Below, one piece after another: positions 1-64,000 of a stretch of 64,000 nucleotides of DNA. A program made the position numbers and the translations under genes. Location of the stretch: assembly GCF_037892195.1 (NCBI RefSeq), contig NZ_JATACI010000002.1, positions 1,798,001 through 1,862,000 of the forward strand. The letters are read 5' to 3'. The notes below the pieces were generated by a model. It did not search any database. It had not been told where the DNA came from and saw only the letters and a program-made list of their open reading frames with translations. Every line of letters starts with the position of its first letter. Within the stretch, counting starts at the first letter, position 1. The DNA is from Yoonia sp. GPGPB17 (GTDB lineage Bacteria > Pseudomonadota > Alphaproteobacteria > Rhodobacterales > Rhodobacteraceae).

Positions 1-429
1 ATCAGGGCCGATCGCGCGCGCGGCTGGTCCACCAAAGATGACGTCGTTACCCTCGCCGCCTTCAACCTTATCGTTGCCATAGCCGCCATTGATGGTGTCA
101 TTCCCCGCGCCACCTCTGATGATGTCGCCGCCTTCATCACCATTCAGAGTGTCATCGCCCGCGCGGCCTTCGATCTCGTCCCGACCGTCGCCACCATTCA
201 CAGTGTCGTTGCCAAGGCCCGCATTGACAAAATCAAGCCCACCACCAGCATTGATGATATCGTTGCCGTCAAATCCGAGGATGCGATCGTTCCCTTCTGT
301 GCCCCGAAGGTCCTCATCATCACCAAGGGTGCCACGGATCTCATCCTCATCATCGCCATCTTCGCCGCCACCGATAAGTGGAAGCAACAGTGCGCCTGAC
401 GCTAACAGCAAGAGTAGGGTAATATCCAT
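1..429 (-). CDS. RTX-type calcium-binding protein, N-terminal part (cut by window edge)
   Basis: The gene reads leftward from an ATG at 429 and runs off the left edge, so only its first 143 codons are visible. Residues about 4-17 are hydrophobic (LLLLLASGALLLPL), followed by an acidic Asp/Glu linker and then at least seven hemolysin-type nonapeptide repeats of the GGxGxDxxx kind, for example GGAGNDTIN, GGYGNDKVE and GGEGNDVIF. In this family such repeats bind calcium and fold into a beta roll once outside the cell. Type I secreted RTX proteins normally carry only a C-terminal signal, so the N-terminal hydrophobic stretch is odd and may be a signal peptide or membrane anchor. The C terminus, and any catalytic domain, lie outside the window. 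It is divergent from the channel gene at 604. Confidence 0.8.
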   Translation of the reverse strand, partial: MDITLLLLLASGALLLPLIGGGEDGDDEDEIRGTLGDDEDLRGTEGNDRILGFDGNDIINAGGGLDFVNAGLGNDTVNGGDGRDEIEGRAGDDTLNGDEGGDIIRGGAGNDTINGGYGNDKVEGGEGNDVIFGGPAARAIGPD

Positions 430-603
430 ATTCGAAGCTTTCCGTTAACAATTTGTTGAGACCGTAACGGTTCGATCCGAAGCTCACAAGGATACAAACT
501 GTTCGCGCAAATCGTCTGTGTATTTGCCCACACATAAGCCTTGCTTGCTTGCGTGGCATCTGCGTGCCACCTTGTCAGGCAACATGACTTGATCAGGAAG
601 GCC

Positions 604-1974
604 ATGGCCGCACACGACGGAACAACCGACCCCACACCGGCCGATGCGCCGCTTGAGGAGGTGATTGAGATTGGCAGCGATCTGTTGATGCAGGGACAGC
701 TGTTTGTCGAGAACATGTTTCGCACGTGGAACCTGTATCAACTCTTTATTGCCATTGGCATCTTTGCCGCAGCGCATGTGCTGCGCGCAGTTATGGGCCC
801 GCGCATTCGCGCCTGGATGGGGTCGCGCGAAAACTGGCCTAAATGGCGGATGCGTATCCTTGTGGTCGTTCACCAACGTCTGCGTGCCATATTCTTTGTG
901 GTGCTGATGTGGACCGTCATCTTCGTGATGCGCGAAACAACCTGGCCAAGCCGCAGCTACCTGCTCAGTGTGATCGGCACGCTGGCCTTGGCATGGCTGT
1001 TGATTGCTTTCGCCACACGCCTGATCAAAAGCCCGACGCTGCGCAAATTTGTCAGGTATGGCGCATGGACATGGGCGACCTTGCAAATCCTCGGGCTCTT
1101 GGACGTGGCCGAACGCCTGCTGGACAGCATTGGGTTCAGCATCGGTGAAATCAGGTTCTCCATGCTCCTGCTCATACAGGGTCTGGTTATTCTGGGGGTC
1201 CTGATCGCGCTGGCCCGTTTCTTTACAACGACAACCGCAAGCCGGATCAAGTCAAACGAAGACATCAGCCCTTCAATGCAGGTGTTGATTGTCAAAGGCG
1301 TGCAGATTGCGTTTTACGGGGCCGCATTTTTCGTCGGCGTGCGCGCGCTGGGGATTGATCTAACCGGGCTTGCGGTGCTGTCCGGTGCCATCGGTGTGGG
1401 CCTTGGCTTTGGTTTGCAAAAGGTGGTGTCCAACCTTGTGTCTGGCGTCATCATCCTGCTGGATAAGTCAATCAAACCCGGCGATGTGATCAGCCTTGGC
1501 GATACCTTTGGCTGGATCAATTCGCTGGGTGCGCGCTATGTCTCGGTCGTTACCCGCGATGGGCGCGAATACCTGATCCCGAATGAAGACCTGATCACCG
1601 GACAAGTGGTGAACTGGTCGCATTCAAACGATTTCGTGCGCCTCGATATCAACTTTGGCACAGCCTATCACGACAACCCGCATGAGGTGCGGCGCATCGC
1701 GATTGAGGCGGCCCAAAGCGTTGATCGTGTACTCGGTGACCGCAACACGGTATGCCATATCGTAGGGTTTGGCGACAGTTCCGTGGACTATCTGCTGCGG
1801 TTCTGGATCCGTGATCCGACAGGTGGTCTGACCAACATTCGCGGCAACGTCTATCTGGCGCTTTGGGACGCGTTCAAAGAACACGGCATCAGCATTCCAT
1901 TCCCGCAAAGGGAAGTGAAAATGCTGGACAGTGACTCGGCCGACATGCCCACAGATCATACTCAGAAAGCTTAG
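604..1974 (+). CDS. MscS-family mechanosensitive ion channel
   Basis: This is a 456-residue inner-membrane protein with several hydrophobic helices in its first 260 residues, then the pore helix and beta-domain signature of the MscS family: a Gly/Ala-rich stretch around residues 258-285 (GAIGVGLGFGLQKVVSN, then LVSGVIILLDKSIKPGD). The cytoplasmic alpha/beta domain follows to the end. MscS channels open under membrane tension and release small solutes during hypo-osmotic shock. The frame is open from 541, but the ATG at 604 lies just after an AGGAAGG-like sequence and begins a more plausible soluble N terminus, so I chose it. The protein is longer than E. coli MscS (286 aa), which matches the larger multi-helix subfamily common in proteobacteria. 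Function in osmotic protection is inferred from the family. Confidence 0.85.
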   Translation: MAAHDGTTDPTPADAPLEEVIEIGSDLLMQGQLFVENMFRTWNLYQLFIAIGIFAAAHVLRAVMGPRIRAWMGSRENWPKWRMRILVVVHQRLRAIFFVVLMWTVIFVMRETTWPSRSYLLSVIGTLALAWLLIAFATRLIKSPTLRKFVRYGAWTWATLQILGLLDVAERLLDSIGFSIGEIRFSMLLLIQGLVILGVLIALARFFTTTTASRIKSNEDISPSMQVLIVKGVQIAFYGAAFFVGVRALGIDLTGLAVLSGAIGVGLGFGLQKVVSNLVSGVIILLDKSIKPGDVISLGDTFGWINSLGARYVSVVTRDGREYLIPNEDLITGQVVNWSHSNDFVRLDINFGTAYHDNPHEVRRIAIEAAQSVDRVLGDRNTVCHIVGFGDSSVDYLLRFWIRDPTGGLTNIRGNVYLALWDAFKEHGISIPFPQREVKMLDSDSADMPTDHTQKA

Positions 1975-2056
1975 AAACCATCGCCGCATTAAATCAATTG
2001 CTAAATCTGGCCATTGAGAACATAGTGCGAACATTGATTGTAATGAAAGGCGAGCC

Positions 2057-2698
2057 ATGCAAGATATTGCTCTCTACCTTCCGGGTATTCTCCTCGCGTA
2101 TTCCGCGTTTCTTTTGGGTATCGCCAGCCCAGGACCGAATGTACTGGCCGTGATGGGCACATCGATGAGCGTGGGCCGCGCCTCGGGTATTGCATTGGCC
2201 ATGGGGGTCGCGATTGGGTCCTTCACCTGGGCCGTTTTGACGGCTTTTGGATTGTCCGCGCTATTGGCAACCTACGCGTCGGCGCTGTTGATCATCAAAG
2301 TGTTTGGCGGGGCTTACCTGCTTTGGCTTGCGTATAAAGCTTTCAAGTCCGCAGCTTCACCACATGATATCGAAGCAAAAGAGCTCAGGGGCGGCCAGCG
2401 CAGCCAGTTCGGATATCTGCGACGTGGCTACATCATCCAGATGACCAACCCCAAGGCCGCTTTGTCATGGATCGCGATCATCTCACTCGGTCTACAGGAT
2501 GGTGCGCCACTCTGGGTCGCAGCGGCAATTGTTGGAGGGACGTTCATTTTGTCTATTATTTGCCACCTGCTCTATGCGCTTGCATTTTCGACGCCCTTCA
2601 TGGTGCGGATGTACGGCAAGGCACGGCGGGTCATTCAAGGCATCCTTGGCACGTTCTTTGCCTTTGCCGGGTTGAAATTGCTGACCAGCCGCAGCTGA
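2057..2698 (+). CDS. LysE/RhtB-family amino-acid exporter
   Basis: A 213-residue, six-helix membrane protein of the LysE superfamily. The family signature near the N terminus is clear: ASPGPN at residues 23-28, followed by a Gly-rich second helix (GRASGIALAMGVAIGS). Length and hydrophobic profile match RhtB-type exporters of homoserine, threonine, leucine and similar metabolites. The substrate cannot be read from the sequence. The gene follows mscS by 82 bases and is followed by a strong hairpin terminator, so it is probably its own unit. A Shine-Dalgarno-like GAAAGGCG lies 6 to 13 bases before the ATG. Confidence 0.85.
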   Translation: MQDIALYLPGILLAYSAFLLGIASPGPNVLAVMGTSMSVGRASGIALAMGVAIGSFTWAVLTAFGLSALLATYASALLIIKVFGGAYLLWLAYKAFKSAASPHDIEAKELRGGQRSQFGYLRRGYIIQMTNPKAALSWIAIISLGLQDGAPLWVAAAIVGGTFILSIICHLLYALAFSTPFMVRMYGKARRVIQGILGTFFAFAGLKLLTSRS

Positions 2699-2718
2699 CC
2701 CGTTCGGTCAGACATGAA

Positions 2719-2750
2719 AATGGCCGCGCAGAACGCTGCGCGGCCATTTT
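2719..2750. terminator. Bidirectional hairpin terminator between the LysE-type gene and acs
   Basis: A perfect inverted repeat (GGCCGCGCAG, loop AAC, then its near-complement CTGCGCGGCC context) is flanked by AAAA on the left and TTTT on the right. It therefore has a T run after the stem in both directions and sits exactly between the two convergent stop codons at 2698 and 2765. I read it as a shared rho-independent terminator. Confidence 0.85.
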
Positions 2751-2764
2751 GACTTAGCCGATTT

Positions 2765-4723
2765 TCAGGCTCTATTCATCCGGTTTTCGATCAGATCGTC
2801 AACGACCGACGGATCGGCCAGCGTGGATGTATCGCCGAGCGCACCAAAATCATCCTCGGCAATCTTGCGCAGGATACGGCGCATGATCTTGCCCGACCGG
2901 GTTTTCGGCAAGCCCGGTGCCCATTGCAGCAAGTCAGGCTTGGCAATCGGGCCAATCTCGGCGCGCACCCATACTTCCAGCTCTTTGCGCAGCTCATCGG
3001 ACGGCTCTTCCCCATTCATCAGCGTGACGTAAGCGTAGATGCCCTGACCCTTGATGTCATGCGGGTAGCCGACCACCGCGGCCTCCGCGACTTTGGCATG
3101 GGCGACCAAGGCGCTTTCGACCTCAGCGGTGCCCATCCGGTGACCAGAGACGTTGATCACATCGTCAACGCGACCGGTGATCCAGTAATAGCCGTCTTCG
3201 TCACGCTTACAGCCGTCGCCGGTGAAGTAATAGTTCTTGTAGTCGCTGAAATAGGTTTTCTCGAACCGTTCATGATTGCCCCACACCGTGCGCATCTGTG
3301 CAGGCCAGCTGTCTTTGATGCACAGGACACCTTCGGCGGTTGTATCATGTATCTCTTCGCCAGAGGTGGGCTCTAGAATAACAGGTTGAATGCCAAAGAA
3401 CGGCAAGGTTGCCGAACCTGGTTTGGTCGCGGTCGCACCGGGAAGTGGCGTCAGCAGGTGACCACCCGTCTCGGTCTGCCACCATGTATCGACGATGGGG
3501 GCTTTGCCCTTGCCGACCACATCATTGTACCAATTCCACGCTTCGGGGTTGATCGGCTCGCCCACGGTACCCAGCACCTTGATGTCGGAAAGATCGTACT
3601 TCTCAACAAACGTATTGCCCTGCGCCATCAGGGCCCGAATGGCTGTCGGCGCGGTGTAGAACTGATTGACCTTGTGCTTTTCGCAAACGGCCCAGAAACG
3701 GCCTGCGTCAGGATATGTGGGCACACCTTCAAACATGATTGTCGTGGCCCCATTCGCAAGCGGCCCGTAGACGATATAGCTGTGGCCGGTGACCCAGCCA
3801 ACGTCTGCGGTACACCAGAAAATATCACCATCGTGATAGTCGAACGTGTACTGCTGCGTCATCGCCGCATAGACCAGATAACCGCCCGTGGAATGCACAA
3901 CGCCCTTCGGCTGACCAGTGGAACCAGAGGTATAGAGGATAAATAGAGGGTCTTCGGCGTTCATCTCTTCGGGCGGACAGTCAGCATCGACCTTTTCTTC
4001 CATTTCGTGCAGCCAGTAATCCAGCCCATCGCGCCATGCGATTTGTTGGCCAGTACGTTTGACGACAAGGCATTTCACTTCATCAAAATCATTCAGCAGC
4101 GCTTGGTTCACACTGTCTTTGAGGTTGGTCACGCGGCCACCGCGCGGTGCCCCATCTGATGTAATGACAACCTTTGCATCACATGCATTCACCCGCGCAC
4201 CCAATGCCTCGGCAGAGAATCCTGCAAAAACGATGGAGTGGATCGCACCAATCCGCGCGCAGGCCAGCATCGCATAGGCGGCTTCCGGGATCATGGGGAG
4301 GTAGAGGACAACCCGGTCACCTTTTCCCACACCCATTTCTTTCAGCACATTGGCCATCAGCGACGTCTTTTCGTGCAACATCGCGTAGGTGATATGCAGC
4401 GCGTCATCATCAGGGCTGTCCGGTTCCCAGATAATGGCGGTTTGGTCGCCACGGGTTGCCAGATGGCGGTCGATACAGTTGGCGCTGACGTTCAGCGTGC
4501 CGTCTTCGAACCATTTGATATCGACATTCCCCGGGGCAAAGCTGGTGTTCTTGACCCGCGTGTAGGGTTTGATCCAATCCAGCCGCTTACCATGCTCGCC
4601 CCAGAACGCCTCTGGATCATTGATGGATGCGGCATACATTTCCTCGTACTTGGCTTTGTCCGCATGTGCGTTTGAGGCCATGTCGGCTGATGGCGCATAG
4701 GTCCCGGCTGGTTGGTCGCTCAC
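2765..4723 (-). CDS. acs: Acetyl-CoA synthetase (acetate--CoA ligase)
   Basis: A 652-residue AMP-forming acyl-CoA synthetase, the normal length for Acs. It converts acetate, ATP and CoA to acetyl-CoA in the cytoplasm. Visible motifs are the P-loop-like [11 protein letters not shown] near residue 265, the WWQTETGG active-site block, the hinge and C-terminal block [19 protein letters not shown], and SGKIMRR near residue 613, whose lysine is the adenylation lysine that is acetylated in many bacteria to switch the enzyme off. The ATG at 4723 is preceded by GGGGGGAA-type purines (ccccccTG on the plus strand). In an organism with ccr and ecm (see 56794 and 59728) this enzyme feeds acetate into the ethylmalonyl-CoA pathway. 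Frame is intact throughout. Confidence 0.97.
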
Positions 4724-4866
4724 GGTGGTTCCCCCCTGATCTTTTATCGTCAGGCCGCATCATGGCGAAAACACAGCCGAATCCAAGCCTTCAACGGCAC
4801 GAACCCTAGAATTAATAGAGCCGCCGTTGTTTCGTGCTTTGACATTGGTCAAGGGAAGGGTGCGAT

Positions 4867-4893
4867 AGGGCCGCAACGTGGCGTTGCGGCCTA
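4867..4893 (-). terminator. Hairpin after the DUF1127 gene
   Basis: A long perfect stem (GGCCGCAACG, loop of three, CGTTGCGGCC, extended by ATA/TAT) begins nine bases past the stop of the leftward gene at 4902. It lacks a clear T run, so it is a probable but not canonical terminator separating that gene from the acs promoter region. Confidence 0.6.
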
Positions 4894-4901
4894 TCTGAAG
4901 A

Positions 4902-5126
4902 CTAGCCGTCGTGACGGAATGTCATGCTGATGACCTCCGCCCGAGTCGTGCCACGAGCCTTCAGTTCTTCATCGGAAATCATAGCCAATTCGCGCAAGGC
5001 TTGGGCACGCGCTGTGTTTGACGCGATAGTTTGGAGTGCCGATCCCAACGCACGGAAAGGCACTGACAGCAATTCAAGCAGCATTTCACGGTTGGAAATC
5101 AATGTATTGTCGGGACGGAGTGACAT
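4902..5126 (-). CDS. DUF1127 domain protein
   Basis: A 74-residue protein with the DUF1127 pattern at its C terminus: a helix containing LRELAMISDEELKARGTTRAE, a YjiS-like small basic-acidic helical motif widespread in alphaproteobacteria. Members of this domain are small proteins, some of which act in phosphate or carbon metabolism or bind RNA, but no function can be assigned to this copy. The frame stays open to 5162, yet the ATG at 5126 has a well placed GCGAGG and gives the usual size, so I prefer it. It is followed by the hairpin at 4867. Confidence 0.75.
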   Translation of the reverse strand: MSLRPDNTLISNREMLLELLSVPFRALGSALQTIASNTARAQALRELAMISDEELKARGTTRAEVISMTFRHDG

Positions 5127-5275
5127 CTTAAGCCTCGCAGATATAAATGTTCGTCCTCCCACCGGACACGTAATTCAGCGCAAGCTCCGCAACAATACAC
5201 ACAATTGCAAACCCACCATGCATATAGTGCATGATGGGCTCAGTTTCGCGTCACGGCGGCACATTTTTCAGACAA

Positions 5276-6007
5276 TCAGGACGGCGCTTTGCCGTCCCAA
5301 GGCGCATCGGCAACCGTGATCGTTTTGCCGCGCTTAGGCGCATTGGAGGCAGCGGCATTCACCGTCTTGGCCTCTGCTTGTGGCTTTGGCCCTGAAGCCA
5401 CCTTCGCTTTGGCTACAGGTTTGGCTTTTGAAACCGCCTTCTTGGCCGGTGCGGCTTTCGGCGTGGTTTTTTTCGCCTTTGCAGGTGCCTTTGCCGCAGC
5501 GGGCGTCACTTTGGGGGCAGGTACGGCTTTGGCTTTCGCAGCGGGTTTTGCCTTTGCCAATGGTGCGGCGTCAGCCACTTTCGCGGCCTTCGCAGTATCT
5601 AAGGCTGGCTTTGGTCTGGTGGCCTTGGCAGTAGGCTTTTCTGCCGTCACGGTTTCAGTTTTAGGCGTGGGTTTTGGAGCGACCGTTTTTTTAGCGACCG
5701 CTGGTCTTGCTTCAGCGACAACCGGCGCCTTCGGTGCCGGTTTAGGTGTCGCCACGACAGCAATTTTTGGCGGCTCTGCCTTTGGTTTGGCTTTTGCAAC
5801 CACTGCTTTCTTGACCGGCGCTTTCTTTGCAACAGGTGCGACCTTCGCCTTGGTCTTGGGCGCGCCATAGTAAGGGGACACAAGAGCGCGCTGCGCGACA
5901 GATGTCTGATCAATCAGTGCATCAGCAAACCGCATTTGCTGGCCTATGACCGCGCTGGCAACCTGCAAACTTTGCGCAGTGAGTGATAAAGTAAATGCGG
6001 GCGTCAT
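5276..6007 (-). CDS. Ala/Lys/Pro-rich basic protein with short phasin-like N terminus
   Basis: A 243-residue protein in two parts. Residues 1-45 are ordinary and amphipathic (SLTAQSLQVASAVIGQQMRF and after), reminiscent of phasin-like proteins that associate with polyhydroxyalkanoate granules. From about residue 48 to 225 the sequence is low-complexity, built almost only of Ala, Lys, Pro, Val and Thr with recurrent AKAKP, APKAP and KKAV units, like histone H1-type or PhaF-type DNA-binding tails. The end (KRGKTITVADAPWDGKAPS) is again ordinary. A role in nucleoid or granule binding is inference from composition only. Composition is very unlike the neighbours, but codon use is normal, so this is compositional bias rather than transfer. 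Confidence 0.6.
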   Translation of the reverse strand: MTPAFTLSLTAQSLQVASAVIGQQMRFADALIDQTSVAQRALVSPYYGAPKTKAKVAPVAKKAPVKKAVVAKAKPKAEPPKIAVVATPKPAPKAPVVAEARPAVAKKTVAPKPTPKTETVTAEKPTAKATRPKPALDTAKAAKVADAAPLAKAKPAAKAKAVPAPKVTPAAAKAPAKAKKTTPKAAPAKKAVSKAKPVAKAKVASGPKPQAEAKTVNAAASNAPKRGKTITVADAPWDGKAPS

Positions 6008-6132
6008 GCTGTTCCCCTGAAATAGAATTGAAATCTGGTATGATTATAGAGGATTTATTTTGCCGATGCAGCATTTTTCTGCATTGCAGCATAAGCCCTT
6101 GGACTCGTTGCAAAAGGCAGGCCTACAAATGC

Positions 6133-6158
6133 AAAAGGCACCCTTTGAAGGGTGCCTT
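6133..6158 (-). terminator. Rho-independent terminator of the beta-helix gene
   Basis: AAGGCACCCTT and AAGGGTGCCTT pair around a two-base loop, and on the minus strand the stem is followed by TTTT. It lies 24 bases beyond the stop of the leftward gene at 6182, which fits termination of that transcript. Confidence 0.85.
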
Positions 6159-6181
6159 CTTATTCTCACACACAATAGCGG

Positions 6182-8469
6182 CTAGTCTGTTCGGTCCATC
6201 CTGACCACATAGCGGACCTGCCCTTTGACCGGCTGGCTCCAGTTCAGGTTTACGTTGCGCAGTGCGGCGCCCTGCCCGCCCTCTGACCACGGTAGGTCAT
6301 GCACAGTGGTTCCACCTGTATTGGTCACCGCACCAGTCGGCATAATACTCTCAACACTCAGCGCGTGACCGCCAAATGGCAGCACAGCACCTGTCTGCAT
6401 CACCCATGTTGTCGCTTCTGTCGCCTGCACATGTGTCAGTGATGCAGGGTTGGACACCGGGTCGTTCACGTTGTGGAAGGTGTTCGCAGTACACTCGAAA
6501 TCGCGGGTCCGGCTAAAATCAAGATCCGCAAATGTTGTATCCACGCTTTCAACCCGGTCAATACGACCATTGAGCGAACGGAACACATTCCCGGTCACCG
6601 AGAAACCATTGATAAAATGGTTGGGGCCAAACGGTTTGATCACAATGAAATTGAATGCATCGGTCACATCATTGACCGTAAACATGTTGCCCGTAATGGT
6701 CAGGCCACCAAATGAAAACTGCGCACCCAGAGCTGGGGTGGCATCATGCTCATTCGTCCATTCAATAAAGTTATTGTCGACATAGTTGCCGGTAAAGATG
6801 CTCTTGGGATTGGGAAGGGTCATGACCACACCACCCAAACGCAACCCATTGGTTTGATCGTCGCCGTGAAACCAGTGATTGCCGGTGATCAGATTGCCCG
6901 ATCCCGCCAACACACAAAAATGCTTGAACCGGCTGACACGGTTGTCTCTGATCTTGACGTCATTGGCGTTGGCATTGAACCCGATGCTTACGCGATTTTG
7001 GGCAGGTATGCTTTGTTCATCTGAAATCAGTTGGCACCGGTCCAGCATCATCCCTTGGCAACCCAATCCGGGGAGGTGATGCCGCGATCTTTGGGATTGT
7101 TCACAAAGCAATCACGCACGTGGAACGTAAACCCGTCAGGGGCCATCATGATGCCGCTCGCAATCCCGCGGCCCTGAAACTCAATATCATCCAGAATGAA
7201 CTGGCTCAGCTTGTCGTAGCCCGAGAAATCAAGCATGTACTGGAAGCGCGAGAAGGTGAAGATTTGCGTGCCTTCCGCATCATACAGCGGGCGGCTGATC
7301 TCGAGCGTTTGTGCACTTTCGTTGACCGCAGTGACATAGATCTCCCGGCCCACACCATTGCCCTGAACCAATGATCCCACGGCGATGTTTGCCGCATTTG
7401 CCACATTGGTCAGCCGGTTGTCGTCATTGGCCGCATAGGTCGCCTGTGATGTCACCTCGACCGTGTCCCACGCGGCACCATCTGCGGGTTGAAACTGACC
7501 ATTACGAATGACGCGGCGGGTTTCAAACCTTGTGCGGCTGGGGTCTGCGGCCTGCATATCAACAGGTTCGGTCAGCAGAACACGACGCCCGCAAAGATCC
7601 AAACTGTCGTGATCAGCAAAATTAATAAGCGCCTGATAGGCCTTTTTAAACGCGAGCTCTTCGTCGTGAAACGCAGCCAGATAGCTGTCGTAGTCATAGT
7701 CCTGTTGCAGAATGAAGCGAAACGCAGGCTCCTGCAAAATGCGCCCGACAAAACGGACCGGATTGTCCATCGTCACATTGCTTTCCAGCAGGTAGTCGCC
7801 CTCTGGCACCATCACCGTCCGGCCGTTCGCCGCCGCATCTGCCGCGTTGAAGGCGGCACTGTCGTCGGTCGCACCGTCACCCTTCGCGCCATAGTCGCGC
7901 ACATCAACCAGCCCTGTCAGATCACCTTGAAAGGCAGAGGACACATCCGTGATCGTGATATCATCCAGACGCACAACACCGCCCGTCGGCCCGGTCAGAT
8001 CAATGCCAAAGTGGCCGTATGCGGCCCCGGTCCACACCAGATCAACACCGCTGCGATCAGCTGTCGCCACGATGGCCGTGACCTCGACTACCTCGCCATA
8101 GGTTGTCAGCTGTGCCGACGGCCCCACTTCGGTCACGCCCGTCAGCTGAACACCGCCACCCAACCCGGCATAACCGGCGATGCGCACCGCAGGCAATGCA
8201 CCTGCAACGGCCTTGACCCGCGCTGTGATTTGCAAATAGCACCCCGGCAATATGGGCGTCTCACCCTTATAGCGAACGCGCTGGGTCGCCTCGTTCTTTA
8301 ACAACTCAAGACAACCCGCAAAATCCTGATCAGCGGCCACAAAGACACCTGATCCGCTGCCCGCATAGGTGTTCGTTCCCGGCGTGCCATCCTCGCTCGA
8401 CCACAGCGAAAGACCAGCGGAAAAAGGCAATGGGTCAAAAACGATCCCGTCGGTGATAGCTTTGTTCAT
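6182..8469 (-). CDS. Pectate-lyase-like beta-helix protein (glycosyl hydrolase family 28-related), frameshifted as read
   Basis: Two overlapping open frames join into one protein of about 762 residues if one base is added. The first part (8469 to about 7070) starts MNKAITDGIVF, has a jelly-roll-like region, then the pectate lyase 3 signature DVRDYGAKGDGATDDSAAFN near residue 195 that starts a right-handed beta helix. The second part continues the helix with repeated Asn-rich turns (ITGNMFTVND, VTGNVFRSLN). From memory of related Roseobacter proteins, ITSPGLGCQGMM would be continuous; as read, a four-G run at 7070-7073 (plus strand) is one base short and breaks it. ATG 8469 follows AGGGG. No lyase active-site residues can be assigned; function in polysaccharide or surface biology is inferred. 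The break may be a consensus error. Confidence 0.75.
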
Positions 8470-8497
8470 GAAAGAGCCCCTGAAGCTTGAGAAATGC

Positions 8498-8522
8498 AAA
8501 AGGCCCAACGCGCAGCTGGGCC
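8498..8522 (-). terminator. Terminator of the DUF4864 gene
   Basis: GGCCCA and TGGGCC pair around a nine-base loop, followed on the minus strand by TTTTGC. It lies between the stop of the leftward gene at 8595 and the start of the beta-helix gene, so the two are separate units. Confidence 0.75.
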
Positions 8523-8594
8523 ACCTGTGTCAGAGGTATCTTCTCAATCTAAAGAGGGGCTGACGGCACCGTGACGGTCACCGACGCAACGGCT

Positions 8595-8996
8595 CTAGGC
8601 ACCCACATCAGGCGCGGGCAGCAGTTGCACGCCGTTGATCTGCCAACCATCAGCGGTTTCGATCATCTGGTAGTCAAGGATATGCAAACCACCTTGGGCA
8701 TCGCGCACCATCACCTTTTGCCAAAGATTGCCACGGATGTCGCGTAGCTCCAGAAACCGCACATCGGCGTTGTCCCACACCATCGGATAGCCCTGCTGCA
8801 CCATCATGCCGAAGTTGCCGGGATTGCCAAACAAGCGCTTGATATTTGGACTGGCATACTGCCAAGCCCCTGAAACGTCGCGGTTATTGAAGGCATCCAA
8901 CTGGTTGCCGATCACATCTTCAATTGCATCCGCATCCTGAGCGAACACCGAAGTCGCTGTTATCCAGATCCCCAGTATCAGTCCAATCAAACGCAT
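8595..8996 (-). CDS. Secreted DUF4864 domain protein
   Basis: A 133-residue protein with a clear Sec signal peptide (residues 1-19, ending VFAQ). The mature part resembles DUF4864, a small NTF2-like fold: IEDVIGNQLDAFNNRDVSGAWQ near the start and a C-terminal strand region with DGWQINGVQ. Members are periplasmic proteins of unknown role. It is a single gene with its own terminator. Confidence 0.7.
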   Translation of the reverse strand: MRLIGLILGIWITATSVFAQDADAIEDVIGNQLDAFNNRDVSGAWQYASPNIKRLFGNPGNFGMMVQQGYPMVWDNADVRFLELRDIRGNLWQKVMVRDAQGGLHILDYQMIETADGWQINGVQLLPAPDVGA

Positions 8997-9048
8997 CTGT
9001 TACCCTCCACCTGTCTAAGGTCATAGTAGATACGCACCAAAACGGCGG

Positions 9049-9393
9049 TCAGTTCTTTTTCTTTGTGGGTTTGGATTTCAGGCCGTTGGCGAAGGCGACA
9101 GACTTCGCAAACCAAACAGTAAGCGTTGCATAATTATGCAGCAGGTCTTTTGGGACAGCGACATAGCCGTCCATCACGCTGTTGTGCCGGATCACCGGGT
9201 CGTTGGCATAGTCTTTGCCAAAAGCAACAATTTCGTCCTTTGGCAATCTGATACACATTTCACCATCGGGGCCAACAAAGCTGAACATATTGCCATTTAC
9301 GGCCGTGTATGCGGTTGCCTTGCCTTTCCGGGCAAGGCCATCGTGTTTGGCGATCAGACGATCATAGATCTCAAGAACAGCGTCACGGTCCAT
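9049..9393 (-). CDS. Small conserved protein, possibly TfoX N-terminal-like
   Basis: A 114-residue protein starting MDRDAVLEIYDRLI. The central block NGNMFSFVGPDGEMCIRLPK has the shape of the TfoX/Sxy N-terminal fold (a beta hairpin with a Met-Phe turn followed by LRL), and the tail is lysine-rich (KSKPTKKKN). I am not sure of the family. The frame is open five codons further up (to 9408), but the ATG at 9393 gives the more usual start. It is close behind lysK (which lies upstream on the same strand), so the two may be cotranscribed. No regulatory role can be shown. Confidence 0.5.
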   Translation of the reverse strand: MDRDAVLEIYDRLIAKHDGLARKGKATAYTAVNGNMFSFVGPDGEMCIRLPKDEIVAFGKDYANDPVIRHNSVMDGYVAVPKDLLHNYATLTVWFAKSVAFANGLKSKPTKKKN

Positions 9394-9416
9394 GCCGCAA
9401 CCTAACACAAAAGCCG

Positions 9417-10985
9417 TTACCCGGCCAATTGCTGCTCGATCAGCGCAATTGTCTCCTCAACACCGTAAAGTGCGATGAAGCCACCAAAGCGCGGGCCCTG
9501 TGATGCGCCCAAAAGCACTTCGTAAAGTGCGGTGAACCAGGCCCGCAGCGGATCAAAGCCATGCTCTTTGCCGACGGCAAAGACCATCGTTTGCAATTCT
9601 TCCGCGTCCAAACCACCATCCCAGGCTTTCAAGCGGTCAGCCAGGTCGGTCAACGCAGCACGCTCCCGATCAGTTGGTGCACGATAAACCTTCGTGGGCT
9701 TCACAAAATCATTGTAGTAACGCACTGCAAAGCCAGCAGCCTGATCCATCTGCGGGTTCTTTTCGGCAGACGCCTCTGGCGCGTAGCGCTGGATGAAGCC
9801 CCACAGCGTGTCCTTGTCCTCGGCCCCAGAGACCGACGCGAGATTCAGCAACATCGCGAATGGCACGACCATATCCGACGCTGGTACATTGTGTCCGTGA
9901 ATGTGGAACACCGGGTTGTTAGCCCGGCCCGCATCATCCTGATCAGCGTAAGCGCGCAATTGCTGGTGATACTCATCCACGGCCTTGGGGATCACGTCAA
10001 AATGCATCCGTTTGGCCGTTTTCGGCTTGAGGTACATAAAGTAGCTCAAGCTCTCGGTCGACGCATAGGTCAGCCATTCATCGATGGAGATACCGTTACC
10101 GGACGACTTGGAAATCTTCTGCCCGTTCTCATCGAGGAACAACTCATAAGAGAAATGGTTTGGTTTCTTGCCACCCAAAATCTCGCAAATCCGGTCGTAG
10201 ATCGCCGTGTTGGTGGCGTGCTCCTTGCCGTACATCTCAAAATCAACTTCCAGCGCCGCCCAGCGCGCACCAAAGTCCGGCTTCCATTGCAGTTTCACAT
10301 TGCCGCCAGTGACCGGCAGCGTCCATTCGCGACCGTCCGGGTCATCAAAGGTGATCTCGCCTTTCTCACCATCAACATGCTTCATTGGCACATAAAGGAC
10401 ACGGCCCGTTTCGGGATGGATCGGCAAGAAGATCGAATAGGTTCCTTGGCGTTCCTCACGCAAAGATTTCAGCATCACGGCCATGATATCGTCATAGCGG
10501 GCAGCAGCGCGCAACAAGATCTCGTCAAACTGGCCCGTCTGATAGAATTCGCGCGCCGAATAGAATTCATACTCAAACCCGAACGTATCGAGGAAGCGCC
10601 GCAACATCGCATTGTTATGATGACCAAAGCTCTCATGCGTCCCAAACGGATCAGGCACAGACGTCAGCGGCTTATGCATGTGCTCCGCCAGCATATCTTG
10701 CTGCGGCACATTGCCCGGGACCTTCCGCATCCCGTCCAAATCGTCAGAAAAGCAGATCAGCTTGGTCGGGATGTCAGAAATCACCTCAAACGCGCGACGG
10801 ATCATTGTCGTGCGCAACACCTCTCCAAACGTCCCGATATGCGGCAGGCCTGACGGACCATAGCCGGTCTCAAACAAAACATACCCTTTCTCGGGCGCCT
10901 TGTTTTCATACCGTTTGAGCAATGCGCGCGCCTCAACAAAGGGCCAGGCCTTCGACGTCATCGCAGCTTCACGCATCGTGCTCAT
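9417..10985 (-). CDS. lysK: Class I lysyl-tRNA synthetase
   Basis: A 522-residue class I lysine--tRNA ligase, the Rossmann-fold type found in archaea and many alphaproteobacteria rather than the class II LysS. It charges tRNA-Lys in the cytoplasm. The HIGH-type motif is [10 protein letters not shown] near residue 46 and the KMSKS-type motif is KISKSSGNG near residue 290. Length matches the family. The start is the first Met of MSTMREAAM, but the Met of MTSKAW eight codons later is also possible. The only frame-intact aminoacyl-tRNA synthetase besides trpS in this window. Confidence 0.95.
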
Positions 10986-11088
10986 GGTTCTCTCGCTTCA
11001 ATTGAGGGCGTCATTGTGACCGCCACAACGCGCACTCCCTATTGCGAGACAGGCAAGGCGTCAATAAATGTGAGGCAGAACAAAGGAA

Positions 11089-11514
11089 ATGATGATGCTC
11101 GAAGATGCCCCAATGACCGCGCAAGATGCGCTTGCCGCCCTGATGATCGCTGTCTCTGCATCAGATGAGAACATCCGCACGGCGGAGCTGGTGAAAATAA
11201 GCAATGCAATCAACAACCTGCCGGTTTTTGATGCCTACGATGCCGAACGTCTGCCACGTATGTCCAAAATGGTGTTCGATCTCTTCGAGCAGGAAGATGG
11301 CTTGGAGGCGTTGTTCGGCTTGATCCGCGATGCCTTGCCAGAACACCTGTATGAGACAGCATATGCGCTCTCATGCGATGTCGCGGCGGCTGATGGCCGC
11401 GTTGTTGGCCCCGAAGTGCGGATGCTGGAAGAGATTCGCTATGAACTCGACCTTGACCGATTGCACGCAGCAGCGATCGAGCGCGGGTCTCGTGCGCGTC
11501 ACATGACCCTCTGA
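11089..11514 (+). CDS. TerB-like tellurite-resistance family protein
   Basis: A 141-residue all-helical protein with a TerB-like arrangement: an N-terminal helix MTAQDALAALMIAVSASDENI, then LPEHLYETAYALSCDVAAADGRV, with the acidic AADG turn typical of TerB, where Asp residues can bind metal. TerB family proteins are linked to stress response, but single-copy alphaproteobacterial members have no fixed role. There is no ter operon nearby. Start could also be the Met at 11113. It ends back to back with dacB, the two stops forming TGATCA. Confidence 0.7.
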   Translation: MMMLEDAPMTAQDALAALMIAVSASDENIRTAELVKISNAINNLPVFDAYDAERLPRMSKMVFDLFEQEDGLEALFGLIRDALPEHLYETAYALSCDVAAADGRVVGPEVRMLEEIRYELDLDRLHAAAIERGSRARHMTL

Positions 11515-12981
11515 TCAGGTCAGCCTGAACGCCAGATGCTTGAGGATATCCTGCTGTAACCGCCGCGCCCGTCTGTTCCAGCCGCGCGCACCTGGTGGGC
11601 TTTCAGCTCCGGTCAACTTGCCAGCTTCGCGCGCCTCCAGATCGGACGCAAAGAAGGCAAACGCCAGATCACGACCGTTTTTGGTGCGCACGTAACCAGC
11701 AAGTGATGACACAAAGTTTAATGTTCCCGTCTTGGCTTTCACCGAAACGTTCGGATCATTGATCACCTGCTCATCGTTCCCGACCAGACGAATATCGCGC
11801 ATAATCGGTTGCAGGGTCGGCATCACATTGGGCGCAACCAATAACCGCACCATATCGGCAGGTGACACCCGCGACTGATCGCCCAGACCCGAGTGATCGA
11901 CAAAGGAAGGCGCAATACCACCGGCGCGGGCATCGGCCCAGCGCGACATTCCCAAAGCAGAGGTACGCAAACCCCGGGGCATGCCAGCGCGCGCTGCTGT
12001 CGCAGCCATGCCGGCAGCTTCTGCCGTCAGGTTCGTTGAAAACCGTAGCATACCCCGCATGATGTCCCGCAACGACGCGCTTTGAAAACGCGCTATGGGC
12101 GTACCATTCGGCACCGCTTGCGTTTCTTTGGGAGCTTTGAGCACAATGCCATGGCTACGCGCAAACGTCGCAAACACCTCACCAGCATAAAGCGCGGGAT
12201 GCCGCACCGGCAACCACCGTGACCCTTCCTTGTTTAAGGCCGATCCGGCCACTGTCCATTGGTCGACGTCGCCTACATCGCTGTAGGTGAAGACAGGTGA
12301 TGCGCGGTCAATCACCCTGATGCGCGCCGTCGTTACCGCTGGGCGGTAGTTCTCACTGCGGGCATCCATGGTTGTGACGTAGTCCTCGCCGTCCAGCTTC
12401 CATTCGAAGTGCACGCGATTGTAGTTGAGGTTCAGCCCGGTGATTGTTGGATTATAGCCAAGGTAGTCAAACTGGCTCTCATCAATCTCATCCTGGTTGA
12501 TCAACGCATTGTCCCAGACAAGAAAGTCACCTTTGACTTCGCGCAGACCGGTGTCCTTCAATCGCTGCGCCAATTCTGCGATCTGGTCAGTAACCAGATT
12601 GGGATCGCCGCCCCCTGCCAGAATCAAATTTCCGTTTAAAACACCGTCTTCTATGTCGCCATCGGCATAAATGCGGGTCTCAAATGTATGTCCCTCGCCC
12701 AATGCCTCGATCGCATAGAGTGCAGTGAAAGCCTTGGTAACGCTCGCAGGCGGCTGCGCATTTTCGCCCCCGATATCTTCGAGTATTTCGCCAGTTTGCA
12801 GGTCAGCGACCACAACGCCAAAATCACCAGAAAACCCTTTTTCGGCGACCATTCTGGCAATTGCATCCTTGACAGGCGCGCGTGCCCGTGGACGAGGCGA
12901 CGTCAGCGGAGCATCCGCGAACGCAGTTGCAGCCAACGTGGAAGCAGCCCCTGCCAACATGGCTCTTCGGGATAGACGCAT
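11515..12981 (-). CDS. dacB: D-alanyl-D-alanine carboxypeptidase/endopeptidase (PBP4 type)
   Basis: A 488-residue periplasmic penicillin-binding protein of the S13 family that trims peptidoglycan stem peptides. The three active-site motifs are visible: SVTK near residue 85 (SxxK), STNLTAEA as SxN, and KAKTGTLN as KTG. The N terminus has SRRAMLAGAAS, a twin-arginine-like signal. GTG and GTA codons precede the ATG at 12981; that ATG has a GGGGGAG ribosome site within the end of nadD and overlaps the nadD stop as TAATG, so translation is probably coupled. An intact GCCGGC at 12010-12015 lies in this gene, one of only two I found. Confidence 0.92.
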   Translation of the reverse strand: MRLSRRAMLAGAASTLAATAFADAPLTSPRPRARAPVKDAIARMVAEKGFSGDFGVVVADLQTGEILEDIGGENAQPPASVTKAFTALYAIEALGEGHTFETRIYADGDIEDGVLNGNLILAGGGDPNLVTDQIAELAQRLKDTGLREVKGDFLVWDNALINQDEIDESQFDYLGYNPTITGLNLNYNRVHFEWKLDGEDYVTTMDARSENYRPAVTTARIRVIDRASPVFTYSDVGDVDQWTVAGSALNKEGSRWLPVRHPALYAGEVFATFARSHGIVLKAPKETQAVPNGTPIARFQSASLRDIMRGMLRFSTNLTAEAAGMAATAARAGMPRGLRTSALGMSRWADARAGGIAPSFVDHSGLGDQSRVSPADMVRLLVAPNVMPTLQPIMRDIRLVGNDEQVINDPNVSVKAKTGTLNFVSSLAGYVRTKNGRDLAFAFFASDLEAREAGKLTGAESPPGARGWNRRARRLQQDILKHLAFRLT

Positions 12982-13577
12982 TACCACTCCCCCCGCTTGC
13001 GGATGGCAGTCGATGATTGATCCGACATAGGCAAATTGATAAATGTCCAGGCGGGCGTATCCGCCTGCCCGAGGATATGGGCTGCCCGCCCAGAAAGCCG
13101 CGCTCGCGCATACAGCCTGGCCGCTTTTGACATCCGGGCCGGTATCCGGTCACCGGGTCGCGCCAGCACGCCAATAGGCACTGTTTCGATAATCCAGCGC
13201 CAGTCCTGCCAACGATGAAACTGTGCCAGATTGTCCGCGCCCATGATCCAGACAAACCGGACCCCTCGATAGCGCCGCCGCAGTGCGACCAACGTCTGCG
13301 CGGTATAACGGGTGCCAATCCGGGCTTCGATATCCGTGACGGTTACGCGCGGGTGTTGCATCATGGCGCGCGCGGCCTGCATACGGTCCGCTAAACGGGC
13401 CGGACCACTCTCTTTCAAAGGGTTTCCGGGCGACACAAGCCACCATAACCGATCCAGACCAAAACGCTTCAAGGCGACCTTCGAGATATGCACATGCCCG
13501 GCGTGCGGCGGATCAAAGGACCCGCCCAGCAAGCCAATCACCTGACCGGGCTTCCCCACAGGACATCCGCCATTCAT
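12981..13577 (-). CDS. nadD: Nicotinate-nucleotide adenylyltransferase
   Basis: A 198-residue nucleotidyltransferase of NAD synthesis that joins nicotinate mononucleotide and ATP to give deamido-NAD. The (H/T)xGH motif is in [18 protein letters not shown] at residues 14-31, and the C-terminal SSTAIR block (ISxxR-type) is [12 protein letters not shown]. Length is normal. It overlaps dacB by one base. In many alphaproteobacteria nadD lies near rsfS and proA, which are not seen here. Confidence 0.93.
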
Positions 13578-13697
13578 AACAGGCGCGCCTTACGGCATCT
13601 AAGAGGAAAAGACAGCATTCTTATGTTGTGGTCGCGGGTTGATTTCACTTGCGCCGTAGTAGCCATTCCATTGCCAAGACTGTCAATGCATCAGCCA

Positions 13698-14294
13698 CTA
13701 TTTGGCACGCATGCGATACCGTGTCGTCGTCAGCTGATCCGAAACAGCGCTGGTTTTACTATCAATAAACCCTAGGCCCCGCATATGCCTGCGGATCATT
13801 GAGTCATTCACCATAGCCGTCTTACCTTTGCGATGGATCATCCAAATATGCTTGTCAGGGTGGGCCATGGCCATGTCCGAAGCAGCCTGCAAATCTGCTT
13901 CCTCCACGAGAATCGCAAGCAGAATGGCCGCATCCCGCGCCTCGGTTACAGTCGCGCCGCATAAGGCGTCCTTCAGCGGTGCATCATCGAAGGTGCCGAG
14001 GATGAAGGCGGGTGTATCCGCAGATACACCCAGCTTTTCCGCCAAAGTCGGAGGTTTTTTCAACAATGCCTTTTGCCAGCGTGCTGCTTCACTCGCGCCA
14101 AATTCCATGGTCAGTTCCGGGCCATCGGTGATAACCCGCACACCGGCATCCACAAGCACAACATCCCTGATATGCGCACGTGGAATGTCAGCCCGCATCT
14201 CTCCGCGCAGTTGCAAATATGCGGAATCCAGATGCAGTTTTGCTTCGGCGGTTTCCCCGTTCCAATGACACACAGCTACGGCTTCGCGACCCAT
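13698..14294 (-). CDS. Conserved hypothetical protein, DUF3052-like C-terminal half
   Basis: A 198-residue protein with two halves. Residues 1-85 form a beta-rich region beginning MGREAVAVCHWNG; residues 86-198 contain PPTLAEKLGVSADTPAFILG and later HPDKHIWMIHRKGK and KTSAVSDQLTTTRYR. The latter half resembles DUF3052, a small domain with a WxxxxKGK-type strand whose function is unknown. I recognise no catalytic residues. It stands alone between nadD and the aldo-keto reductase gene. Confidence 0.55.
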   Translation of the reverse strand: MGREAVAVCHWNGETAEAKLHLDSAYLQLRGEMRADIPRAHIRDVVLVDAGVRVITDGPELTMEFGASEAARWQKALLKKPPTLAEKLGVSADTPAFILGTFDDAPLKDALCGATVTEARDAAILLAILVEEADLQAASDMAMAHPDKHIWMIHRKGKTAMVNDSMIRRHMRGLGFIDSKTSAVSDQLTTTRYRMRAK

Positions 14295-14354
14295 TTAACG
14301 CAACTCTTGTAAGGATATCTTTTCATCATATCACAGGCATGCCAAAGTCGAAAA

Positions 14355-15260
14355 ATGATAGATTTGACAACGCGCAGCGGTGCACCGCTTTCCAAGCTCA
14401 CCTTCGGCACAATGCAGTTTGGCGGCAAAGCCGACCAAGCCGAAAGCAACGCCATGTTTGAGGCCGCACGAGAAAGCGGCATCAACCACTTTGATACGGC
14501 CTATATCTATACAGAAGGTGCATCCGAGACGATCCTTGGCCCGCTGATCAAACCCGCGCGCGAGCATATCTATCTGGCCACCAAGGCCGGATATACCGCT
14601 GGCGCCTCGCGCGCCCAAATCCTTGAGCACTTTGACATTTCACGCAAACGCTTGAACGAAGATGCGGTCGATCTGCTTTACATGCATCGCTTTGACGACC
14701 GCACACCGCTGGAAGAAACGTTCAGCACCCTGGCAGAGTTGCAATCGAAGGGCCTGATCCGCCATATCGGTGTTTCCAACTATGCCGCATGGCAGGTGAT
14801 GAAGGCGCAGGCCGTGGCAAAATCACTGAACACAAAGATTGATGTTGTTCAGCCGATGTACAGCCTTGTGAAGCGCCAAAGCGAGGTCGAAATCTTTCCG
14901 ATGGCGGCAGATCAAGATATCGTGGTTGTTCCCTATTCGCCTTTGGGCGGGGGCCTTTTGACGGGCAAGTATGCGCAAGGCGCAACCGGCCGCCTGACCG
15001 AAGATGACCGCTACAAGGCCCGTTATGATCAGGATTGGATGCATAATGCCGCTCGGAAACTGTCAGAGCTTGGTGCCAACATGGGCGTGCCCGCCGCCAC
15101 TCTGGCGGTAGCATGGGCCGCAGAGCATCGCGTCGCACCAAGGCCCATTGTTTCGGCCAGATCTGCCGCACAGTTGCAACCGTCACTTGATGCCATGTCA
15201 TTCAAGATGAGTGCTGCGCTATATGATCAGATCACCGCACTTAGCATCACACCGCCGTAA
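14355..15260 (+). CDS. Aldo/keto reductase
   Basis: A 301-residue NADPH-dependent (alpha/beta)8 oxidoreductase. The catalytic set is visible: Asp and Tyr in HFDTAYIYTEG near residues 46-56, Lys in LATKAGY, and His in LYMHRFD. The C-terminal nucleotide-binding block is VSARSAAQLQPSLDA. The physiological carbonyl substrate cannot be predicted. It is followed after 23 bases by an FAD oxidoreductase and then an acetyltransferase, which suggests a small catabolic operon. Confidence 0.88.
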   Translation: MIDLTTRSGAPLSKLTFGTMQFGGKADQAESNAMFEAARESGINHFDTAYIYTEGASETILGPLIKPAREHIYLATKAGYTAGASRAQILEHFDISRKRLNEDAVDLLYMHRFDDRTPLEETFSTLAELQSKGLIRHIGVSNYAAWQVMKAQAVAKSLNTKIDVVQPMYSLVKRQSEVEIFPMAADQDIVVVPYSPLGGGLLTGKYAQGATGRLTEDDRYKARYDQDWMHNAARKLSELGANMGVPAATLAVAWAAEHRVAPRPIVSARSAAQLQPSLDAMSFKMSAALYDQITALSITPP

Positions 15261-15283
15261 GCAACCGACCGGCTTGAAGAAGG

Positions 15284-16356
15284 ATGATCGATTTTCTGGT
15301 TATCGGTGGCGGCATTGCTTAAGCGTTTCCGCCGCGGCGCGCTTGTCGGAATTGGGCACCGTCACCCTGCTGGAAGGCGAAGATGCGCTGGCGTATCACA
15401 CCTCTGGCCGGTCCGCCGCGCTGTTTGAACAGAACTACGGTAAGCCCTCGACGGTCGCGCTGAACAAGGCAAGCCGTGCCTTTCACGATGCTGCCGGTGT
15501 GCTTAGCCCACGCGGGCTACTGTTGGTTGGAAGTGCAAGCACGGCTGATCATTTCGCTGCAGATGTAGGGCAGATGAAACTTGACCGGATCAGCATGCAA
15601 CAGGCCAAGGATATGGTACCTATCCTGAATGAGGATGTGTTGGATCGCGCCGCCTATCACGCGGCAGCATGGGACATTGATACCGACAAGCTGATCCAGA
15701 CCTTCGCACGCACGGCCCGCGACAATGGCGCGACCGTCAGTACAAAGGTGCAGGTCGACGATATCAAACACACTGGCACCGGTTGGGTTGTCAGCGCAGG
15801 CCCGCTGAGTTTTGAGGCGCGTCATCTGGTGAATGCAGCGGGGGCCTGGGCAGATCATGTTGCGGGTTTGGCAGGTGTCGCCACATTGGGTTTCACACCA
15901 CTGCGCCGCTCTATGGCCCGTATTCCCGCGCCCGGAGGTCATGACGTCAGTACATGGCCTATGCTGTTTGGCCCCGGGGAAGATTGGTATGCTAAGGCCG
16001 ACGCAGGTGCGCTGATCGTCTCGCCCGCAGAAGAAGACCCGACAACGCCCCATGACGCCTATGCTGATGACATGGTTTTGGCGGAAGGGCTGGCGCGGTA
16101 TGAGGCCAACGTGACCGAGCCGGTTACACGACTGCTCAGCTCTTGGGCGGGGCTGCGCACATTTGCACCGGATCGGAACCTTGTTCTGGGGCCAGATCCA
16201 CAAGAACCCAGCTTTATCTGGTGCGCAGGACAGGGTGGATACGGCATGCAATCAGCACCCGCAGCCAGCCAGTTGCTGGCTGATTTGCTCAGCGGGGCGG
16301 CATCGGACCTGCCAGTGGACGCTGTCACAGCACTCTCTCCCCAGAGGTTTGCATGA
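15284..16356 (+). CDS. FAD-dependent amine/D-amino-acid oxidoreductase (DAO family), frameshifted as read
   Basis: The protein would begin MIDFLVIGGGIAGVSAAARL, the dinucleotide-binding GxGxxG of the DAO family, and run 356 residues, with the conserved SGRSAALFEQNYG loop, the substrate-barrel region, and the closing block WCAGQGGYGMQSAPAASQ. As read, the codons for Ala-Gly are replaced by GCTTAAGC at 15317-15324, giving an in-frame TAA and a two-base shift. Removing two bases restores one frame of 357 codons. The original would be GCCGGC (finding 1). Likely reaction is oxidation of a glycine- or D-amino-acid-like substrate; exact substrate unknown. The stop overlaps the next start as ATGA. 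Confidence 0.85.
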
Positions 16357-17060
16357 CCGCACGTTTGAATGCCCAAGGGCAACCCATCGGCGACTTGGTG
16401 CCAAACTGGACCGGATGCGCGACAATCCCGCACACGGCGATGCAGGGGCGCACCTGCGAAGTGGTCCCTCTAACGACCCAGCACAGCGCTGATTTGCATA
16501 CAGCCTTTGCGCAAGATACCACCGGAACGCTTTGGACCTATATGCCCAATGGCCCCTTCTCATCAGAGGCGGACTACGCCGATTGGGTGGCCCAAGCCGT
16601 GCACAGCAAAGACCCTCTCTTTTTTGCAGTCATCGACATGTCCACTGGTAAGCCAGTTGGCGTTGCCAGCTTTCTGCGTATCCAGCCCGAGAATGGCGTG
16701 GTCGAGGTGGGATACATCACCTTTGCCCCCGCCCTGCAACGCAGGGTCATGGCGACAGAGGCCATGTATCTGATGATGAAGCGCGCACTGGGCGAATTGG
16801 GCTACCGCCGGTACGAATGGAAATGTGATGCACTGAATGCGCCATCGCGGGTCGCTGCCGCAAGGCTGGGATTTCAATATGACGGGCTGTTCAAACAAGC
16901 GCTGGTATACAAGGGGCGCAACAGGGATACAGCGTGGTTTTCGGTACTTGATCGCGATTGGCCACAGCTGGAGGCAGAGTTCGCAAGATGGCTGGACCCC
17001 AATAATTTTGATGCTAGTGGCAAACAAAAAACTACACTACGCATGAAGATGACCGATTAA
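16353..17060 (+). CDS. GNAT-family N-acetyltransferase
   Basis: A 235-residue protein of the RimJ/RimL-like GNAT group. It has the acetyl-CoA binding segment in LQRRVMATEAMYLMMKRAL (Gln/Arg-x-x-Gly/Ala type) and the following ELGYRRYEWKCDALNAPS block with the Asn that contacts the cofactor. Starts 4 bases inside the oxidoreductase gene (ATGA), so it is translationally coupled. Substrate not known; the pairing with a DAO-family oxidase suggests a role on an amine or amino acid, which is inference. Confidence 0.85.
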   Translation: MTARLNAQGQPIGDLVPNWTGCATIPHTAMQGRTCEVVPLTTQHSADLHTAFAQDTTGTLWTYMPNGPFSSEADYADWVAQAVHSKDPLFFAVIDMSTGKPVGVASFLRIQPENGVVEVGYITFAPALQRRVMATEAMYLMMKRALGELGYRRYEWKCDALNAPSRVAAARLGFQYDGLFKQALVYKGRNRDTAWFSVLDRDWPQLEAEFARWLDPNNFDASGKQKTTLRMKMTD

Positions 17061-17145
17061 TACAAGAGGCAGGTTTTCCAGACTGGTAAGCCTTCGTAAA
17101 TGCCTCAAACTAACGGCACCTGCAGTCACAAAAGAAAGCATACCG

Positions 17146-17649
17146 ATGACCCGTTTGACCCTCGCCACAGCGATCTGTCTTTTGCCCATCACTGTCAGCG
17201 CCGAAACCCAGCTTGAGCGTTTTGAGGCATTGTCAGATAAAATGAATGTCGTGATGATCGACATGATGGCCAATGAAATCGAACAACAAGGCGGTGATGC
17301 GACAGCCCTGCGCGCGCTTGATGGCATGGTGCCGCCATGGACCGATGAAATTCGCGCAGCCGCAGGGTGCATTCTTGACACTTATATTGACGAAACCAGC
17401 GCAAGCGATGTCGACGACATGCTGACTGAAATGGACGCTATGCTGCCAACATTGTCATCGATGACAATGACTGAGGCGACCGATAACGGTGTATTTGACG
17501 CAATGACACCGGACGGTATCACCGACGAACGCATGTTAGAGATCAACGGCGCATGCGGCATGATGGAATTGCAAATCGAAGCCAGCAAGAATTCTGGCTT
17601 TATGGAAGCGATGATGGCCGCAGGATCGACGGTCCCCGACAACAACTAG
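17146..17649 (+). CDS. Secreted protein of unknown function
   Basis: A 167-residue protein with a Sec signal peptide (residues 1-19, ending VSAE). The mature protein is acidic and Met-rich, mostly helical, with two Cys (CILDTYID and GACGMMEL) that could form a disulphide in the periplasm. No family recognised. It ends convergently with the next gene, the two stop codons sharing CTAG at 17646-17649. Confidence 0.6.
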   Translation: MTRLTLATAICLLPITVSAETQLERFEALSDKMNVVMIDMMANEIEQQGGDATALRALDGMVPPWTDEIRAAAGCILDTYIDETSASDVDDMLTEMDAMLPTLSSMTMTEATDNGVFDAMTPDGITDERMLEINGACGMMELQIEASKNSGFMEAMMAAGSTVPDNN

Positions 17650-17936
17650 ATCTGATGAAAGCGTAAGGGTTTGCTATCTTCACGGACGACAACGCCTTTT
17701 GCCTCTAGATCCAGTTGAACGCATTTTTGCCACCAGCCCGAAGTAGCACCGCCAGGGAACAGATCCTCAGGCAGAAGCGGCTTGGCCGCCTCTTTGGCTT
17801 CATTGGCTGTCATGCCTGGGGCTGATTTAGGCAGAGTGGCCAGCATCGCCTGTTTCATGGCCACATATTTGGCCTTGTCGACATTGGTGGTGCGACCGGG
17901 CGTGTTGATGTTCTCAACGGCAATCTTCTCTGACAT
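17646..17936 (-). CDS. Small conserved protein, probably DUF6958
   Basis: A 96-residue protein with the pattern ENINTPGRTTNVD, APGMTANEAKEA, LPEDLFPGG and WWQKCVQLDLEAKGVV that I associate with the DUF6958 family of alphaproteobacteria. The C-terminal half looks like a winged-helix (LDLEAKGVVVREDSKPLRFH), which could bind nucleic acid, but nothing proves it. A hairpin at 17956 separates it from the oxidoreductase gene upstream. Confidence 0.55.
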   Translation of the reverse strand: MSEKIAVENINTPGRTTNVDKAKYVAMKQAMLATLPKSAPGMTANEAKEAAKPLLPEDLFPGGATSGWWQKCVQLDLEAKGVVVREDSKPLRFHQI

Positions 17937-17955
17937 GTGCGGACCTTTCTAAAGT

Positions 17956-17981
17956 GTAAGGTGGGTTCAAACCCACCTTAC
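17956..17981 (-). terminator. Perfect 12-base-pair inverted repeat after the GcvT-type oxidoreductase
   Basis: GTAAGGTGGGTT and AACCCACCTTAC pair around CA. It begins 13 bases past the stop of the leftward gene at 17995. On the minus strand the stem is followed by ACTTTAG rather than a strong T run, so it may be a weak terminator or an mRNA end-stabilising hairpin. Confidence 0.6.
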
Positions 17982-17994
17982 AAGGCTACGCCTG

Positions 17995-20490
17995 TCAACC
18001 ATCCACACGGATTGTCGTGTTTTTGGGGTCGTAGGGACTGTCTTCAACGATCTCGGCATCCCACAACTGATCAAGCATCTTGACCTTTAGCTTTGTACCC
18101 ACGTCTGCCAGTTCCGGCTTTACGTATCCCATGCCAATCGACTTCTCAAAGGCGACTGAATATCCTCCCGAGGTCAAACGACCAACGCGCGTGCCATCCA
18201 TTGCATAAAGCGCCTCGCGTCCCCAAGGATCAGCATCTTCTGGGCCGTCAATCAGCAGCGTGACGCATTTGGCACGAATACCCTTCTCTTCCATCGCGGC
18301 CTTGCCGTTGAAGTCCTTCGACAAGTCCACAAAGCGCGGCAGATCGGCCTCCAATGGCGTCGCATCGCGGCCCAACTCTGTGCCAAACGCACGGTAGGAT
18401 TTCTCTTGCCGCAACCAGTTTTGCGCGCGTGCACCCACCAGTTTCATCCCATGCGGTTCGCCTGCTTTTTCCAACAGATCAAACAGGTAATTCTGCATCT
18501 CAATTGGGTGATGCAGTTCCCAACCCAACTCGCCCGTGTAAGCGACACGGATCGCATTGACGGGACACATCCCCAGCTCGATCTGCTTGGCAGACAGCCA
18601 TGGGAAACGTTTGTTGGTCAGCGCCGTTGCAGGATCAGCGTCTTTGATCACAGCGTTCAGGACATCGCGCGACTTTGGTCCGGCAATCGCGAAGACACCC
18701 CATTGGGTCGTGACGTTCTGTACGTCAATGCGCCCAAACTCCGCCTCTTTGTCCTCGACTGCTTTACGTAAGAAATCCGCGTCATAGTCCGTCCATGCGC
18801 CAGCCGAGACAAGATAATACTCGTCATCCTTCAACCGTACGATGGTATATTCGGTCCGGGTCGTACCGTGATCGGTCAGCGCATAAGTCAGGTTAATCCG
18901 ACCAACACGCGGCAGCTTGTTCGTGGTGAACCAGTCAAGGAACGCCGTTGCGCCGGGGCCTTTGACGATATGTTTGGTGAACGCGGTGGCATCAATCAAG
19001 CCCACACCATCACGAATCGCTTTGGCTTCATCCACAGCATATTGCCACCAGCCACCGCGACGGAATGACCGGCTATCATGGTCATTGAACCCTTCAGGCG
19101 CGAAATAGTTCGGGCGCTCCCATCCATTCACGAAGCCAAACTGCGCGCCACGCGCTGCCTGCCGATCATAGGCCGGTGACGTGCGCAGCGGGCGGCAGGC
19201 CGGGCGTTCTTCATCAGGGTGATGAAGAATGTAGACGTGATCATAGCATTCTTCGTTCTTGCGTGCCGCGAATTCGGTCGTCATCCAATCGCCGTAGCGC
19301 TTGGGGTCGAGCGAGGCCATATCAATCTCGGCCTCGCCATCAACCATCATCTGCGCAAGGTAGTACCCGGTGCCACCCGCGGCCGTGATCCCGAAAGAAA
19401 ACCCTTCGGCCAGCCACATATTGCGCAAACCCGGTGCCGGACCGACCAGCGGGTTGCCATCAGGCGTATAGCAAATCGGGCCGTTGAAATCGTCTTTCAG
19501 ACCGCTTTCCTCGCAAGATGGGACGCGATGGATCATGGCCATATACTGCTCTTCGATCCGCTCCAGATCGAGCGGGAAAAGATCAGCGCGGAAACTATCC
19601 GGCACGCCATATTCAAAGACCGCTGGCGCGCCTTTTTCATAGACACCCAAAATCCAGCCGCCGCGCTCCTCACGCACGTATGATTGCGCATCGGCATCGC
19701 GAATAACCGGGTGCTCGACATTGCCCTCGGCACGGAACGCTTCAAGCGCGGGGTCCTTGTCCATGACGATGAACTGGTGCTCGACCGGGATTGCGGGGAT
19801 CTTGATGCCCAGTTTCTTGGCCGTCGTCTGTGCGTGGTTGCCCGAAGCCGTGACAACATGTTCGGCCGTGATCACGATTTGCTCGTCAGAGGGCACAAGG
19901 TTGCCGCCCTTCTCGACCATCTTGGTGCAGGTGATCTCCCATGCGTCACCGTTCCATGCAAACGCATCGGCCTGCCACTTGCGTTCAATCATCACGCCAC
20001 GCTGGCGTGCGCCCTTGGCCATCGCCTGCGTCACATCGGCGGGGTTAATATAGCCGTCCGTGTGATGATACAGCGCGCCTTTCAGATCCTCTGTGCGGAT
20101 CAACGGCCACTTCGCCTTGATTTCATCAGGCGTCATCCAAACGTAAGGCACATCACAGGTTTCGGCGGTTGACGCATAGAGCATATACTCATCCATCCGC
20201 TCTTGTGTCTGCGCCATGCGCAGGTTGCCCACGACTGCGAAACCAGCGTTCAGACCGGTTTCTTCTTCCAACGACTTGTAGAAGTCGACTGAGTATTTGT
20301 GGATATGGGTCGTGGCGAAGGACATGTTGAACAAAGGCAAGAGACCCGCTGCGTGCCAAGTGGAGCCGGACGTCAGCTCATCGCGCTCCAAAAGCATCAC
20401 ATCGTCCCAGCCTGCTTTGGCCAGGTGATACGCGATTGACGTACCAACTGCACCGCCACCGACAACCAATGCTTTGACTTGCGTTTTCAT
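17995..20490 (-). CDS. FAD-dependent oxidoreductase with GcvT domain, dimethylglycine dehydrogenase type
   Basis: An 831-residue fusion. Residues 1-380 are a DAO-type FAD domain beginning KALVVGGGAVGTSIAYHLAK and containing SGSTWHAAG, where the His is the usual covalent flavin attachment or flavin-contact site. Residues about 430-830 are the aminomethyltransferase (GcvT) folate-binding domains. Such enzymes demethylate dimethylglycine, sarcosine or related N-methyl compounds and pass one-carbon units to tetrahydrofolate. The frame is open up to 20583, but the ATG at 20490 has GGAG eight bases upstream and starts exactly at the Rossmann strand. Substrate is inferred; roseobacters carry several paralogues. 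Single gene with a hairpin after it. Confidence 0.88.
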   Translation of the reverse strand: MKTQVKALVVGGGAVGTSIAYHLAKAGWDDVMLLERDELTSGSTWHAAGLLPLFNMSFATTHIHKYSVDFYKSLEEETGLNAGFAVVGNLRMAQTQERMDEYMLYASTAETCDVPYVWMTPDEIKAKWPLIRTEDLKGALYHHTDGYINPADVTQAMAKGARQRGVMIERKWQADAFAWNGDAWEITCTKMVEKGGNLVPSDEQIVITAEHVVTASGNHAQTTAKKLGIKIPAIPVEHQFIVMDKDPALEAFRAEGNVEHPVIRDADAQSYVREERGGWILGVYEKGAPAVFEYGVPDSFRADLFPLDLERIEEQYMAMIHRVPSCEESGLKDDFNGPICYTPDGNPLVGPAPGLRNMWLAEGFSFGITAAGGTGYYLAQMMVDGEAEIDMASLDPKRYGDWMTTEFAARKNEECYDHVYILHHPDEERPACRPLRTSPAYDRQAARGAQFGFVNGWERPNYFAPEGFNDHDSRSFRRGGWWQYAVDEAKAIRDGVGLIDATAFTKHIVKGPGATAFLDWFTTNKLPRVGRINLTYALTDHGTTRTEYTIVRLKDDEYYLVSAGAWTDYDADFLRKAVEDKEAEFGRIDVQNVTTQWGVFAIAGPKSRDVLNAVIKDADPATALTNKRFPWLSAKQIELGMCPVNAIRVAYTGELGWELHHPIEMQNYLFDLLEKAGEPHGMKLVGARAQNWLRQEKSYRAFGTELGRDATPLEADLPRFVDLSKDFNGKAAMEEKGIRAKCVTLLIDGPEDADPWGREALYAMDGTRVGRLTSGGYSVAFEKSIGMGYVKPELADVGTKLKVKMLDQLWDAEIVEDSPYDPKNTTIRVDG

Positions 20491-20652
20491 GATGACGACT
20501 CCTTGGCATCTTTGGCGGTAACTTGCGCGAAACCTGGCAGCGGCGATAGAACCAGCCGACCGGATACGGCGCAAAACCGACAAGGATCAGGGTTTCCCGA
20601 CTAGGCAGAACGCGCCAAACATGTTCCCTTACGTCAATTTAGGGGTAAGACG

Positions 20653-21306
20653 ATGACGATTTACAGATTGAAAGATGCCGCAACCTTGGCCGACGCCAGT
20701 TACAAAGCGGGCCGTATTGTCAGCCCGCGTGTGATCAAGTCTTTGGATCATGACGATGTGCAAGCTCATCTTTTGGATGGGAATATCTTGCTGCTGCCGG
20801 GGTCAAACTCGGTCAGGGATTACGTCAAGTTCAACTTGCGCCCCTTGCGATTGGGCAACCAGCGTTTGGTGCTCAAGCACGCGACCAACAGCGAAAAAGG
20901 GGCGTCAGGTACCAGATGGCATCAGGGGTTCTTGCGGTATTCCATCGAAATCTTCGAATGGCTGAAACGTGAAGGTGCGACACCCAACTACATCATCGGT
21001 CATTCGCTGGGCGCGGCTGCGGCGCAAATCCTGTCCAAGACATACAACACACCAGCCCTCGGATTTGCCGCCCCACGCCCGAAGTGGAGCAAACACGGGG
21101 TCGTCCAAGACGGGCGTTGCCTGCTGGTGAACCGGACCGATGATCCTGTTCCGAAGGTGCCATCCGCCTATCATCACATGGGCAAGGCCACGCTGTTCGA
21201 GTCAGTCAAACACAAAAGTTTCCTCGCCCACTCAATGCGGCACTACATCAACATCATCGCAGAAGACGACAAGTTCAAAGTCTTGCCCGAGACGTGGGGC
21301 GGCTAG
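20653..21306 (+). CDS. Lipase class 3-like alpha/beta hydrolase
   Basis: A 217-residue cytoplasmic-looking hydrolase. The nucleophile elbow is GHSLGAA at residues 116-122. The acid is probably Asp of RTDDPV and the His lies in HMGKATLF or the later SFLAHSMRHY. The shape matches the lipase 3 family, but there is no signal peptide, so an intracellular lipid or ester substrate is more likely than secreted lipase action. It ends in a shared CTAG with the next, convergent gene. Confidence 0.8.
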   Translation: MTIYRLKDAATLADASYKAGRIVSPRVIKSLDHDDVQAHLLDGNILLLPGSNSVRDYVKFNLRPLRLGNQRLVLKHATNSEKGASGTRWHQGFLRYSIEIFEWLKREGATPNYIIGHSLGAAAAQILSKTYNTPALGFAAPRPKWSKHGVVQDGRCLLVNRTDDPVPKVPSAYHHMGKATLFESVKHKSFLAHSMRHYINIIAEDDKFKVLPETWGG

Positions 21307-22289
21307 AGCATCGCTGGCACGACCAGATCAGGCGGCCTGTGCCCATCGGCAAAGGTCTTGATGTTCACGATGACCTTTTCACCCATCTCGATCCGCCCTT
21401 CGAGGGTCGCTGACCCCATATGCGGCAGCAGGATCGCATTCGGCAGCGCTTGCAAACGTGGGTTGATCTCGTGCCCGCGCTCAAACACATCCAGACCCGC
21501 ACCCGCAATCTCGCCCGCACGCAACATCCGTGTCAGGGCGTTTTCGTCAATCACCTCTCCACGTGACGTATTCACGATCACCGCATCAGGTTTCATCAAC
21601 TTTAGCCGCCGCGCGTTCATCAGGTGAAAGGTCGATGGTGTGTGCGGGCAGTTGATTGACAGGATATCAACGCGGGCCACCATCTGATCAAGGCTCTCCC
21701 AATAGGTCGCGTCCAGTTCTTCTTCAATCTCGGGCCGCAACCGCTTGCGATTATGATAATGGACCTGCATCCCGAACGCTGCCGCACGCCGCGCCACCGC
21801 CTGACCAATCCGCCCCATGCCCAGAATACCCAGACGGCGCCCTTTGATCCGTCCGCCAAGCATTGCCGTTGGCGCCCATCCACCCCAGTTATCTGACTGA
21901 GCCACGCGAAATCCTTCGGCCATGCGGCGGGTCACCCCCAGAATTAGGGCCATGACCATATCGGCGGTGTCTTCGGTAACAACACCGGGTGTATTCGAGA
22001 CATGGATGCCCCGCTGGCGGGCCGTTGCCACATCAATGTGGTCTACGCCTGAACCATAGTTCGCAATGAGTTTCAACTTTTCACCTGCACGTCCCAACAG
22101 CTTTGCGTCAATCTGATCCGTGATTGTGCAGACCAGAACATCAGCACGACCCATCGCATCCGCCAGTTCTTCTTGAGTCATCGGCGTGTCATCTTCGCGC
22201 AACTCGACGTCGAACAGCTCTTTCAGTCGGGTTTCTACCACCTCAGGCAACCGTCGCGTCACAACAACACTTAGATGCTTACCTGGCAT
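21303..22289 (-). CDS. D-2-hydroxyacid dehydrogenase (glyoxylate/hydroxypyruvate reductase type)
   Basis: A 328-residue NAD(P)-dependent dehydrogenase. Seen in order: NYGSGVDHIDV, the Rossmann GxGxxG in LGILGMGRIGQAVARRA near residue 158, the Arg of NTSRGEVID, and the catalytic His of LLPHMGSAT with its upstream Glu. These features fit glyoxylate/hydroxypyruvate reductase or related 2-ketoacid reductases. Frame is open slightly further upstream, but MPGKHLS is the likely start. Convergent with the lipase-like gene through CTAG. Confidence 0.88.
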   Translation of the reverse strand: MPGKHLSVVVTRRLPEVVETRLKELFDVELREDDTPMTQEELADAMGRADVLVCTITDQIDAKLLGRAGEKLKLIANYGSGVDHIDVATARQRGIHVSNTPGVVTEDTADMVMALILGVTRRMAEGFRVAQSDNWGGWAPTAMLGGRIKGRRLGILGMGRIGQAVARRAAAFGMQVHYHNRKRLRPEIEEELDATYWESLDQMVARVDILSINCPHTPSTFHLMNARRLKLMKPDAVIVNTSRGEVIDENALTRMLRAGEIAGAGLDVFERGHEINPRLQALPNAILLPHMGSATLEGRIEMGEKVIVNIKTFADGHRPPDLVVPAML

Positions 22290-22398
22290 GCAATGCCCTC
22301 CCACGGGTTTTCAAATCGGCCTTGTCATGGCAGGTTGCGCCAAAGGGACGCGCAGCACAAGAACCGCGCGCCGCAAAAGTGAGCAGTAAGGGTAAACA

Positions 22399-22929
22399 AT
22401 GGGTGCAATCGCGCATTGGGTCCGCGTGTTTCAGGTCGCAGCCTTTGCGATCTTTCTTGGCACGAGTACCGGTCACGCACAGCAGAGTGACACTGGTCCG
22501 GCCATCGGCCCTGAAACAAATCTGCCCCTTCCCCGTTACGTGTCGCTGCGCGCCAGCGAGGCCAACGTGCGCCGTGGTCCGTCACTTTCACACCGGATCG
22601 ACTGGGTCTTTCAACGACAGAGTATGCCACTGCAAGTCATTGCCGAATACGGCCATTGGCGACGTGTCATTGACCGCGATGGTCAGGGCGGCTGGGTCCA
22701 TTATAGGATGTTGTCAGGCGCACGCACCGTGGTGATTGAAGTATCTGAAACCGCGCTTCGGACGCGGCCGGAACCAGATGCACTTGAGAATGCAATGCTG
22801 GAACCCGGCGTTGTTGCCCGATTGGGCGACTGCAATCCCGAATGGTGTCAACTGACCGCCGGTGGCTATCGGGGATGGGCGCCCAAAGCGGCGCTTTGGG
22901 GCGTGGCCGACGCCGAAATCCGCGACTAG
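22399..22929 (+). CDS. Secreted bacterial SH3-domain protein
   Basis: A 176-residue periplasmic protein with signal peptide (residues 1-28, ending GHAQ). Residues 49-115 hold one SH3b domain (ASEANVRRGPSLSHRIDWV, WVHYRML) and residues 118-170 a second divergent one (ALRTRPEPD, GYRGWAPKAALWG). Such proteins bind peptidoglycan stem peptides or polysaccharide. It ends convergently with the M3 peptidase gene, sharing CTAG at 22926-22929. Confidence 0.82.
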   Translation: MGAIAHWVRVFQVAAFAIFLGTSTGHAQQSDTGPAIGPETNLPLPRYVSLRASEANVRRGPSLSHRIDWVFQRQSMPLQVIAEYGHWRRVIDRDGQGGWVHYRMLSGARTVVIEVSETALRTRPEPDALENAMLEPGVVARLGDCNPEWCQLTAGGYRGWAPKAALWGVADAEIRD

Positions 22930-24956
22930 GCCGCCTTGTCGAGACCCCGCCCTTTCAGCAGCGCCTCAACCCCGGGCAAACGCCCCCTGAACGCCTTGTA
23001 AAGCTCGGCCGCATCGACTGAACCGCCTGAAGACAAAATTGTCTTCTCCAATCGTTTTGCCGTCTCCTTGTCAAAGGGGCCGCCATTTTCCTCAAATGCA
23101 GCAAAAGCATCTGCATCCATCACCTCGGACCACATGTAGCTGTAGTATCCACTGGAATAGCCATCGCCCGCAAAGACATGGGCAAAATGCGGCGTCGCGT
23201 GGCGCATCCGAATGGCATGTGGCATTCCGATATCTTCCAGGATTTCCGCCTGACGCTGCATTGGGTCCGCCGGAGCCGGGCCATTGTGAAAGCCCAAATC
23301 AACAAGCGCCGAAGCCACATACTCCACGGTCTGGAAACCCATGTCATAGGTGGCTGCACCTAGCATCCGATTCAACAGATCCTCTGGCATCGGATCACCG
23401 GTCTCAGCATGGGTCGCGAACTCAGCAAGCACTTCCGGCACTTCCAGCCAGTGTTCATAAAGCTGACTTGGCAGTTCGACAAAATCACGTGCAACTGATG
23501 TGCCCGAAATGCTTTCGTAGGTCACATCAGACAGCATCTGATGCAGCGCATGACCGAACTCATGAAACAGCGTGCGCGCATCATCGTATGACAACAACGC
23601 AGGCTTACCTTCTTCCGGCTTGGCGAAGTTACATACATTGACAACATGAGGGCGAATGTCGCCGCTCAGCCGCTGCTGAGACCGCATCGCCGAACACCAC
23701 GCACCGGAACGCTTCGACCCACGGGCAAAATAGTCACCGATAAATACCGCAACATGTTCACCATCGCGGGTGACGTCCCACATCCGCACATCCGGGTGAT
23801 AGATAGGTCCCTCAATTGCCGCAAACTCCAGACCAAACAGGCGATTGGCGCAGGCAAATGCAGCTTCAATCATGCGATCGAGTTGCAAATAGGGCTTGAG
23901 TTCGGCTTCATCGAGGTCGTGCAACTCCTTGCGGCGTTTTTCAGAATAGAAACGCCAGTCCCAAGGTTCCAGCGGCCCGTCAAACCCATCTGCATGCAGC
24001 ATACGTTCCAAGACGGTAGCATCAGCTTCCGCCGCTGCCTTTGCTTAGGCGTCCAGACTTTCATCAAAAGATCACGCACCGCGCTGGGCGTGCTTAGCCA
24101 TTTCCGTCTCTAGCTTGAAGTCAGCGAAGGTATCATAGCCCAGCAGGTTGGCACGCTCTTCACGCAACTTCAGCGTCTCAGCGGCGATGCCACGGTTATC
24201 TGTCTTGCCGCCATTGGCACCACGCGCGCCCCACGCTTCATAGGCTTTCTTGCGCAAATCGCGTCGTTCAGAGAATTGAAGGAAGGGCACGATCAGCGAG
24301 CGGGACAGAGTGACAACAGGTCCGCCTGCCTCTTTCTCTTCGCCAGCCGCCTTTGCGGTCGCAACCACAAAATCCGGCAAACCAATCAGATCGTCTTTGC
24401 TCAGCGTCATGAACCATTCACGCTCATCGGCCAGCAGGTTCTGCGTGAACTCCGTTCCCAGCACCGACAGACGGGATTTCACGGCGCGCAAGCCCTCAGC
24501 CGCTTTGCCCTCCAGCTTTGAGCCTGAGCGCACAAAGCCACGGCGGGTCAGCATCAACACCCGCTGTTGTTCATCCGTCAGGTCCAATGCGGCACGTTGT
24601 TCCCAAACCGCCTCAACACGGGCAAAGAGCGCCTTATTCTCGGATACCTCGGACCCATAAGCGCTCAAGAGCGGTGCGAAATCGCGCTGCAATGCTTCGC
24701 GCTTGGGGTTACTATCCGCGCCAGCAACGTTGTAGAACGCGCCCAAAACGCGGCTCAGCATTTCATCTGCCCGTTCCAACGCCTCGACCGTATTCGCAAA
24801 ATCTGGCGCGTCCGCATTGTCGGCTATGGCCGCGACATTGGCGCGCGATTCTGCCAAAGCGGCATCAACGGCAGGAGCGAAATCGTCATCGGTGATCAGA
24901 TCAAAGGGCGGCAATCCAAAGGGTGTGGTCCAGTCTTGCAACAGCGGATTCGTCAT
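22926..24956 (-). CDS. M3-family oligopeptidase (peptidyl-dipeptidase Dcp/OpdA type), two frameshifts as read
   Basis: The repaired protein is about 675 residues, normal for Dcp/oligopeptidase A. N-terminal part: MTNPLLQDWTTPFGLPPF; zinc motif HEFGH in DARTLFHEFGHALH, with the downstream Glu in the ESISG region. It hydrolyses small peptides in the cytoplasm. Two short changes break the frame: GCTTAGC at 24092-24098 (one base extra, expected Met-Ala-Gly-Thr-Pro) and GCTTAGGC at 24043-24050 (two bases extra, expected Trp-Thr-Pro-Ala-Lys). Together they add three bases, so the frame is only off for about 15 codons, yet stops occur there. Both restore to GCCGGC. Single gene convergent with the SH3b gene. 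Confidence 0.88.
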
Positions 24957-25012
24957 GGGGGTTCTCCTTTGAGGAACAGATAGTGTCGCGGTGACAGAAC
25001 ACCATAGCCAAA

Positions 25013-26067
25013 CTAAGTGAACGCGAGCCCCTTACCACCGCAAACCTTACAATCCGCATGCGGTTTCACGGCAATGGTGCGCGTTTGGGCATAGAGCGCA
25101 TCATAAATCAGCAAACGACCACCAAGACCCTCGCCCGCACCGGTGATCAGTTTCACGGTCTCAACGGCCATCATCGCGCCCATCACGCCCGGCAATGGTC
25201 CGATCACCCCAGCCTCCGCGCAGGAAGGGACCAAGGAAGGGTCTGGCGCGTCGGGGAACACACAAGCGTAGCACGGTGTCCCTTTTGCTGGATCGTAGAC
25301 GCTGATTTGCCCTTCCCATTGGGTAAGGGCTGCAGCGACCAAAGGCCTCTCCGTCGCGACGGCTGTTTTATTGACTAGATAGCGGGTTTCAAAATTGTCG
25401 GTTCCGTCGAGGATCAAATCATAATCCGCAAAAAGCTCAGCCGCGATACTTGCATCCAGCCTGCGGTGGTAGGGCCGCACGGTCACAAAGGGATTCTGCG
25501 CCGTCATCGCCTCGGCCGCGGAGTGCACCTTGGGCATGCCGATGTTGCGATCAAGGTGGATGACTTGTCGCTGCAAATTGGCGTTTTCGACAACATCATC
25601 ATCGATCACACCAATCGTTCCCACACCTGCCGCCGCCAAATACTCCAGCGCGGGCGCGCCCAGACCGCTTCGGCCCCAACGACCAAGACCTTGGCATCGC
25701 GCAACGCCTTCTGGCCCGGCCCACCGACCTCGCGCAGGATGATATGGCGGGCATACCGATCCAACTCAGTCGGTGAAAAGCTATCGGACTGCGGCACAGG
25801 TGCCTGTTGCTGTTTGACGCGCGCACGTAACGCACCCAGAAACTTGCGGTACCCCCAAATCAACACGCCAAAACCAAAGAATATCGCCCAAAGCCGGGCA
25901 TCACCGCCCGTCGCCATCCGCAGCGGGTGACCATCGGGCAGGATCACATGGATCGTCATAACGCCGACCAAAAGGATCGCCATCATATTCCAGCGCACCG
26001 CGTAGGGCACCTTCATCGCCCATCCAATCACCCAAAGGGTGATGGCCATGGTGCCGACCATAATCAT
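25013..26067 (-). CDS. moeB: HesA/MoeB/ThiF-family adenylyltransferase with N-terminal membrane segments, frameshifted as read
   Basis: The repaired protein has about 350 residues. Residues 1-75 hold two or three hydrophobic segments ([43 protein letters not shown]), so the enzyme is probably tethered to the membrane. The rest is an E1-like adenylating domain: [30 protein letters not shown], and two zinc Cys pairs (CYACVF and CKVCGG). The family adenylates the C-terminal Gly-Gly of MoaD or ThiS for sulphur transfer in molybdopterin or thiamine synthesis. At 25667-25674 the read GCTTCGGC (minus strand GCCGAAGC) replaces GCCGGC and shifts the frame by two. Starts four bases inside dut. Confidence 0.85.
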
Positions 26068-26519
26068 TGGCCAGTGGACCCAAATCCGCCTGTACCGCGG
26101 GCTGTTTCGCCGAGCAATGTGACCGCCTCGAAGTGCGCCTGCACGACGGGTGCAACAATCATTTGCGCAATCCGCATGCCATGCGCGATCTCAAAATCGT
26201 CATTTCCCAGATTCACTAGGATCACCCCAAGCGGCCCGCGATAGTCGCTGTCAATCGTACCCGGCGTATTCAGCAGCGTGACACCATGCTTTAAAGCCAG
26301 CCCCGAACGCGGCCTGACCTGAACCTCGAAGCCCTCGGGAATCGCCAAGCGCAAACCCGTCGGCACAAGCGTCCGAGCGCCTGGTAGCAGAACGACACTC
26401 TGCCGATCAGGCAAATTCGCCCGCAGATCAGCGCCAGCCGCGCCTGTGGTCTCGTAGGCGGGCAGGCCAACGCTCTGATCCGCCCCCTCTTCCCACTGAA
26501 ACTGGATCGTCACACTCAC
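26064..26519 (-). CDS. dut: dUTP diphosphatase
   Basis: A 151-residue trimeric dUTPase, which removes dUTP and supplies dUMP for thymidylate synthesis. All five motifs are present: [30 protein letters not shown] and GTGGFGSTG. The frame is open further upstream, but that part overlaps coaBC; a GTG at 26519 that overlaps the coaBC stop (GTGA) is the natural start, with a second GTG two codons on at 26513. Sits in coaBC-dut-moeB order, each overlapping the next. Confidence 0.93.
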
Positions 26520-27708
26520 GCGAGTGCCTCGGCAATACGCGCAGCCAATGTCGCCGCGACCGCGTCTTTTGTCATGCGGGGCCAACTGTCCGCGCCTTGC
26601 GCTGAAATCAACGTCACCGCATTCTCGGACCCCCCATAATGCCGGTTTCCGGGGACACATCATTCGCGACGATCCAGTCGCACTGTTTGCGCAGGCGCTT
26701 GGCGGTCGCATTCGCGATCACATCATCCGTTTCAGCCGCAAAACCAACGACGAGCTTTGGCCGCCCCGTGGTCATCTGTGACACGGTGGCAAGGATATCC
26801 GGGTTCTCTGCAAAATCGAGTTGCGGCAGGCCCAACCCGTCTTTCTTGATTTTGCTGTCGCCCGCATTGACCACATGCCAATCTGCAACGGCTGCAGCAA
26901 AAACAGCGGCATCCGCCATCCCTGCTGCCTGCACCGCATCCAGCATCTCCTGCGCTGTCTGCACTTTCACAACAGATACATCCATCGGCGGCGGCACATC
27001 TGCCGGACCGGTCACAAAAGTCACATCAGCGCCCAGCGCGGCCAAAGCTTTCGCTATGGCCGTGCCCTGCGCACCGGATGAGCGGTTTGCGATATACCGC
27101 ACCGGATCAATCGGTTCATGGGTTGGACCAGAGGTTACCACAACATGACGCCCTTTTAGCGGCCCATCGGCCAAAGCCGCATCTACGGCGGCAATGATCT
27201 CGGGCACCTCTGCCATCCGCCCCGGCCCATACTCGCCGCACGCCATATCACCTTCATTGGGTCCGACAACCAAGATGCCGTCACCCAGCAACGCCGCCAG
27301 ATTGCGCTGAGTCGCCGGATGATCCCACATGCGCACATTCATCGAGGGCGCAATCAGCACACGTTTGTCGGTGGCCAAGAGTAACGTTGATGCCAGATCG
27401 TTTGCATGCCCATTTGCCATCTTCGCCATCAAGTCCGCTGTTGCTGGGGCGACAACAATCAGATCAGCCGCGCGGGACAATTCGATATGTCCCATCTCAG
27501 CTTCATCAGTGAGATTGAACAGATCCTGATAGATTTTGGACGCGGATAGGGCCGCCAAACTGAGCGGGGTCACAAACTCTGATCCGGCTTTGGTCAGCAC
27601 CGGCGTGACCTGCGCGCCCTGCTCGCGCAAACGACGCACGAGGTCTAACGATTTGAAGGCGGCAATGCCGCCTCCTACGATTAAGAGAATATGCTTATTG
27701 GCCAGCAT
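26516..27708 (-). CDS. coaBC: Bifunctional phosphopantothenoylcysteine decarboxylase/synthetase, frameshifted near the end as read
   Basis: Coenzyme A synthesis enzyme, about 397 residues after repair. The FMN-dependent decarboxylase half (1-185) shows the catalytic His in [11 protein letters not shown], the substrate clamp [11 protein letters not shown] and the Cys of [10 protein letters not shown]. The synthetase half has [20 protein letters not shown] and the Lys loop of AVADWHV. Reading stops early because a C run at 26630-26635 (plus strand) holds six instead of the seven bases needed for Met-Gly-Gly-Ser-Glu-Asn. With one base added the frame continues to a TGA at 26518 and ends in AARIAEALA, overlapping dut. 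CoaBC is essential, so a real break is unlikely. Confidence 0.9.
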
Positions 27709-27774
27709 CTGAGGTCTCCGGTCGGGGGTTGCCCGACACTAGGTCAGATCAGACCGGAAAGACAATGTCCGGGT

Positions 27775-28653
27775 TCAGGCAAAGAATGCATGAACCTCAG
27801 AGCTTTGCGACTCAAGACTTTTGCGCATCTTGCCAAAGGCAGCCGCCTCAAGCTGGCGTACGCGCTCTTTCGACAAACCCAGTTCGGTCCCAAGGCTCTC
27901 TAAGGTGCGTGGGTCATCGCGCAGCTTGCGCTCTCGTACGATGAACTGCTCACGATCATTGAGGTTGGACAGAGCCGTCAAAAGCCACTGGCGCAGAGTA
28001 TCGTTGTCATGGGTATGCTCGACGGTTTCAGCGGCTTGTGGACCATCATCTTCCAGCGCATCAATCCACTCGCGGCCTTCATCCTCGACAGATTGGGTGG
28101 CATTCAGCGAAAAGTCGGACCCAGATAGACGCCCTTCCATCATCTCCACATCATGCAGTGGAACGCCAACTTCGATAGCAATCAACTCACGCATCTCCTG
28201 CTTATCCATCACACGACCTTCGGCAGCCGCTTCGCGCTCCAACCGGGCCTGAACACGGCGCATATTGAAGAACAGTGATTTTTGGGACGAGGTGGAACCG
28301 GTCCGCACCATCGACCAGTTGCGCATCACGTAATCCTGAATGGACGCCTTGATCCACCACACGGCATAAGTTGAAAAACGAACGCCCCGATCCGGGTCGA
28401 ACTTATCTGCCGCTTTCATCAGGCCAACAGACGCTTCCTGAATAAGGTCATTCATCGGCGCGCCATAGCGCTTGAATTTGGACGCCATGGAAATGGCCAG
28501 TCGCATGTAGGCAGTAATCAAACGGTGCAAAGCTTTTTCATCACGGTGGTCGCGCCAGGCATATGCAAGCGCCAGCTCGGTCTCGGCATCCAGCAGTTCT
28601 GCCTTCATCGCCGTCCGAGACAAAGTTTGATCAGAAAAACCGGTGACACCCAT
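27775..28653 (-). CDS. rpoH: RNA polymerase sigma factor RpoH (sigma-32)
   Basis: A 292-residue heat-shock type sigma factor. Region 2 is DLIQEASVGLMKAADKFDPDRGV then RFSTYAVWWIKASIQDYVMRNW, followed by the RpoH box QKSLFFNMRR, and region 4 is LGLSKERVRQLEA. The frame is open further up, but the ATG at 28653 has GGGAG eight bases upstream and starts the usual MGVTGFSDQ. Rhodobacteraceae often have two RpoH proteins; which one this is cannot be told here with certainty, though the sequence resembles the RpoHII type. Divergent from cobU with 94 bases between. Confidence 0.93.
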   Translation of the reverse strand: MGVTGFSDQTLSRTAMKAELLDAETELALAYAWRDHRDEKALHRLITAYMRLAISMASKFKRYGAPMNDLIQEASVGLMKAADKFDPDRGVRFSTYAVWWIKASIQDYVMRNWSMVRTGSTSSQKSLFFNMRRVQARLEREAAAEGRVMDKQEMRELIAIEVGVPLHDVEMMEGRLSGSDFSLNATQSVEDEGREWIDALEDDGPQAAETVEHTHDNDTLRQWLLTALSNLNDREQFIVRERKLRDDPRTLESLGTELGLSKERVRQLEAAAFGKMRKSLESQSSEVHAFFA

Positions 28654-28747
28654 TGTATTTCTCCCAAGTAGCATCGTGATGCATTAACTTTGTTGTATAA
28701 AATGGTTACGCAGGATTGAACGAGATGGATCACTAAAAGTTGCTGCT

Positions 28748-29275
28748 ATGGTATTGCCCAAACTCACTCTCATCCTAGGCGGTGCCGCCTCGGGCAAATC
28801 ATCTTTTGCGGAAAGCCTTGTTTTAAAGGGTGGGGACGGTGATCCAATCTACATCGCGACAGCACAGGTTTTTGACAATGAGATGGCTGAAAAAGTCGCA
28901 AAACACCGCGCAATGCGCGGCACCGGATGGCGCACGATAGAAGAACCGCTCTATCTGGCTGATGCCCTCGCCAAGGTAGATGCAAACCAGCCGGTCCTGA
29001 TTGACTGCGCGACACTCTGGCTGACCAATGTGATCTTGGGTGAGCATGGCACTGAGGCGCAAAGCGTCGCACTGATGGCCGCGCTCGAACGATGCAAGGG
29101 TCCAGTTGTGATCGTCTCAAACGAAGTTGGCCAAGGCATTGTTCCTGAAAACAAGCTGTCTCGGACATTCCGAAACGCGCAAGGACGTTTGAACCAAGAA
29201 ATCGCGACTAAATCTGATCTGGTTGTGGCCGTCATGGCGGGTCTTCCTCTCGCACTCAAAGGTCAGTTGCCGTGA
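28748..29275 (+). CDS. cobU: Bifunctional adenosylcobinamide kinase/adenosylcobinamide-phosphate guanylyltransferase
   Basis: A 175-residue enzyme of cobalamin nucleotide-loop assembly. Walker A is LGGAASGKSSFAE at residues 11-23 and the GMP-accepting region includes NEVGQGIVPENKLSRTFRN. Length is normal. The next gene, a phosphatase, starts within its stop codon (GTGA), so the two are one unit. B12 is the cofactor of the ethylmalonyl-CoA mutase at 59728. I see no cobalamin riboswitch in the 94-base upstream gap, and it is too short for one. Confidence 0.92.
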   Translation: MVLPKLTLILGGAASGKSSFAESLVLKGGDGDPIYIATAQVFDNEMAEKVAKHRAMRGTGWRTIEEPLYLADALAKVDANQPVLIDCATLWLTNVILGEHGTEAQSVALMAALERCKGPVVIVSNEVGQGIVPENKLSRTFRNAQGRLNQEIATKSDLVVAVMAGLPLALKGQLP

Positions 29276-29841
29276 CAAAACTATGGATGGTACGCCACGG
29301 CCCCACGCATGCGAAATCGATGGTTGGCTGGTCGGACATCCCGGCTGATCTGTCCGATACCGCAGCTATCGCGCGTCTACGGGACTTCTTGCCTGATGCG
29401 CCGGTCGTGTCATCTGATCTGATCCGGGCCACCGCCACCGCGGATGCCCTCAGACCCGAGCACCGATTGCCGAATGACCAGAGCCTACGCGAAATCAACT
29501 TCGGCGATTGGGAACTGCGGACATTCGGGGATGTTGAGGCGGAAGACCCTGACCGTATACGTGCATATTGGGAAACGCCTGGTCATATTGCCCCACCCAA
29601 GGGTGAGAGCTGGAACGCTGTACGGAAACGCGTTGATGACGCAATCGACGTGCATCTACTTGGTGATTACAAACACTTGATTGTCGTCGCCCACTTCGGC
29701 GTCATTCTGACACAAGTCCAGCGCGCACTTGGCATCGGCGCCTATGAGGCCTTCAGCCACCGCATCAACAATCTGTCTGTGACCGTCATTGATACAAGCG
29801 ATGATAACTGGACGGCAGAACAGATTAATCACAACCCGTGA
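29272..29841 (+). CDS. Histidine phosphatase family protein
   Basis: A 189-residue phosphoglycerate-mutase-like phosphatase with the catalytic RHG at residues 8-10 (WMVRHGPTHAKS) and the second His in VVAHFGVIL. Starts with GTG overlapping the cobU stop. The cobU context suggests alpha-ribazole phosphatase (CobC/CobZ role), but the MVRHGPT start also fits general members, so I leave the symbol blank. Confidence 0.83.
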   Translation: MTKLWMVRHGPTHAKSMVGWSDIPADLSDTAAIARLRDFLPDAPVVSSDLIRATATADALRPEHRLPNDQSLREINFGDWELRTFGDVEAEDPDRIRAYWETPGHIAPPKGESWNAVRKRVDDAIDVHLLGDYKHLIVVAHFGVILTQVQRALGIGAYEAFSHRINNLSVTVIDTSDDNWTAEQINHNP

Positions 29842-29868
29842 TGGGGCGCGTCACAGATGATCGTTGGC

Positions 29869-29887
29869 CCGAGGAGGTTTTCCTCGG
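29869..29887. other. Short hairpin upstream of the GST gene
   Basis: CCGAGGA and TCCTCGG pair around a five-base loop, 13 bases before the GST start codon and 28 bases past the phosphatase stop. There is no clean T run. It may be a weak terminator or may affect translation of the following gene. Confidence 0.4.
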
Positions 29888-29900
29888 CTAGGGTTAATCC

Positions 29901-30591
29901 ATGGCTTATGAACTCTATATTGGTGATCGCACTTTCAGCAGTTGGTCTTTGCGAGGCTGGCTGATGCTGGAAAAATTTGGACTACCCTATCAGACGCATA
30001 TGGTCGGGCTTTATGCGGGTACCATGAAGGCTGATTTGGCTCATCTTAGACCGGCCCGCACAGTTCCGGTCATGCAGACAAGCGATGGTCATGTCCTGAC
30101 CGACAGTCTTGCGATGGCCGAAACGCTGGTGGAAAACCACCCTCAGGCTTAGCCTTTACCCAGCAGGGCCCGGCGCTCGTGCGCTTGCCAGATCCATGAC
30201 CGCAGAGATGCACAGCGGTTTTCAAGCCTTGCGCGAAGCCTGCCCCATGATGCTTAGCTTTTGTTGGGAAGGCTTCGAAGCTTCGCAGGCTGTGCAAGAC
30301 GACTTGCTGAGAATAGAAGACCTCTGGTCGCTCGCCCGGGCACGCCACGGGGCAAATGGGCCTTGGCTCTTTGGTGAATACTCACTTGCGGATGTATTCT
30401 ACGCACCTGTTGCGATGCGCATCACGGCTTACAAACTGTCTGTCAGTGATGAATCGCAGGCTTATGTTTCCGCGCATCTCAGCGATCCTGCATTTTTGGC
30501 CTGGCGCAAAGCTGCAATGGAAGATGTGTATGAACCATTCCCATACGAACTGCCGCTCGCACGCAGCTCATGGCCCGGTGATACAAATTAA
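29901..30591 (+). CDS. Glutathione S-transferase family protein, frameshifted as read
   Basis: About 229 residues after repair. The thioredoxin-like N-terminal domain begins YELYIGDRTFSSWSLRGWLM with the Ser-x-x-Ser-x-Arg glutathione loop, then RTVPVMQTSDGHVLTDSLAM. The helical C-terminal domain includes WLFGEYSLADVFYAPVAMRI, the usual N-capping box. The Gln-Ala-Gly-Leu at codon 82-85 is written GCTTAGC at 30147-30153, giving a TAG and a one-base shift; GCCGGC restores it. Substrate unknown. The ribosome site is weak, and the short hairpin lies just upstream. Confidence 0.85.
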
Positions 30592-30643
30592 CCTTTCTTA
30601 AAGACCCACCGCCTACGCGTTAACCAAGAAAACGGGGAACGCG

Positions 30644-32158
30644 ATGGTTGCGCTGGCCTATACGGTGGCATTTGAAGGGATTGAAGCGCGCTTGGTCGAG
30701 GTCCAATGCGCGGTCACACCGGGCATTCCAGCATTCTCGATCGTCGGGCTGCCAGATAAGGCGGTGTCCGAGGCGCGCGAACGGGTACGGGCCGCCCTCA
30801 CGGCGATGGCCATTGCATTGCCGTCCAAGCGAATCACGGTAAACTTATCGCCCGCCGATCTGCCCAAAGAAGGGTCACATTTCGACCTTCCCATCGCGCT
30901 GGCGCTTCTGGCCGCACTTGAGATCATACCACAAGACGACGCCGCGCAGACCGTCGCCTTGGGCGAGTTGTCATTGGATGGCACGCTGGTGCCTGTCGTT
31001 GGTGCCTTGCCTGCGGCAATGGCCGCTGCACAAGAAGACCGCACGCTGCTATGCCCGCAGGCCTGCGGGGCCGAGGCCGCATGGGTCGGTGCGGCCAACG
31101 TCATCGCACCTCGGACATTGGCCGACATGGTCCGACACTTTACCGGACAATCGGTCTTGCAACCCGCGGAACCGGGTGAGGTCCTGAGGCAAACCGGGGC
31201 GCGCGACCTATCAGAGGTGAAAGGGCAGGAACGGGCCAAAAGGGCCCTGGAAATCGCTGCCGCTGGGCGCCACCACTTGTTCTTGGTCGGCTCGCCCGGG
31301 TCAGGCAAATCCATGCTGGCCGCGCGCATTCCGGGTATCCTGCCACAGTTAACACCGGCAGAGGCGCTGGAGACATCCATGATCCACTCGCTATCAGGGT
31401 TGTTGGACGAAGGGGGCATCAACCGCGAACGCCCGTTCCGTGAACCACACCATACCGCATCAATGGCCGCAATTGTCGGCGGTGGGCGCAACGCCAAGCC
31501 GGGTGAAATCAGCCTCGCGCACAATGGTGTGCTTTTTATGGATGAGTTCCCCGAGTTTCCGCGTACGGTCCTTGAGACGCTCAGGCAACCTATTGAGACC
31601 GGCGAAGTTGTGGTGGCCCGCGCCAACGCACACGTCCGTTACCCATGCCGATTCATGCTCGTTGCAGCGGCAAACCCATGCAAATGTGGCTACCTTGCCG
31701 ATCCTGCGCGCGCTTGCGCCCGCGTCCCAATCTGTGGCGAGGATTACTTGGGCAAGATCTCTGGCCCGTTAATGGACCGTTTCGATTTGCGTGTCGAAGT
31801 GCCCCCCGTTGCCTTCACGGACCTTGACTTGCCGGAAACCGGTGAAAGCTCGGCCGAGGTTGCCGCGCGCGTTCATCATGCCCGCAAAGCACAAACCAAG
31901 CGCTTTGCCGATCACCCTGAAGTCCGCGTGAATGCGGACATGGAAGGCCACCTGCTGGAAGAAATCGCGACGCCCGATACAGAGGGGCGCGCGCTACTGG
32001 TGAAAGTGGCCGAACGGTTCGGGCTGTCGGCGCGCGGCTACCACCGGGTGTTGCGCGTCGCGCGCACAATCGCAGACCTTGAGGGGGCAGCAGAGGTGCG
32101 CCAACCGCATGTTGCGGAAGCCGTCAGTTATCGGCTCGCCATGGCGAAAGAGGTCTAG
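30644..32158 (+). CDS. comM: YifB/ComM-family Mg-chelatase-like AAA ATPase
   Basis: A 504-residue protein: an N-terminal Lon-like domain ([37 protein letters not shown]), a central AAA ATPase with Walker [12 protein letters not shown] near residue 216 and Walker [10 protein letters not shown], and a C-terminal helical domain. ComM is a DNA helicase that helps branch migration during natural transformation in competent bacteria. Whether this organism is competent is unknown. Four-base overlap of its stop with gshB at 32155. Confidence 0.9.
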
Positions 32159-33093
32159 CGCTTGACCTCAATCGCGTGCCAGATTTTTTCAGCGATGTTT
32201 ACGCCATCAAATCGTTCAAGCTCCTGAATGCCGGTGGGCGACGTCACATTAATCTCGGTCAGCCAATCACCGATCACATCAATCCCGACAAATATCTGAC
32301 CCTTTTCACGTAGAAGCGGACCGATCCGCGCACATATCTCACGGTCGCGGTCCGTCAGATCAACCTTCTCGGGGCGGCCACCTACATGCATGTTCGAGCG
32401 GGTTTCACCGGCGGCTGGAATGCGATTGATTGCACCTACTGGTTCGCCATCCACAAGGATCACGCGCTTGTCGCCTTTCGCGACATCCGGCAGGAATTGC
32501 TGCATAATCAATGGCTCGCGATTGATGCCTGTAAAGAGCTCATGCAGTGAGGCGAGATTGCTGTCACCTTCCCTCAGCTTGAAAACACCCGCACCGCCAT
32601 TGCCATAGAGCGGCTTGAGGATCACGTCACCGTGCTGCGCGCGGAAGGTCTTGAGCGTATCCAGATCGCGCGCAATCATTGTTGGAGGTGTCAGATCAGG
32701 AAAGTTCAGCACCAAGAGTTTTTCAGGATAGTTGCGCACCCAAAACGGGTCATTCACGACCAGTGTATCCGGATGGACCATGTCCAAAACATGGGTCGTT
32801 GTAATGTAGCCCATATCGAATGGTGGATCCTGACGCAGCCACAGGACATCAAAGTCCGCCAAATCAACAGTTTGTTCTTCACCAAGGCGAAAATGATCGC
32901 CCTTCACCCGTTGCACTGTCAAAGGCCACCCTTTGGCGATCACCCGGCCCTGGTCATAGGCAAGCATGTCAGGTGTGTAGTAAAACAGGGAGTGCTCGCG
33001 CGACTGTGCCTCTTCGGCAATACGGAACGTGCTATCGGCGTCAATGTCGATTGGCCCGATCGGGTCCATCTGGAAAGCGATTTTGAGCGACAT
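32155..33093 (-). CDS. gshB: Glutathione synthetase
   Basis: A 312-residue ATP-grasp ligase joining gamma-glutamylcysteine and glycine. Start [23 protein letters not shown] is diagnostic of GshB; later [28 protein letters not shown] and [15 protein letters not shown] form the ATP and product sites. It is downstream of rsmI-yraN on the same strand with a 67-base gap, a gene order common in proteobacteria. Confidence 0.96.
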
Positions 33094-33160
33094 GGTGGGC
33101 CCCCTGCATGCAATAACTCGCCACTAAATGACGCAGCATGAAATCATGTGCAATGGGCAG

Positions 33161-33517
33161 TCATACTTCCATGAAGGCGTTTTCAATCACATTCAGGCCA
33201 CCAACCCCATCTACAATCGCCAGATCAAAGCGCACATCTGTCAACTGACCGCGCGGTTCATCCGCCAAAAACTCTGCCGCGCTCGCGACGATCCGCTCCA
33301 TCTGCCTGCGTCCAAGACGCGCCGCAGCATTTGCGAAACTGCGGCTCTTTTTGACTTCGACAAAGACAACGGTTTCACCGTCACGTGCAATCAGATCAAT
33401 CTCACCGCTCTGTCCACGCCACCGACGTGCGGCGACAACATGGTCGCGTTTAGCGTAATCATTTGCCACAATATCTTCGGCTGCCAATCCTGCGTGGTAT
33501 CCAACTGTGCCACTCAT
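33161..33517 (-). CDS. yraN: YraN family protein (UPF0102)
   Basis: A 118-residue endonuclease-like fold. The restriction-like core is GQSGEIDLIARDGETVVFVEVKKS, with Glu, Asp and the E-x-K trio. Function in DNA metabolism is unproven for the family. It overlaps rsmI by four bases at its start. Confidence 0.9.
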   Translation of the reverse strand: MSGTVGYHAGLAAEDIVANDYAKRDHVVAARRWRGQSGEIDLIARDGETVVFVEVKKSRSFANAAARLGRRQMERIVASAAEFLADEPRGQLTDVRFDLAIVDGVGGLNVIENAFMEV

Positions 33518-34374
33518 TCGTCATCTCTCATATGCAATGCCATCTGGTAGACCTGCCGTCGGGGCAGACCCAATGCACCCGCAACAACCGTGGCCGCGTC
33601 TTTTACGCGCATCGTTTTCATCGCTTCGCGCAAGGCTGCGCCGACGTCATCATCAGCCACATCAACGGCACCCGCGCGCCCGACAAGAACAACGATTTCG
33701 CCCTTCACAGATCGTCCTTGAAAATTAGTGGCCAGTTCCTGCAATGACCCGCGCGTCACCTCTTCAAACTTCTTTGTTAGTTCACGACAAACCACGGCTT
33801 GCCGCTCATCCCCCAAGACATCGCGTAAATTACCTAACATTTCACCAATACGTTTCGGGCTTTCATAAAATACCAGCGTGAACGGCACATCGCGCAATGC
33901 TGCAATCTCGGATCTGCGCTGGGCCTTTGCCGCTGGCAGGAACCCCACAAAGGCGAAACGGTCCGTCGGTAAGCCTGATACCGTCAGTGCGGCCAACACA
34001 GCCGATGCGCCCGGGGCAGAGGTTACCGCGATCTCTTCCTTGATCGCCGCGCACCCCAACTCATAGCCCGGGTCCGCGACCAGCGGCGTCCCGGCCTCCG
34101 ATACGTAAGCCACTGACTTGCCAGACTTCATTGCTGAAATCAGGCGAGCGACGGCCCCCTCGCCGCTATGATCATGAAACGCAACCACGCTGCGCCCATT
34201 CAGCGGCACGCCATGAATTTCCATCAGTTTGCGCGCTGTTCGCGTATCCTCTGCCGCAATCAGATCGGCTGACGCAAGGATATCCAGACCGCGCAGCGTC
34301 ATATCCCGTGCCGATCCAATTGGTGTCGCCACAAAATAAAGACCGGCAGAGAGTGGCTTGGTTACAAAATTCAT
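33514..34374 (-). CDS. rsmI: 16S rRNA (cytidine1402-2'-O)-methyltransferase
   Basis: A 286-residue SAM-dependent methyltransferase that modifies C1402 in the ribosome decoding site. N-terminal signature: LYFVATPIGSARDMTLRGLD, then AAEDTRTARKLM; middle SEAGTPLVADPGYELG and SAVLAALTVSGLPTDRF. Normal length. Divergent from the LpoA-like lipoprotein, the same arrangement as in enterobacteria. Confidence 0.94.
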   Translation of the reverse strand: MNFVTKPLSAGLYFVATPIGSARDMTLRGLDILASADLIAAEDTRTARKLMEIHGVPLNGRSVVAFHDHSGEGAVARLISAMKSGKSVAYVSEAGTPLVADPGYELGCAAIKEEIAVTSAPGASAVLAALTVSGLPTDRFAFVGFLPAAKAQRRSEIAALRDVPFTLVFYESPKRIGEMLGNLRDVLGDERQAVVCRELTKKFEEVTRGSLQELATNFQGRSVKGEIVVLVGRAGAVDVADDDVGAALREAMKTMRVKDAATVVAGALGLPRRQVYQMALHMRDDE

Positions 34375-34477
34375 CTCTGGACCCGCCAGCCCCCTGCTTT
34401 ATGATAGCCCCCAACATCGCGGATGATGTCTGACCAACGTCTTCCATCACTGCCGCGAAACAGGAAGGATACCGCGC

Positions 34478-35662
34478 ATGTTTGCTCGTTTCAGCAACGC
34501 CCGCAAGCCGATGGCTCGCTTTTTTGCTTTCACCGCTCTGCTTTGGCTTGCTGCATGCGACGTCACGCTTGCGCCCGACGCCAATGTGGGCCGTCAGATT
34601 GATACCGGCGACCCCATTGAAGTCGCTTTGCTGGTTCCGGGTGGTTCTGCGCAGTCAACGGACAATCAGTTGGCTCAGAACTTCGAGAACGCAGCCCGCC
34701 TTGCAATTGCTGATCTCGACGGTGCAACCGTTGACTTGCGCGTCTACAACACCGCAGGCGGAAATCCTGAACAGGCAGCGATAGCGGCAACACAGGCCGT
34801 CAACGAAGGCGCAAAAATCATCATTGGTCCGCTTTACGGTGAGGCCGCAAATGCCGCTGGCGTGGCCATTGCAGGCCGAGATGTGAATGTGCTGGCATTC
34901 TCAAACAATCGCGCATTTGCAGGCGGGAATATCTTTATCCTTGGCTCGACTTTTGACAATACGGCCGCACGCCTTGTGCAATTTGGCACGCGCCAGGGCG
35001 TGAGCCGCTACATGGTTGTGCATGGTGACGATCTGCCCGGGCGTGTTGGGCGTGATGCTATTACAACGGCTGTACAGGGTAATGGCGGTGAGGTTGTAGG
35101 CGTCGAAAGCTATCCGCTGTCGCAGCAAGGCATCTTCACATCCACCCGCCGGATTGTATCGAATGTGCGCCGTTCGGGGGCACAGGCCGTTTTCACGACG
35201 GCGGGGGCAAATGCGGATTTGCCGATCATCGCAACAGCCCTGCCCGATGCCGGTATGGACACCGACCGCAGCCGTTTCATCGGGCTGACCCGTTGGGATA
35301 CGCTACCGCAACTGGCCGCCCTGCCTGGGCTTGAAGGTGGGCTCTTTGCCCTTCCTGATCCGGGGACAGCCGCCCTTTTCGCCAATCGCTATGCTGCGAC
35401 ATATGGGGATACACCGCATCCTCTGGCAGGACTGGCCTATGATGGCATTGCGGCAATCGGCGCGTTGGCTGCCGCAGGCAACACCGAAGCACTGACCAAA
35501 TCCGCACTCACCCAACCGCAGGGGTTTCGTGGTACATCGGGCGTGTTTCGCCTGCTGCCAAATGGCCTCAACCAACGCGGGTTGGCTGTTGCCACCATTC
35601 AAAACAATCAGGTTGTGATCCTTGAACAAGCCCCAAGAAGCTTTGGTGGCCCCGGCCTCTGA
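34478..35662 (+). CDS. Penicillin-binding protein activator, LpoA-like lipoprotein
   Basis: A 394-residue lipoprotein with lipobox LAAC (Cys27 from the first Met; the Met at residue 12 is an alternative start). The rest is a periplasmic binding protein type 1 fold: IEVALLVPGGSAQS, FENAARLAIADLDGATVD, IIIGPLYGEAANAAG. In E. coli LpoA activates PBP1A; here the same gene neighbours (rsmI, yraN) support that role, but the alphaproteobacterial version lacks the N-terminal TPR part. Its last 41 bases overlap the start region of glnD. Confidence 0.82.
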   Translation: MFARFSNARKPMARFFAFTALLWLAACDVTLAPDANVGRQIDTGDPIEVALLVPGGSAQSTDNQLAQNFENAARLAIADLDGATVDLRVYNTAGGNPEQAAIAATQAVNEGAKIIIGPLYGEAANAAGVAIAGRDVNVLAFSNNRAFAGGNIFILGSTFDNTAARLVQFGTRQGVSRYMVVHGDDLPGRVGRDAITTAVQGNGGEVVGVESYPLSQQGIFTSTRRIVSNVRRSGAQAVFTTAGANADLPIIATALPDAGMDTDRSRFIGLTRWDTLPQLAALPGLEGGLFALPDPGTAALFANRYAATYGDTPHPLAGLAYDGIAAIGALAAAGNTEALTKSALTQPQGFRGTSGVFRLLPNGLNQRGLAVATIQNNQVVILEQAPRSFGGPGL

Positions 35663-38438
35663 CCCGACTTCACCGCTAGACGACGGTGCGCCGGACGGTT
35701 TGATCTGTCCGGCGTCTGCTATTTTTGATGCCGACGTGGTGATCGCACAGATCGATACCGCCGTTGTAGAGGCAACGTCCGAAAAGGCCATTCGCGCGGC
35801 AACCGTGGGTGCGCTCGCTGCCGCACGTTCCGCGGGCATGCTGCAGATCGCCACGGCTTTCCGCGCGCAACCATTTGCGTCACGCCCCACAACACGTGCG
35901 TATAGCTGGCTGACCGATCAAATCGTCAAAACGGTTCTGAAAGTTGCGACCGACCGCTTGCACCCGCTACCAAACCCCACTGAAAGTGAGCGGCTTTCGC
36001 TGATTGCGGTGGGCGGCTACGGGCGCGGAGAAATGGCCCCGCAATCAGACGTCGATTTGTTGTTCCTGACGCCCTACAAGATCACGCCCTGGGCTGAGAG
36101 TGTGATCGAGTCGATGCTCTACATGCTGTGGGACCTCAAGCTAAAGGTTGGCCACGCCAGCCGTACCGTCAAAGACTGCCTTCGGCTGGCCAGGGAAGAT
36201 TATACGATCCGCACCTCGCTGGTAGAGTATCGGCATTTAGCGGGAGATGCCGCGCTCGCGACAGAACTGGGTGACCGGCTTTGGTCAGAGCTGTTCAAAT
36301 CTACCGCGAGCGATTTCATCGAAGCAAAACTGGAAGAACGCGCGACCCGCCACCGCAAACAGGGCGGGCAGCGTTATGTGGTTGAACCCAACGTCAAAGA
36401 GGGCAAAGGCGGGTTGCGCGACCTGCAATCGCTTTTCTGGATCAGCAAATACGTCAATGGCGTCAAAGATGCGGCTGAACTGGTCAACCTCGGGGTCTTT
36501 GCGTCGGAAGAATTCGAAACCTTTGTCACAGCCGAGGATTTCCTTTGGGCGGTGCGCTGTCACTTGCATCTTATTGCTGGTTAGCCGACCGACCAGTTGA
36601 CGTTCGATATGCAGGTCGAAGTGGCGTCGGCGATGGGGTATCTTGATCACGGCGGCAGGCGCGGGGTCGAGCATTTCATGCAGGCCTATTTCCGGCAGGC
36701 GACTCACGTCGGAGAGTTGACACGTATTTTTCTGACGGCACTGGAAGCAAGCCACACCAAACAAGAACCTATGCTGGCGCGGTTGCTGAAGCGGCGCAAG
36801 AAGGCCAAACCGCCCTACGCCATCAAACAGAACCGGCTCACCGTCGCAAACGAAAAGGCGTTTCTGGCTGACAAACTGAATATCCTTCGCCTGTTTGAAG
36901 AGGCGCTGCGCACTGGCACGCTGTTACACCCCGACGCGATGCGCCTGATCTCGGCAAATCTCGACCAGATTGATGCCGATATGCGCGACGACAAGGAGGC
37001 ACGCCGCATCTTCCTTGATCTGCTGCTCAAGCACGGCAATCCCGAACGGGCTTTGCGGCGGATGAATGAACTGGGCGTCTTAGCCGCGTTCATTCCTGAA
37101 TTCGCACCGATTGTCGCGATGATGCAATTCAATATGTACCACCACTTCACAGTGGACGAACATACGATTCAATGCATCAGCACGCTTGCCCAGATCGAGC
37201 GCAATGAGTTGATTGAGGAACTGCCAGTCGTGTCTGGCATTCTGGAGCGTGGCGTGAATCGCAAGGTCCTTTATGTGGCGCTACTGCTGCATGACATTGG
37301 CAAAGGGCGCGACGAAGATCACTCTGTCCTTGGTGCACAGATCGCGCGCAAGGTTGCGCCACGACTGGGGCTGAACAAGAAGGAGTGCGAGACGGTAGAA
37401 TGGCTGATCCGCTATCATCTGCTACTCTCCGATGTGGCCCAGAAGCGCGATATCTCTGAACCCCGCACCGTGCGCGGTTTTGCCAAGGCCGTGAAATCTG
37501 TCGAACGGTTGGATTTGCTGACCGCGCTGACCGTCTGCGATATTCGCGGGGTTGGGCCAGGGACATGGAACAACTGGAAGGCGGTCCTAATCCGCAACCT
37601 CTACAAGGCCACAAAATCCGCGTTGGAGACCGGTCTGGAAGACCTCAACCGTGAAACCCGCGAGGCCGAGGCCAAGCGTGCCTTACGTACGGCACTATCC
37701 GATTGGGACAACAAGACGCTGAAAGCCGAAATCGGGCGACACTATGGGCCTTATTGGCAAGGCCTTCCACTGGCGGCGCAGACGGTCTTTGCAACACTTC
37801 TGCGCGATATTGCTGATGACGAGATCAAAATCGACCTGATGTTGGACGAAGACCGCGATGCGACGCGGGCCTGCTTCGCCATGGTCGATCATCCGGGGCT
37901 TTTCAGTCGTATGACGGGCGCACTGGCATTGGTGGGGGCAAACGTGGTGGATGCGCGCACTTATACGTCTAACGACGGTTATGCTACCGCCGTATTCTGG
38001 GTTCAGGACAATGACGGCAACCCATATGAAGCTGCGCGCCTACCGCGCCTGCGCCAAATGATTGAGCGGACCTTGCGGGGCGAAGTCGTTGCGAAAGATG
38101 CACTCAAAGACAAAGACAAGATCAAGAAACGCGAACGCGCCTTCAAGGTTCCAACAAATATCAGCTTCGACAATGAAGGGTCAGAAATCTATACGATTAT
38201 CGAGGTCGATACCCGCGACCGTCCCGGACTTCTCTACGATTTGACACGAACACTTGCACATAATCACGTCTACATCGCCTCAGCCGTCATTGCGACTTAT
38301 GGGGAACAGGTCGTCGATACATTCTATGTAAAAGACATTGTCGGATTGAAGTATCACTCCGAGGCCAAACGTGCCGGGCTAGAACGCAAACTGCGCGCAG
38401 CGATTGCACAGGGTGCAGAACGCGCGGTGTCAGGATGA
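35622..38438 (+). CDS. glnD: [Protein-PII] uridylyltransferase/uridylyl-removing enzyme, in-frame stop as read
   Basis: A 938-residue nitrogen sensor that uridylylates or deuridylylates PII proteins according to glutamine. Order: nucleotidyltransferase motif GGYGRGEMAPQSDVDLLF at residues 131-148, the HD hydrolase motif LLHDIGKGRDEDHS near residue 555, and two C-terminal ACT domains. A TAG at codon 321 (36582-36584) interrupts HLIAG-R-PTDQLTF; the six bases 36580-36585 read GTTAGC where GCCGGC would give Gly-Arg-Pro. The frame is otherwise continuous to 38438. The TTG start at 35622 overlaps the lipoprotein gene; a GTG at 35646 after AAGAAG is an equally good start. Confidence 0.9.
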
Positions 38439-38465
38439 AGGTCCGCAATTTTTAAAAAAATTGGG

Positions 38466-38487
38466 CCAGAGTTTTCCAAAACTCTGG
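38466..38487. repeat. Perfect inverted repeat between glnD and murJ
   Basis: CCAGAGTTTT and AAAACTCTGG pair with only CC between, preceded by TTTTTAAAAAAA. On the plus strand no T run follows, but on the minus strand the stem is followed by CCCAATTTTTTT, the form of an intrinsic terminator pointing leftward, although both neighbours run rightward. It lies 10 bases before the murJ start. Confidence 0.7.
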
Positions 38488-38497
38488 GGTGCAACGC

Positions 38498-40061
38498 ATG
38501 AAACCCATCCGATTGATGGCAGGCTTCTTCACGGTCGGCATCTGGACACTGCTAAGCCGCATAATGGGCTTTGTGCGCGATATCATGATTGCAGCGTTTC
38601 TTGGCACCGGACCCGTGGCCGAAGCCTTTCTGATCGCCTTTTCCCTGCCGAACCTGTTTCGACGGTTCTTTGCCGAAGGCGCATTCAACATGGCTTTCGT
38701 GCCTATGTTTTCCAAGAAAGTCGAAGGCGGCGATAACCCACACCGTTTTGCGCAAGATGCCTTCGTCGGCCTTGGCGGCATCCTGACCGTTTTCACCGTG
38801 CTTGGCATCATCTTCATGCTAGGCCCTCGTAACGCTGATGGCCAGCGGTTTTCTCGGAACCGAGCGTTTTGATCTGGCTGTATATTATGGGCGCATCGCT
38901 TTCCCCTATATCTTGTTCATTTCGCTAACCGCACTGTTGTCTGGCGTGTTAAATGCCACCGGCCGCTTTACGGCAGCAGCAGCAGCGCCGATCCTTTTGA
39001 ACGTCGTCTTTGTTGCTACGCTGGCGATTTTTGGCGTGACCTGTGACTGCACCGGGTCGGAAGGACAGAACATCATCGGTCAATCGCTGGCATTTGCTGT
39101 ACCGCTGGCAGGTATCGCTCAATTGGCTGTTGTCTGGTTCGCGGCAAATAGGGCCGGATATGCTTTGCGCGTCGGCATGCCGAAGATGACACCTGAGTTG
39201 AAACGGCTCGCCATTATCGCAGCCCCCGCAGCCCTTGCAGGTGGCGTGGTACAGATCAACTTGTTGGTGGGCAGGCAGGTCGCCAGTTTCTTTGATGGCG
39301 CTGTCGCTTGGTTAAGCTATGCGGACAGGCTTTATCAATTGCCTTTGGGTGTTGTGGGTATTGCGATTGGTGTCGTGCTCTTGCCTGACCTGTCGCGACG
39401 TTTACGCGCGGGCGATGACGCTGGCGGGAGGGACGCGTTCAATCGCGCTTCCGAGATCAGCCTTGCGCTGACCGTCCCGGCCTCGGTCGCCCTGCTTACA
39501 ATCCCGCTGCCACTGGTCAGCGTGCTGTTCGAACGGGGTGCCTTTACCAGCGACGATACAGCAGCTACGGCGTTGGCTGTTGCTATCTATGGGTTGGGCC
39601 TACCTGCATTTGTGCTGCAAAAGACGCTCCAGCCGCTGTTCTTTGCCCGTGAGGACACAAAACGCCCCTTTTACTACGCACTGATTGCGATGGTGTTGAA
39701 CGCCGCTCTGGCGATTGGTCTAGCCCCTGTCATTGGCTTTGCAGCGGCGGCAATCGGAACTTCGCTAACAGGCTGGGCAATGGTGCTACTTTTGATACGT
39801 GGGACACGCACCATGGGCGATGCGGGCAAGTTCGATGGCCGGTTCAAGCGCCGTCTGGGCCGGATTGTTCTCGCCTCGGGCAGTATGGGGTGCATCCTAG
39901 TGCTGACCTCAACAACGATGACGCCGTTCTTTGGTCCTGGCATTCAGCGCTATCTGGCATTGCTCGTATTGATCGCGATTGGCATCGTCAGCTATTTTGG
40001 GATCGGCCATTTGATCGGCGCTTTTAAACTCTCCGAATTTCGGCGCAACTTGCGTGGTTAG
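38498..40061 (+). CDS. murJ: Lipid II flippase MurJ, frameshifted as read
   Basis: About 520 residues and 14 membrane helices after repair. It flips lipid II across the inner membrane for peptidoglycan synthesis and is normally essential. N-terminal signature: GFFTVGIWTLLSRIMGFVRD, PNLFRRFFAEGAFNMAFVP; later LPLVSVLFERGAF. At 38818-38824 the read GCTAGGC adds one base and breaks Phe-Met-Pro-Ala-Leu-Val; GCCGGC restores it, and 1563 coding bases remain, a multiple of three. ATG 38498 is the usual start MKPIRLMAG. The stop overlaps that of the rhomboid gene (TTAG). Confidence 0.92.
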
Positions 40062-40738
40062 GATCGCTGCCTCATCCGCGCAACAAGTCCACTCCATCCG
40101 CCAGGTGCCAGGATCACGGCCAGCAGGAAACCAGTAAGGAATCCCGTTAGCTCCGATATCCACTGGTTATTGCCGCCGAAAATCAGTCCGAAAATCAGCT
40201 GCAACATCAACAAAAACCCGATCAGTCGAAACGCCATAATCTGGTTGTCACCCGCCTCACCCAATCGCAGCCATAACGCATAGGTATAGGCACCAATTAG
40301 TCCGTAAACCGGCGTGAACGCACCTATCAGAGGGTAACGGCTGTCGATCAGCAGGCCAAAAACAACAGCACCAGCAACGCTGGTTGCGACGTAAAGAAAC
40401 ACCACTTTAAGTGATCCGTAGTACTCTGCAGTGAATTTGCCCAGTGCCAGAACCAGCGCTGCGCAAAAGGCAACCTGCGTCAGCTGGCCATTGATGAAGG
40501 TGTAGGTCACAAAGCGCTTGAGCATATCAAATGAATAGTCCGCGTTGACCAGCACACGATCCAGAACAACTGGTGAGTAGCCATATTGCTCGATTGCGGC
40601 GATGCGCCATCCAACTCCGCGCGGCCCGCCAATGATCCCGTAGTTTGCCAATTGGAAGACGGCTTCGATCCCAACGATCAAAAGCGCCAACATAATCACC
40701 ACCGGGGGCAAAGCATTGAACGGGCTTTCAGGCTTCAT
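40058..40738 (-). CDS. Rhomboid-fold membrane protein without catalytic serine
   Basis: A 226-residue protein with about six membrane helices of the rhomboid shape, starting MKPESPFNALPPVV. The helix that should carry the catalytic serine (GxSG) reads PLIGAFTPVYGLIGA, with no serine, and no clear catalytic His is found in helix 6. I therefore call it a probable pseudoprotease, similar to others I know from Rhodobacteraceae. The frame is open to 40870, but that part overlaps trpS on the other strand. Confidence 0.75.
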   Translation of the reverse strand: MKPESPFNALPPVVIMLALLIVGIEAVFQLANYGIIGGPRGVGWRIAAIEQYGYSPVVLDRVLVNADYSFDMLKRFVTYTFINGQLTQVAFCAALVLALGKFTAEYYGSLKVVFLYVATSVAGAVVFGLLIDSRYPLIGAFTPVYGLIGAYTYALWLRLGEAGDNQIMAFRLIGFLLMLQLIFGLIFGGNNQWISELTGFLTGFLLAVILAPGGWSGLVARMRQRS

Positions 40739-40826
40739 CTGGGTCTCGCTGGGCAGTTGACGTTGACGGGTCGCTCGGACATGGGTATGCGACCCCTGCC
40801 CCGAAATCCACCCCGGACATTGCACC

Positions 40827-41843
40827 ATGACCCAGACATCTTTTACTCCGCGCGTTTTCTCCGGGATCAAACCCTCGGGTGGGCTGACGCTTGGGAACTA
40901 TCTGGGCGCGATCAAGCGCTTTGTCGGCATGCAGGGTCAGATGGAGACGGTCTATTGCGTCGTTGATATGCACGCGATCACCGTGTGGCAGGACCCAAAA
41001 GAGCTGGCCAATATGACGCGCGAGGTCGCCGCCGGATATCTGGCTGCGGGTTTGGATCCAACGCAGTCGATCTTGTTCAATCAAAGTCAGGTCGCGGCAC
41101 ATGCCGAGCTTGGGTGGATCTTCAACTGTGTCGCGCGTGTCGGCTGGATGAACCGGATGACGCAGTTCAAAGACAAAGCAGGTAGCAACGCCGAGAAAGT
41201 GTCGCTGGGCCTTTACGCTTACCCTGCACTGATGGCCGCTGATATTTTGTTGTACCACGCAACGCACGTCCCTGTGGGCGACGACCAGAAACAGCATGTA
41301 GAACTGACGCGCGATATTGCGGCAAAGTTCAATCATGACTTCAAGACCGATTTCTTCCCGCTGACTGAACCAGTCATCGAAGGCCCTGCGATGCGCATCA
41401 TGAACCTGCGTGACGGCACAAAGAAGATGTCCAAGTCCGGCGAAAGTGACATGGAGCGCATCAACATGACCGATGATGCCGACAAGATCGCCAAGAAGTT
41501 CAAAAAGGCCAAGACTGACCCAGAACCGCTGCCCGAAACCATCGACGGCCTTTCGGGCCGCCCCGAGGCGCGCAATCTTGTCGATATCTACGCCGCTTTG
41601 GCAGATTTGACGCCCGAGGCAGTAGTCGCAGAGTACCCCGGCGCGCAGTGGGGGAAATTCAAACCGGCCTTGGCTGATCTGGCTGTTGCCAAGCTTGCAC
41701 CTATCTCGGATGAGATGGCGCGTTTCATGGCGGACCCGGCAGAGATTGACCGCATCTTGGGTCAGGGTGCTGAAAAAGCGCGAGCGATTGCGAACCCTAT
41801 CCTACGCGACACTTACGATATCGTAGGCATGCTCCGCTCCTGA
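40827..41843 (+). CDS. trpS: Tryptophanyl-tRNA synthetase
   Basis: A 338-residue class I synthetase. HIGH motif region: [13 protein letters not shown] near residue 17-29; KMSKS motif: KKMSKSGES near residue 199. Also [24 protein letters not shown], which holds substrate-binding residues. Normal length and intact frame. Starts 88 bases from the divergent rhomboid gene. Confidence 0.97.
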
Positions 41844-41860
41844 GCTTTATGTGAACTATT

Positions 41861-41902
41861 GCACACAGCCCATGCGCTGATCTGTGTTGTGTGCGCCTTT
41901 TT
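41861..41902 (+). terminator. Terminator after trpS
   Basis: GCACACA and TGTGTGC pair at the base of a hairpin with a long 20-base loop that can pair further, followed by GCC and TTTTT. It lies 18 bases past the trpS stop. Confidence 0.65.
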
Positions 41903-41942
41903 GATTTGCCACCTTCAGGGCACAATCGTGAAAGGCTAGATC

Positions 41943-42437
41943 ATGTCCGCAACACCATCCCCACGCGTTGGCCATGTCCATTTGCGCGTGTCCGATCTTG
42001 ACCAGTCTATCGCATTCTATGCGGACATTCTGGGGTTCGTGGTCACACAACGCTATGGCACCAGCGCGGCCTTTCTGGCTGCTGGTGACTACCATCACCA
42101 CATCGGACTGAACACATGGGAAAGCCTTGGTGCTACACCGCCACCCGCCGGTCACACGGGGCTTTATCATTCCGCATTTCTTTATCCCGACAGGCAGTCC
42201 TTGGCGAAAGCCATGGCACGCGTCGTTGCCGCCGGTATCCCGTTCGATGGTGCTGCTGACCATGGTGTGAGCGAAGCTGTTTATCTACGCGATCCGGATG
42301 AAAACGGGGTTGAGCTTTACGTCGACAAACCAATGACCGCTTGGCCACGCAGTGAAGATGGTAAGCTGCAAATGGTCAATGACCGCCTTGATATTGCGGC
42401 CCTGCTTGCCCTCGCCCAGGAACCGTCACAAATCTGA
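41943..42437 (+). CDS. VOC-family metalloprotein (glyoxalase/dioxygenase type)
   Basis: A 164-residue vicinal-oxygen-chelate protein. The beta-alpha-beta unit starts GHVHLRVSDLDQSIAFYADILGF, where the first His is a metal ligand, followed by HHHIGLNTWES, and ends with the Glu of DENGVELYVD as the last ligand. It resembles catechol-2,3-dioxygenase-like proteins of about 160 residues. Substrate unknown. ATG 41943 directly follows AAAGGCTAG. Confidence 0.83.
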   Translation: MSATPSPRVGHVHLRVSDLDQSIAFYADILGFVVTQRYGTSAAFLAAGDYHHHIGLNTWESLGATPPPAGHTGLYHSAFLYPDRQSLAKAMARVVAAGIPFDGAADHGVSEAVYLRDPDENGVELYVDKPMTAWPRSEDGKLQMVNDRLDIAALLALAQEPSQI

Positions 42438-42622
42438 ATCCCGCAAATGGAATCATTGTTGCGCGCGGCATAGATTCGCTCTGCCTGCCCGCCTAGGTGG
42501 TCCACGTCCCACTCGTCACCTTGGCATACTTCGGCGCCCGATGTTCCCCGGCATCGGGCGCCACTCCTGCTTTACCTTGCCGATTGTCGCGCCTAGTGTC
42601 AGCCCGAAAGGGAGGGCGTATT

Positions 42623-43486
42623 ATGGCCACCGGCACAAACATCCGCACATATTTTGAAGGCACTTGGCACCAAGGCGATGTGCCCGTTATGCGCGCGGCT
42701 GACCACGGCTCATGGTTGGGAACCACCGTGTTTGATGGTGCGCGGTTTGTGAACGGGCTGATGCCGGATCTTGACCTGCACTGCGCCCGCGTTAACCGAT
42801 CTGCCGAGGCGCTGATGATCACACCCACCGTCAGCACCGAAGACATGATAGCGATCACCAAAGACGGTCTGGCGAAGTACAGCCAAGGTGCCGCCGTCTA
42901 TATTCGCCCGATGTACTGGGCTATTCATGGTGACCCCACCGCAATTGTGCCCAGCGTAGAAGAGACTGGCTTTGCCATCTGCCTTGAAGAAATTCCCTTT
43001 GCACCGGAAACCGCGTCGACGACCTTGGCTCTGACAAAGTTCCGCCGCCCTGTGATTGATGACGCCGTCGTAAACGCCAAGGCAGGGTGCCTGTATCCCA
43101 ACAACGCCCGGATGCTCGCGGAAGTCCGCGGCCGCGGGTTTGGAAACGCATTGGTCGCCGACGCGATGGGAAACGTGGCCGAAACTGCCACTGCCAACGT
43201 GTTTATGGTCAAAGACGGCGAGGTATTCACCCCAATTCCAAACGGCACATTCCTGTCGGGTATCACCCGTGCGCGTCATATCACCAACCTCCGGTCGGAG
43301 GGCGTCACCGTCCATGAAACAGTTCTGACGTTCGATGATTTCCGCAACGCAGATGAAGTGTTCCTTTCGGGCAATATGTCCAAAGTCACGCCGGTGACAG
43401 CCTTTGAAGATCGCCAGTATCAGGTCGGCCCCGTCACAAGACAGACGCGCGAGTTGTATTGGGATTGGGCCGCAAGCAACGCCTGA
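42623..43486 (+). CDS. PLP class IV aminotransferase (branched-chain type)
   Basis: A 287-residue fold-type IV enzyme. Start MATGTNIRTYFEGTW at an ATG with GGGAGGG nearby. The Lys that holds pyridoxal phosphate is in VVNAKAGCLYPNNARML near residue 153, the cofactor Glu in AETATANVFMV, and VFLSGNMSKVTPVT fits the phosphate loop. Branched-chain amino-acid aminotransferase is the best match, but D-amino-acid transaminase-like members look the same, so I give no symbol. Frame is open upstream to 42497 without a likely start. Confidence 0.86.
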   Translation: MATGTNIRTYFEGTWHQGDVPVMRAADHGSWLGTTVFDGARFVNGLMPDLDLHCARVNRSAEALMITPTVSTEDMIAITKDGLAKYSQGAAVYIRPMYWAIHGDPTAIVPSVEETGFAICLEEIPFAPETASTTLALTKFRRPVIDDAVVNAKAGCLYPNNARMLAEVRGRGFGNALVADAMGNVAETATANVFMVKDGEVFTPIPNGTFLSGITRARHITNLRSEGVTVHETVLTFDDFRNADEVFLSGNMSKVTPVTAFEDRQYQVGPVTRQTRELYWDWAASNA

Positions 43487-43570
43487 CCACTGGACCCAAC
43501 AAACGCGACAATCTGTCGTTGCCACTGTTCCGATGATACGCCACACTTAACCCAAATTGGGGAGACCGAT

Positions 43571-44026
43571 ATGCGTAAATTCATGGTCGTTTTGGATGAT
43601 AGCCGCGAATGCCTGAATGCCATGCGCTTTGCTGCGATGCGGGCATCGCATACAGGTGGCGGCGTTGCTGTTCTTTCCATTATTCCGCCGGATGAGTTTA
43701 ACCACTGGATCGGCGTAGGTGAAATCATGCGCGCCGAGGCGCGCGAGCGGATCGAAGTGCATTATGAGGTTTTCGCCAAGTGGATGCGCGACAAGCAAAA
43801 CGTCGATCCAGAGCTAATCATTCGTGAAGGCGAACCCCTGAATGAGATTATCGCCCATGTGAATGAAGACCCTGAAATTGGTGTGCTGGTGTTAGGCGCT
43901 GGCGATGACAGCAAAGGACCGGGCCCGTTGGTCACACAACTCAGCAAGCAATCGGGCAGCCTGCCGATTCCGATCACCATTGTACCGGGCGATTTGTCCA
44001 AAGAACGGCTCGAAGCGATCACCTAA
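43571..44026 (+). CDS. Universal stress protein A family
   Basis: A 151-residue UspA-fold protein: MRKFMVVLDDSRECLNAM at the start with the Asp that binds ATP, VLVLGAGDDSKGPGPL as the glycine-rich phosphate loop and ITIVPGDL at the end. It has an ATP-binding-type loop. Followed by the CPBP gene with one-base overlap (TAATG), so the pair is cotranscribed. Confidence 0.88.
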   Translation: MRKFMVVLDDSRECLNAMRFAAMRASHTGGGVAVLSIIPPDEFNHWIGVGEIMRAEARERIEVHYEVFAKWMRDKQNVDPELIIREGEPLNEIIAHVNEDPEIGVLVLGAGDDSKGPGPLVTQLSKQSGSLPIPITIVPGDLSKERLEAIT

Positions 44027-44639
44027 TGGATCGCACTGCAGCGATGGCGATTGCAGCCGCAGTTCCCGTTCTTGCCGCAGCGTTTTACCTTCTCACAAGA
44101 CTGTTGCCACCATTCTGGGGGTACGGTGCTGCGCTGGCGTTTTACTGGGTCTGTGTCCTGATCCCGCTCATCTTGTGGCGCGGCACATGGCGGCATATGA
44201 AATTGCGGCCTGTTCTGCCAAGATCATGGCTCACGTTTCTAAACATTGGCATGATTGCTTAGGCGTCGCAATCACCGCCCTCTTTGCGTTACTGGCGCAC
44301 CCAATTCCGCTTTGGGTCGGTGGGGTCATTGCGCTGGGCGCATTGATGAATGGCACCCTGGAAGAGGTGTTCTGGCGCGGCACCGTCCTACTTGATGACG
44401 CCACACCAGCCCAACAAATCGGCCAACTTGGGCTCTTTACCGGTTGGCATGTTGCCTTGCTCTTCGCGACTGGTGTGGTGGTGACGGGTGGGGCCGCAGG
44501 TGTCTTGGGTGGTGCGGCAATTGGCGGCGCACTCTGGACATTGGCACGCGTGCAAACTGGCAGCATCGGTTTCGGCGCGATATGTCATGTTGCACTTAAT
44601 CTAGTTGCCTTCACTGAATTGGCGACACACAACCTGTGA
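44026..44639 (+). CDS. CPBP-family intramembrane protease (Abi-like), frameshifted as read
   Basis: About 203 residues and six or more membrane helices after repair. The motif EEVFWRG (EExxxR) with the downstream HVALLF and CHVALN histidines is the glutamic-protease core of the CAAX-protease/bacteriocin-processing family. The Ile-Ala-Gly-Val codons are written GCTTAGGC at 44257-44264, giving a TAG and a two-base shift; GCCGGC restores 204 codons. Target protein unknown. Coupled to the UspA gene by TAATG. Confidence 0.8.
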
Positions 44640-44656
44640 TAGCTGCTACCGACTAG

Positions 44657-44673
44657 TTTAGAATCATTCCAAA
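44657..44673. promoter_or_regulatory. Putative Irr (iron control element) operator upstream of nfuA
   Basis: TTTAGAATCATTCCAAA is a near-perfect palindrome and fits the alphaproteobacterial Irr-binding consensus (TTTAGAA-N3-TTCTAAA). It lies directly before the predicted -35 box of nfuA. Irr represses or activates iron and Fe-S genes according to haem status in this lineage. Based on pattern only. Confidence 0.5.
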
Positions 44674-44676
44674 CCC

Positions 44677-44705
44677 TTGACTCTCGCCTATCCAGACCGC
44701 ATATT
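44677..44705 (+). promoter_or_regulatory. Predicted sigma-70 promoter of nfuA
   Basis: TTGACT at 44677 and CATATT at 44700 are separated by 17 bases, the optimal spacing, and lie 28 bases before the nfuA ATG. The Irr-like palindrome is just upstream. Confidence 0.55.
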
Positions 44706-44732
44706 TAAAGCCTGACAAAAAAGGTTTGCCCC

Positions 44733-45296
44733 ATGTTCATCCAGACTGAATCAACACCAAACCCTGCAACGCTCAAGTTTCTGCCCGGTCAGAACGTTCT
44801 GGAGGTTGGTACGGCAGATTTCCCAAACGTGGAAGCGGCTGAAGTTTCGCCTCTTGCAACGCGCATCTTTGGTGCAGGCGGCGTGACCGGCGTGTTCTTC
44901 GGTATCGACTTTGTCACGGTAACAAAGGCCGATGATGTCGAATGGGACCACATCAAGCCAGGTATCCTTGGCGCGATCATGGAGCATTATCAATCCGGTC
45001 AATCTGTGATGGCAGAGGACCATAAACCGGCCAGTGGTCACGCAGAACACACTGGCGAAGACGGCGAGATCGTGGGCCAGATCAAAGAACTGCTTGATAC
45101 ACGTGTTCGCCCGGCCGTAGCCCAGGACGGTGGCGACATCACGTTCCACGGGTTCGAGCGTGGTATCGTTTATCTACACATGCAGGGTGCCTGTGCCGGG
45201 TGCCCATCTTCGACCCTGACCTTGAAAATGGGGATCGAGAACCTGTTGCGCCACTACATCCCAGAGGTGGTCGAGGTACGGCCCGTTGCAGCCTAG
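44733..45296 (+). CDS. nfuA: Fe-S cluster carrier NfuA/NifU-like protein
   Basis: A 187-residue scaffold or carrier that passes 4Fe-4S clusters to apoproteins. N-terminal Nfu domain (FIQTESTPNPATLKFLPGQN), acidic linker, then the C-terminal NifU domain with GACAGCPSSTLTLKMGIENLL, whose two Cys (about residues 153 and 156) bind the cluster between two subunits. It heads an operon with tsaB and rimI; tsaB starts inside its last codons. Possible Irr control at 44657. Confidence 0.93.
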   Translation: MFIQTESTPNPATLKFLPGQNVLEVGTADFPNVEAAEVSPLATRIFGAGGVTGVFFGIDFVTVTKADDVEWDHIKPGILGAIMEHYQSGQSVMAEDHKPASGHAEHTGEDGEIVGQIKELLDTRVRPAVAQDGGDITFHGFERGIVYLHMQGACAGCPSSTLTLKMGIENLLRHYIPEVVEVRPVAA

Positions 45297-45861
45297 CCCA
45301 ATCGTCTTGGCATTTGATACGTCGGCGGCGCATTGCGCCGCCGCTTTGCTATTGGGCGACAGGGTTGTGACCCGGGTAGATGAAATGGCCAAAGGCCAAG
45401 CCGAACACTTGATGCCAATGCTGGAAGCGATGCTGGCAAACGAAACCCTGACATGGGCCGACCTTGACGGCATTGGCGTTGGCGTCGGCCCAGGCAATTT
45501 CACCGGCATTCGGATTTCTTTGTCAGCGGCGCGTGGCTTGGCCCTTGGACTGGACAAGCCCGCGATCGGTGTAAACGGGTTTGAGGTGCGCGCTTTTGGT
45601 GAGGCGCTGCCATTTACGGCGACAATTCCCGCGCCGCGTGATCAGTCCTACATTCAAGAGTTTCGCGCAGACGGCATATCCGATCCGACGCAACGGCCTG
45701 AACCCGCCGGGCAGCAAAAGCCAGCAACCGATTTGATTGTGGCGGTTGCGCGCATCGCTGCATCTCGCCTTGGTGATGATGTACCGCGCCCTGCCCCGCT
45801 TTACATCCGCAGTGCCGACGCAGCCCCCCCGCGTGACCCGGCACCTGTTCTGCTATCATGA
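45286..45861 (+). CDS. tsaB: tRNA threonylcarbamoyladenosine biosynthesis protein TsaB
   Basis: A 191-residue ASKHA-fold partner of TsaD in making t6A37 in tRNAs. Features: VLAFDTSAAHCAAALLLGD at the start and VGPGNFTGIRISLSAARGL in the middle. The start is a TTG at 45286 with GAGG nine bases upstream, overlapping the nfuA end; no ATG is available nearby. The stop overlaps the rimI start as ATGA (ATCATGA). Confidence 0.92.
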   Translation: MQPSPIVLAFDTSAAHCAAALLLGDRVVTRVDEMAKGQAEHLMPMLEAMLANETLTWADLDGIGVGVGPGNFTGIRISLSAARGLALGLDKPAIGVNGFEVRAFGEALPFTATIPAPRDQSYIQEFRADGISDPTQRPEPAGQQKPATDLIVAVARIAASRLGDDVPRPAPLYIRSADAAPPRDPAPVLLS

Positions 45862-46277
45862 CCCCCGAGGCATTGGCGGAGCTGCATGGCGCTGCCTTTA
45901 GTGCAACGCGCGCCTGGTCAGCAGCAGAGTTTGCTGATCTGTTGTCGCACGGGCAAACGACGGCTGTCGGCAACGCGGATTGCTTTGTCCTTGTTCGCAC
46001 AGTTCTGGATGAAGCCGAGATTCTAACCGTCGCGACCCGCCCTGCGAAGCGACGGCAGGGTCTTGCACGCAAGAGACTGGATGATGCGGAAGCTCTGGCA
46101 AAGTCGCAAGGTGCGGAAGCCGTTTTCCTTGAAGTGGCAGAGGACAATATGGCGGCAATTCGCCTTTACAGCACATCAGGATATGGCCAAATCGGCAGGC
46201 GGCCGGGTTACTATCTGCCCAAAGATGGGGCGCCTATCGCCGCATTGGTCCTGCGCAAGCCACTGACCACAACCTAA
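45858..46277 (+). CDS. rimI: Ribosomal-protein-alanine N-acetyltransferase-like protein
   Basis: A 139-residue GNAT protein. The acetyl-CoA loop is RPAKRRQGLARKRLDDAE and the following block FLEVAEDNMAAIRLYSTSGYGQIGRRPGYY is typical of RimI, which acetylates ribosomal protein S18. Four-base overlap with tsaB, an arrangement widely conserved. Confidence 0.9.
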   Translation: MTPEALAELHGAAFSATRAWSAAEFADLLSHGQTTAVGNADCFVLVRTVLDEAEILTVATRPAKRRQGLARKRLDDAEALAKSQGAEAVFLEVAEDNMAAIRLYSTSGYGQIGRRPGYYLPKDGAPIAALVLRKPLTTT

Positions 46278-46467
46278 CCCGGCGTTCGCCTGTGGATAAC
46301 ACTGTGTTTTGGATCAAATCCGGCTATTTATACCCAAAAAGCAGTTGATCTTCCCCGCGAGGCAAGGCCTTATCAATTGATGACCGGCATCAGATCGGCT
46401 CAGCCTTTAACTGAGGGGGTGCGTCGCGCCCGTAAAAGACCTCGCGTAACGACCTGGGAGAAATAAA

Positions 46468-47463
46468 ATGACACCTATGCACAAATTCCTCGGCGCATCT
46501 GCTGCGCTGGCTTTGACCGCCGGTACTGCTGTTGCAGATCCCGCCATCCTGTTCGACCTTGGCGGCAAGTTCGACAAGTCTTTCAACGAAAGCGCCTACA
46601 ACGGGGCCGAGCGTTGGGCCTCTGAGACTGGCGGCTCTTACGCCGAAGTTGAGATCCAGTCCGACGCACAGCGCGAGCAAGCGATCCGTCGCTTCGCTGA
46701 ATCCGGCGCGAACCCGATTGTCATGGCTGGTTTCTCCTGGGCGACACCATTGGCCGAAGTAGCGGCTGACTACCCGGGCACCAAATTCGCTATCATCGAC
46801 ATGGTTGTCGAAGCGCCAAATGTCCGCTCAGTTGTCTTCAACGAGCATGAGGGATCCTACCTCGTCGGCATGATGGCCGCGATGGCATCTGAGAGCGACA
46901 CCGTATCCTTCGTTGGCGGTATGGATATCCCATTGATCCGCAAGTTCGCCTGTGGCTATGCGCAGGGCGTTAAGGCCGTGAGCCCCGATGCGACTGTCAT
47001 CGCTAACATGACAGGCACAACACCTGCTGCTTGGAACGACCCGGTAAAGGGCTCTGAGCTGACACTGGCACAGATCAGCCAGGGTTCTGACGTGGTCTTT
47101 GCTGCGGCTGGCGGCACAGGCGTTGGTGTTCTGCAAACAGCAGCAGACGAAGATATCCTGTCCATCGGCGTGGACGCCAACCAGAACTACCTGCACCCCG
47201 GCGAGGTTCTGACCTCCATGATGAAGCGCGTGGACAACGCGGTGTATGAGGCGATGTCACAGGGCGAAGATCTTGAAGTTGGTTTCAACGTCATGGGCGT
47301 TGCAAACGAAGGCGTGGGCTACGCGCTTGACGAATTCAACGCAGAGCTTGTGTCGGACGAAATGAAAGCATCGGTCGACGCAGCGGCCGCTGAAATGGCC
47401 GCAGGCAGCTTGGTGGTCCACGACTACACATCTGACGAAACCTGCCCAGCGCTCGACTTCTAA
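46468..47463 (+). CDS. BMP-family ABC transporter substrate-binding protein (purine nucleoside type)
   Basis: A 331-residue periplasmic protein with signal peptide (residues 1-23, ending TAVADP). The BMP/PnrA signature: FDLGGKFDKSFNESAYNGAERW, AIIDMVVEAPNVRSVVFNEHEGSYL, FAAAGGTGVGVLQTA, SIGVDANQNYL. Members bind purine nucleosides. Followed by a hairpin terminator or attenuator at 47490 and then the ATPase, permeases and a nucleoside phosphorylase, which supports nucleoside import. Confidence 0.92.
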   Translation: MTPMHKFLGASAALALTAGTAVADPAILFDLGGKFDKSFNESAYNGAERWASETGGSYAEVEIQSDAQREQAIRRFAESGANPIVMAGFSWATPLAEVAADYPGTKFAIIDMVVEAPNVRSVVFNEHEGSYLVGMMAAMASESDTVSFVGGMDIPLIRKFACGYAQGVKAVSPDATVIANMTGTTPAAWNDPVKGSELTLAQISQGSDVVFAAAGGTGVGVLQTAADEDILSIGVDANQNYLHPGEVLTSMMKRVDNAVYEAMSQGEDLEVGFNVMGVANEGVGYALDEFNAELVSDEMKASVDAAAAEMAAGSLVVHDYTSDETCPALDF

Positions 47464-47489
47464 GGCGACGCTTAGGCCAACTGATAGAG

Positions 47490-47519
47490 GGCCGCGCTGA
47501 GAAATCCGCGCGGCCTTTT
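47490..47519 (+). terminator. Hairpin after the substrate-binding protein gene
   Basis: GGCCGCGC and GCGCGGCC pair around a ten-base loop and are followed by TTTT. Since the next gene continues the same operon 25 bases later, it probably partially stops transcription, giving more binding protein than transporter, as in many ABC operons. Confidence 0.75.
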
Positions 47520-47543
47520 GTATGCAAAGGAACAGGTGCCCCA

Positions 47544-49082
47544 ATGCCCGACACAGCCCCCGCCATTGAGTTGAAAGGAATATCCAAAGCCTTTGGCCCT
47601 GTTCAAGCGAACAAAGATATTTCCATTCGCGTCATGCCCGGCACAATCCACGGGGTCATTGGCGAGAACGGTGTAAGCAAATCGACACTGATGTCTATTT
47701 TGTACGGGTTTTATAAGGCTGACGCGGGTGAAATCTTCATCTCGGGTCAGAAAACGGTCATTCCAGATAGCCAGGCCGCCATTGCGGCAGGCATCGGCAT
47801 GGTGTTTCAGCACTTCAAGCTGGTCGAGAACTTCACGGTGCTCGAAAACGTCGTTCTTGGCGCAGAAGACAGCGGTCTATTGCGCCCTTCTTTGGCACGT
47901 GCGCGCCGCGAGCTGAAAAGCCTTGCAGAGGAATACGAGCTGAACGTGGATCCTGATGCGGTGATCCAGGATGTTGGTGTGGGGATGCAGCAGCGTGTCG
48001 AAATCCTCAAAGCGCTTTACCGCAAAGCCGATATCCTGATTCTGGACGAACCCACCGGCGTTTTGACACCTGCCGAGGCTGACCACTTGTTCCGCATTCT
48101 TGAGAACCTCAAGCGCGAGGGTAAAACCATTATCCTGATCACGCATAAACTGCGCGAGATCATGGAAATCACCGATACGGTCAGCGTCATGCGCCGCGGC
48201 GAGATGACTGCGACGGTGAAAACATCAGACACCAGTCCAGCCGAGCTGGCCGAGCTTATGGTAGGGCGTAAGGTTCTATTGCGTGTCGATAAGGCCCCCG
48301 CCCAGATCGGCAAGAAAATTCTCGAAGTCAAAGACTTAAACGTCACCGACAGTAAGGGCGTGCATCGCCTGAAAGGCGTCAGTTTTGACGTCCACGCTGG
48401 CGAAATTCTTGGCATTGCCGGGGTGGCGGGCAATGGCCAATCAGAGTTGTTGGAAGTCTTGGGCGGCTATGAAAAGGCCACCGGCTCGGTCAAACTGAAT
48501 GGCGAAGAGATCGACCTGACGGGTGCAAAGTCAGATGGCCAAAGCCGCCGTGCACGCGGGATCAGCCATGTACCAGAGGACAGGCAGCGCGAAGGTTTGA
48601 TCATGGATTTCCAAGCGTGGGAAAACACCGCCTTCGGCTATCATCATGACAACCGCTACCAGCGCTCAAAGCTGCTGATGAACAACGCGGCGATCCGCCA
48701 GGACACGGCTGAAAAGATGGAGCGCTTTGACGTCCGCCCCCCTGATCCAAGCCTTGCCGCCAAGAGCTTTTCCGGCGGCAACCAGCAGAAGATCGTGCTG
48801 GCGCGCGAGATCGAACGCAACCCTGATTTGCTGCTGGTTGGTCAACCGACACGCGGCGTTGATATCGGTGCGATCGAGTTTATTCACCAGCAAATTGTTG
48901 CACTTAGGGATCAGGGCAAGGCAATTTTGCTTGTTTCTGTCGAGTTGGAAGAGATTTTATCGCTCTCGGACCGCATCGCCGTTATGTTTGACGGAAAAAT
49001 GATGGGCGAGCGGATGCCTGATAAAACAGATGAAAAAGAACTCGGACTGCTAATGGCGGGCATGAGCGGGGAGGCAGCGTAA
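47544..49082 (+). CDS. Nucleoside ABC transporter ATP-binding protein, damaged Walker A as read
   Basis: A 512-residue protein with two ABC ATPase cassettes, the type used by BMP-linked (nucleoside) importers. The first Walker A reads GENGVSKST where the family has GENGAGKST; the codons GTA AGC (47673-47678) stand where GCC GGC is expected, so this is the same motif damage as elsewhere but in frame. The second cassette has GIAGVAGNGQSELLE and SFSGGNQQKIVLARE. Literal Ser at the Walker glycine would impair ATP binding. Ends one base into the permease (TAATG). Confidence 0.92.
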   Translation: MPDTAPAIELKGISKAFGPVQANKDISIRVMPGTIHGVIGENGVSKSTLMSILYGFYKADAGEIFISGQKTVIPDSQAAIAAGIGMVFQHFKLVENFTVLENVVLGAEDSGLLRPSLARARRELKSLAEEYELNVDPDAVIQDVGVGMQQRVEILKALYRKADILILDEPTGVLTPAEADHLFRILENLKREGKTIILITHKLREIMEITDTVSVMRRGEMTATVKTSDTSPAELAELMVGRKVLLRVDKAPAQIGKKILEVKDLNVTDSKGVHRLKGVSFDVHAGEILGIAGVAGNGQSELLEVLGGYEKATGSVKLNGEEIDLTGAKSDGQSRRARGISHVPEDRQREGLIMDFQAWENTAFGYHHDNRYQRSKLLMNNAAIRQDTAEKMERFDVRPPDPSLAAKSFSGGNQQKIVLAREIERNPDLLLVGQPTRGVDIGAIEFIHQQIVALRDQGKAILLVSVELEEILSLSDRIAVMFDGKMMGERMPDKTDEKELGLLMAGMSGEAA

Positions 49083-50187
49083 TGGATGTGATGCCAAAGT
49101 GGGCGGATGTCATCCTGATCCCTCTGATCTCGATCCTGCTGGCCGCAATCCTGTCTGCCTTGGTGATCCTTGCCATCGGTGAAAACCCTTGGGAAGCCCT
49201 CAAACTGATGGTCAGTGGCGCTTTGGGGTCCACTTATGGCTGGGGCTATACGCTCTATTACGCAACGAACTTCATCTTCACCGGTCTCGCTGTTTCCATC
49301 GCGTTTCATGCACGGTTGTTCAACATCGGTGGCGAAGGCCAGGCGCTGATCGGTGGCCTTGGCGTTGCAATCATCTGCCTCTTCATTCCTTGGCCGCATT
49401 GGTCATTGGCCTTGTTGGGTGCAGCCATTGGTGCCGCAATTTTTGGTGCGGCATGGGCCGCGATCCCTGCATTCCTGCAAGCCAAGCGCGGCAGCCACAT
49501 CGTGATCACCACGATTATGTTCAACTTCATCGCAGCGGCAGTCCTCAACTACTTCCTGATCGGCGCGTTGAAGGCGCCCGGTATGGAGCCTGCGACCGCG
49601 AAGTTCCCCGAAGCGACACACCTGCCGTCCTTTCAGGATATGTTCAATTTCGGCGAAACCACATTCTTTCGTGGTGCGCCCGCCAACATCACATTTTTCG
49701 TCGCGCTCGCAGCTTGCGTGTTCCTCTGGGCCCTGATCTGGAAAACACGTCTTGGCTATGAAATCCGGTCCTTCGGGCATTCGGAATCGGCTGCAAAATA
49801 CGCGGGCATCAGCCCGACAAAAATTATCATGGTTGCCATGCTTATCTCAGGCGCTCTTGCTTAAGCATGATGGCCATCAACAACGTACAGGGCGAGGCCG
49901 AACGGCTGGTCCTGAACGCAGTGGAGGGGGCGGGCTTTATCGGCATCGCCGTCGCACTGATGGGGCGCAGCCACCCTTTCGGAGTGTTGCTGGCCGCCCT
50001 TCTTTTCGGCTTTCTATATCAAGGCGGCGCAGAACTCGCCCTATGGACGTCGATCCCCCGTGAGCTGATTATCGTAATACAGGCATTGGTAATCCTCTTC
50101 ACGGGCGCACTGGACAATATGGTGCGCATGCCGCTCGAGCGGCTATTCCTATCAATGAGGAGAGCAAAAAATGGCAGGACCGTTTAA
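49082..50187 (+). CDS. Nucleoside ABC transporter permease (first), frameshifted as read
   Basis: About 367 residues and 8-10 helices after repair, of the BMP-associated (RbsC-like) permease family, with FNIGGEGQALIGGLG and EIRSFGHSESAAKYAGIS as conserved loops. At 49859-49866 the read GCTTAAGC (expected Leu-Ala-Gly-Met-Met) adds two bases and gives a TAA; GCCGGC restores it, and the protein continues INNVQGEAERLVLNAVEGAG. Overlaps the next small gene by 17 bases. Confidence 0.9.
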
Positions 50188-50590
50188 AGTGGGTGTCGAA
50201 GATGACACCGGCGCAGATCTGGGCTTTGTGCTCAGCTGTCTCGCACTAGGCATGATCACGATGGAAGAACTGCACCAATGGGTGCACCATGTGATCGACC
50301 ATACCCCCACAGCCGAAGTACCGCCGCATCTTGTGGCGCTTTTGGCGCTGCAAAAACCAACGAGCGTGCTGATGCCCGCCGAAAACGTGATGTCCCGGGT
50401 CCCCCATGACCCATTCATCACGGATGAGCGGTTTGACGCGATGCTGGGCTTGCAGTTCTTCTTGCGCAATGATCGCACGCAGGCTGTGGATATCACCCAG
50501 GAAGAGGCCGAAGCGGCCCTTAATGCCAATCCAGAGGTTGCGGATCGCTTCTTTGCACTCTTCCCATTCCTGATGGAGAAAGCCGCCTAA
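50171..50590 (+). CDS. Unknown 139-residue protein inside the nucleoside importer operon
   Basis: An acidic, mainly helical protein starting MAGPFKVGVEDDTGADLGFV, between the two permease genes; its start overlaps the first by 17 bases and its stop touches the second. No transmembrane segment, signal peptide or metal site is seen. Contains EELHQWVHHVIDHTPT and DITQEEAEAALNANPE. It has a good ribosome site, normal codon use and tight operon packing, so it is a real gene. It may regulate the transporter, but I do not recognise the family. Confidence 0.75.
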   Translation: MAGPFKVGVEDDTGADLGFVLSCLALGMITMEELHQWVHHVIDHTPTAEVPPHLVALLALQKPTSVLMPAENVMSRVPHDPFITDERFDAMLGLQFFLRNDRTQAVDITQEEAEAALNANPEVADRFFALFPFLMEKAA

Positions 50591-51559
50591 ATGGACTTCG
50601 CGACCCTCTTGCAGATGCTGGACGCAACACTGCGTCTGGCGACCCCGCTTCTTCTGGCTTGTCTGGCAGGCCTGTATTCCGAGCGGGCCGGTATCTTTGA
50701 TATCGGGCTAGAGGGCAAGATGTTGGCAGCCGCCTTCCTTTCCGCAGCCGTCGCCGCCGTTTCCGGCAACGTTTGGCTCGGGCTTTTCGCGGGTATTGGC
50801 GCGTCGATGATGCTGTCAGCAGTGCATGGGCTGGCGTCAATCACTTTCCGGGGTAACCAGCTGATCTCGGGTGTGGCAATCAACTTTTTGGCGGCAGGTT
50901 TGACCGTTGTCATCGCGCAAAGCTGGTTCGCCCAAGGCGGGCGGACACCGCAATTGACAGGTGACGCCCGTTTCAACCCGATTGATCTGCCCTTCGCTGA
51001 GGCGCTGCAAAATGTGCCCATCCTTGGACCAATCTACTACGAACTCATTTCCGGGCACACGATCCTTGTCTATGTCGCCCTTTTGATGGTGCCCCTGACA
51101 TGGTGGATCCTGTTCCGCACCCGCTTTGGCCTGCGCCTGCGCGCGGTCGGTGAAAACCCGGCTGCCGTTGATACGGCGGGCGTGTCGGTCATTTGGCTGC
51201 GCTTTGCCGCCGTGGGCATTTGCGGCATCCTTTGCGGCATCGCCGGGGCCTACCTCGCGACAGCCCTGCAAGCTGGTTTCGTCAAGGACATGAGCGCAGG
51301 ACGCGGCTTTATCGCCCTCGCCGCCCTGATATTCGCCAAATGGCGGCCATGGTACGCGCTTTATGCCTGCCTGCTCTTTGGCTTTCTGCAGGCAATGTCA
51401 CTGCGTCCAGATGTGATTGAAGGTGTCGTTGGCTTCCAGGTGAATGGTCAGTTCCTTGACGTACTGCCCTATATCCTGACAGTCGTTATTCTGGCTGGTT
51501 TCGTCGGCAAGGCGATCCCGCCACGCGCCGGGGGCGAGCCTTATGTCAAAGAACGCTAA
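50591..51559 (+). CDS. Nucleoside ABC transporter permease (second)
   Basis: A 322-residue membrane protein of the same family as the first permease (LLACLAGLYSERAGIFDIGLEGKML, ENPAAVDTAGVSVIWLRF). The loop GENPAAVDTAGVS is the coupling loop contacting the ATPase. It partners the permease at 49082. Ends 17 bases inside the phosphorylase gene. Intact frame. Confidence 0.93.
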   Translation: MDFATLLQMLDATLRLATPLLLACLAGLYSERAGIFDIGLEGKMLAAAFLSAAVAAVSGNVWLGLFAGIGASMMLSAVHGLASITFRGNQLISGVAINFLAAGLTVVIAQSWFAQGGRTPQLTGDARFNPIDLPFAEALQNVPILGPIYYELISGHTILVYVALLMVPLTWWILFRTRFGLRLRAVGENPAAVDTAGVSVIWLRFAAVGICGILCGIAGAYLATALQAGFVKDMSAGRGFIALAALIFAKWRPWYALYACLLFGFLQAMSLRPDVIEGVVGFQVNGQFLDVLPYILTVVILAGFVGKAIPPRAGGEPYVKER

Positions 51560-52349
51560 AGAGCTCGCCGCGCAGATTGAGGCGATAGCGGGCGAAGCAC
51601 CTGTTCAAATCGGTCTAATCCTTGGATCAGGCCTTGGGCACATCGCCAAAGAGGTTGATGGTGTGGCAATCCCATACAGTGATCTGCCCGGTTTTCCGCA
51701 CGCGGGTGTATCGGGACATAACCCCAATCTCGTCATTGGTGATCTCGAAGGCGTGCGTGTTGCCGTCTTTGGTGGCCGCGCGCACTACTATGAAAGCGGG
51801 CGTGGCGACGCGATGCGCCTCCCCCTCGAAGTACTCAAAGAACTCGGCGCAGATACAATGATCGCAACCAACGCGGCCGGGTCCATGCGGACCGATATGC
51901 CAACCGGGTCGATCATGTGTCTGTCAGATCATATTAACTTCTCAGGCCTGAACCCTCTGATTGGTGAGCCGACAGATGCGCGTTTTGTGCCGATGAAAGA
52001 CGCATACGACCCGGAGGTCCGCGCCGGGCTTCGCGCAGCCGCAGATGCTGCCAAGGTTGAAATGGCAGACGGCGTCTACGCTTGGTACTCCGGTCCGTCG
52101 TTTGAAACCCCGGCGGAGATCAAAGCTATCGCGATGCTGGGCGCGGATGCCGTCGGCATGTCCACGGTCCCCGAAGTCATCGTCGCCCGTTTCCTCGGCC
52201 TCAAGACTGCCGCAATCTCGACCATCACCAACATGGCGGCGGGCATGAGCGTTGAATCAATCAGCCATGAACACACCAAAGCCATGGCGCCCATCGGGGC
52301 CGCCAAACTTGAGAAAGTATTGCGCGGATATCTGCGCGGGATTTATTAA
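51543..52349 (+). CDS. Purine-nucleoside phosphorylase (PNP class I)
   Basis: A 268-residue trimeric-type phosphorylase that splits purine nucleosides to base and ribose-1-phosphate. Visible are GLILGSGLG, the phosphate-binding FGGRAHYYESG, and SISHEHTKA near the end; the base-specific Glu and Asn loops are in SGPSFETPAEI and the MSTVPEVIVA stretch. Located at the end of the importer operon, it processes the imported nucleosides. A second, different PNP (deoD type) is at 62192. Confidence 0.93.
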   Translation: MSKNAKELAAQIEAIAGEAPVQIGLILGSGLGHIAKEVDGVAIPYSDLPGFPHAGVSGHNPNLVIGDLEGVRVAVFGGRAHYYESGRGDAMRLPLEVLKELGADTMIATNAAGSMRTDMPTGSIMCLSDHINFSGLNPLIGEPTDARFVPMKDAYDPEVRAGLRAAADAAKVEMADGVYAWYSGPSFETPAEIKAIAMLGADAVGMSTVPEVIVARFLGLKTAAISTITNMAAGMSVESISHEHTKAMAPIGAAKLEKVLRGYLRGIY

Positions 52350-52484
52350 GTCCAAATTGCGCGCACCGATAAGTCCACGTGGCGGAATTGCTGCGTTTGC
52401 ATTATAATTTTCATCACATCATTTGACATGAAGGCCGGATAGGTTTTTGGTGCACGACACGGCACAAGCGCCCGGATTTAGTTC

Positions 52485-53405
52485 ATGCAGATTTACCTTC
52501 CCATCGCCGAAGTCTCGGTGAACATCTTCCTTTTGTTGGGATTAGGCGGAATCGTGGGCGTTTTGTCGGGGATGTTCGGCGTTGGTGGCGGCTTTCTGAT
52601 GACACCGCTTTTGTTCTTTATTGGCATTCCCCCGGCAGTCGCGGTTGCAACGGAAGCAAACCAGATCGTGGCGTCGTCCTTCTCTGGCGTTCTGGCGCAT
52701 CTGAAGCGAAAGACCGTGGACCTGAGGATGGGCACCGTCCTTTTGATCGGTGGTCTGATCGGCTCGGGCCTTGGTATCCTGCTCTTTAACTATCTCAAAT
52801 CACTGGGACAGGTCGAACTGCTGGTTCAGCTTTGTTATGTGGTTTTCCTTGGTATGATCGGCTCTTTGATGTTCGTCGAGAGCCTCAAGGCGATCCGTAA
52901 CGCCTCTAAAACCGGCGGCGCGGTGCCCGAACGACGCAAGCACAACTGGGTGCATAACCTACCCTTCAAGATGAAGTTCCGGGTCTCTGGTCTTTATATC
53001 TCGGTCATCCCGCCAGTGATGGTCGGCATTCTTGTTGGCGTTCTGGCGGCAATCATGGGTGTCGGCGGCGGTTTCATCATGGTGCCTGCAATGATCTATC
53101 TGTTGGGCATGCCAACGAAAGTTGTTGTTGGCACGTCGCTTTTCCAGATCATCTTCGTGACCGCCTTCACCACCATGTTGCACGCGACCACCAACTTCAC
53201 GGTTGATGTGGTTCTCGCGGTCCTGCTGCTTGTGGGCGGCGTCATCGGGGCACAGATCGGCACACGTATCGGGGTAAGAATGAAAGCCGAAGAACTGCGC
53301 ATCTGGCTGGCCATCATGGTGCTTGCCGTCTGCGGAAAGCTGGCCTTCGACTTGCTGGTCATGCCGACAGAGCTCTACTCGCTCGGCGCGGGAGGCCACT
53401 CATGA
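52485..53405 (+). CDS. TSUP/TauE-SafE family sulphur-anion exporter
   Basis: A 306-residue protein with two homologous halves of four helices, each with the glycine-rich motif GVGGGFLMTPLL and GVGGGFIMVPAM. TauE/SafE proteins move sulphite, sulphoacetate or related anions. It overlaps the next gene by four bases, a pairing I have seen repeatedly in Rhodobacteraceae. Confidence 0.9.
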   Translation: MQIYLPIAEVSVNIFLLLGLGGIVGVLSGMFGVGGGFLMTPLLFFIGIPPAVAVATEANQIVASSFSGVLAHLKRKTVDLRMGTVLLIGGLIGSGLGILLFNYLKSLGQVELLVQLCYVVFLGMIGSLMFVESLKAIRNASKTGGAVPERRKHNWVHNLPFKMKFRVSGLYISVIPPVMVGILVGVLAAIMGVGGGFIMVPAMIYLLGMPTKVVVGTSLFQIIFVTAFTTMLHATTNFTVDVVLAVLLLVGGVIGAQIGTRIGVRMKAEELRIWLAIMVLAVCGKLAFDLLVMPTELYSLGAGGHS

Positions 53406-54151
53406 TCCGCCTCATTGCGCTCTTCGTGTTGCTGGCGATGCCTGCCAAAGCGGAGGAAATCGTCCTTGGTCTGAGCCGTGATCAAGTCTCGATTACAGCA
53501 ACCTTTGAAGGGTCCGAAATCTTGATCTTTGGCGCGATCAAACGCGAGGGCCCGGTGCAAGCCGAAGGCGACCTAGGCGTAATCGTCACGGTTGCCGGAC
53601 CGGACCGCCCCGTCACAGTGCGTAAGAAGGACCGCCGTCTTGGGATCTGGGTGAACACCGAATCCGTAGATGTAGATGTCGCCCCCACCTTCTACGCCGT
53701 CGCGACAAACCGTCCGCTGGAAGAGATCCTGACATTCACCGAAGACCTCAATACCCGCATCAGCACGCAACGGGCGATCCGTTCGGTTGGAGCAACGGTC
53801 GATAGCGCCCAAAGCTTTACCGATGCGCTGATCCGCATTCGCGAGGGTCAGGGGCTTTATCAGACCTTGCCAACCGGGGTGTCCGTGGAAGAGGAGACAT
53901 TGTTCCGCACATTGATCCCGCTGCCTGCAAACCTGACAGAGGGCGACTACAAGGCAGAGATTTACCTGACCCGAGGGCGTGAGATCGTTGATTTCTATGT
54001 CACAGATATTCCTGTTCAAAAGGTCGGACTCGAGCGCTGGCTCTACAACCTCGCGCACGACAACCCATTTCTGTACGGCCTGATGTCACTTTCGATCGCC
54101 ATTGCCGCCGGTTGGGGCGCATCCGCAGCGTTCAGCCTGCTCCGCCGTTAG
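53402..54151 (+). CDS. TIGR02186 family periplasmic membrane-anchored protein
   Basis: A 249-residue protein with signal peptide (MIRLIALFVLLAMPAKA), a beta-rich periplasmic domain (GSEILIFGAIKREGPVQ, DRPVTVRKKDRRLGIWVNTE) and one C-terminal membrane helix (LYGLMSLSIAIAAGWGAS). It matches TIGR02186, whose members accompany TSUP exporters, so it probably helps that transporter. The four-base overlap with it and its stop shared with the convergent SDR gene (TTAG) show tight packing. Confidence 0.85.
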   Translation: MIRLIALFVLLAMPAKAEEIVLGLSRDQVSITATFEGSEILIFGAIKREGPVQAEGDLGVIVTVAGPDRPVTVRKKDRRLGIWVNTESVDVDVAPTFYAVATNRPLEEILTFTEDLNTRISTQRAIRSVGATVDSAQSFTDALIRIREGQGLYQTLPTGVSVEEETLFRTLIPLPANLTEGDYKAEIYLTRGREIVDFYVTDIPVQKVGLERWLYNLAHDNPFLYGLMSLSIAIAAGWGASAAFSLLRR

Positions 54152-54858
54152 CCGCGGCCGATATGCGGCATCTTTGTGGCCATCACCATCATCGACTGGA
54201 CATTCGCCTCTGGCGGCAAGGTGGCCATGTGAAACACTGATCGCGCGACATCCTCAACTGCCATGCTGGGCAACGGGTTCAGCCCTTGTGCCGCGCGGGT
54301 TTTTTCAAGGTTAATCACAAGGTCCGTGCGCGCATTGCCGATATCAATCTGACCGCAGGCAATATCAAACGCCCTGCCATCCAGAGATAGCGTTTTGGTC
54401 AACCCGCTGACGCCATGTTTGGTTGTCGTATAACAAACGGAACCTTCCCTCGGCGTGAAGGCTGAAATGGATCCGTTGTTAATGATCCGACCCCCTTGTG
54501 GTGTCTGCGCGCGCATTTGGCGAAAGGCCGCGCGGGCACACAGAAACATGCCCGTCAGATTCACCTCAACGACTTGCGTCCAGTCATCCAGAGCGACTTC
54601 ATCAATTGTCGTCTGCGGGCCGAACATGCCCGCGTTATTGAAGAGCACATCCAGATGCCCAAATTCAGCAAATGCCACGTCGACCGCACCTTCACTGGTC
54701 ACATCACAAGGCATTGATACCGCATTCTCATGGGTCACCTCCGCCAGCGTATCGGCACGCCGCGCAATCAACCCAACGCGCCATCCCTGACCAAGAAAAT
54801 GCTCTGCCGTCACCCGGCCAATTCCGCTACTGGCCCCTGTAATAATGATTGATTTCAT
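54148..54858 (-). CDS. Short-chain dehydrogenase/reductase
   Basis: A 236-residue SDR. GASSGIG at residues 7-13 binds NAD(P), the NNAG block is FNNAGMFG, and the catalytic Ser, Tyr and Lys are in INNGSISAF and CYTTTKHG. Substrate unknown. Overlaps the helicase gene by four bases (ATGA-type), so it follows it in one operon. Confidence 0.88.
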   Translation of the reverse strand: MKSIIITGASSGIGRVTAEHFLGQGWRVGLIARRADTLAEVTHENAVSMPCDVTSEGAVDVAFAEFGHLDVLFNNAGMFGPQTTIDEVALDDWTQVVEVNLTGMFLCARAAFRQMRAQTPQGGRIINNGSISAFTPREGSVCYTTTKHGVSGLTKTLSLDGRAFDIACGQIDIGNARTDLVINLEKTRAAQGLNPLPSMAVEDVARSVFHMATLPPEANVQSMMVMATKMPHIGRG

Positions 54859-56381
54859 ATCTCTTCGCTCTTCAATTCCAGCGGGGCCGCAGGGACCTCC
54901 AGATCATCAACGCGTAACGCGCCTTGGGGACGCGCCAACCGGTTTCTAACAACCCAGCGCAGCTGCGTTTCCGCTCGCGTAATCGCGACATAGGCCAAGC
55001 GCTTCCAAAGCGGTTGACCCGCTTCAACCCGCCCCATGCGCGACGCGGCATAGATATCAGGCGCAAAGACCTGCACCGTGTCCCATTGTGACCCTTGCGC
55101 CTTATGGATCGTCACGGCAGCGCCGTGCAGAAAGGTCGCCCCCATCCGCGCAGCAAAGGGTATGAACGGCTCTTCATCGCCTTCCTGCTCAATCTTCACG
55201 ATACTCGCGGCACTGACCTGTGGGTCCTCTGCCCCCATCACGTGCAAGCGCGAAAACCCCGGCTTGCGCCCCGGCCCAAGGTAGATGACCTGCGCGCCTT
55301 TGATGAGGCCACGCGCTTCGAGGTCGAGACGCTTCTTGCGGTGCTTGAGCGGCAGTTCGATCCCGTCACAAATCAGCGGCTCGCCCGCCAGTAACTCATC
55401 CCCCGGCGCGCCAAAGGCGGCGCGGAAAGCATGGATAAGACGAATACGTGTCGCGTTACGCCAGACCAAACACGGTGAGCGGGCCATCAGATCGGCCTCG
55501 ACACGCTGGGCCATCACAACACGCTCATCGTCTTTTGCGGCCTCTTCGACCATCCGCTCAAATCCGTGGAAATCCAGTTGCGGATCAGCCAGCGCATGAG
55601 CCAAATCAAGGATCGGGTTGTCTGCGTCTTGCCGGTGAATGCGGTTGAGCGTCAAGACCCGTGGCGCAGGCAAGGTTTCGAACACCATGCCGCCACTGGA
55701 CTGCACAGGCGGCAACTGCGCCGGGTCTCCAAAAAGCAAAAGTGTCGGGAAAATCTCTTTCAGATCCTCAAACTGCTTTTCATCCAACATCGAGCTTTCG
55801 TCGACAAAGCCAATATCCAGCGGTTCTTCGCGACGTTTCCATCCGGTGATGAAATCGCTGCCGCGCAATCCTGCTGCCGCCAACGCCGCGGGAACCGATT
55901 TATTCGCCTGATAAGAGGCAAAGGCGCGGTCCAGAGCAATCTCTGTCAGCCCGTCAATCTCTGGCTTTTCGCCCTGCCCGGCCAGCCATTCAGCGACCTT
56001 TTCATATTCAGGGTCATAAACAGGCGTGTAAAGAATCCGGTGGATTGTCGTCGCAGGGACACCATGGTTGCGCAGCACACTTGCGGCTTTGTTGGTTGGC
56101 GCCAGGATCGCCAAGGTCCGCCGGTCCTTGCGTTTGCGCCCCTCCCAGTCACCGGAAATGACATCGACACCCGCCTCATCAAGTGCGTGATAGAGCTTGG
56201 CCAGCAGCATTGTCTTGCCTGATCCGGCCTTGCCGATTACAGCCATCACCGATGTGGTGTCAGACCGCGGCGGTTGCAGCAGGCTATCATCAAGATCAAT
56301 ACCGGACTGGCGCAAAGCAACCGTGACATTGTCCCAGGCTTCGGCCTGATCGTCAGAGAATGTGATGGAAGGCGCGTTCAT
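54855..56381 (-). CDS. RecD-like superfamily 1 DNA helicase/ATPase
   Basis: A 508-residue protein with Walker A IGKAGSGKTML near residue 52, TNKAASVLRNH, Walker B IGFVDESSM, GDPAQLPPVQ, and a C-terminal UvrD-like motif with VTIHKAQGSQWDTV and YVAITRAETQ. These fit a RecD2/Dda-type helicase acting on DNA ends or forks. No nuclease domain seen. The next gene, an SDR, overlaps it. Confidence 0.9.
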   Translation of the reverse strand: MNAPSITFSDDQAEAWDNVTVALRQSGIDLDDSLLQPPRSDTTSVMAVIGKAGSGKTMLLAKLYHALDEAGVDVISGDWEGRKRKDRRTLAILAPTNKAASVLRNHGVPATTIHRILYTPVYDPEYEKVAEWLAGQGEKPEIDGLTEIALDRAFASYQANKSVPAALAAAGLRGSDFITGWKRREEPLDIGFVDESSMLDEKQFEDLKEIFPTLLLFGDPAQLPPVQSSGGMVFETLPAPRVLTLNRIHRQDADNPILDLAHALADPQLDFHGFERMVEEAAKDDERVVMAQRVEADLMARSPCLVWRNATRIRLIHAFRAAFGAPGDELLAGEPLICDGIELPLKHRKKRLDLEARGLIKGAQVIYLGPGRKPGFSRLHVMGAEDPQVSAASIVKIEQEGDEEPFIPFAARMGATFLHGAAVTIHKAQGSQWDTVQVFAPDIYAASRMGRVEAGQPLWKRLAYVAITRAETQLRWVVRNRLARPQGALRVDDLEVPAAPLELKSEEI

Positions 56382-56441
56382 GTCTGCGACTGTATCTGGA
56401 CAGTTCAGGTGCTGCTAGCGCATTCGCAAGGTGGCTTCGCC

Positions 56442-56657
56442 TTAGGTCCGTCTGGCCAATCCAACCTTGGCCGATATCCCTGGAGCGACATCAACCTCGC
56501 TATGTTTTTTCGGACAAGACTTATCAGGTTTTGACGCGATCTCGACTTGGGCAACAAGCCCAGCCTCTTCCAACTGTGCAGATAGAAGGGGCATATCATT
56601 GTCGCGCGCAAAGCTGCGCAGATCGGCCAACACATCAATGATCCAATCTCGTCCCAT
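56442..56657 (-). CDS. Small conserved hypothetical protein
   Basis: A 71-residue protein starting MGRDWIIDVLADLRSFARDN. That N-terminal pattern is a recognisable feature of a small Roseobacter protein family of unknown function that I recall only generally. The rest (LSAQLEEAGLVAQVEIASKPD) is helical and the tail is basic. It reads toward the helicase gene. Confidence 0.55.
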   Translation of the reverse strand: MGRDWIIDVLADLRSFARDNDMPLLSAQLEEAGLVAQVEIASKPDKSCPKKHSEVDVAPGISAKVGLARRT

Positions 56658-56793
56658 GCGCCACCGTCCCCACAATTCGTTAAAGATGTATTAACAACCT
56701 ATACGTGTATCCAATGAATGAGAAAATATAGCAATAAAAAAGGGCGCAGTTACGATCACTGCGCCCAGCTTGGGAATGAGGTTGAGGTTGCTC

Positions 56794-58085
56794 TTAGCGG
56801 TCTCGGGATGCCTCCAGAGTATCTTCAAACGTGCGCAAGCCCATTTTTGGTGCTTGCACCAGCACGGACATATTGCCGGGCTTGTGTTCGTTCTTACGCA
56901 TTTTGGTATGGGCTGCGGGAATAGCACCCCACTCAAAACACTCTGACATACACGGATCAAGGCGCTGCTCCAGCATTAGCTTGTTGGCAGCACTCGCTTG
57001 GGCGAGGTGCGCAAAGTGACTGCCTTGCAGGCGCTTTTGGTGCATCCACATGTAGCGCACGTCAAAGGTACAATTGAAACCAGTCGTGCCTGCACAAATC
57101 ACCACCATACCGCCTTTTTTGCAAACCAATGAGGACACCGGGAAGGTTGCTTCACCAGGGTGTTCAAACACCATGTCGACGTTCACGCCTTTGCCAGTGA
57201 TTTCCCAGATCGCCTTGCCGAACTTGCGGGCCTCTTTCAGCCATGTGTTGTATTCGGGCGTATTCACCGTGGGCAACTGGCCCCAACAGTTAAGGTCATT
57301 GCGGTTGATCACGCCCTTCGCACCCAACGACATGACAAACTCACGCTTGCTTTCGTCACTGATCACGCCAATGGCGTTTGCACCTGCCGTATTGATCAAC
57401 TGGATCGCATAAGAGCCCAGGCCACCAGACGCGCCCCAAACCAAAACGTTCTGGCCCGGCTTCAAGTCATGCGGTTCATGGCCGAACAGCATGCGATATG
57501 CAGTGGCGAGCGTCAGCGTGTAACATGCGCTTTCTTCCCATGTCAGGTGCTGTGGGCGATGCATCAACTGCTGGGACTGCACGCAGGTGAACTGGGCGAA
57601 AGACCCATCTGGCGTCTCATACCCCCAAATGCGCTGGCTTTCGGAATACATCGGATCGCCGCCATTGCAGTGCTCATCATCGCCGTCATCCTGATTGCAG
57701 TGAATGACGACTTCATCACCCACTTTCCAGCGCTTAACCTTGTCGCCTACGGCCCAGACGATGCCTGCCGCATCAGACCCGGCAATATGGAATTCGGCCT
57801 TGTGCACATCAAACGGGCTGATCGGTATACCCAGTCCTGCCCAGACACCGTTGTAGTTCACGCGGCCGCCATCACGAGGACCAGAACCTCATTGCTGTCA
57901 GGCTTGGGTACATCTACGACCTCAAGCTGGAACGCCTTATCAGGCTCGCCGTGACGTCCGCGACGGATGGTCCAGGCATGCATCTGTGCGGGCACATGGC
58001 CCATCGGTGGCATCTCGCCCACTTCATAGAGGTCTTTTTCTGGTGCCGTGTATCCAGCTTGGTCGAGGGCCATCTCAGTCTCCAT
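56794..58085 (-). CDS. ccr: Crotonyl-CoA carboxylase/reductase, frameshifted as read
   Basis: A 430-residue medium-chain dehydrogenase that reductively carboxylates crotonyl-CoA to ethylmalonyl-CoA with NADPH and CO2, the marker enzyme of the ethylmalonyl-CoA pathway for acetyl-CoA assimilation. Sections: ALDQAGYTAPEKDLYEVGEM, DAAGIVWAVGDKV, HCNQDDGDDEHCNGGD and ASGGLGSYAIQ (Rossmann). The Met-Ala-Ala-Gly-Val codons around 57862-57866 are short by one base (GCCGC instead of GCCGGC on the minus strand), giving TGA; adding it gives 431 codons. The upstream part contains METEMALDQ as start. Confidence 0.95.
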
Positions 58086-58192
58086 TACTCAGGTTCCAGT
58101 GTTGCCGCACCGCAGAATCGGTCGCGTTGGAACCTAAATAAGCGACAGTAAAGTAACTTTGCAACCATTATAAGGATAATTTTGTAATTTAA

Positions 58193-59590
58193 TTACTCTG
58201 CAAGCGCAGAAACCGTGCCTGAATTTGCTGCACCTGCATCAAAATGATGCGCGATCGAGTTCGCATAGAAGCTCAGGATGTCTTGCCCCAGCTCAGTCAC
58301 AGCTATCCCTGCCTCAGATTCAACAATAAGCTTGCGGGCAAGAAGGCGGCTTAGCGCATCATCGACAACGTCTTGCACCGACCGATTGGGGGCAGGCAGC
58401 TTGTGTTCCTTCAAAAATATCAGCGACTGCGAGACGGATGCCTCAAGATCAGACCGCATCATCGGAGATGCCTGTAGAAGATGGCGCGATACCAGTGGCA
58501 CGCCGACAACGGGCATGACCTCTGCAATCCGCTTCATCAGCTCGTTGGCAATCTGCTCAGTGAGATCATGAACGCCGTCGGCATGGAACTTTGACAGTTC
58601 AAGTGGTTCGCCAAAACTCACTGAGGCCACGCCAAACCCTCGGAATCGCCGCGTGATCCGCAAACCGACGTGCCGCATGACACGCCGAAAGACATTCGTA
58701 AAAGGCGGTTTGAACTTGCGTGTACCCGACCTGTCGGCGGCGATCAGGATCGTGTCCTCCAAAACACGGTCGTAGTTCACCGCGACAGGCACAAAGATCA
58801 CCTCGCGGGCGTCAGCATCAAAGTCTTCGACAACATAGTTCAGCAAACCCATCCGTGGCTTAGCCAGCAGCCCGTCAAGGCTCAACCCACCCTCCGGAAA
58901 CACGGCCTGACTAACGCCACCGCGTGTGGCCATCTGCACATAGCGGGCAAGAACCTTGCGATACAGGGCCCCTCGGGACTTACGCCGAATAAAGTAAGCC
59001 CCCATTGCCCGAATAATCGCTGATAACGGCCACACCCGGGCCCATTCACCAACAGCATAGGACAATGCGCCCGCATTTGCCGCGAGATACGTCACTAAAA
59101 CATAGTCCATGTTGCTGCGGTGGTTGATGACAAAGATAACAGCCGCATCAGGATCAATCTCTTCCAGACGCTTCCGATCAAACGTACCGAGCTTGATCCG
59201 ATAGAGAGATTTGGATAGCCAACGCGCCAACCTGATGCCAATGCTGAAGTAAGCCGTCGCAGAAAACCCCGGCACGATTTCGCGCGCATAACGGCGTGCC
59301 TTCTCAAAAGCCACATTCTCTGGGATCTGCTCTTTGCGCGCGTGTTCGACAATGGCCTGCGTTACCTCCGGATCGTAGATCAGGCGCTGGATCATGTCAT
59401 AGCGACGCGCAAGCTTGAACGGCTCGATGGGGCGTTGGAGCCGCTCGTTCAATTGGGCAATGACCCGTTCAGCCCGTTTGCGAAAAAACCACCGCACAGA
59501 CGGGAACAAGAAATGCGACGCAAAGGTCACGGCAGCGAACAGGACCACAAGAACGAAGGCCCAGAGTGGCAAAGAAACGGTTTGCGTCAT
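58193..59590 (-). CDS. Glycerol-3-phosphate acyltransferase-like protein (PlsB family)
   Basis: A 465-residue protein with one N-terminal membrane helix (LWAFVLVVLFAAVTFASHFL) and the acyltransferase motifs INHRSNMDYVLV (HxxxxD) and VFPEGGLSLDG. It resembles PlsB, which makes lysophosphatidic acid, but is shorter than E. coli PlsB (about 800). A related role in phospholipid acylation is inferred. Frame is open up to 59866, but that segment overlaps ecm's divergent promoter region; MTQTVSLPLW at 59590 is the likely start. Confidence 0.82.
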   Translation of the reverse strand: MTQTVSLPLWAFVLVVLFAAVTFASHFLFPSVRWFFRKRAERVIAQLNERLQRPIEPFKLARRYDMIQRLIYDPEVTQAIVEHARKEQIPENVAFEKARRYAREIVPGFSATAYFSIGIRLARWLSKSLYRIKLGTFDRKRLEEIDPDAAVIFVINHRSNMDYVLVTYLAANAGALSYAVGEWARVWPLSAIIRAMGAYFIRRKSRGALYRKVLARYVQMATRGGVSQAVFPEGGLSLDGLLAKPRMGLLNYVVEDFDADAREVIFVPVAVNYDRVLEDTILIAADRSGTRKFKPPFTNVFRRVMRHVGLRITRRFRGFGVASVSFGEPLELSKFHADGVHDLTEQIANELMKRIAEVMPVVGVPLVSRHLLQASPMMRSDLEASVSQSLIFLKEHKLPAPNRSVQDVVDDALSRLLARKLIVESEAGIAVTELGQDILSFYANSIAHHFDAGAANSGTVSALAE

Positions 59591-59727
59591 AGTTTGAGGG
59601 TGACAGGGAACGCCGGATAGGTAAATCCCATCATGCCGCAACGCAGCGAATTGACAGCGCCATAAAATGTCCGATAAACAGCAACTCGTGTAATTAAATT
59701 GCGCATACTGATTCAGGAGAGCCGCAA

Positions 59728-61696
59728 ATGTCGCAGTCGCAGAAAGATCGCCCCTGGTTGTTCCGGACCTATGCCGGTCACTCGACCGCGGCGGCGTCGA
59801 ACGCGCTCTACCGTGGTAACCTTGCCAAGGGGCAAACCGGTCTTTCCGTCGCTTTTGATCTGCCAACGCAGACGGGTTACGACAGCGATCACATCTTGGC
59901 GAAAGGTGAGGTTGGCAAGGTGGGCGTCCCCGTCAGCCACTTGGGTGACATGCGCGCCCTGTTCAATAACATCCCGCTTGATCAGATGAACACCTCGATG
60001 ACGATCAACGCGACCGCCCCATGGCTCCTGTCGCTCTACATCGCGGTTGCAGAAGAACAGGGTGCAGATATCCGCGCCCTGCAAGGCACCGTTCAAAACG
60101 ATATCATCAAGGAATACCTGTCGCGCGGCACCTACATCTGCCCGCCCGAGCCATCCCTCCGCATGATCACCGACGTAGCGGCATACACCCGCGAACATCT
60201 GCCCAAATGGAATCCGATGAACGTGTGCTCCTATCACCTGCAAGAAGCGGGGGCCACGCCAGAAGAAGAACTCGCCTTTGCGTTGGCGACAGCGACAGCG
60301 GTATTGGATAACCTGAAAGGCAAAGTTGCCGCCAAAGACTTTCCAGCGATGGTGGGGCGCATTTCATTCTTTGTGAACAGCCGGCATTCGTTTTGTCACA
60401 GAGCTTTGCAAAATGCGGGCCTTCGTTGAATTGTGGGACGAAATTTGCGCCAATCGCTACGGCGTTGAAGATGCCAAATACCGCCGTTTCCGCTATGGCG
60501 TTCAGGTCAATTCGCTTGGGCTGACCGAGCAGCAACCCGAAAACAACGTTTACCGCATTCTTCTGGAAACACTCGCCGTCACGTTGTCCAAGAACTCGCG
60601 GGCCCGTGCTGTCCAATTGCCCGCATGGAATGAAGCGCTCGGCCTGCCCCGCCCTTGGGACCAGCAATGGTCCCTGCGCATGCAGCAGATTTTGGCCTAT
60701 GAAACGGATTTGCTGGAATTCGATGACCTTTTTGACGGCAATCCCGCAATTGATCGCAAAGTAAATGAACTCAAAGACGGTGCACGCGCTGAATTGGCGC
60801 AAATCGACGGGATGGGTGGCGCGGTCGGCGCGATTGCGTATATGAAATCGCGATTGGTTGAAAGCAATGCCGCCCGGATCGGTGGCATTGAAAAGGGCGA
60901 CACAACCGTCGTTGGCGTCAACAAATGGCAGACCGGGGAACCTTCGCCACTGACCGCAGGCGATGATGCCATCATGGTTTCTGATCCCGAGGCAGAGGCT
61001 GATCAATTGCACCGCCTGAATGCATGGAAATCCGACCGCGACAGTGCAGCTGTCAACGAAGCGCTCGCGGCGCTACGTGCGGCAGCAAAAGATGGCAGCA
61101 ATATCATGCCGCCGTCTATCGCCTGTGCCCGTGCGGGTGTGACAACGGGTGAATGGTCGGACGTGATCCGAAACGTCTTTGGCCAGTATCGCGCACCCAC
61201 GGGCGTCAGCAGCAATCCGTCCAACCGGACTGAGGGGCTTGAAGACCTGCGCGAGCAGGTCGATCTGGTCAGCACGGCACTTGGCCGCCGATTGAAATTC
61301 CTGGTCGGCAAGCCGGGGCTGGACGGTCATTCAAATGGGGCCGAACAGATCGCGGCGCGGGCGCGCGACTGTGGCATGGATATCGATTACGAAGGTATTC
61401 GTTTGACGCCAGAAGAAATCGTCACGGCTGCCCAAAATGGTGATTGCCACGTCATTGGCCTGTCCATTCTGTCAGGATCACACATCCCATTGGTCCGGGA
61501 TGTAATGAACAGACTGCGCGCCGCGGGTATTGCCCATATTCCCGTAATTGCCGGTGGCATTATTCCCGATGATGACGCAAATGAATTGCGCGCCATGGGT
61601 GTCGCGCAGGTTTACACGCCGAAAGATTTTGAGTTGAATAAAATCATGAGTGATATCGTGACACTGGTCGACCCGCGGTCAGTCGCAGCCGAATAG
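59728..61696 (+). CDS. ecm: Ethylmalonyl-CoA mutase, frameshifted as read
   Basis: About 655 residues after repair. It is a B12-dependent mutase that turns ethylmalonyl-CoA into methylsuccinyl-CoA, the step after Ccr. The N-terminal TIM-barrel region holds YAGHSTAAASNALYRGNL and GLSVAFDLPTQTGYDSD; the C-terminal B12 domain has GKPGLDGHSNGAEQIA, where DxHxxG places the cobalt-ligating His. A one-base A inserted before GCCGGC (60379-60385) breaks Val-Asn-Ala-Gly-Ile-Arg; removing it gives 656 codons. ATG 59728 has AGGAG eight bases upstream. Divergent from plsB. Confidence 0.94.
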
Positions 61697-61796
61697 GCGG
61701 CAAAAACCTGCGCTTTTGTATAGTTGCACTTGAATAGGGCGTGAACTCCTATTTGCCAGGGTATACTGACCATTGAAATGAATAGGAGTGGTCAAT

Positions 61797-62135
61797 ATGA
61801 AACCCGATCTGAAATCAATGACGCGTAAAGAGCTTGAAAAGCTTCAGGTGAATATCGAAAAGGCGCTGGTGAAACTCGCTGAGAAAGATAAGAAAGCAGC
61901 ACTTGCTGCCGCGCAAAAAGCAGCTGCATCGCATGGGTTTTCTTTGGCTGAACTGACAGATGGCGCAGTTACCAAACCAACCCGCAAGCGCAAAGCAGGC
62001 CTCAAGACCGCTTCAGCACCAAAATACAAAAACCCTGCTGATGCCAACCAAACCTGGACAGGTAAAGGGCGTCAGCCTGAATGGTTCAAGGCGGCCATCA
62101 AGGCAGGAACATCGCCCGACGCAATGGAAATCTAG
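61797..62135 (+). CDS. H-NS family nucleoid protein (HvrA-like)
   Basis: A 112-residue protein with the H-NS-type N-terminal coiled coil ([23 protein letters not shown]) and the C-terminal DNA-binding block, ending near [19 protein letters not shown], where GRxP-type basic residues enter the DNA minor groove. Such proteins silence AT-rich DNA or modulate photosynthesis genes in Rhodobacter (HvrA). ATG at 61797 follows AGGAG. Precedes deoD by 57 bases. Confidence 0.9.
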
Positions 62136-62162
62136 CTTTCCCCTTTGCGCGACTGCGCTTAG

Positions 62163-62190
62163 GCTGGGCCAAAACACAGAAAGGCCCAGC
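62163..62190 (+). repeat. Hairpin next to the deoD ribosome site
   Basis: GCTGGGCC and GGCCCAGC form a perfect 8-base-pair stem with a 12-base loop. Its right arm ends two bases before the deoD ATG, so it overlaps the expected Shine-Dalgarno position (AAGG); it could reduce deoD translation or act as terminator for the H-NS gene. No T run. Confidence 0.55.
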
Positions 62191-62191
62191 C

Positions 62192-62896
62192 ATGACAATC
62201 CATATCGGCGCTGAAAAAGGCGACGTTGCACCAACCGTCCTGATGCCGGGCGATCCCTACCGCGCGAAATGGGCGGCAGAAACATTTTTGACCGACGCGC
62301 GTTGCATCAACGAAGTTCGGGGTATGCTGGGCTTTACCGGTATGTGGAATGGGCATCCGGTGACGATACAAGGGTCAGGCATGGGCATGCCGTCATTGTC
62401 GATCTATGCCAACGAGCTAATCAAAGATTATGATGTCCAAACACTAATCCGTATTGGTTCCTGCGGTGGTATGCAGAATGATGTCGGGATTCGGGATGTG
62501 ATCTTGGCGATGACGGCATCGACATTGTCGACACCATCACGCGGCATCTTCAAAGAACTCAACTTCGCCCCCTGCGCCGACTACGGGTTGCTATCATCAG
62601 CAGAGGCAGCAGCAAAAGCGAAAGGCGTACCAACTCATGTCGGAGGCATCTATTCTTCGGATGTGTTCTATGATGAACGCCCGGACCTGACCGAACAAAT
62701 GATCCGCCACGGCATTCTCGGTGTCGAAATGGAAGCGGCTGAACTCTACAATCTCGCAGCGCGCCACAAACGACGTGCCTTGGCGGTCCTGACAGTTAGT
62801 GATCACCTGATCACACATGAAGCACTGCCAGCGAAAGACCGCGAGAGGTCCTTTGGGGATATGGTCGAGATCGCACTGACGGCTGCATTTTCATAG
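62192..62896 (+). CDS. deoD: Purine-nucleoside phosphorylase (DeoD type)
   Basis: A 234-residue hexameric PNP of the NP-II/UDP family, unlike the trimeric type at 51543. Marks: [35 protein letters not shown] and VSDHLITHE, the last containing the base-binding Asp. ATG 62192 is preceded by AAGG. Two PNPs in 11 kb suggest use of different nucleosides. Confidence 0.94.
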
Positions 62897-63488
62897 ATGT
62901 CATGCGGGGCTTTTCCCTACCCTGTGCCGGGTCGGCCCTTACAACAAACCTCTTTCGTTTGATGTTTTCAGCATTGGGGCGGTCGTAATGTTCGCTAAAT
63001 TCTTAGGCATCTGTGTCAGACAATCAATATCGGCAAGCCCTGTTCCTGTGCCCACAAACCCATTTAGCATCAATTGGAATACTGCCGTCCATCGATAGTA
63101 CGCTGTCTGATGAAGCCAAGACGAGCTGTCGGAAGCCTACAATCCCACCCGCTTATGGCGTTCAATTCGACATAGACCATGCCCGCCATTTCAGCTTGTC
63201 CCGCGTTGCGTGAAGAGCCCGAAAACGGATGTCTTACAGCGGCTCTTGTCTTTGGAAACCGGAGGTCGCGGGTCATACGCGACATTCTCTGGACACTTTC
63301 TTCAAGGGGAAGTGGGCTGTCCAGCAAACGATTTGATAACTGCTCAAGCATCTCACTAAGACGAGTTCAACAGTGGGTTGCAATATCCGTTTTGCGCAGC
63401 AGACCACTCCTTGTTACTGTTCTGCACAAGCTTGCCGATCAGACTAAATGATTTGCGTGAGATCACAGTTATAGGGCGCCTTCCTCTA
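62897..63488. other. 592-base region without a recognisable gene
   Basis: No domain, tRNA or known repeat is seen. It has several short open frames (62 to 93 codons) in both directions that are compositionally unlike the neighbouring genes and match nothing I know; the longest, leftward at 63070-63351, has basic, Arg-rich sequence. It could be a decayed gene or the promoter region of deoD or the regulator gene. Confidence 0.35.
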
Positions 63489-64000
63489 TCAGGTGCCGGT
63501 TTGCTTTATCACTTCATGCATGCTTAAAATCGTGGCTACTGCGCGCTTTGTACGCTTTTGGATGTCGACATACGGTACCTTTATGACGCCCAATTGAACA
63601 CGCACCATGCCTAAGCCTTCAAGCAAGCCCATCAGGTCTTCGGCGATGTCCATTGGATGAGTTGCATCCGACAAAGCGCCGTTCGTTTGTGCCAACTGGA
63701 ACATCAGGGCAAAATCCCTTTGAGTCTGACCGTAGGCTGCGTCAAAGAACGTTTGCCCAATATGCGGATTGCCACGCGCTTCTTCATGCATCAAACGCGC
63801 GAATTCCATCGTGTCGGCAGCGTTCAGAAACGTCAGAAGCTTAGTGCCATAGTGGACCAAAGCCTCGCGCAGTTCCGGAATCGTTTCGGTCTTGGGCGGC
63901 GTCAGTTCACGGAACTTCGCAGCCTCGGCTTCGGTCACACATCGCAGGATATCTGCCATATTATCAAAATGCCGGTAGATTGACGCTTTGGAGACCGCAG
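63489..64000 (-). CDS. TetR-family transcriptional regulator, N terminus cut by window edge
   Basis: Leftward gene running in from the right edge; about 170 codons visible. The first visible residues, AVSKASIYRHFDNMADILRC, are the classical recognition helix of TetR DNA-binding domains. The rest is the helical ligand and dimer domain, ending VATILSMHEVIKQTGT. A GCCTAAGC at 63609-63616 lies in frame in this gene (Gly-Leu-Gly) and is natural. The regulated gene is unknown; the DNA before the start is outside the window. Confidence 0.85.
   Translation of the reverse strand, partial: AVSKASIYRHFDNMADILRCVTEAEAAKFRELTPPKTETIPELREALVHYGTKLLTFLNAADTMEFARLMHEEARGNPHIGQTFFDAAYGQTQRDFALMFQLAQTNGALSDATHPMDIAEDLMGLLEGLGMVRVQLGVIKVPYVDIQKRTKRAVATILSMHEVIKQTGT

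Follow-up and report, generated by a model that had tools for sequence, protein, structure and literature searches.

Probable consensus errors at putatively methylated GCCGGC sites in the genome assembly of a marine Yoonia/Loktanella relative

Coding disruptions clustered in a 64 kb stretch of the genome of a marine Yoonia/Loktanella relative are very probably consensus errors that arose at methylated GCCGGC sites in a long-read assembly, most likely a nanopore one, and the broken genes are probably intact in the living cell. The original prediction of consensus error at a modified GCCGGC is supported. A suitable methyltransferase is encoded in the genome, and an altered 23S rRNA gene, homopolymer shortening and a strand bias point the same way; cellular methylation, the sequencing platform and the way in which the reads went wrong are inferred. 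Outside the analyzed stretch, the cell carries the genes of a type II restriction-modification pair, and in the proposed mechanism the methyltransferase of this pair would mark GCCGGC. A basecaller without knowledge of this mark would then give reads, and subsequently a consensus, in which the hexamer appears as GCTTAAGC, GCTTAGGC, GCTTAGC and similar strings, with about four in five GCCGGC sites affected.

The host genome comprises 4.21 Mb in 5 contigs, of which contig C2 accounts for 3.84 Mb, and the whole 64 kb stretch analyzed, from now on referred to as the window, corresponds to C2:1798001-1862000. Based on record titles, the named relatives of a GlnD fragment are headed by Yoonia and Loktanella, marine Rhodobacteraceae. 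Genome completeness is 96.23%, a value probably lowered by the assembly errors.

Disrupted genes in the window

Window sites were aligned with five syntenic congeners (G002, G003, G004, G009 and G011), synteny spanning 54-60 kb of the window, and the net length change was scored per congener. Nine of the 12 sites listed in the original prediction are length changes peculiar to the window, and eight of them (15317, 24043, 24092, 25667, 38818, 49859, 57862 and 60379) show the same net change in 5/5 congeners. At four of these the net change is -2: GCTTAAGC (15317..15324, plus strand) near the start of a FAD-dependent oxidoreductase gene (~15290-16356; PF01266 in the G011 copy), GCTTAGGC (24043..24050, minus strand) in a broken peptidase M3 gene (22929-25007; PF01432 in the G003 copy), GCTTCGGC (25667..25674, minus strand) in a broken ThiF-family gene (25016-26067; PF00899 in the G011 copy) and GCTTAAGC (49859..49866, plus strand) in a broken ABC transporter permease gene (49082-50184; PF02653). 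A net change of -1 is found at GCTTAGC (24092..24098, minus strand), the second break of the peptidase M3 gene, where G003 aligns differently in a narrower frame, at GCTAGGC (38818..38824, plus strand) in a broken murJ (38456-40055; PF03023 in the G011 copy) and in a broken methylmalonyl-CoA mutase-family gene (59728-61693; PF01642), in which an intact GCCGGC follows one extra base (60379..60385, plus strand). GCGGC (57862..57866, minus strand), one base short with a net change of +1, lies in a broken zinc-type alcohol dehydrogenase-family gene (56797-58088; PF00107/PF08240). The ninth length change, GCTTAGC in a broken glutathione S-transferase-like gene (29898-30588; 30147..30153, plus strand), scores -1 in four congeners and -2 in one, at a flank identity of only 0.68.

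The proposal that all 12 disruptions represent a lost GCCGGC is confirmed in part. In addition to the nine length changes, frames change at GCTTAGGC (44257..44264, plus strand) in a CPBP/Rce1-like protease gene (~44026-44640), a site with no congener alignment, the two sides of which lie in different frames and the second piece of which matches PF02517 (E 3.7e-7). Sites 36580 and 47673 are instead same-length substitutions (net 0 in 5/5), and the hexamer is retained at 60379. GTTAGC (36580..36585, plus strand) creates a stop and leaves glnD broken (35622-38435; PF08335 in the G011 copy). GTAAGC (47673..47678, plus strand) lies in the Walker A motif of an ABC ATPase gene (47544-49082; PF00005), where it is a missense change in an intact frame; by our own translation, relatives keep Gly-Ala-Gly-Lys at this position.

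All strings were found where they had been placed, except that intergenic site 62158 should read 62157. The suggestion that this site and intergenic site 47470 might be further errors did not survive comparison with congeners, as both look natural: at 47470, G011, G003 and G004 carry same-length octamers one letter off, and GCTTAGGC at 62157-62164 is identical in G011 together with its surroundings. The latter octamer is possibly a conserved regulatory site. The second intact GCCGGC of the window (12010..12015) is undisturbed (net 0 in 5/5). GCCGGC itself is carried by 4/5 congeners at 49859 and by one congener each at 24092 and 60379, the other sites showing synonymous neighbors of GCCGGC or other letters. 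Because congeners lack GCCGGC at most window sites, a lost hexamer is presumed there.

Testing gene integrity, 9 of 53 homology-supported window genes were found to be broken, eight of them at listed sites and the ninth at a G run close to 7070, compared with 0 broken of 53-55 in each of the five congeners, where 2-3 genes per congener were absent or partial. With G011 as reference, the 53 supported genes comprised 41 intact, 10 flagged and 2 absent or partial genes, and with G003, the 51 supported genes comprised 39, 10 and 2, respectively. One flag (50591-51556) was dropped as false, since this paralogous permease pair is flagged in every control too with full single matches; both permease-pair flags were likewise dropped in each control congener. 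The break at 15317 escaped this test, which judged by length, since the DAO gene there gains a long frame from an upstream start in another reading. With a looser scan, frameshift clusters peculiar to the window numbered 18 over 56.0 kb, compared with 2-10 in each congener region (53-57 kb); judged by eye rather than by formal sorting, many of these clusters are visibly intergenic. In a second region of 20 kb (C2:0.90-0.92 Mb), 2/14 genes (2/16 with another reference) are broken, with GCTTAAGC at one break and a C run at the other. In six congeners the sole flag comes from a gene truncated where its stretch ends, and 7/14 genes are absent in G006. Three of the four GCTTARGC strings of this region lie away from any flagged break. 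That glnD, murJ and further genes seem to be lost should not be taken as biology.

Genome-wide loss of GCCGGC and octamer excess

The whole host genome contains 166 copies of GCCGGC and 1225 of CGGCCG, a ratio of 0.14, which is the lowest among 45 family genomes counted and is followed by 0.26 in G073. In 12 congeners, GCCGGC occurs 242-1456 times at ratios of 0.37-0.96. Taking the median density in the five closest congeners and rounded genome sizes, about 870 copies would be expected in the host, of which about one in five remain; the hexamer is depleted genome-wide, and unbroken copies, which would have spoken against the original prediction if common, are not common in the assembly. When 456 kb of the host were compared with 328.5 kb from five congeners, using the 6-mers that occur 40 or more times in the latter, depletion was strongest for GCCGGC (0.11, the next being 0.45). 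Against a Markov expectation, it is the lowest of the palindromes expected often enough, at 0.06 in the host and 0.45 in congeners. The window holds 2 copies, compared with 40.7 by dinucleotide shuffles and about 14 by congener density (73 in 328.5 kb), the latter being the fairer expectation. Among 68 congener GCCGGC sites read in the window, 62 show ordinary substitutions, 5 a change in length and 1 no change. Unbiased 6- to 8-mer enrichment gave a mixed picture, with CTTAAGCA near the top (17 vs 0) among many others, which probably reflect gene content. Overall, the errors concentrate on one short motif in one genome, the pattern of modification-mediated nanopore assembly error.

The octamers GCTTAAGC and GCTTAGGC are in excess in the host genome, the plus strand of which contains 166 copies of GCTTAAGC, 65 of GCTTAGGC and 29 of GCCTAAGC. 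GCTTARGC occurs 231 and 195 times on the two strands, compared with 17-94 in 39 congeners. Genome-wide, GCTTAGGC is found 65 times in forward and 29 times in reverse orientation (p 0.0003). On the chromosome the counts are 60 and 25, with quarters of 16:5, 13:7, 16:7 and 15:6 all leaning in the same direction and the first quarter alone reaching significance by itself. It should be noted that not every octamer can be an error, since GCTTAGGC is found in-frame inside the methyltransferase gene discussed below (L117:9922).

This strand bias bears on the alternative that the changes are true mutations, with selection against a NaeI-type enzyme, methylcytosine deamination or faulty cut repair having removed GCCGGC from the lineage. 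Such a history would agree with the shortfall of palindromes such as GCCGGC against Markov expectation in congeners and with the presence of a NaeI-family gene in the host. However, a replication-linked process should switch between chromosome arms, so the uniform strand of GCTTAGGC through all quarters speaks against mutation, whereas a consensus step running in contig direction need not switch. Further, two-base insertions in glnD-, murJ- and 23S-type genes would be harmful, and homopolymer shortenings occur alongside. Taken with the natural controls described below, we consider true mutation very improbable. Counting against consensus error are the 166 intact GCCGGC copies, for which flanking bases offer little distinction: a comparison of 26 intact and 25 altered sites gave a weak trend, 15/26 intact sites coming from stretches chosen for holding one. 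On the same side stand the rarity of GCCGGC itself in congeners at most window sites, the significance of the strand bias in a single chromosome quarter, the normal GCCGGC of G007 despite its methyltransferase, and, as detailed below, undiminished long A/T runs and a 23S deletion off the motif.

Restriction-modification genes, natural controls and precedents

NaeI recognizes GCCGGC. A NaeI-family endonuclease gene with an open frame is located about a megabase from the window (C2:2813438-2814322, minus strand; PF09126, E 1.1e-39; PDB 1ev7, E 2.2e-19) and is adjoined by an open cytosine-5 methyltransferase gene identified by homology (C2:2814395-2815351, minus strand), so that a putative NaeI-type restriction-modification system is encoded. 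The search for a GCCGGC methyltransferase of the NaeI/NgoMIV class suggested by the original prediction thus succeeded, the assignment being by homology. The methyltransferase shares 61% identity across 308 residues, the region between the catalytic motifs among them, with a gonococcal enzyme of the NgoMIV/NgoAIV type, the gene of which adjoins NgoMIV (E 7.2e-149); it thereby differs in partner, which is of NaeI type in the host and of NgoMIV type in the gonococcus. It is also 68% identical to a methyltransferase encoded beside a NaeI-family gene on plasmid plas1 of Loktanella salsilacus, where the pairing is of the NaeI type, as in the host. NgoMIV cuts GCCGGC, according to a review that prints the NaeI site as GCC|CCG (PMC4081073), and m.NgoAIV methylates GCCGGC, with most such sites in gonococcal pilin genes called as 5mC by nanopore sequencing in a preprint (PMC12871193). 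By this relationship, the host methyltransferase would mark GCCGGC in the cell. The endonuclease resembles the NaeI family (PF09126, PDB 1ev7/1iaw) by Pfam and PDB match but is distant and of putative specificity. Its family match of 136 bits falls in the lower-scoring group (G214, 133), most others scoring 170-210. What was predicted from 64 kb is thereby matched by two enzyme genes lying a megabase off, and public assemblies would allow a wide trial of the principle that a missing palindrome and its misreadings in a finished assembly can reveal a methyltransferase target without raw data.

SIR2-domain and HerA-type genes with strong PADLOC matches adjoin the NaeI-type pair (L117:10602-13486, C2 ~2815602-2818486), forming a small defense cluster. 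The second of the two C5 methyltransferase genes found in the host genome, one being chromosomal, is located on the 37 kb contig C4 (L122:10649-12782) and forms another type II pair with an endonuclease matching the PADLOC type II model. This pair gave no PDB sequence match. Relatives of the C4 endonuclease are found in 66 plasmid records, mostly from Klebsiella and Salmonella and mostly mobilizable plasmids. The C4 methyltransferase is the less likely source of a GCCGGC mark, as only about a third of its residues match the gonococcal enzyme in a 202-residue alignment and a 64% identical relative in G046 goes with a GCCGGC ratio of 0.59.

NaeI-family matches occur in 1/56 genus genomes, the host alone, and in 24/394 family genomes. 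The other 23 NaeI-positive family genomes, compared irrespective of methyltransferase and platform and including G116 with merely a 76-residue NaeI-family piece, show GCCGGC ratios of 0.40-1.03, while G073 at 0.26 is NaeI-negative. In G007, genes for an NgoMIV-type endonuclease (E 5.5e-98) and for a methyltransferase sharing 63% identity with that of the host lie side by side (L093:1486-3299), and this genome has a GCCGGC ratio of 0.96 with GCTTARGC counts of 31 and 36. The NaeI-positive genomes and G007 argue against true mutation and leave restriction avoidance unsupported as the whole cause. As G007 combines such a pair with normal GCCGGC, a GCCGGC system alone neither depletes the word nor spoils an assembly; read chemistry must therefore matter, and what this comparison, made irrespective of platform, probably lacks is the sequencing method. 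As a separate observation, one methyltransferase family serves two endonuclease families, NaeI-type and NgoMIV-type.

The host case is an artefact of a known kind. In a 2019 benchmark run with default models, about 70% of the consensus errors fell in Dcm motifs (PMC6591954), assemblies of Listeria were corrupted at other motifs (PMC10687267) and strand-dependent read errors at methylated sites have been described in a multicentre study (PMC11389150). As presented there, the Listeria GCAGC/GCTGG errors, those at Dcm sites and those of the multicentre study are likewise strain-specific, located at one short motif and linked to a methyltransferase, whereas here the motif is GCCGGC and is known from the assembly alone. 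The Listeria report (PMC10687267) places its stress on mismatches, while the host errors often change length and thus break frames. Literature on nanopore sequencing, GCCGGC and methylation, covered mainly through titles and the starts of abstracts, contained no report of GCCGGC as a source of assembly errors. That the mark is a further modified cytosine alien to the basecaller, not plain 5-methylcytosine, is unlikely, though such a base would explain the severe misreading of about four in five sites with inserted letters.

The 23S rRNA gene and homopolymers

One 23S match was reported per genome. All five congeners have GCCGGC within TGTGAAGCCGGCCTGTGAG of the 23S rRNA gene, where the host reads TGTGAAGCTTAACCTGTGAG. 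A G run of five in 5/5 congeners is four long in the host, with two more shortened runs located upstream of the gene when compared with the 4 congeners aligning there. Similar changes are found in the window: a G-run frameshift in the broken pectate-lyase-like gene (6185-8493; 7060..7073, minus strand; net +1 in 5/5; PF12708), a C-run change near the start of a DAO/GCV_T gene (20493..20502, minus strand; net +1 in four congeners and +2 in one; families in the G011 copy) and a C-run change in a Flavoprotein/DFP gene (26614-27708; 26622..26633, minus strand; net +1 in 5/5; families in the G011 copy). Some frameshifts are homopolymer errors, and the shortenings are consistent with nanopore reads. 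Counted by run length, long A/T runs are in no shortage, while G/C runs of at least 7 are fewer, at about 9 vs 36 per Mb, based on few counts. The 23S change, the shortened homopolymers and the uneven use of assembly strands together favor error over mutation.

Another alternative is that platform or polisher erred at GCCGGC through sequence context, no base mark being involved, and the plain homopolymer errors of the assembly speak for it. However, 0/44 other counted genomes are as low in GCCGGC, the nearest being G073, again irrespective of platform, and the genome affected is the sole NaeI-family-positive one of its genus. Three nanopore-assembled Yoonia genomes are, moreover, reported as 99.97-99.99% complete (PMC11482539), well above the host value. 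A context error is for these reasons about as improbable as true mutation, and error at a methylated GCCGGC is the preferred reading.

Two further length differences lie off the motif. The 23S gene carries a two-base deletion relative to 5/5 congeners (L185:2865), perhaps another type of error, and an A run (8464-8470) close to where the pectate-lyase-like gene starts differs in length from 4/5 congeners, a difference that the stricter scan did not flag.

Follow-up and report, generated by a model that had tools for sequence, protein, structure and literature searches.

Apparently broken genes in the window

The window, by which we mean the whole 64-kb stretch of DNA analyzed here, contains twelve coding sites at which a gene is interrupted or altered (Table 1). 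An earlier note had assigned all of them to the loss of one hexamer, GCCGGC, and each of its twelve strings is present in the window at the position given. Its count of nine genes with broken frames has to be raised to ten, one of which, the M3 peptidase gene, has two sites, while the ATPase with a damaged Walker A motif stands. All 11 listed frame breaks and stops were recovered by a motif-blind comparison with syntenic relatives. The change at 47673 was confirmed by alignment, with Val-Ser where five relatives have Ala-Gly codons (GCGGGC, GCAGGT, GCGGGC, GCAGGT, and GCTGGC); being a missense change without a frame change, it is invisible to a frame-break scan.

Table 1. Listed coding sites and the other intact GCCGGC of the window
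String	Position	Strand	Feature	References and family
GCTTAAGC	15317..15324	+	Frame break near N terminus, FAD-dependent oxidoreductase (DAO family) gene	3/3 references; family from orthologue
GCTTAGGC (read on +)	24043..24050	-	Second break, M3-family peptidase gene	3/3 references; PF01432
GCTTAGC (read on +)	24092..24098	-	First break, same M3-family peptidase gene as 24043	3/3 references
GCTTCGGC (read on +)	25667..25674	-	Frame break in glycine-rich motif, MoeB/ThiF-family adenylyltransferase gene	3/3 references; PF00899
GCTTAGC	30147..30153	+	Frame break, glutathione S-transferase gene	3/3 references; GST N-terminal domain
GTTAGC	36580..36585	+	In-frame stop, glnD ([protein-PII] uridylyltransferase)	3/3 references; NF003467 above cut-off
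GCTAGGC	38818..38824	+	Frame break, murJ (lipid II flippase)	3/3 references; TIGR01695 above cut-off
GCTTAGGC	44257..44264	+	Frame break, CPBP/Rce1-like membrane protease gene	1/1 reference; PF02517
GTAAGC	47673..47678	+	Walker A missense, ABC-transporter ATPase gene, frame unchanged	PF00005
GCTTAAGC	49859..49866	+	Frame break, ABC-transporter permease gene	3/3 references; PF02653
GCGGC, one base short	57862..57866	-	Frame break, crotonyl-CoA carboxylase/reductase gene	3/3 references; TIGR01751 above cut-off
AGCCGGC, unbroken GCCGGC preceded by one extra A	60379..60385	+	Frame break, methylmalonyl-CoA-mutase-family gene	3/3 references
GCCGGC, intact	12010..12015		Sole other intact GCCGGC in window besides 60379	

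The blind scan covered 60 genes of the window (59.0 kb of 64 kb), each compared with up to three relatives in a total of 161 alignments, and events were taken from reference residue 12 onward, a limit chosen to retain the break at 15317, which lies at that residue. Breaks supported by at least two references were found at 18 positions, 10 of which are listed sites; an eleventh listed break, 44257, was found in its single available reference, and 39 more events, each seen in one reference only, were left out of the break set. Three of the eight unlisted breaks lie at homopolymers (7074, GGGG; 26628, C6 in coaBC; 38455, A7), and the others (11081, 20503, 22299, 29146, and 29215) are close to the start of a gene or in N termini that match poorly.

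The proposal that GCCGGC restores the consensus at every site holds in part. When all references had to agree, their residues could be encoded by GCCGGC at 8 of the 11 listed breaks and at 8 of the 18 blind breaks, compared with a chance level of 6.6% (312 of 4707 positions of the same proteins). This made GCCGGC the unique best of 4096 hexamers at the listed breaks, which had been picked by a reader already thinking of GCCGGC, and again over the blind breaks, where it came second if one reference sufficed (10, versus 11 for GCGGGA). The proposal fails at 44257, where the sole reference (67% identical) is incompatible with GCCGGC, and the residues of two of three references are compatible at the glnD site and those of one of three at 30147. 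Nor has the hexamer been lost everywhere, since at 60379 it is intact behind an extra A that is missing from the GCCGGC of two relatives, G009 and G006. GCCGGC is also found at the places aligned to 24092 in relative L009 and to the murJ break in L011.

Two intergenic sites suggested as further examples, 47470 and 62157 (earlier given as 62158), look natural when aligned to relatives; G004 has GCTAAGGC at the place of the first, and G002 has CCTAAGCTGGGCC at that of the second. A further GCTTAGGC at 5332 also looks natural in such an alignment. A comparison with seven relatives at the DNA level (72-76% identity) showed indels at 4 of their 37 aligned GCCGGC sites, no more than at 14 control hexamers (3-17%), perhaps because few GCCGGC sites are conserved. 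As there was too little conserved sequence in that comparison, the protein-guided one was used.

GCCGGC and its altered forms across the genome

When k-mers were compared without regard to any motif between 442 kb of the same chromosome and 400 kb from five relatives, GCCGGC was the most depleted hexamer of the 442 kb, with 11 seen and 124.9 expected (among hexamers with at least 8 expected). The next most depleted was GCGCGC (515 versus 748.1 expected), and both GCGCGC and CGCGCG reached about 0.7 of expectation compared to 0.09 for GCCGGC. The most enriched 8-mer was GCTTAAGC, found 17 times in the 442 kb and not at all in the relatives' 400 kb. The best open frame was retained at none of these 17 sites but at 156 of 349 other TTAA sites in the same sample.

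The whole assembly agrees with the earlier note in that unbroken GCCGGC is scarce and not common: there are 166 copies in 4.21 Mb, compared to 242-1456 in 12 congeners, and the ratio of GCCGGC to CGGCCG is 0.14 (166/1225), compared to 0.37-0.96 in those genomes. Among the altered strings, GCTTAAGC is indeed in excess, by about 115-145 copies (166 genome-wide versus 19-52 in 8 congeners), but GCTTAGC is not clearly enriched and was discarded as an uninformative genome-wide marker (163/180 versus 44-260 in 8 congeners). The excess of GCTTAAGC and GCTTAGGC falls short of the number of GCCGGC sites that are missing. The altered strings are more varied and richer in insertions than plain C-to-T misreads, and the commonest form recognized, GCTTAAGC, is two bases longer than GCCGGC. 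By the k-mer scan, the residue fit, and the blind scan, the errors concentrate on this one motif, with some other breaks at homopolymers.

The contigs carry GCTTAGGC 65 times in forward and 29 times in reverse orientation (P = 2.6e-4), and the two halves of the chromosome give 29:12 and 31:13. By eye, seven of the eight non-palindromic listed strings read in the plus sense of the contig, and GTAAGC at 47673 better fits the reverse sense; because that count is weak alone, the argument from strand sense relies on the genome-wide GCTTAGGC count. Such a bias, together with homopolymer breaks, is as expected of an uncorrected long-read consensus. The division into five contigs with a chromosome of 3.84 Mb, again with the homopolymer breaks, fits a native-DNA long-read assembly without short-read correction.

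A NaeI-type restriction-modification pair

The search for a methyltransferase that the earlier note had called for led to a predicted GCCGGC-type restriction-modification system about 950 kb away. It consists of a C5-cytosine methyltransferase gene (PF00145) and, 72 bp downstream on the same strand, a gene for a NaeI-family endonuclease (profile search with PF09126, E 1.1e-39, 136.8 bits versus a cut-off of 25; E 2.2e-19 against PDB NaeI 1ev7). The endonuclease matches residues 16-263 of NaeI (PF09126; PDB 1ev7 and 1iaw), but it is shorter (294 aa versus 317) and the similarity is distant (73 bits). As with NaeI, a C5 methyltransferase gene adjoins that of the endonuclease. In the alignment it retains all four catalytic residues of NaeI (E70, D86, D95, and K97).

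NaeI is present in 1 of the 56 genomes of the genus, being absent from the 55 other congeners searched, and in 5 of 5 other carriers among 385 genomes of the class the same type of methyltransferase (60-73% identity) lies beside it. Excerpts of PMC7653180 give GCCGGC as the recognition site of NaeI. Judging from its neighbor and its family, the methyltransferase probably modifies GCCGGC, and the depletion of this motif indirectly supports the predicted specificity of the pair. There are four other methyltransferase genes in the genome; a methyltransferase fragment at C2:342301 was set aside as the responsible enzyme once the NaeI pair had been found.

Origin of the breaks and comparison with known error systems

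We are confident that the breaks arose as errors in the consensus of the assembly, probably a nanopore one, at GCCGGC methylated by the NaeI-type system, and not as mutations. The modified-base error proposed earlier is supported by the depletion of GCCGGC, the excess of GCTTAAGC, and the endonuclease-methyltransferase pair. In a Yoonia-like marine Rhodobacteraceae with a NaeI-type operon, C5 methyltransferase first and endonuclease second, the methyltransferase would modify both strands of GCCGGC. The assembly appears to be built on long reads of native DNA, in all likelihood nanopore reads, and the basecaller would have misread the center of the modified site, often as TT, TTA, or TTAA. With no short-read correction to follow, most GCCGGC sites would then be miswritten, roughly 600 to 1000 genome-wide by comparison with congeners, and genes spanning them would therefore look broken.

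It is very unlikely that the consensus errors at GCCGGC come from another methyltransferase or from a basecaller context failure instead of the NaeI-type methyltransferase. The genome has candidates for such a role in another type II pair (contig C4) and three methyltransferase genes of the N4/N6 type, but the known site of NaeI, as given in the excerpts of PMC7653180, and its rarity in the genus speak against them, and a context failure should have hit other GC-rich palindromes, such as GCGCGC and CGCGCG, equally. Real mutations, in which a lapse of protection lets the cell's own NaeI cut GCCGGC and error-prone end joining then leaves small indels, are extremely improbable. The endonuclease is present and most changes are at the center of its site, where NaeI cuts bluntly, but murJ, glnD, crotonyl-CoA reductase, and the mutase gene would have to be broken at once within 64 kb, the depletion would imply hundreds more broken sites, and scars in a palindrome should not prefer one contig strand. 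Two other NaeI carriers (200 kb each) keep abundant GCCGGC (84 and 280) with 2 and 0 GCTTAAGC, respectively, which argues against mutation and also against natural avoidance, that is, selection by restriction against its own site that leaves GCCGGC truly missing and the broken frames unrelated. Just as hard to credit as mutation, avoidance has in its favor that GCCGGC is under Markov expectation in all seven other sampled genomes (G004, 23 versus 51.0), but these carriers (G392, 84 versus 163.7; G119, 280 versus 367.1) are not more depleted than five NaeI-free congeners, and breaks where orthologues fit GCCGGC and the GCTTAAGC excess are left unexplained. The 12 broken sites and 12010 make 13 in 64 kb; the density of G004 (23 per 100 kb) would give 14.7 and that of the five congeners taken together (113 per 400 kb) would give 18.1, so that little avoidance is left to explain.

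If methylation-induced consensus error is the right reading, murJ, glnD, crotonyl-CoA reductase, and further genes only seem to be lost in this record, and no biological meaning should be given to their loss; any comparative study, pseudogene count, or completeness score that draws on the record is affected. A methylated motif, and hence a restriction-modification system, would also be readable from the errors of a finished assembly alone, since here the broken genes suggested the motif and a matching endonuclease gene was found afterwards. A bolder extension, which we consider unlikely, has two parts. A GCCGGC cytosine would bear something different from ordinary 5mC, or a mark at a site with which no basecaller can deal, strong enough for many consensus calls to show TTAA in place of the central CpG; and scars of this type in public assemblies would serve, with no need for raw reads, to match restriction-modification systems with their motifs across thousands of species.

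This kind of error is already known, and the present case is a new instance; in the portions available of the literature on GCCGGC with nanopore or methylation and on NaeI with methyltransferase, no earlier description of it was found. According to the sections of PMC6591954 that we draw on, about 70% of the consensus errors in Klebsiella pneumoniae fell at methylated Dcm motifs with the default models of current ONT basecallers, and extracts of PMC10687267 link untrained modifications in Listeria to motif-bound errors. As a counterpoint, a recent study with nanopore data puts the share of assembly errors caused by methylation at only 6.5%, as summarized in part of PMC12392509. The Dcm case (CCWGG), as far as those sections describe it, resembles ours in that errors recur systematically at a single motif with methylated cytosine, for which the basecaller was untrained, and in homopolymer errors as a second class, but here the motif is GCCGGC, the commonest form is GCTTAAGC, and the platform is deduced. 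The errors corrected by Modpolish are similar, in the same extracts of PMC10687267, in that a lineage-specific modification system was inferred from motif-bound errors by comparison with related genomes; the Listeria motifs GCAGC and GCTGG, however, have uncertain enzymes, whereas the present motif is accompanied by an endonuclease and methyltransferase gene pair predicted to match it.

Disrupted genes in the window

The window lies on C2, a 3.84-Mb contig of a 4.21-Mb genome in five contigs, and a window protein has its closest named relatives in Yoonia and Loktanella; the source organism is a marine member of the Rhodobacteraceae. Frame changes and stops were located blind to any motif by frameshift-aware protein-to-DNA alignment (161 alignments, at most three references per gene), using reference proteins from syntenic stretches of five congeners and seven named loci for 60 window genes (59.0 kb covered). 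A filter set after alignment retained breaks that two or more references showed, that lay no earlier than residue 12 and that were over 12 residues from the C end; 39 further single-reference events were excluded. Eighteen positions passed. The earlier note had claimed twelve coding disruptions in 45 kb (15317, 24043, 24092, 25667, 30147, 36580, 38818, 44257, 47673, 49859, 57862 and 60379), and all were borne out: ten are among the 18, an eleventh, 44257, is broken relative to the one reference available, and at 47673 the Walker A is altered by a substitution, as aligned DNA of five relatives confirms. The residue limit was picked so as to retain 15317, which lies at residue 12; without it, 9 of 17 positions would be listed sites.

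Judged by their orthologues, the affected genes encode an FAD-dependent oxidoreductase, an M3 peptidase (two breaks), a MoeB/ThiF-type enzyme, a glutathione S-transferase, GlnD, MurJ, a CPBP/Rce1-like protease, an ABC ATPase, a permease, crotonyl-CoA carboxylase/reductase and a methylmalonyl-CoA-mutase-family protein. The other eight blind breaks fall at homopolymers (7074, 26628 and 38455) or near gene starts or in poorly matching N termini (11081, 20503, 22299, 29146 and 29215). The break at 26628 (minus strand) interrupts coaBC within a C6 tract (3/3 references) and is probably a homopolymer consensus error with no link to GCCGGC. That at 7074 (minus strand) lies in a GGGG run of a large gene weakly similar to rhamnogalacturonidases (3/3 references). 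The possible frame change at 38455, in an A7 run just ahead of murJ (2/3 references), could simply reflect a different start site. MurJ and CoaBC are essential, and we infer that a real loss of the whole gene set at once is not credible.

GCCGGC at the breaks and across the genome

All 4,096 hexamers were scored by the number of breaks at which they could code for the orthologous residues. For the 11 listed breaks, no other hexamer did as well as GCCGGC under the requirement that all references agree (8/11), and it fitted 10 of 11 when one reference was enough, the exception being 44257; the earlier note had seen every disruption as compatible with a lost GCCGGC. Since the listed sites had been picked with GCCGGC in mind, the test was rerun on the 18 blind breaks, where GCCGGC was again the unique best with all references agreeing (8/18) and came second with 10, behind GCGGGA with 11, when one reference sufficed. 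The background rate in the same proteins is 6.6% (312 of 4,707 positions). At six further break positions GCCGGC fitted all references at none, 34428 fitting two of three. The hexamer itself stands at the aligned place in relatives for 24092 (locus L009), 38818 (locus L011) and 60380 (congeners G009 and G006); the relatives printed use other codons at the remaining sites, so that at any single site it would be a reconstruction. All 12 strings keep the first G and the final GC of the site and differ only in between, apart from an extra A at 60379.

Genome-wide counts of GCCGGC and its variants, proposed as a check in the earlier note, agree with this reading. GCCGGC occurs 166 times versus 1,225 for CGGCCG, a ratio of 0.14 compared with 0.37 to 0.96 in 12 congeners (two incomplete). 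When 442 kb of the genome's own sequence (11.5% of the chromosome) was compared with a 400-kb sample from five congeners, the strongest depletion among hexamers with at least 8 expected was that of GCCGGC (11 versus 124.9), and no second hexamer in this k-mer scan was depleted to a similar degree, the next being GCGCGC (515 versus 748.1) and CGCGCG (435 versus 615.5). The most enriched octamer was GCTTAAGC, with 17 occurrences in the sample and none in the relatives' 400 kb, followed by ATGGATGG, which may be a repeat. In the whole genome GCTTAAGC occurs 166 times versus 19 to 52 in eight congeners, an excess smaller than in the sample, yet clear. Across the GCTTAAGC sites of the sample the best open frame is kept at 0 of 17 (11 change frame and 6 have no long frame), compared with 156 of 349 for other sites with TTAA. 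The two strings with whole-genome counts explain only part of the missing GCCGGC sites. With the listed sites and the intact GCCGGC at 12010 counted, the window would hold 13, against 14.7 expected at the density of the congener G004 and 18.1 if the five congeners are pooled.

GCCGGC was also below Markov expectation in 7/7 sampled genomes, five of them congeners without NaeI (G002, G004, G006, G007 and G009) and two NaeI carriers (G119 and G392); this is mild avoidance.

A NaeI-type gene pair and its neighborhood

Methyltransferase searches of the genome gave two C5 and three N4/N6 matches. The search for a GCCGGC-type methyltransferase suggested in the earlier note thereby arrived at a predicted C5 gene beside a putative NaeI-family endonuclease, in which the four catalytic positions are retained. 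The NaeI recognition site is GCCGGC (PMC7653180); we take GCC|CCG, as printed in PMC4081073, for a misprint. At 294 aa the endonuclease appears complete, its best homologue among the matches listed (96% identical) having the same length.

Coordinates of the putative NaeI-type pair and of other defense or methyltransferase genes
Feature	Coordinates	Remarks
NaeI-family endonuclease ORF	C2:2813438-2814322	PF09126, E 1.1e-39; PDB NaeI 1ev7, E 2.2e-19
C5 methyltransferase gene	C2:2814395-2815351	adjoins NaeI-family ORF
SIR2-like protein and HerA helicase genes	C2:2815602-2818486 (L130:11602-14486)	directly adjoin NaeI operon
Second type II pair	L131:10649-12782 (37-kb contig C4)	C5 methyltransferase and predicted endonuclease (PADLOC PDLC03404, E 1e-132)
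Methyltransferase ORF	C2:342277-344840 (L114:10277-12840)	N6_N4_Mtase match in C-terminal part only; phage-type integrase gene nearby

A search of 55 further genomes of the genus gave no such endonuclease, and 6 of 385 genomes in the class, the host included, carry NaeI; the same type of methyltransferase adjoins it in 5/5 other carriers. The best 19 methyltransferase homologues are 79 to 91% identical, and for nine of these the longest contig is size-matched to that of one of at least 120 NaeI homologues, which suggests that the nine share contigs with NaeI homologues. In the other pairs at L153 to L157, the NaeI-like endonucleases are 32 to 37% identical to the host's and the adjoining methyltransferases 60 to 73%, with the endonuclease apparently evolving at a much higher rate than the methyltransferase beside it. 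The SIR2-like and HerA genes look like a SIR2-HerA anti-phage pair, and so the NaeI region may be a defense island. The methyltransferase ORF in L114 is perhaps a broken or split gene.

Strand bias and the origin of the disruptions

GCCGGC is palindromic, so real scars would be expected equally on both strands. Across the genome GCTTAGGC occurs 65 times on the forward and 29 times on the reverse strand (binomial P 2.6e-4), with ratios of 29:12 and 31:13 in the first and second chromosome halves; the most uneven of 12 congeners (G004) has 27 to 15, and G019, a genome of another genus, counts 22 to 40. By eye, seven of the eight nonpalindromic listed strings share their sense on the contig plus strand, including three that lie in minus-strand genes, and the string at 47673 reads better in the opposite sense. 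This imbalance and the shared sense point to a consensus step as the origin, not biology. Two other NaeI carriers, sampled over 200 kb each, have 84 and 280 GCCGGC and 2 and 0 GCTTAAGC, and in these two, possession of the system leaves the genome with its sites and free of scars.

The methylation-driven consensus error proposed in the earlier note is supported. The analysis demonstrates the motif, the scars and the pair of genes; the platform, the modified base and a connection of this methyltransferase with GCCGGC we infer. The methyltransferase beside NaeI would modify GCCGGC, and a basecaller untrained on the methylated motif would then produce consensus errors there. Methylated motifs missing from basecaller training are a known cause of such errors (PMC6591954, PMC10687267), although a recent study found them behind only 6.5% of errors (PMC12392509). 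We regard the disruptions as a familiar type of artefact, one that the same genome explains unusually cleanly.
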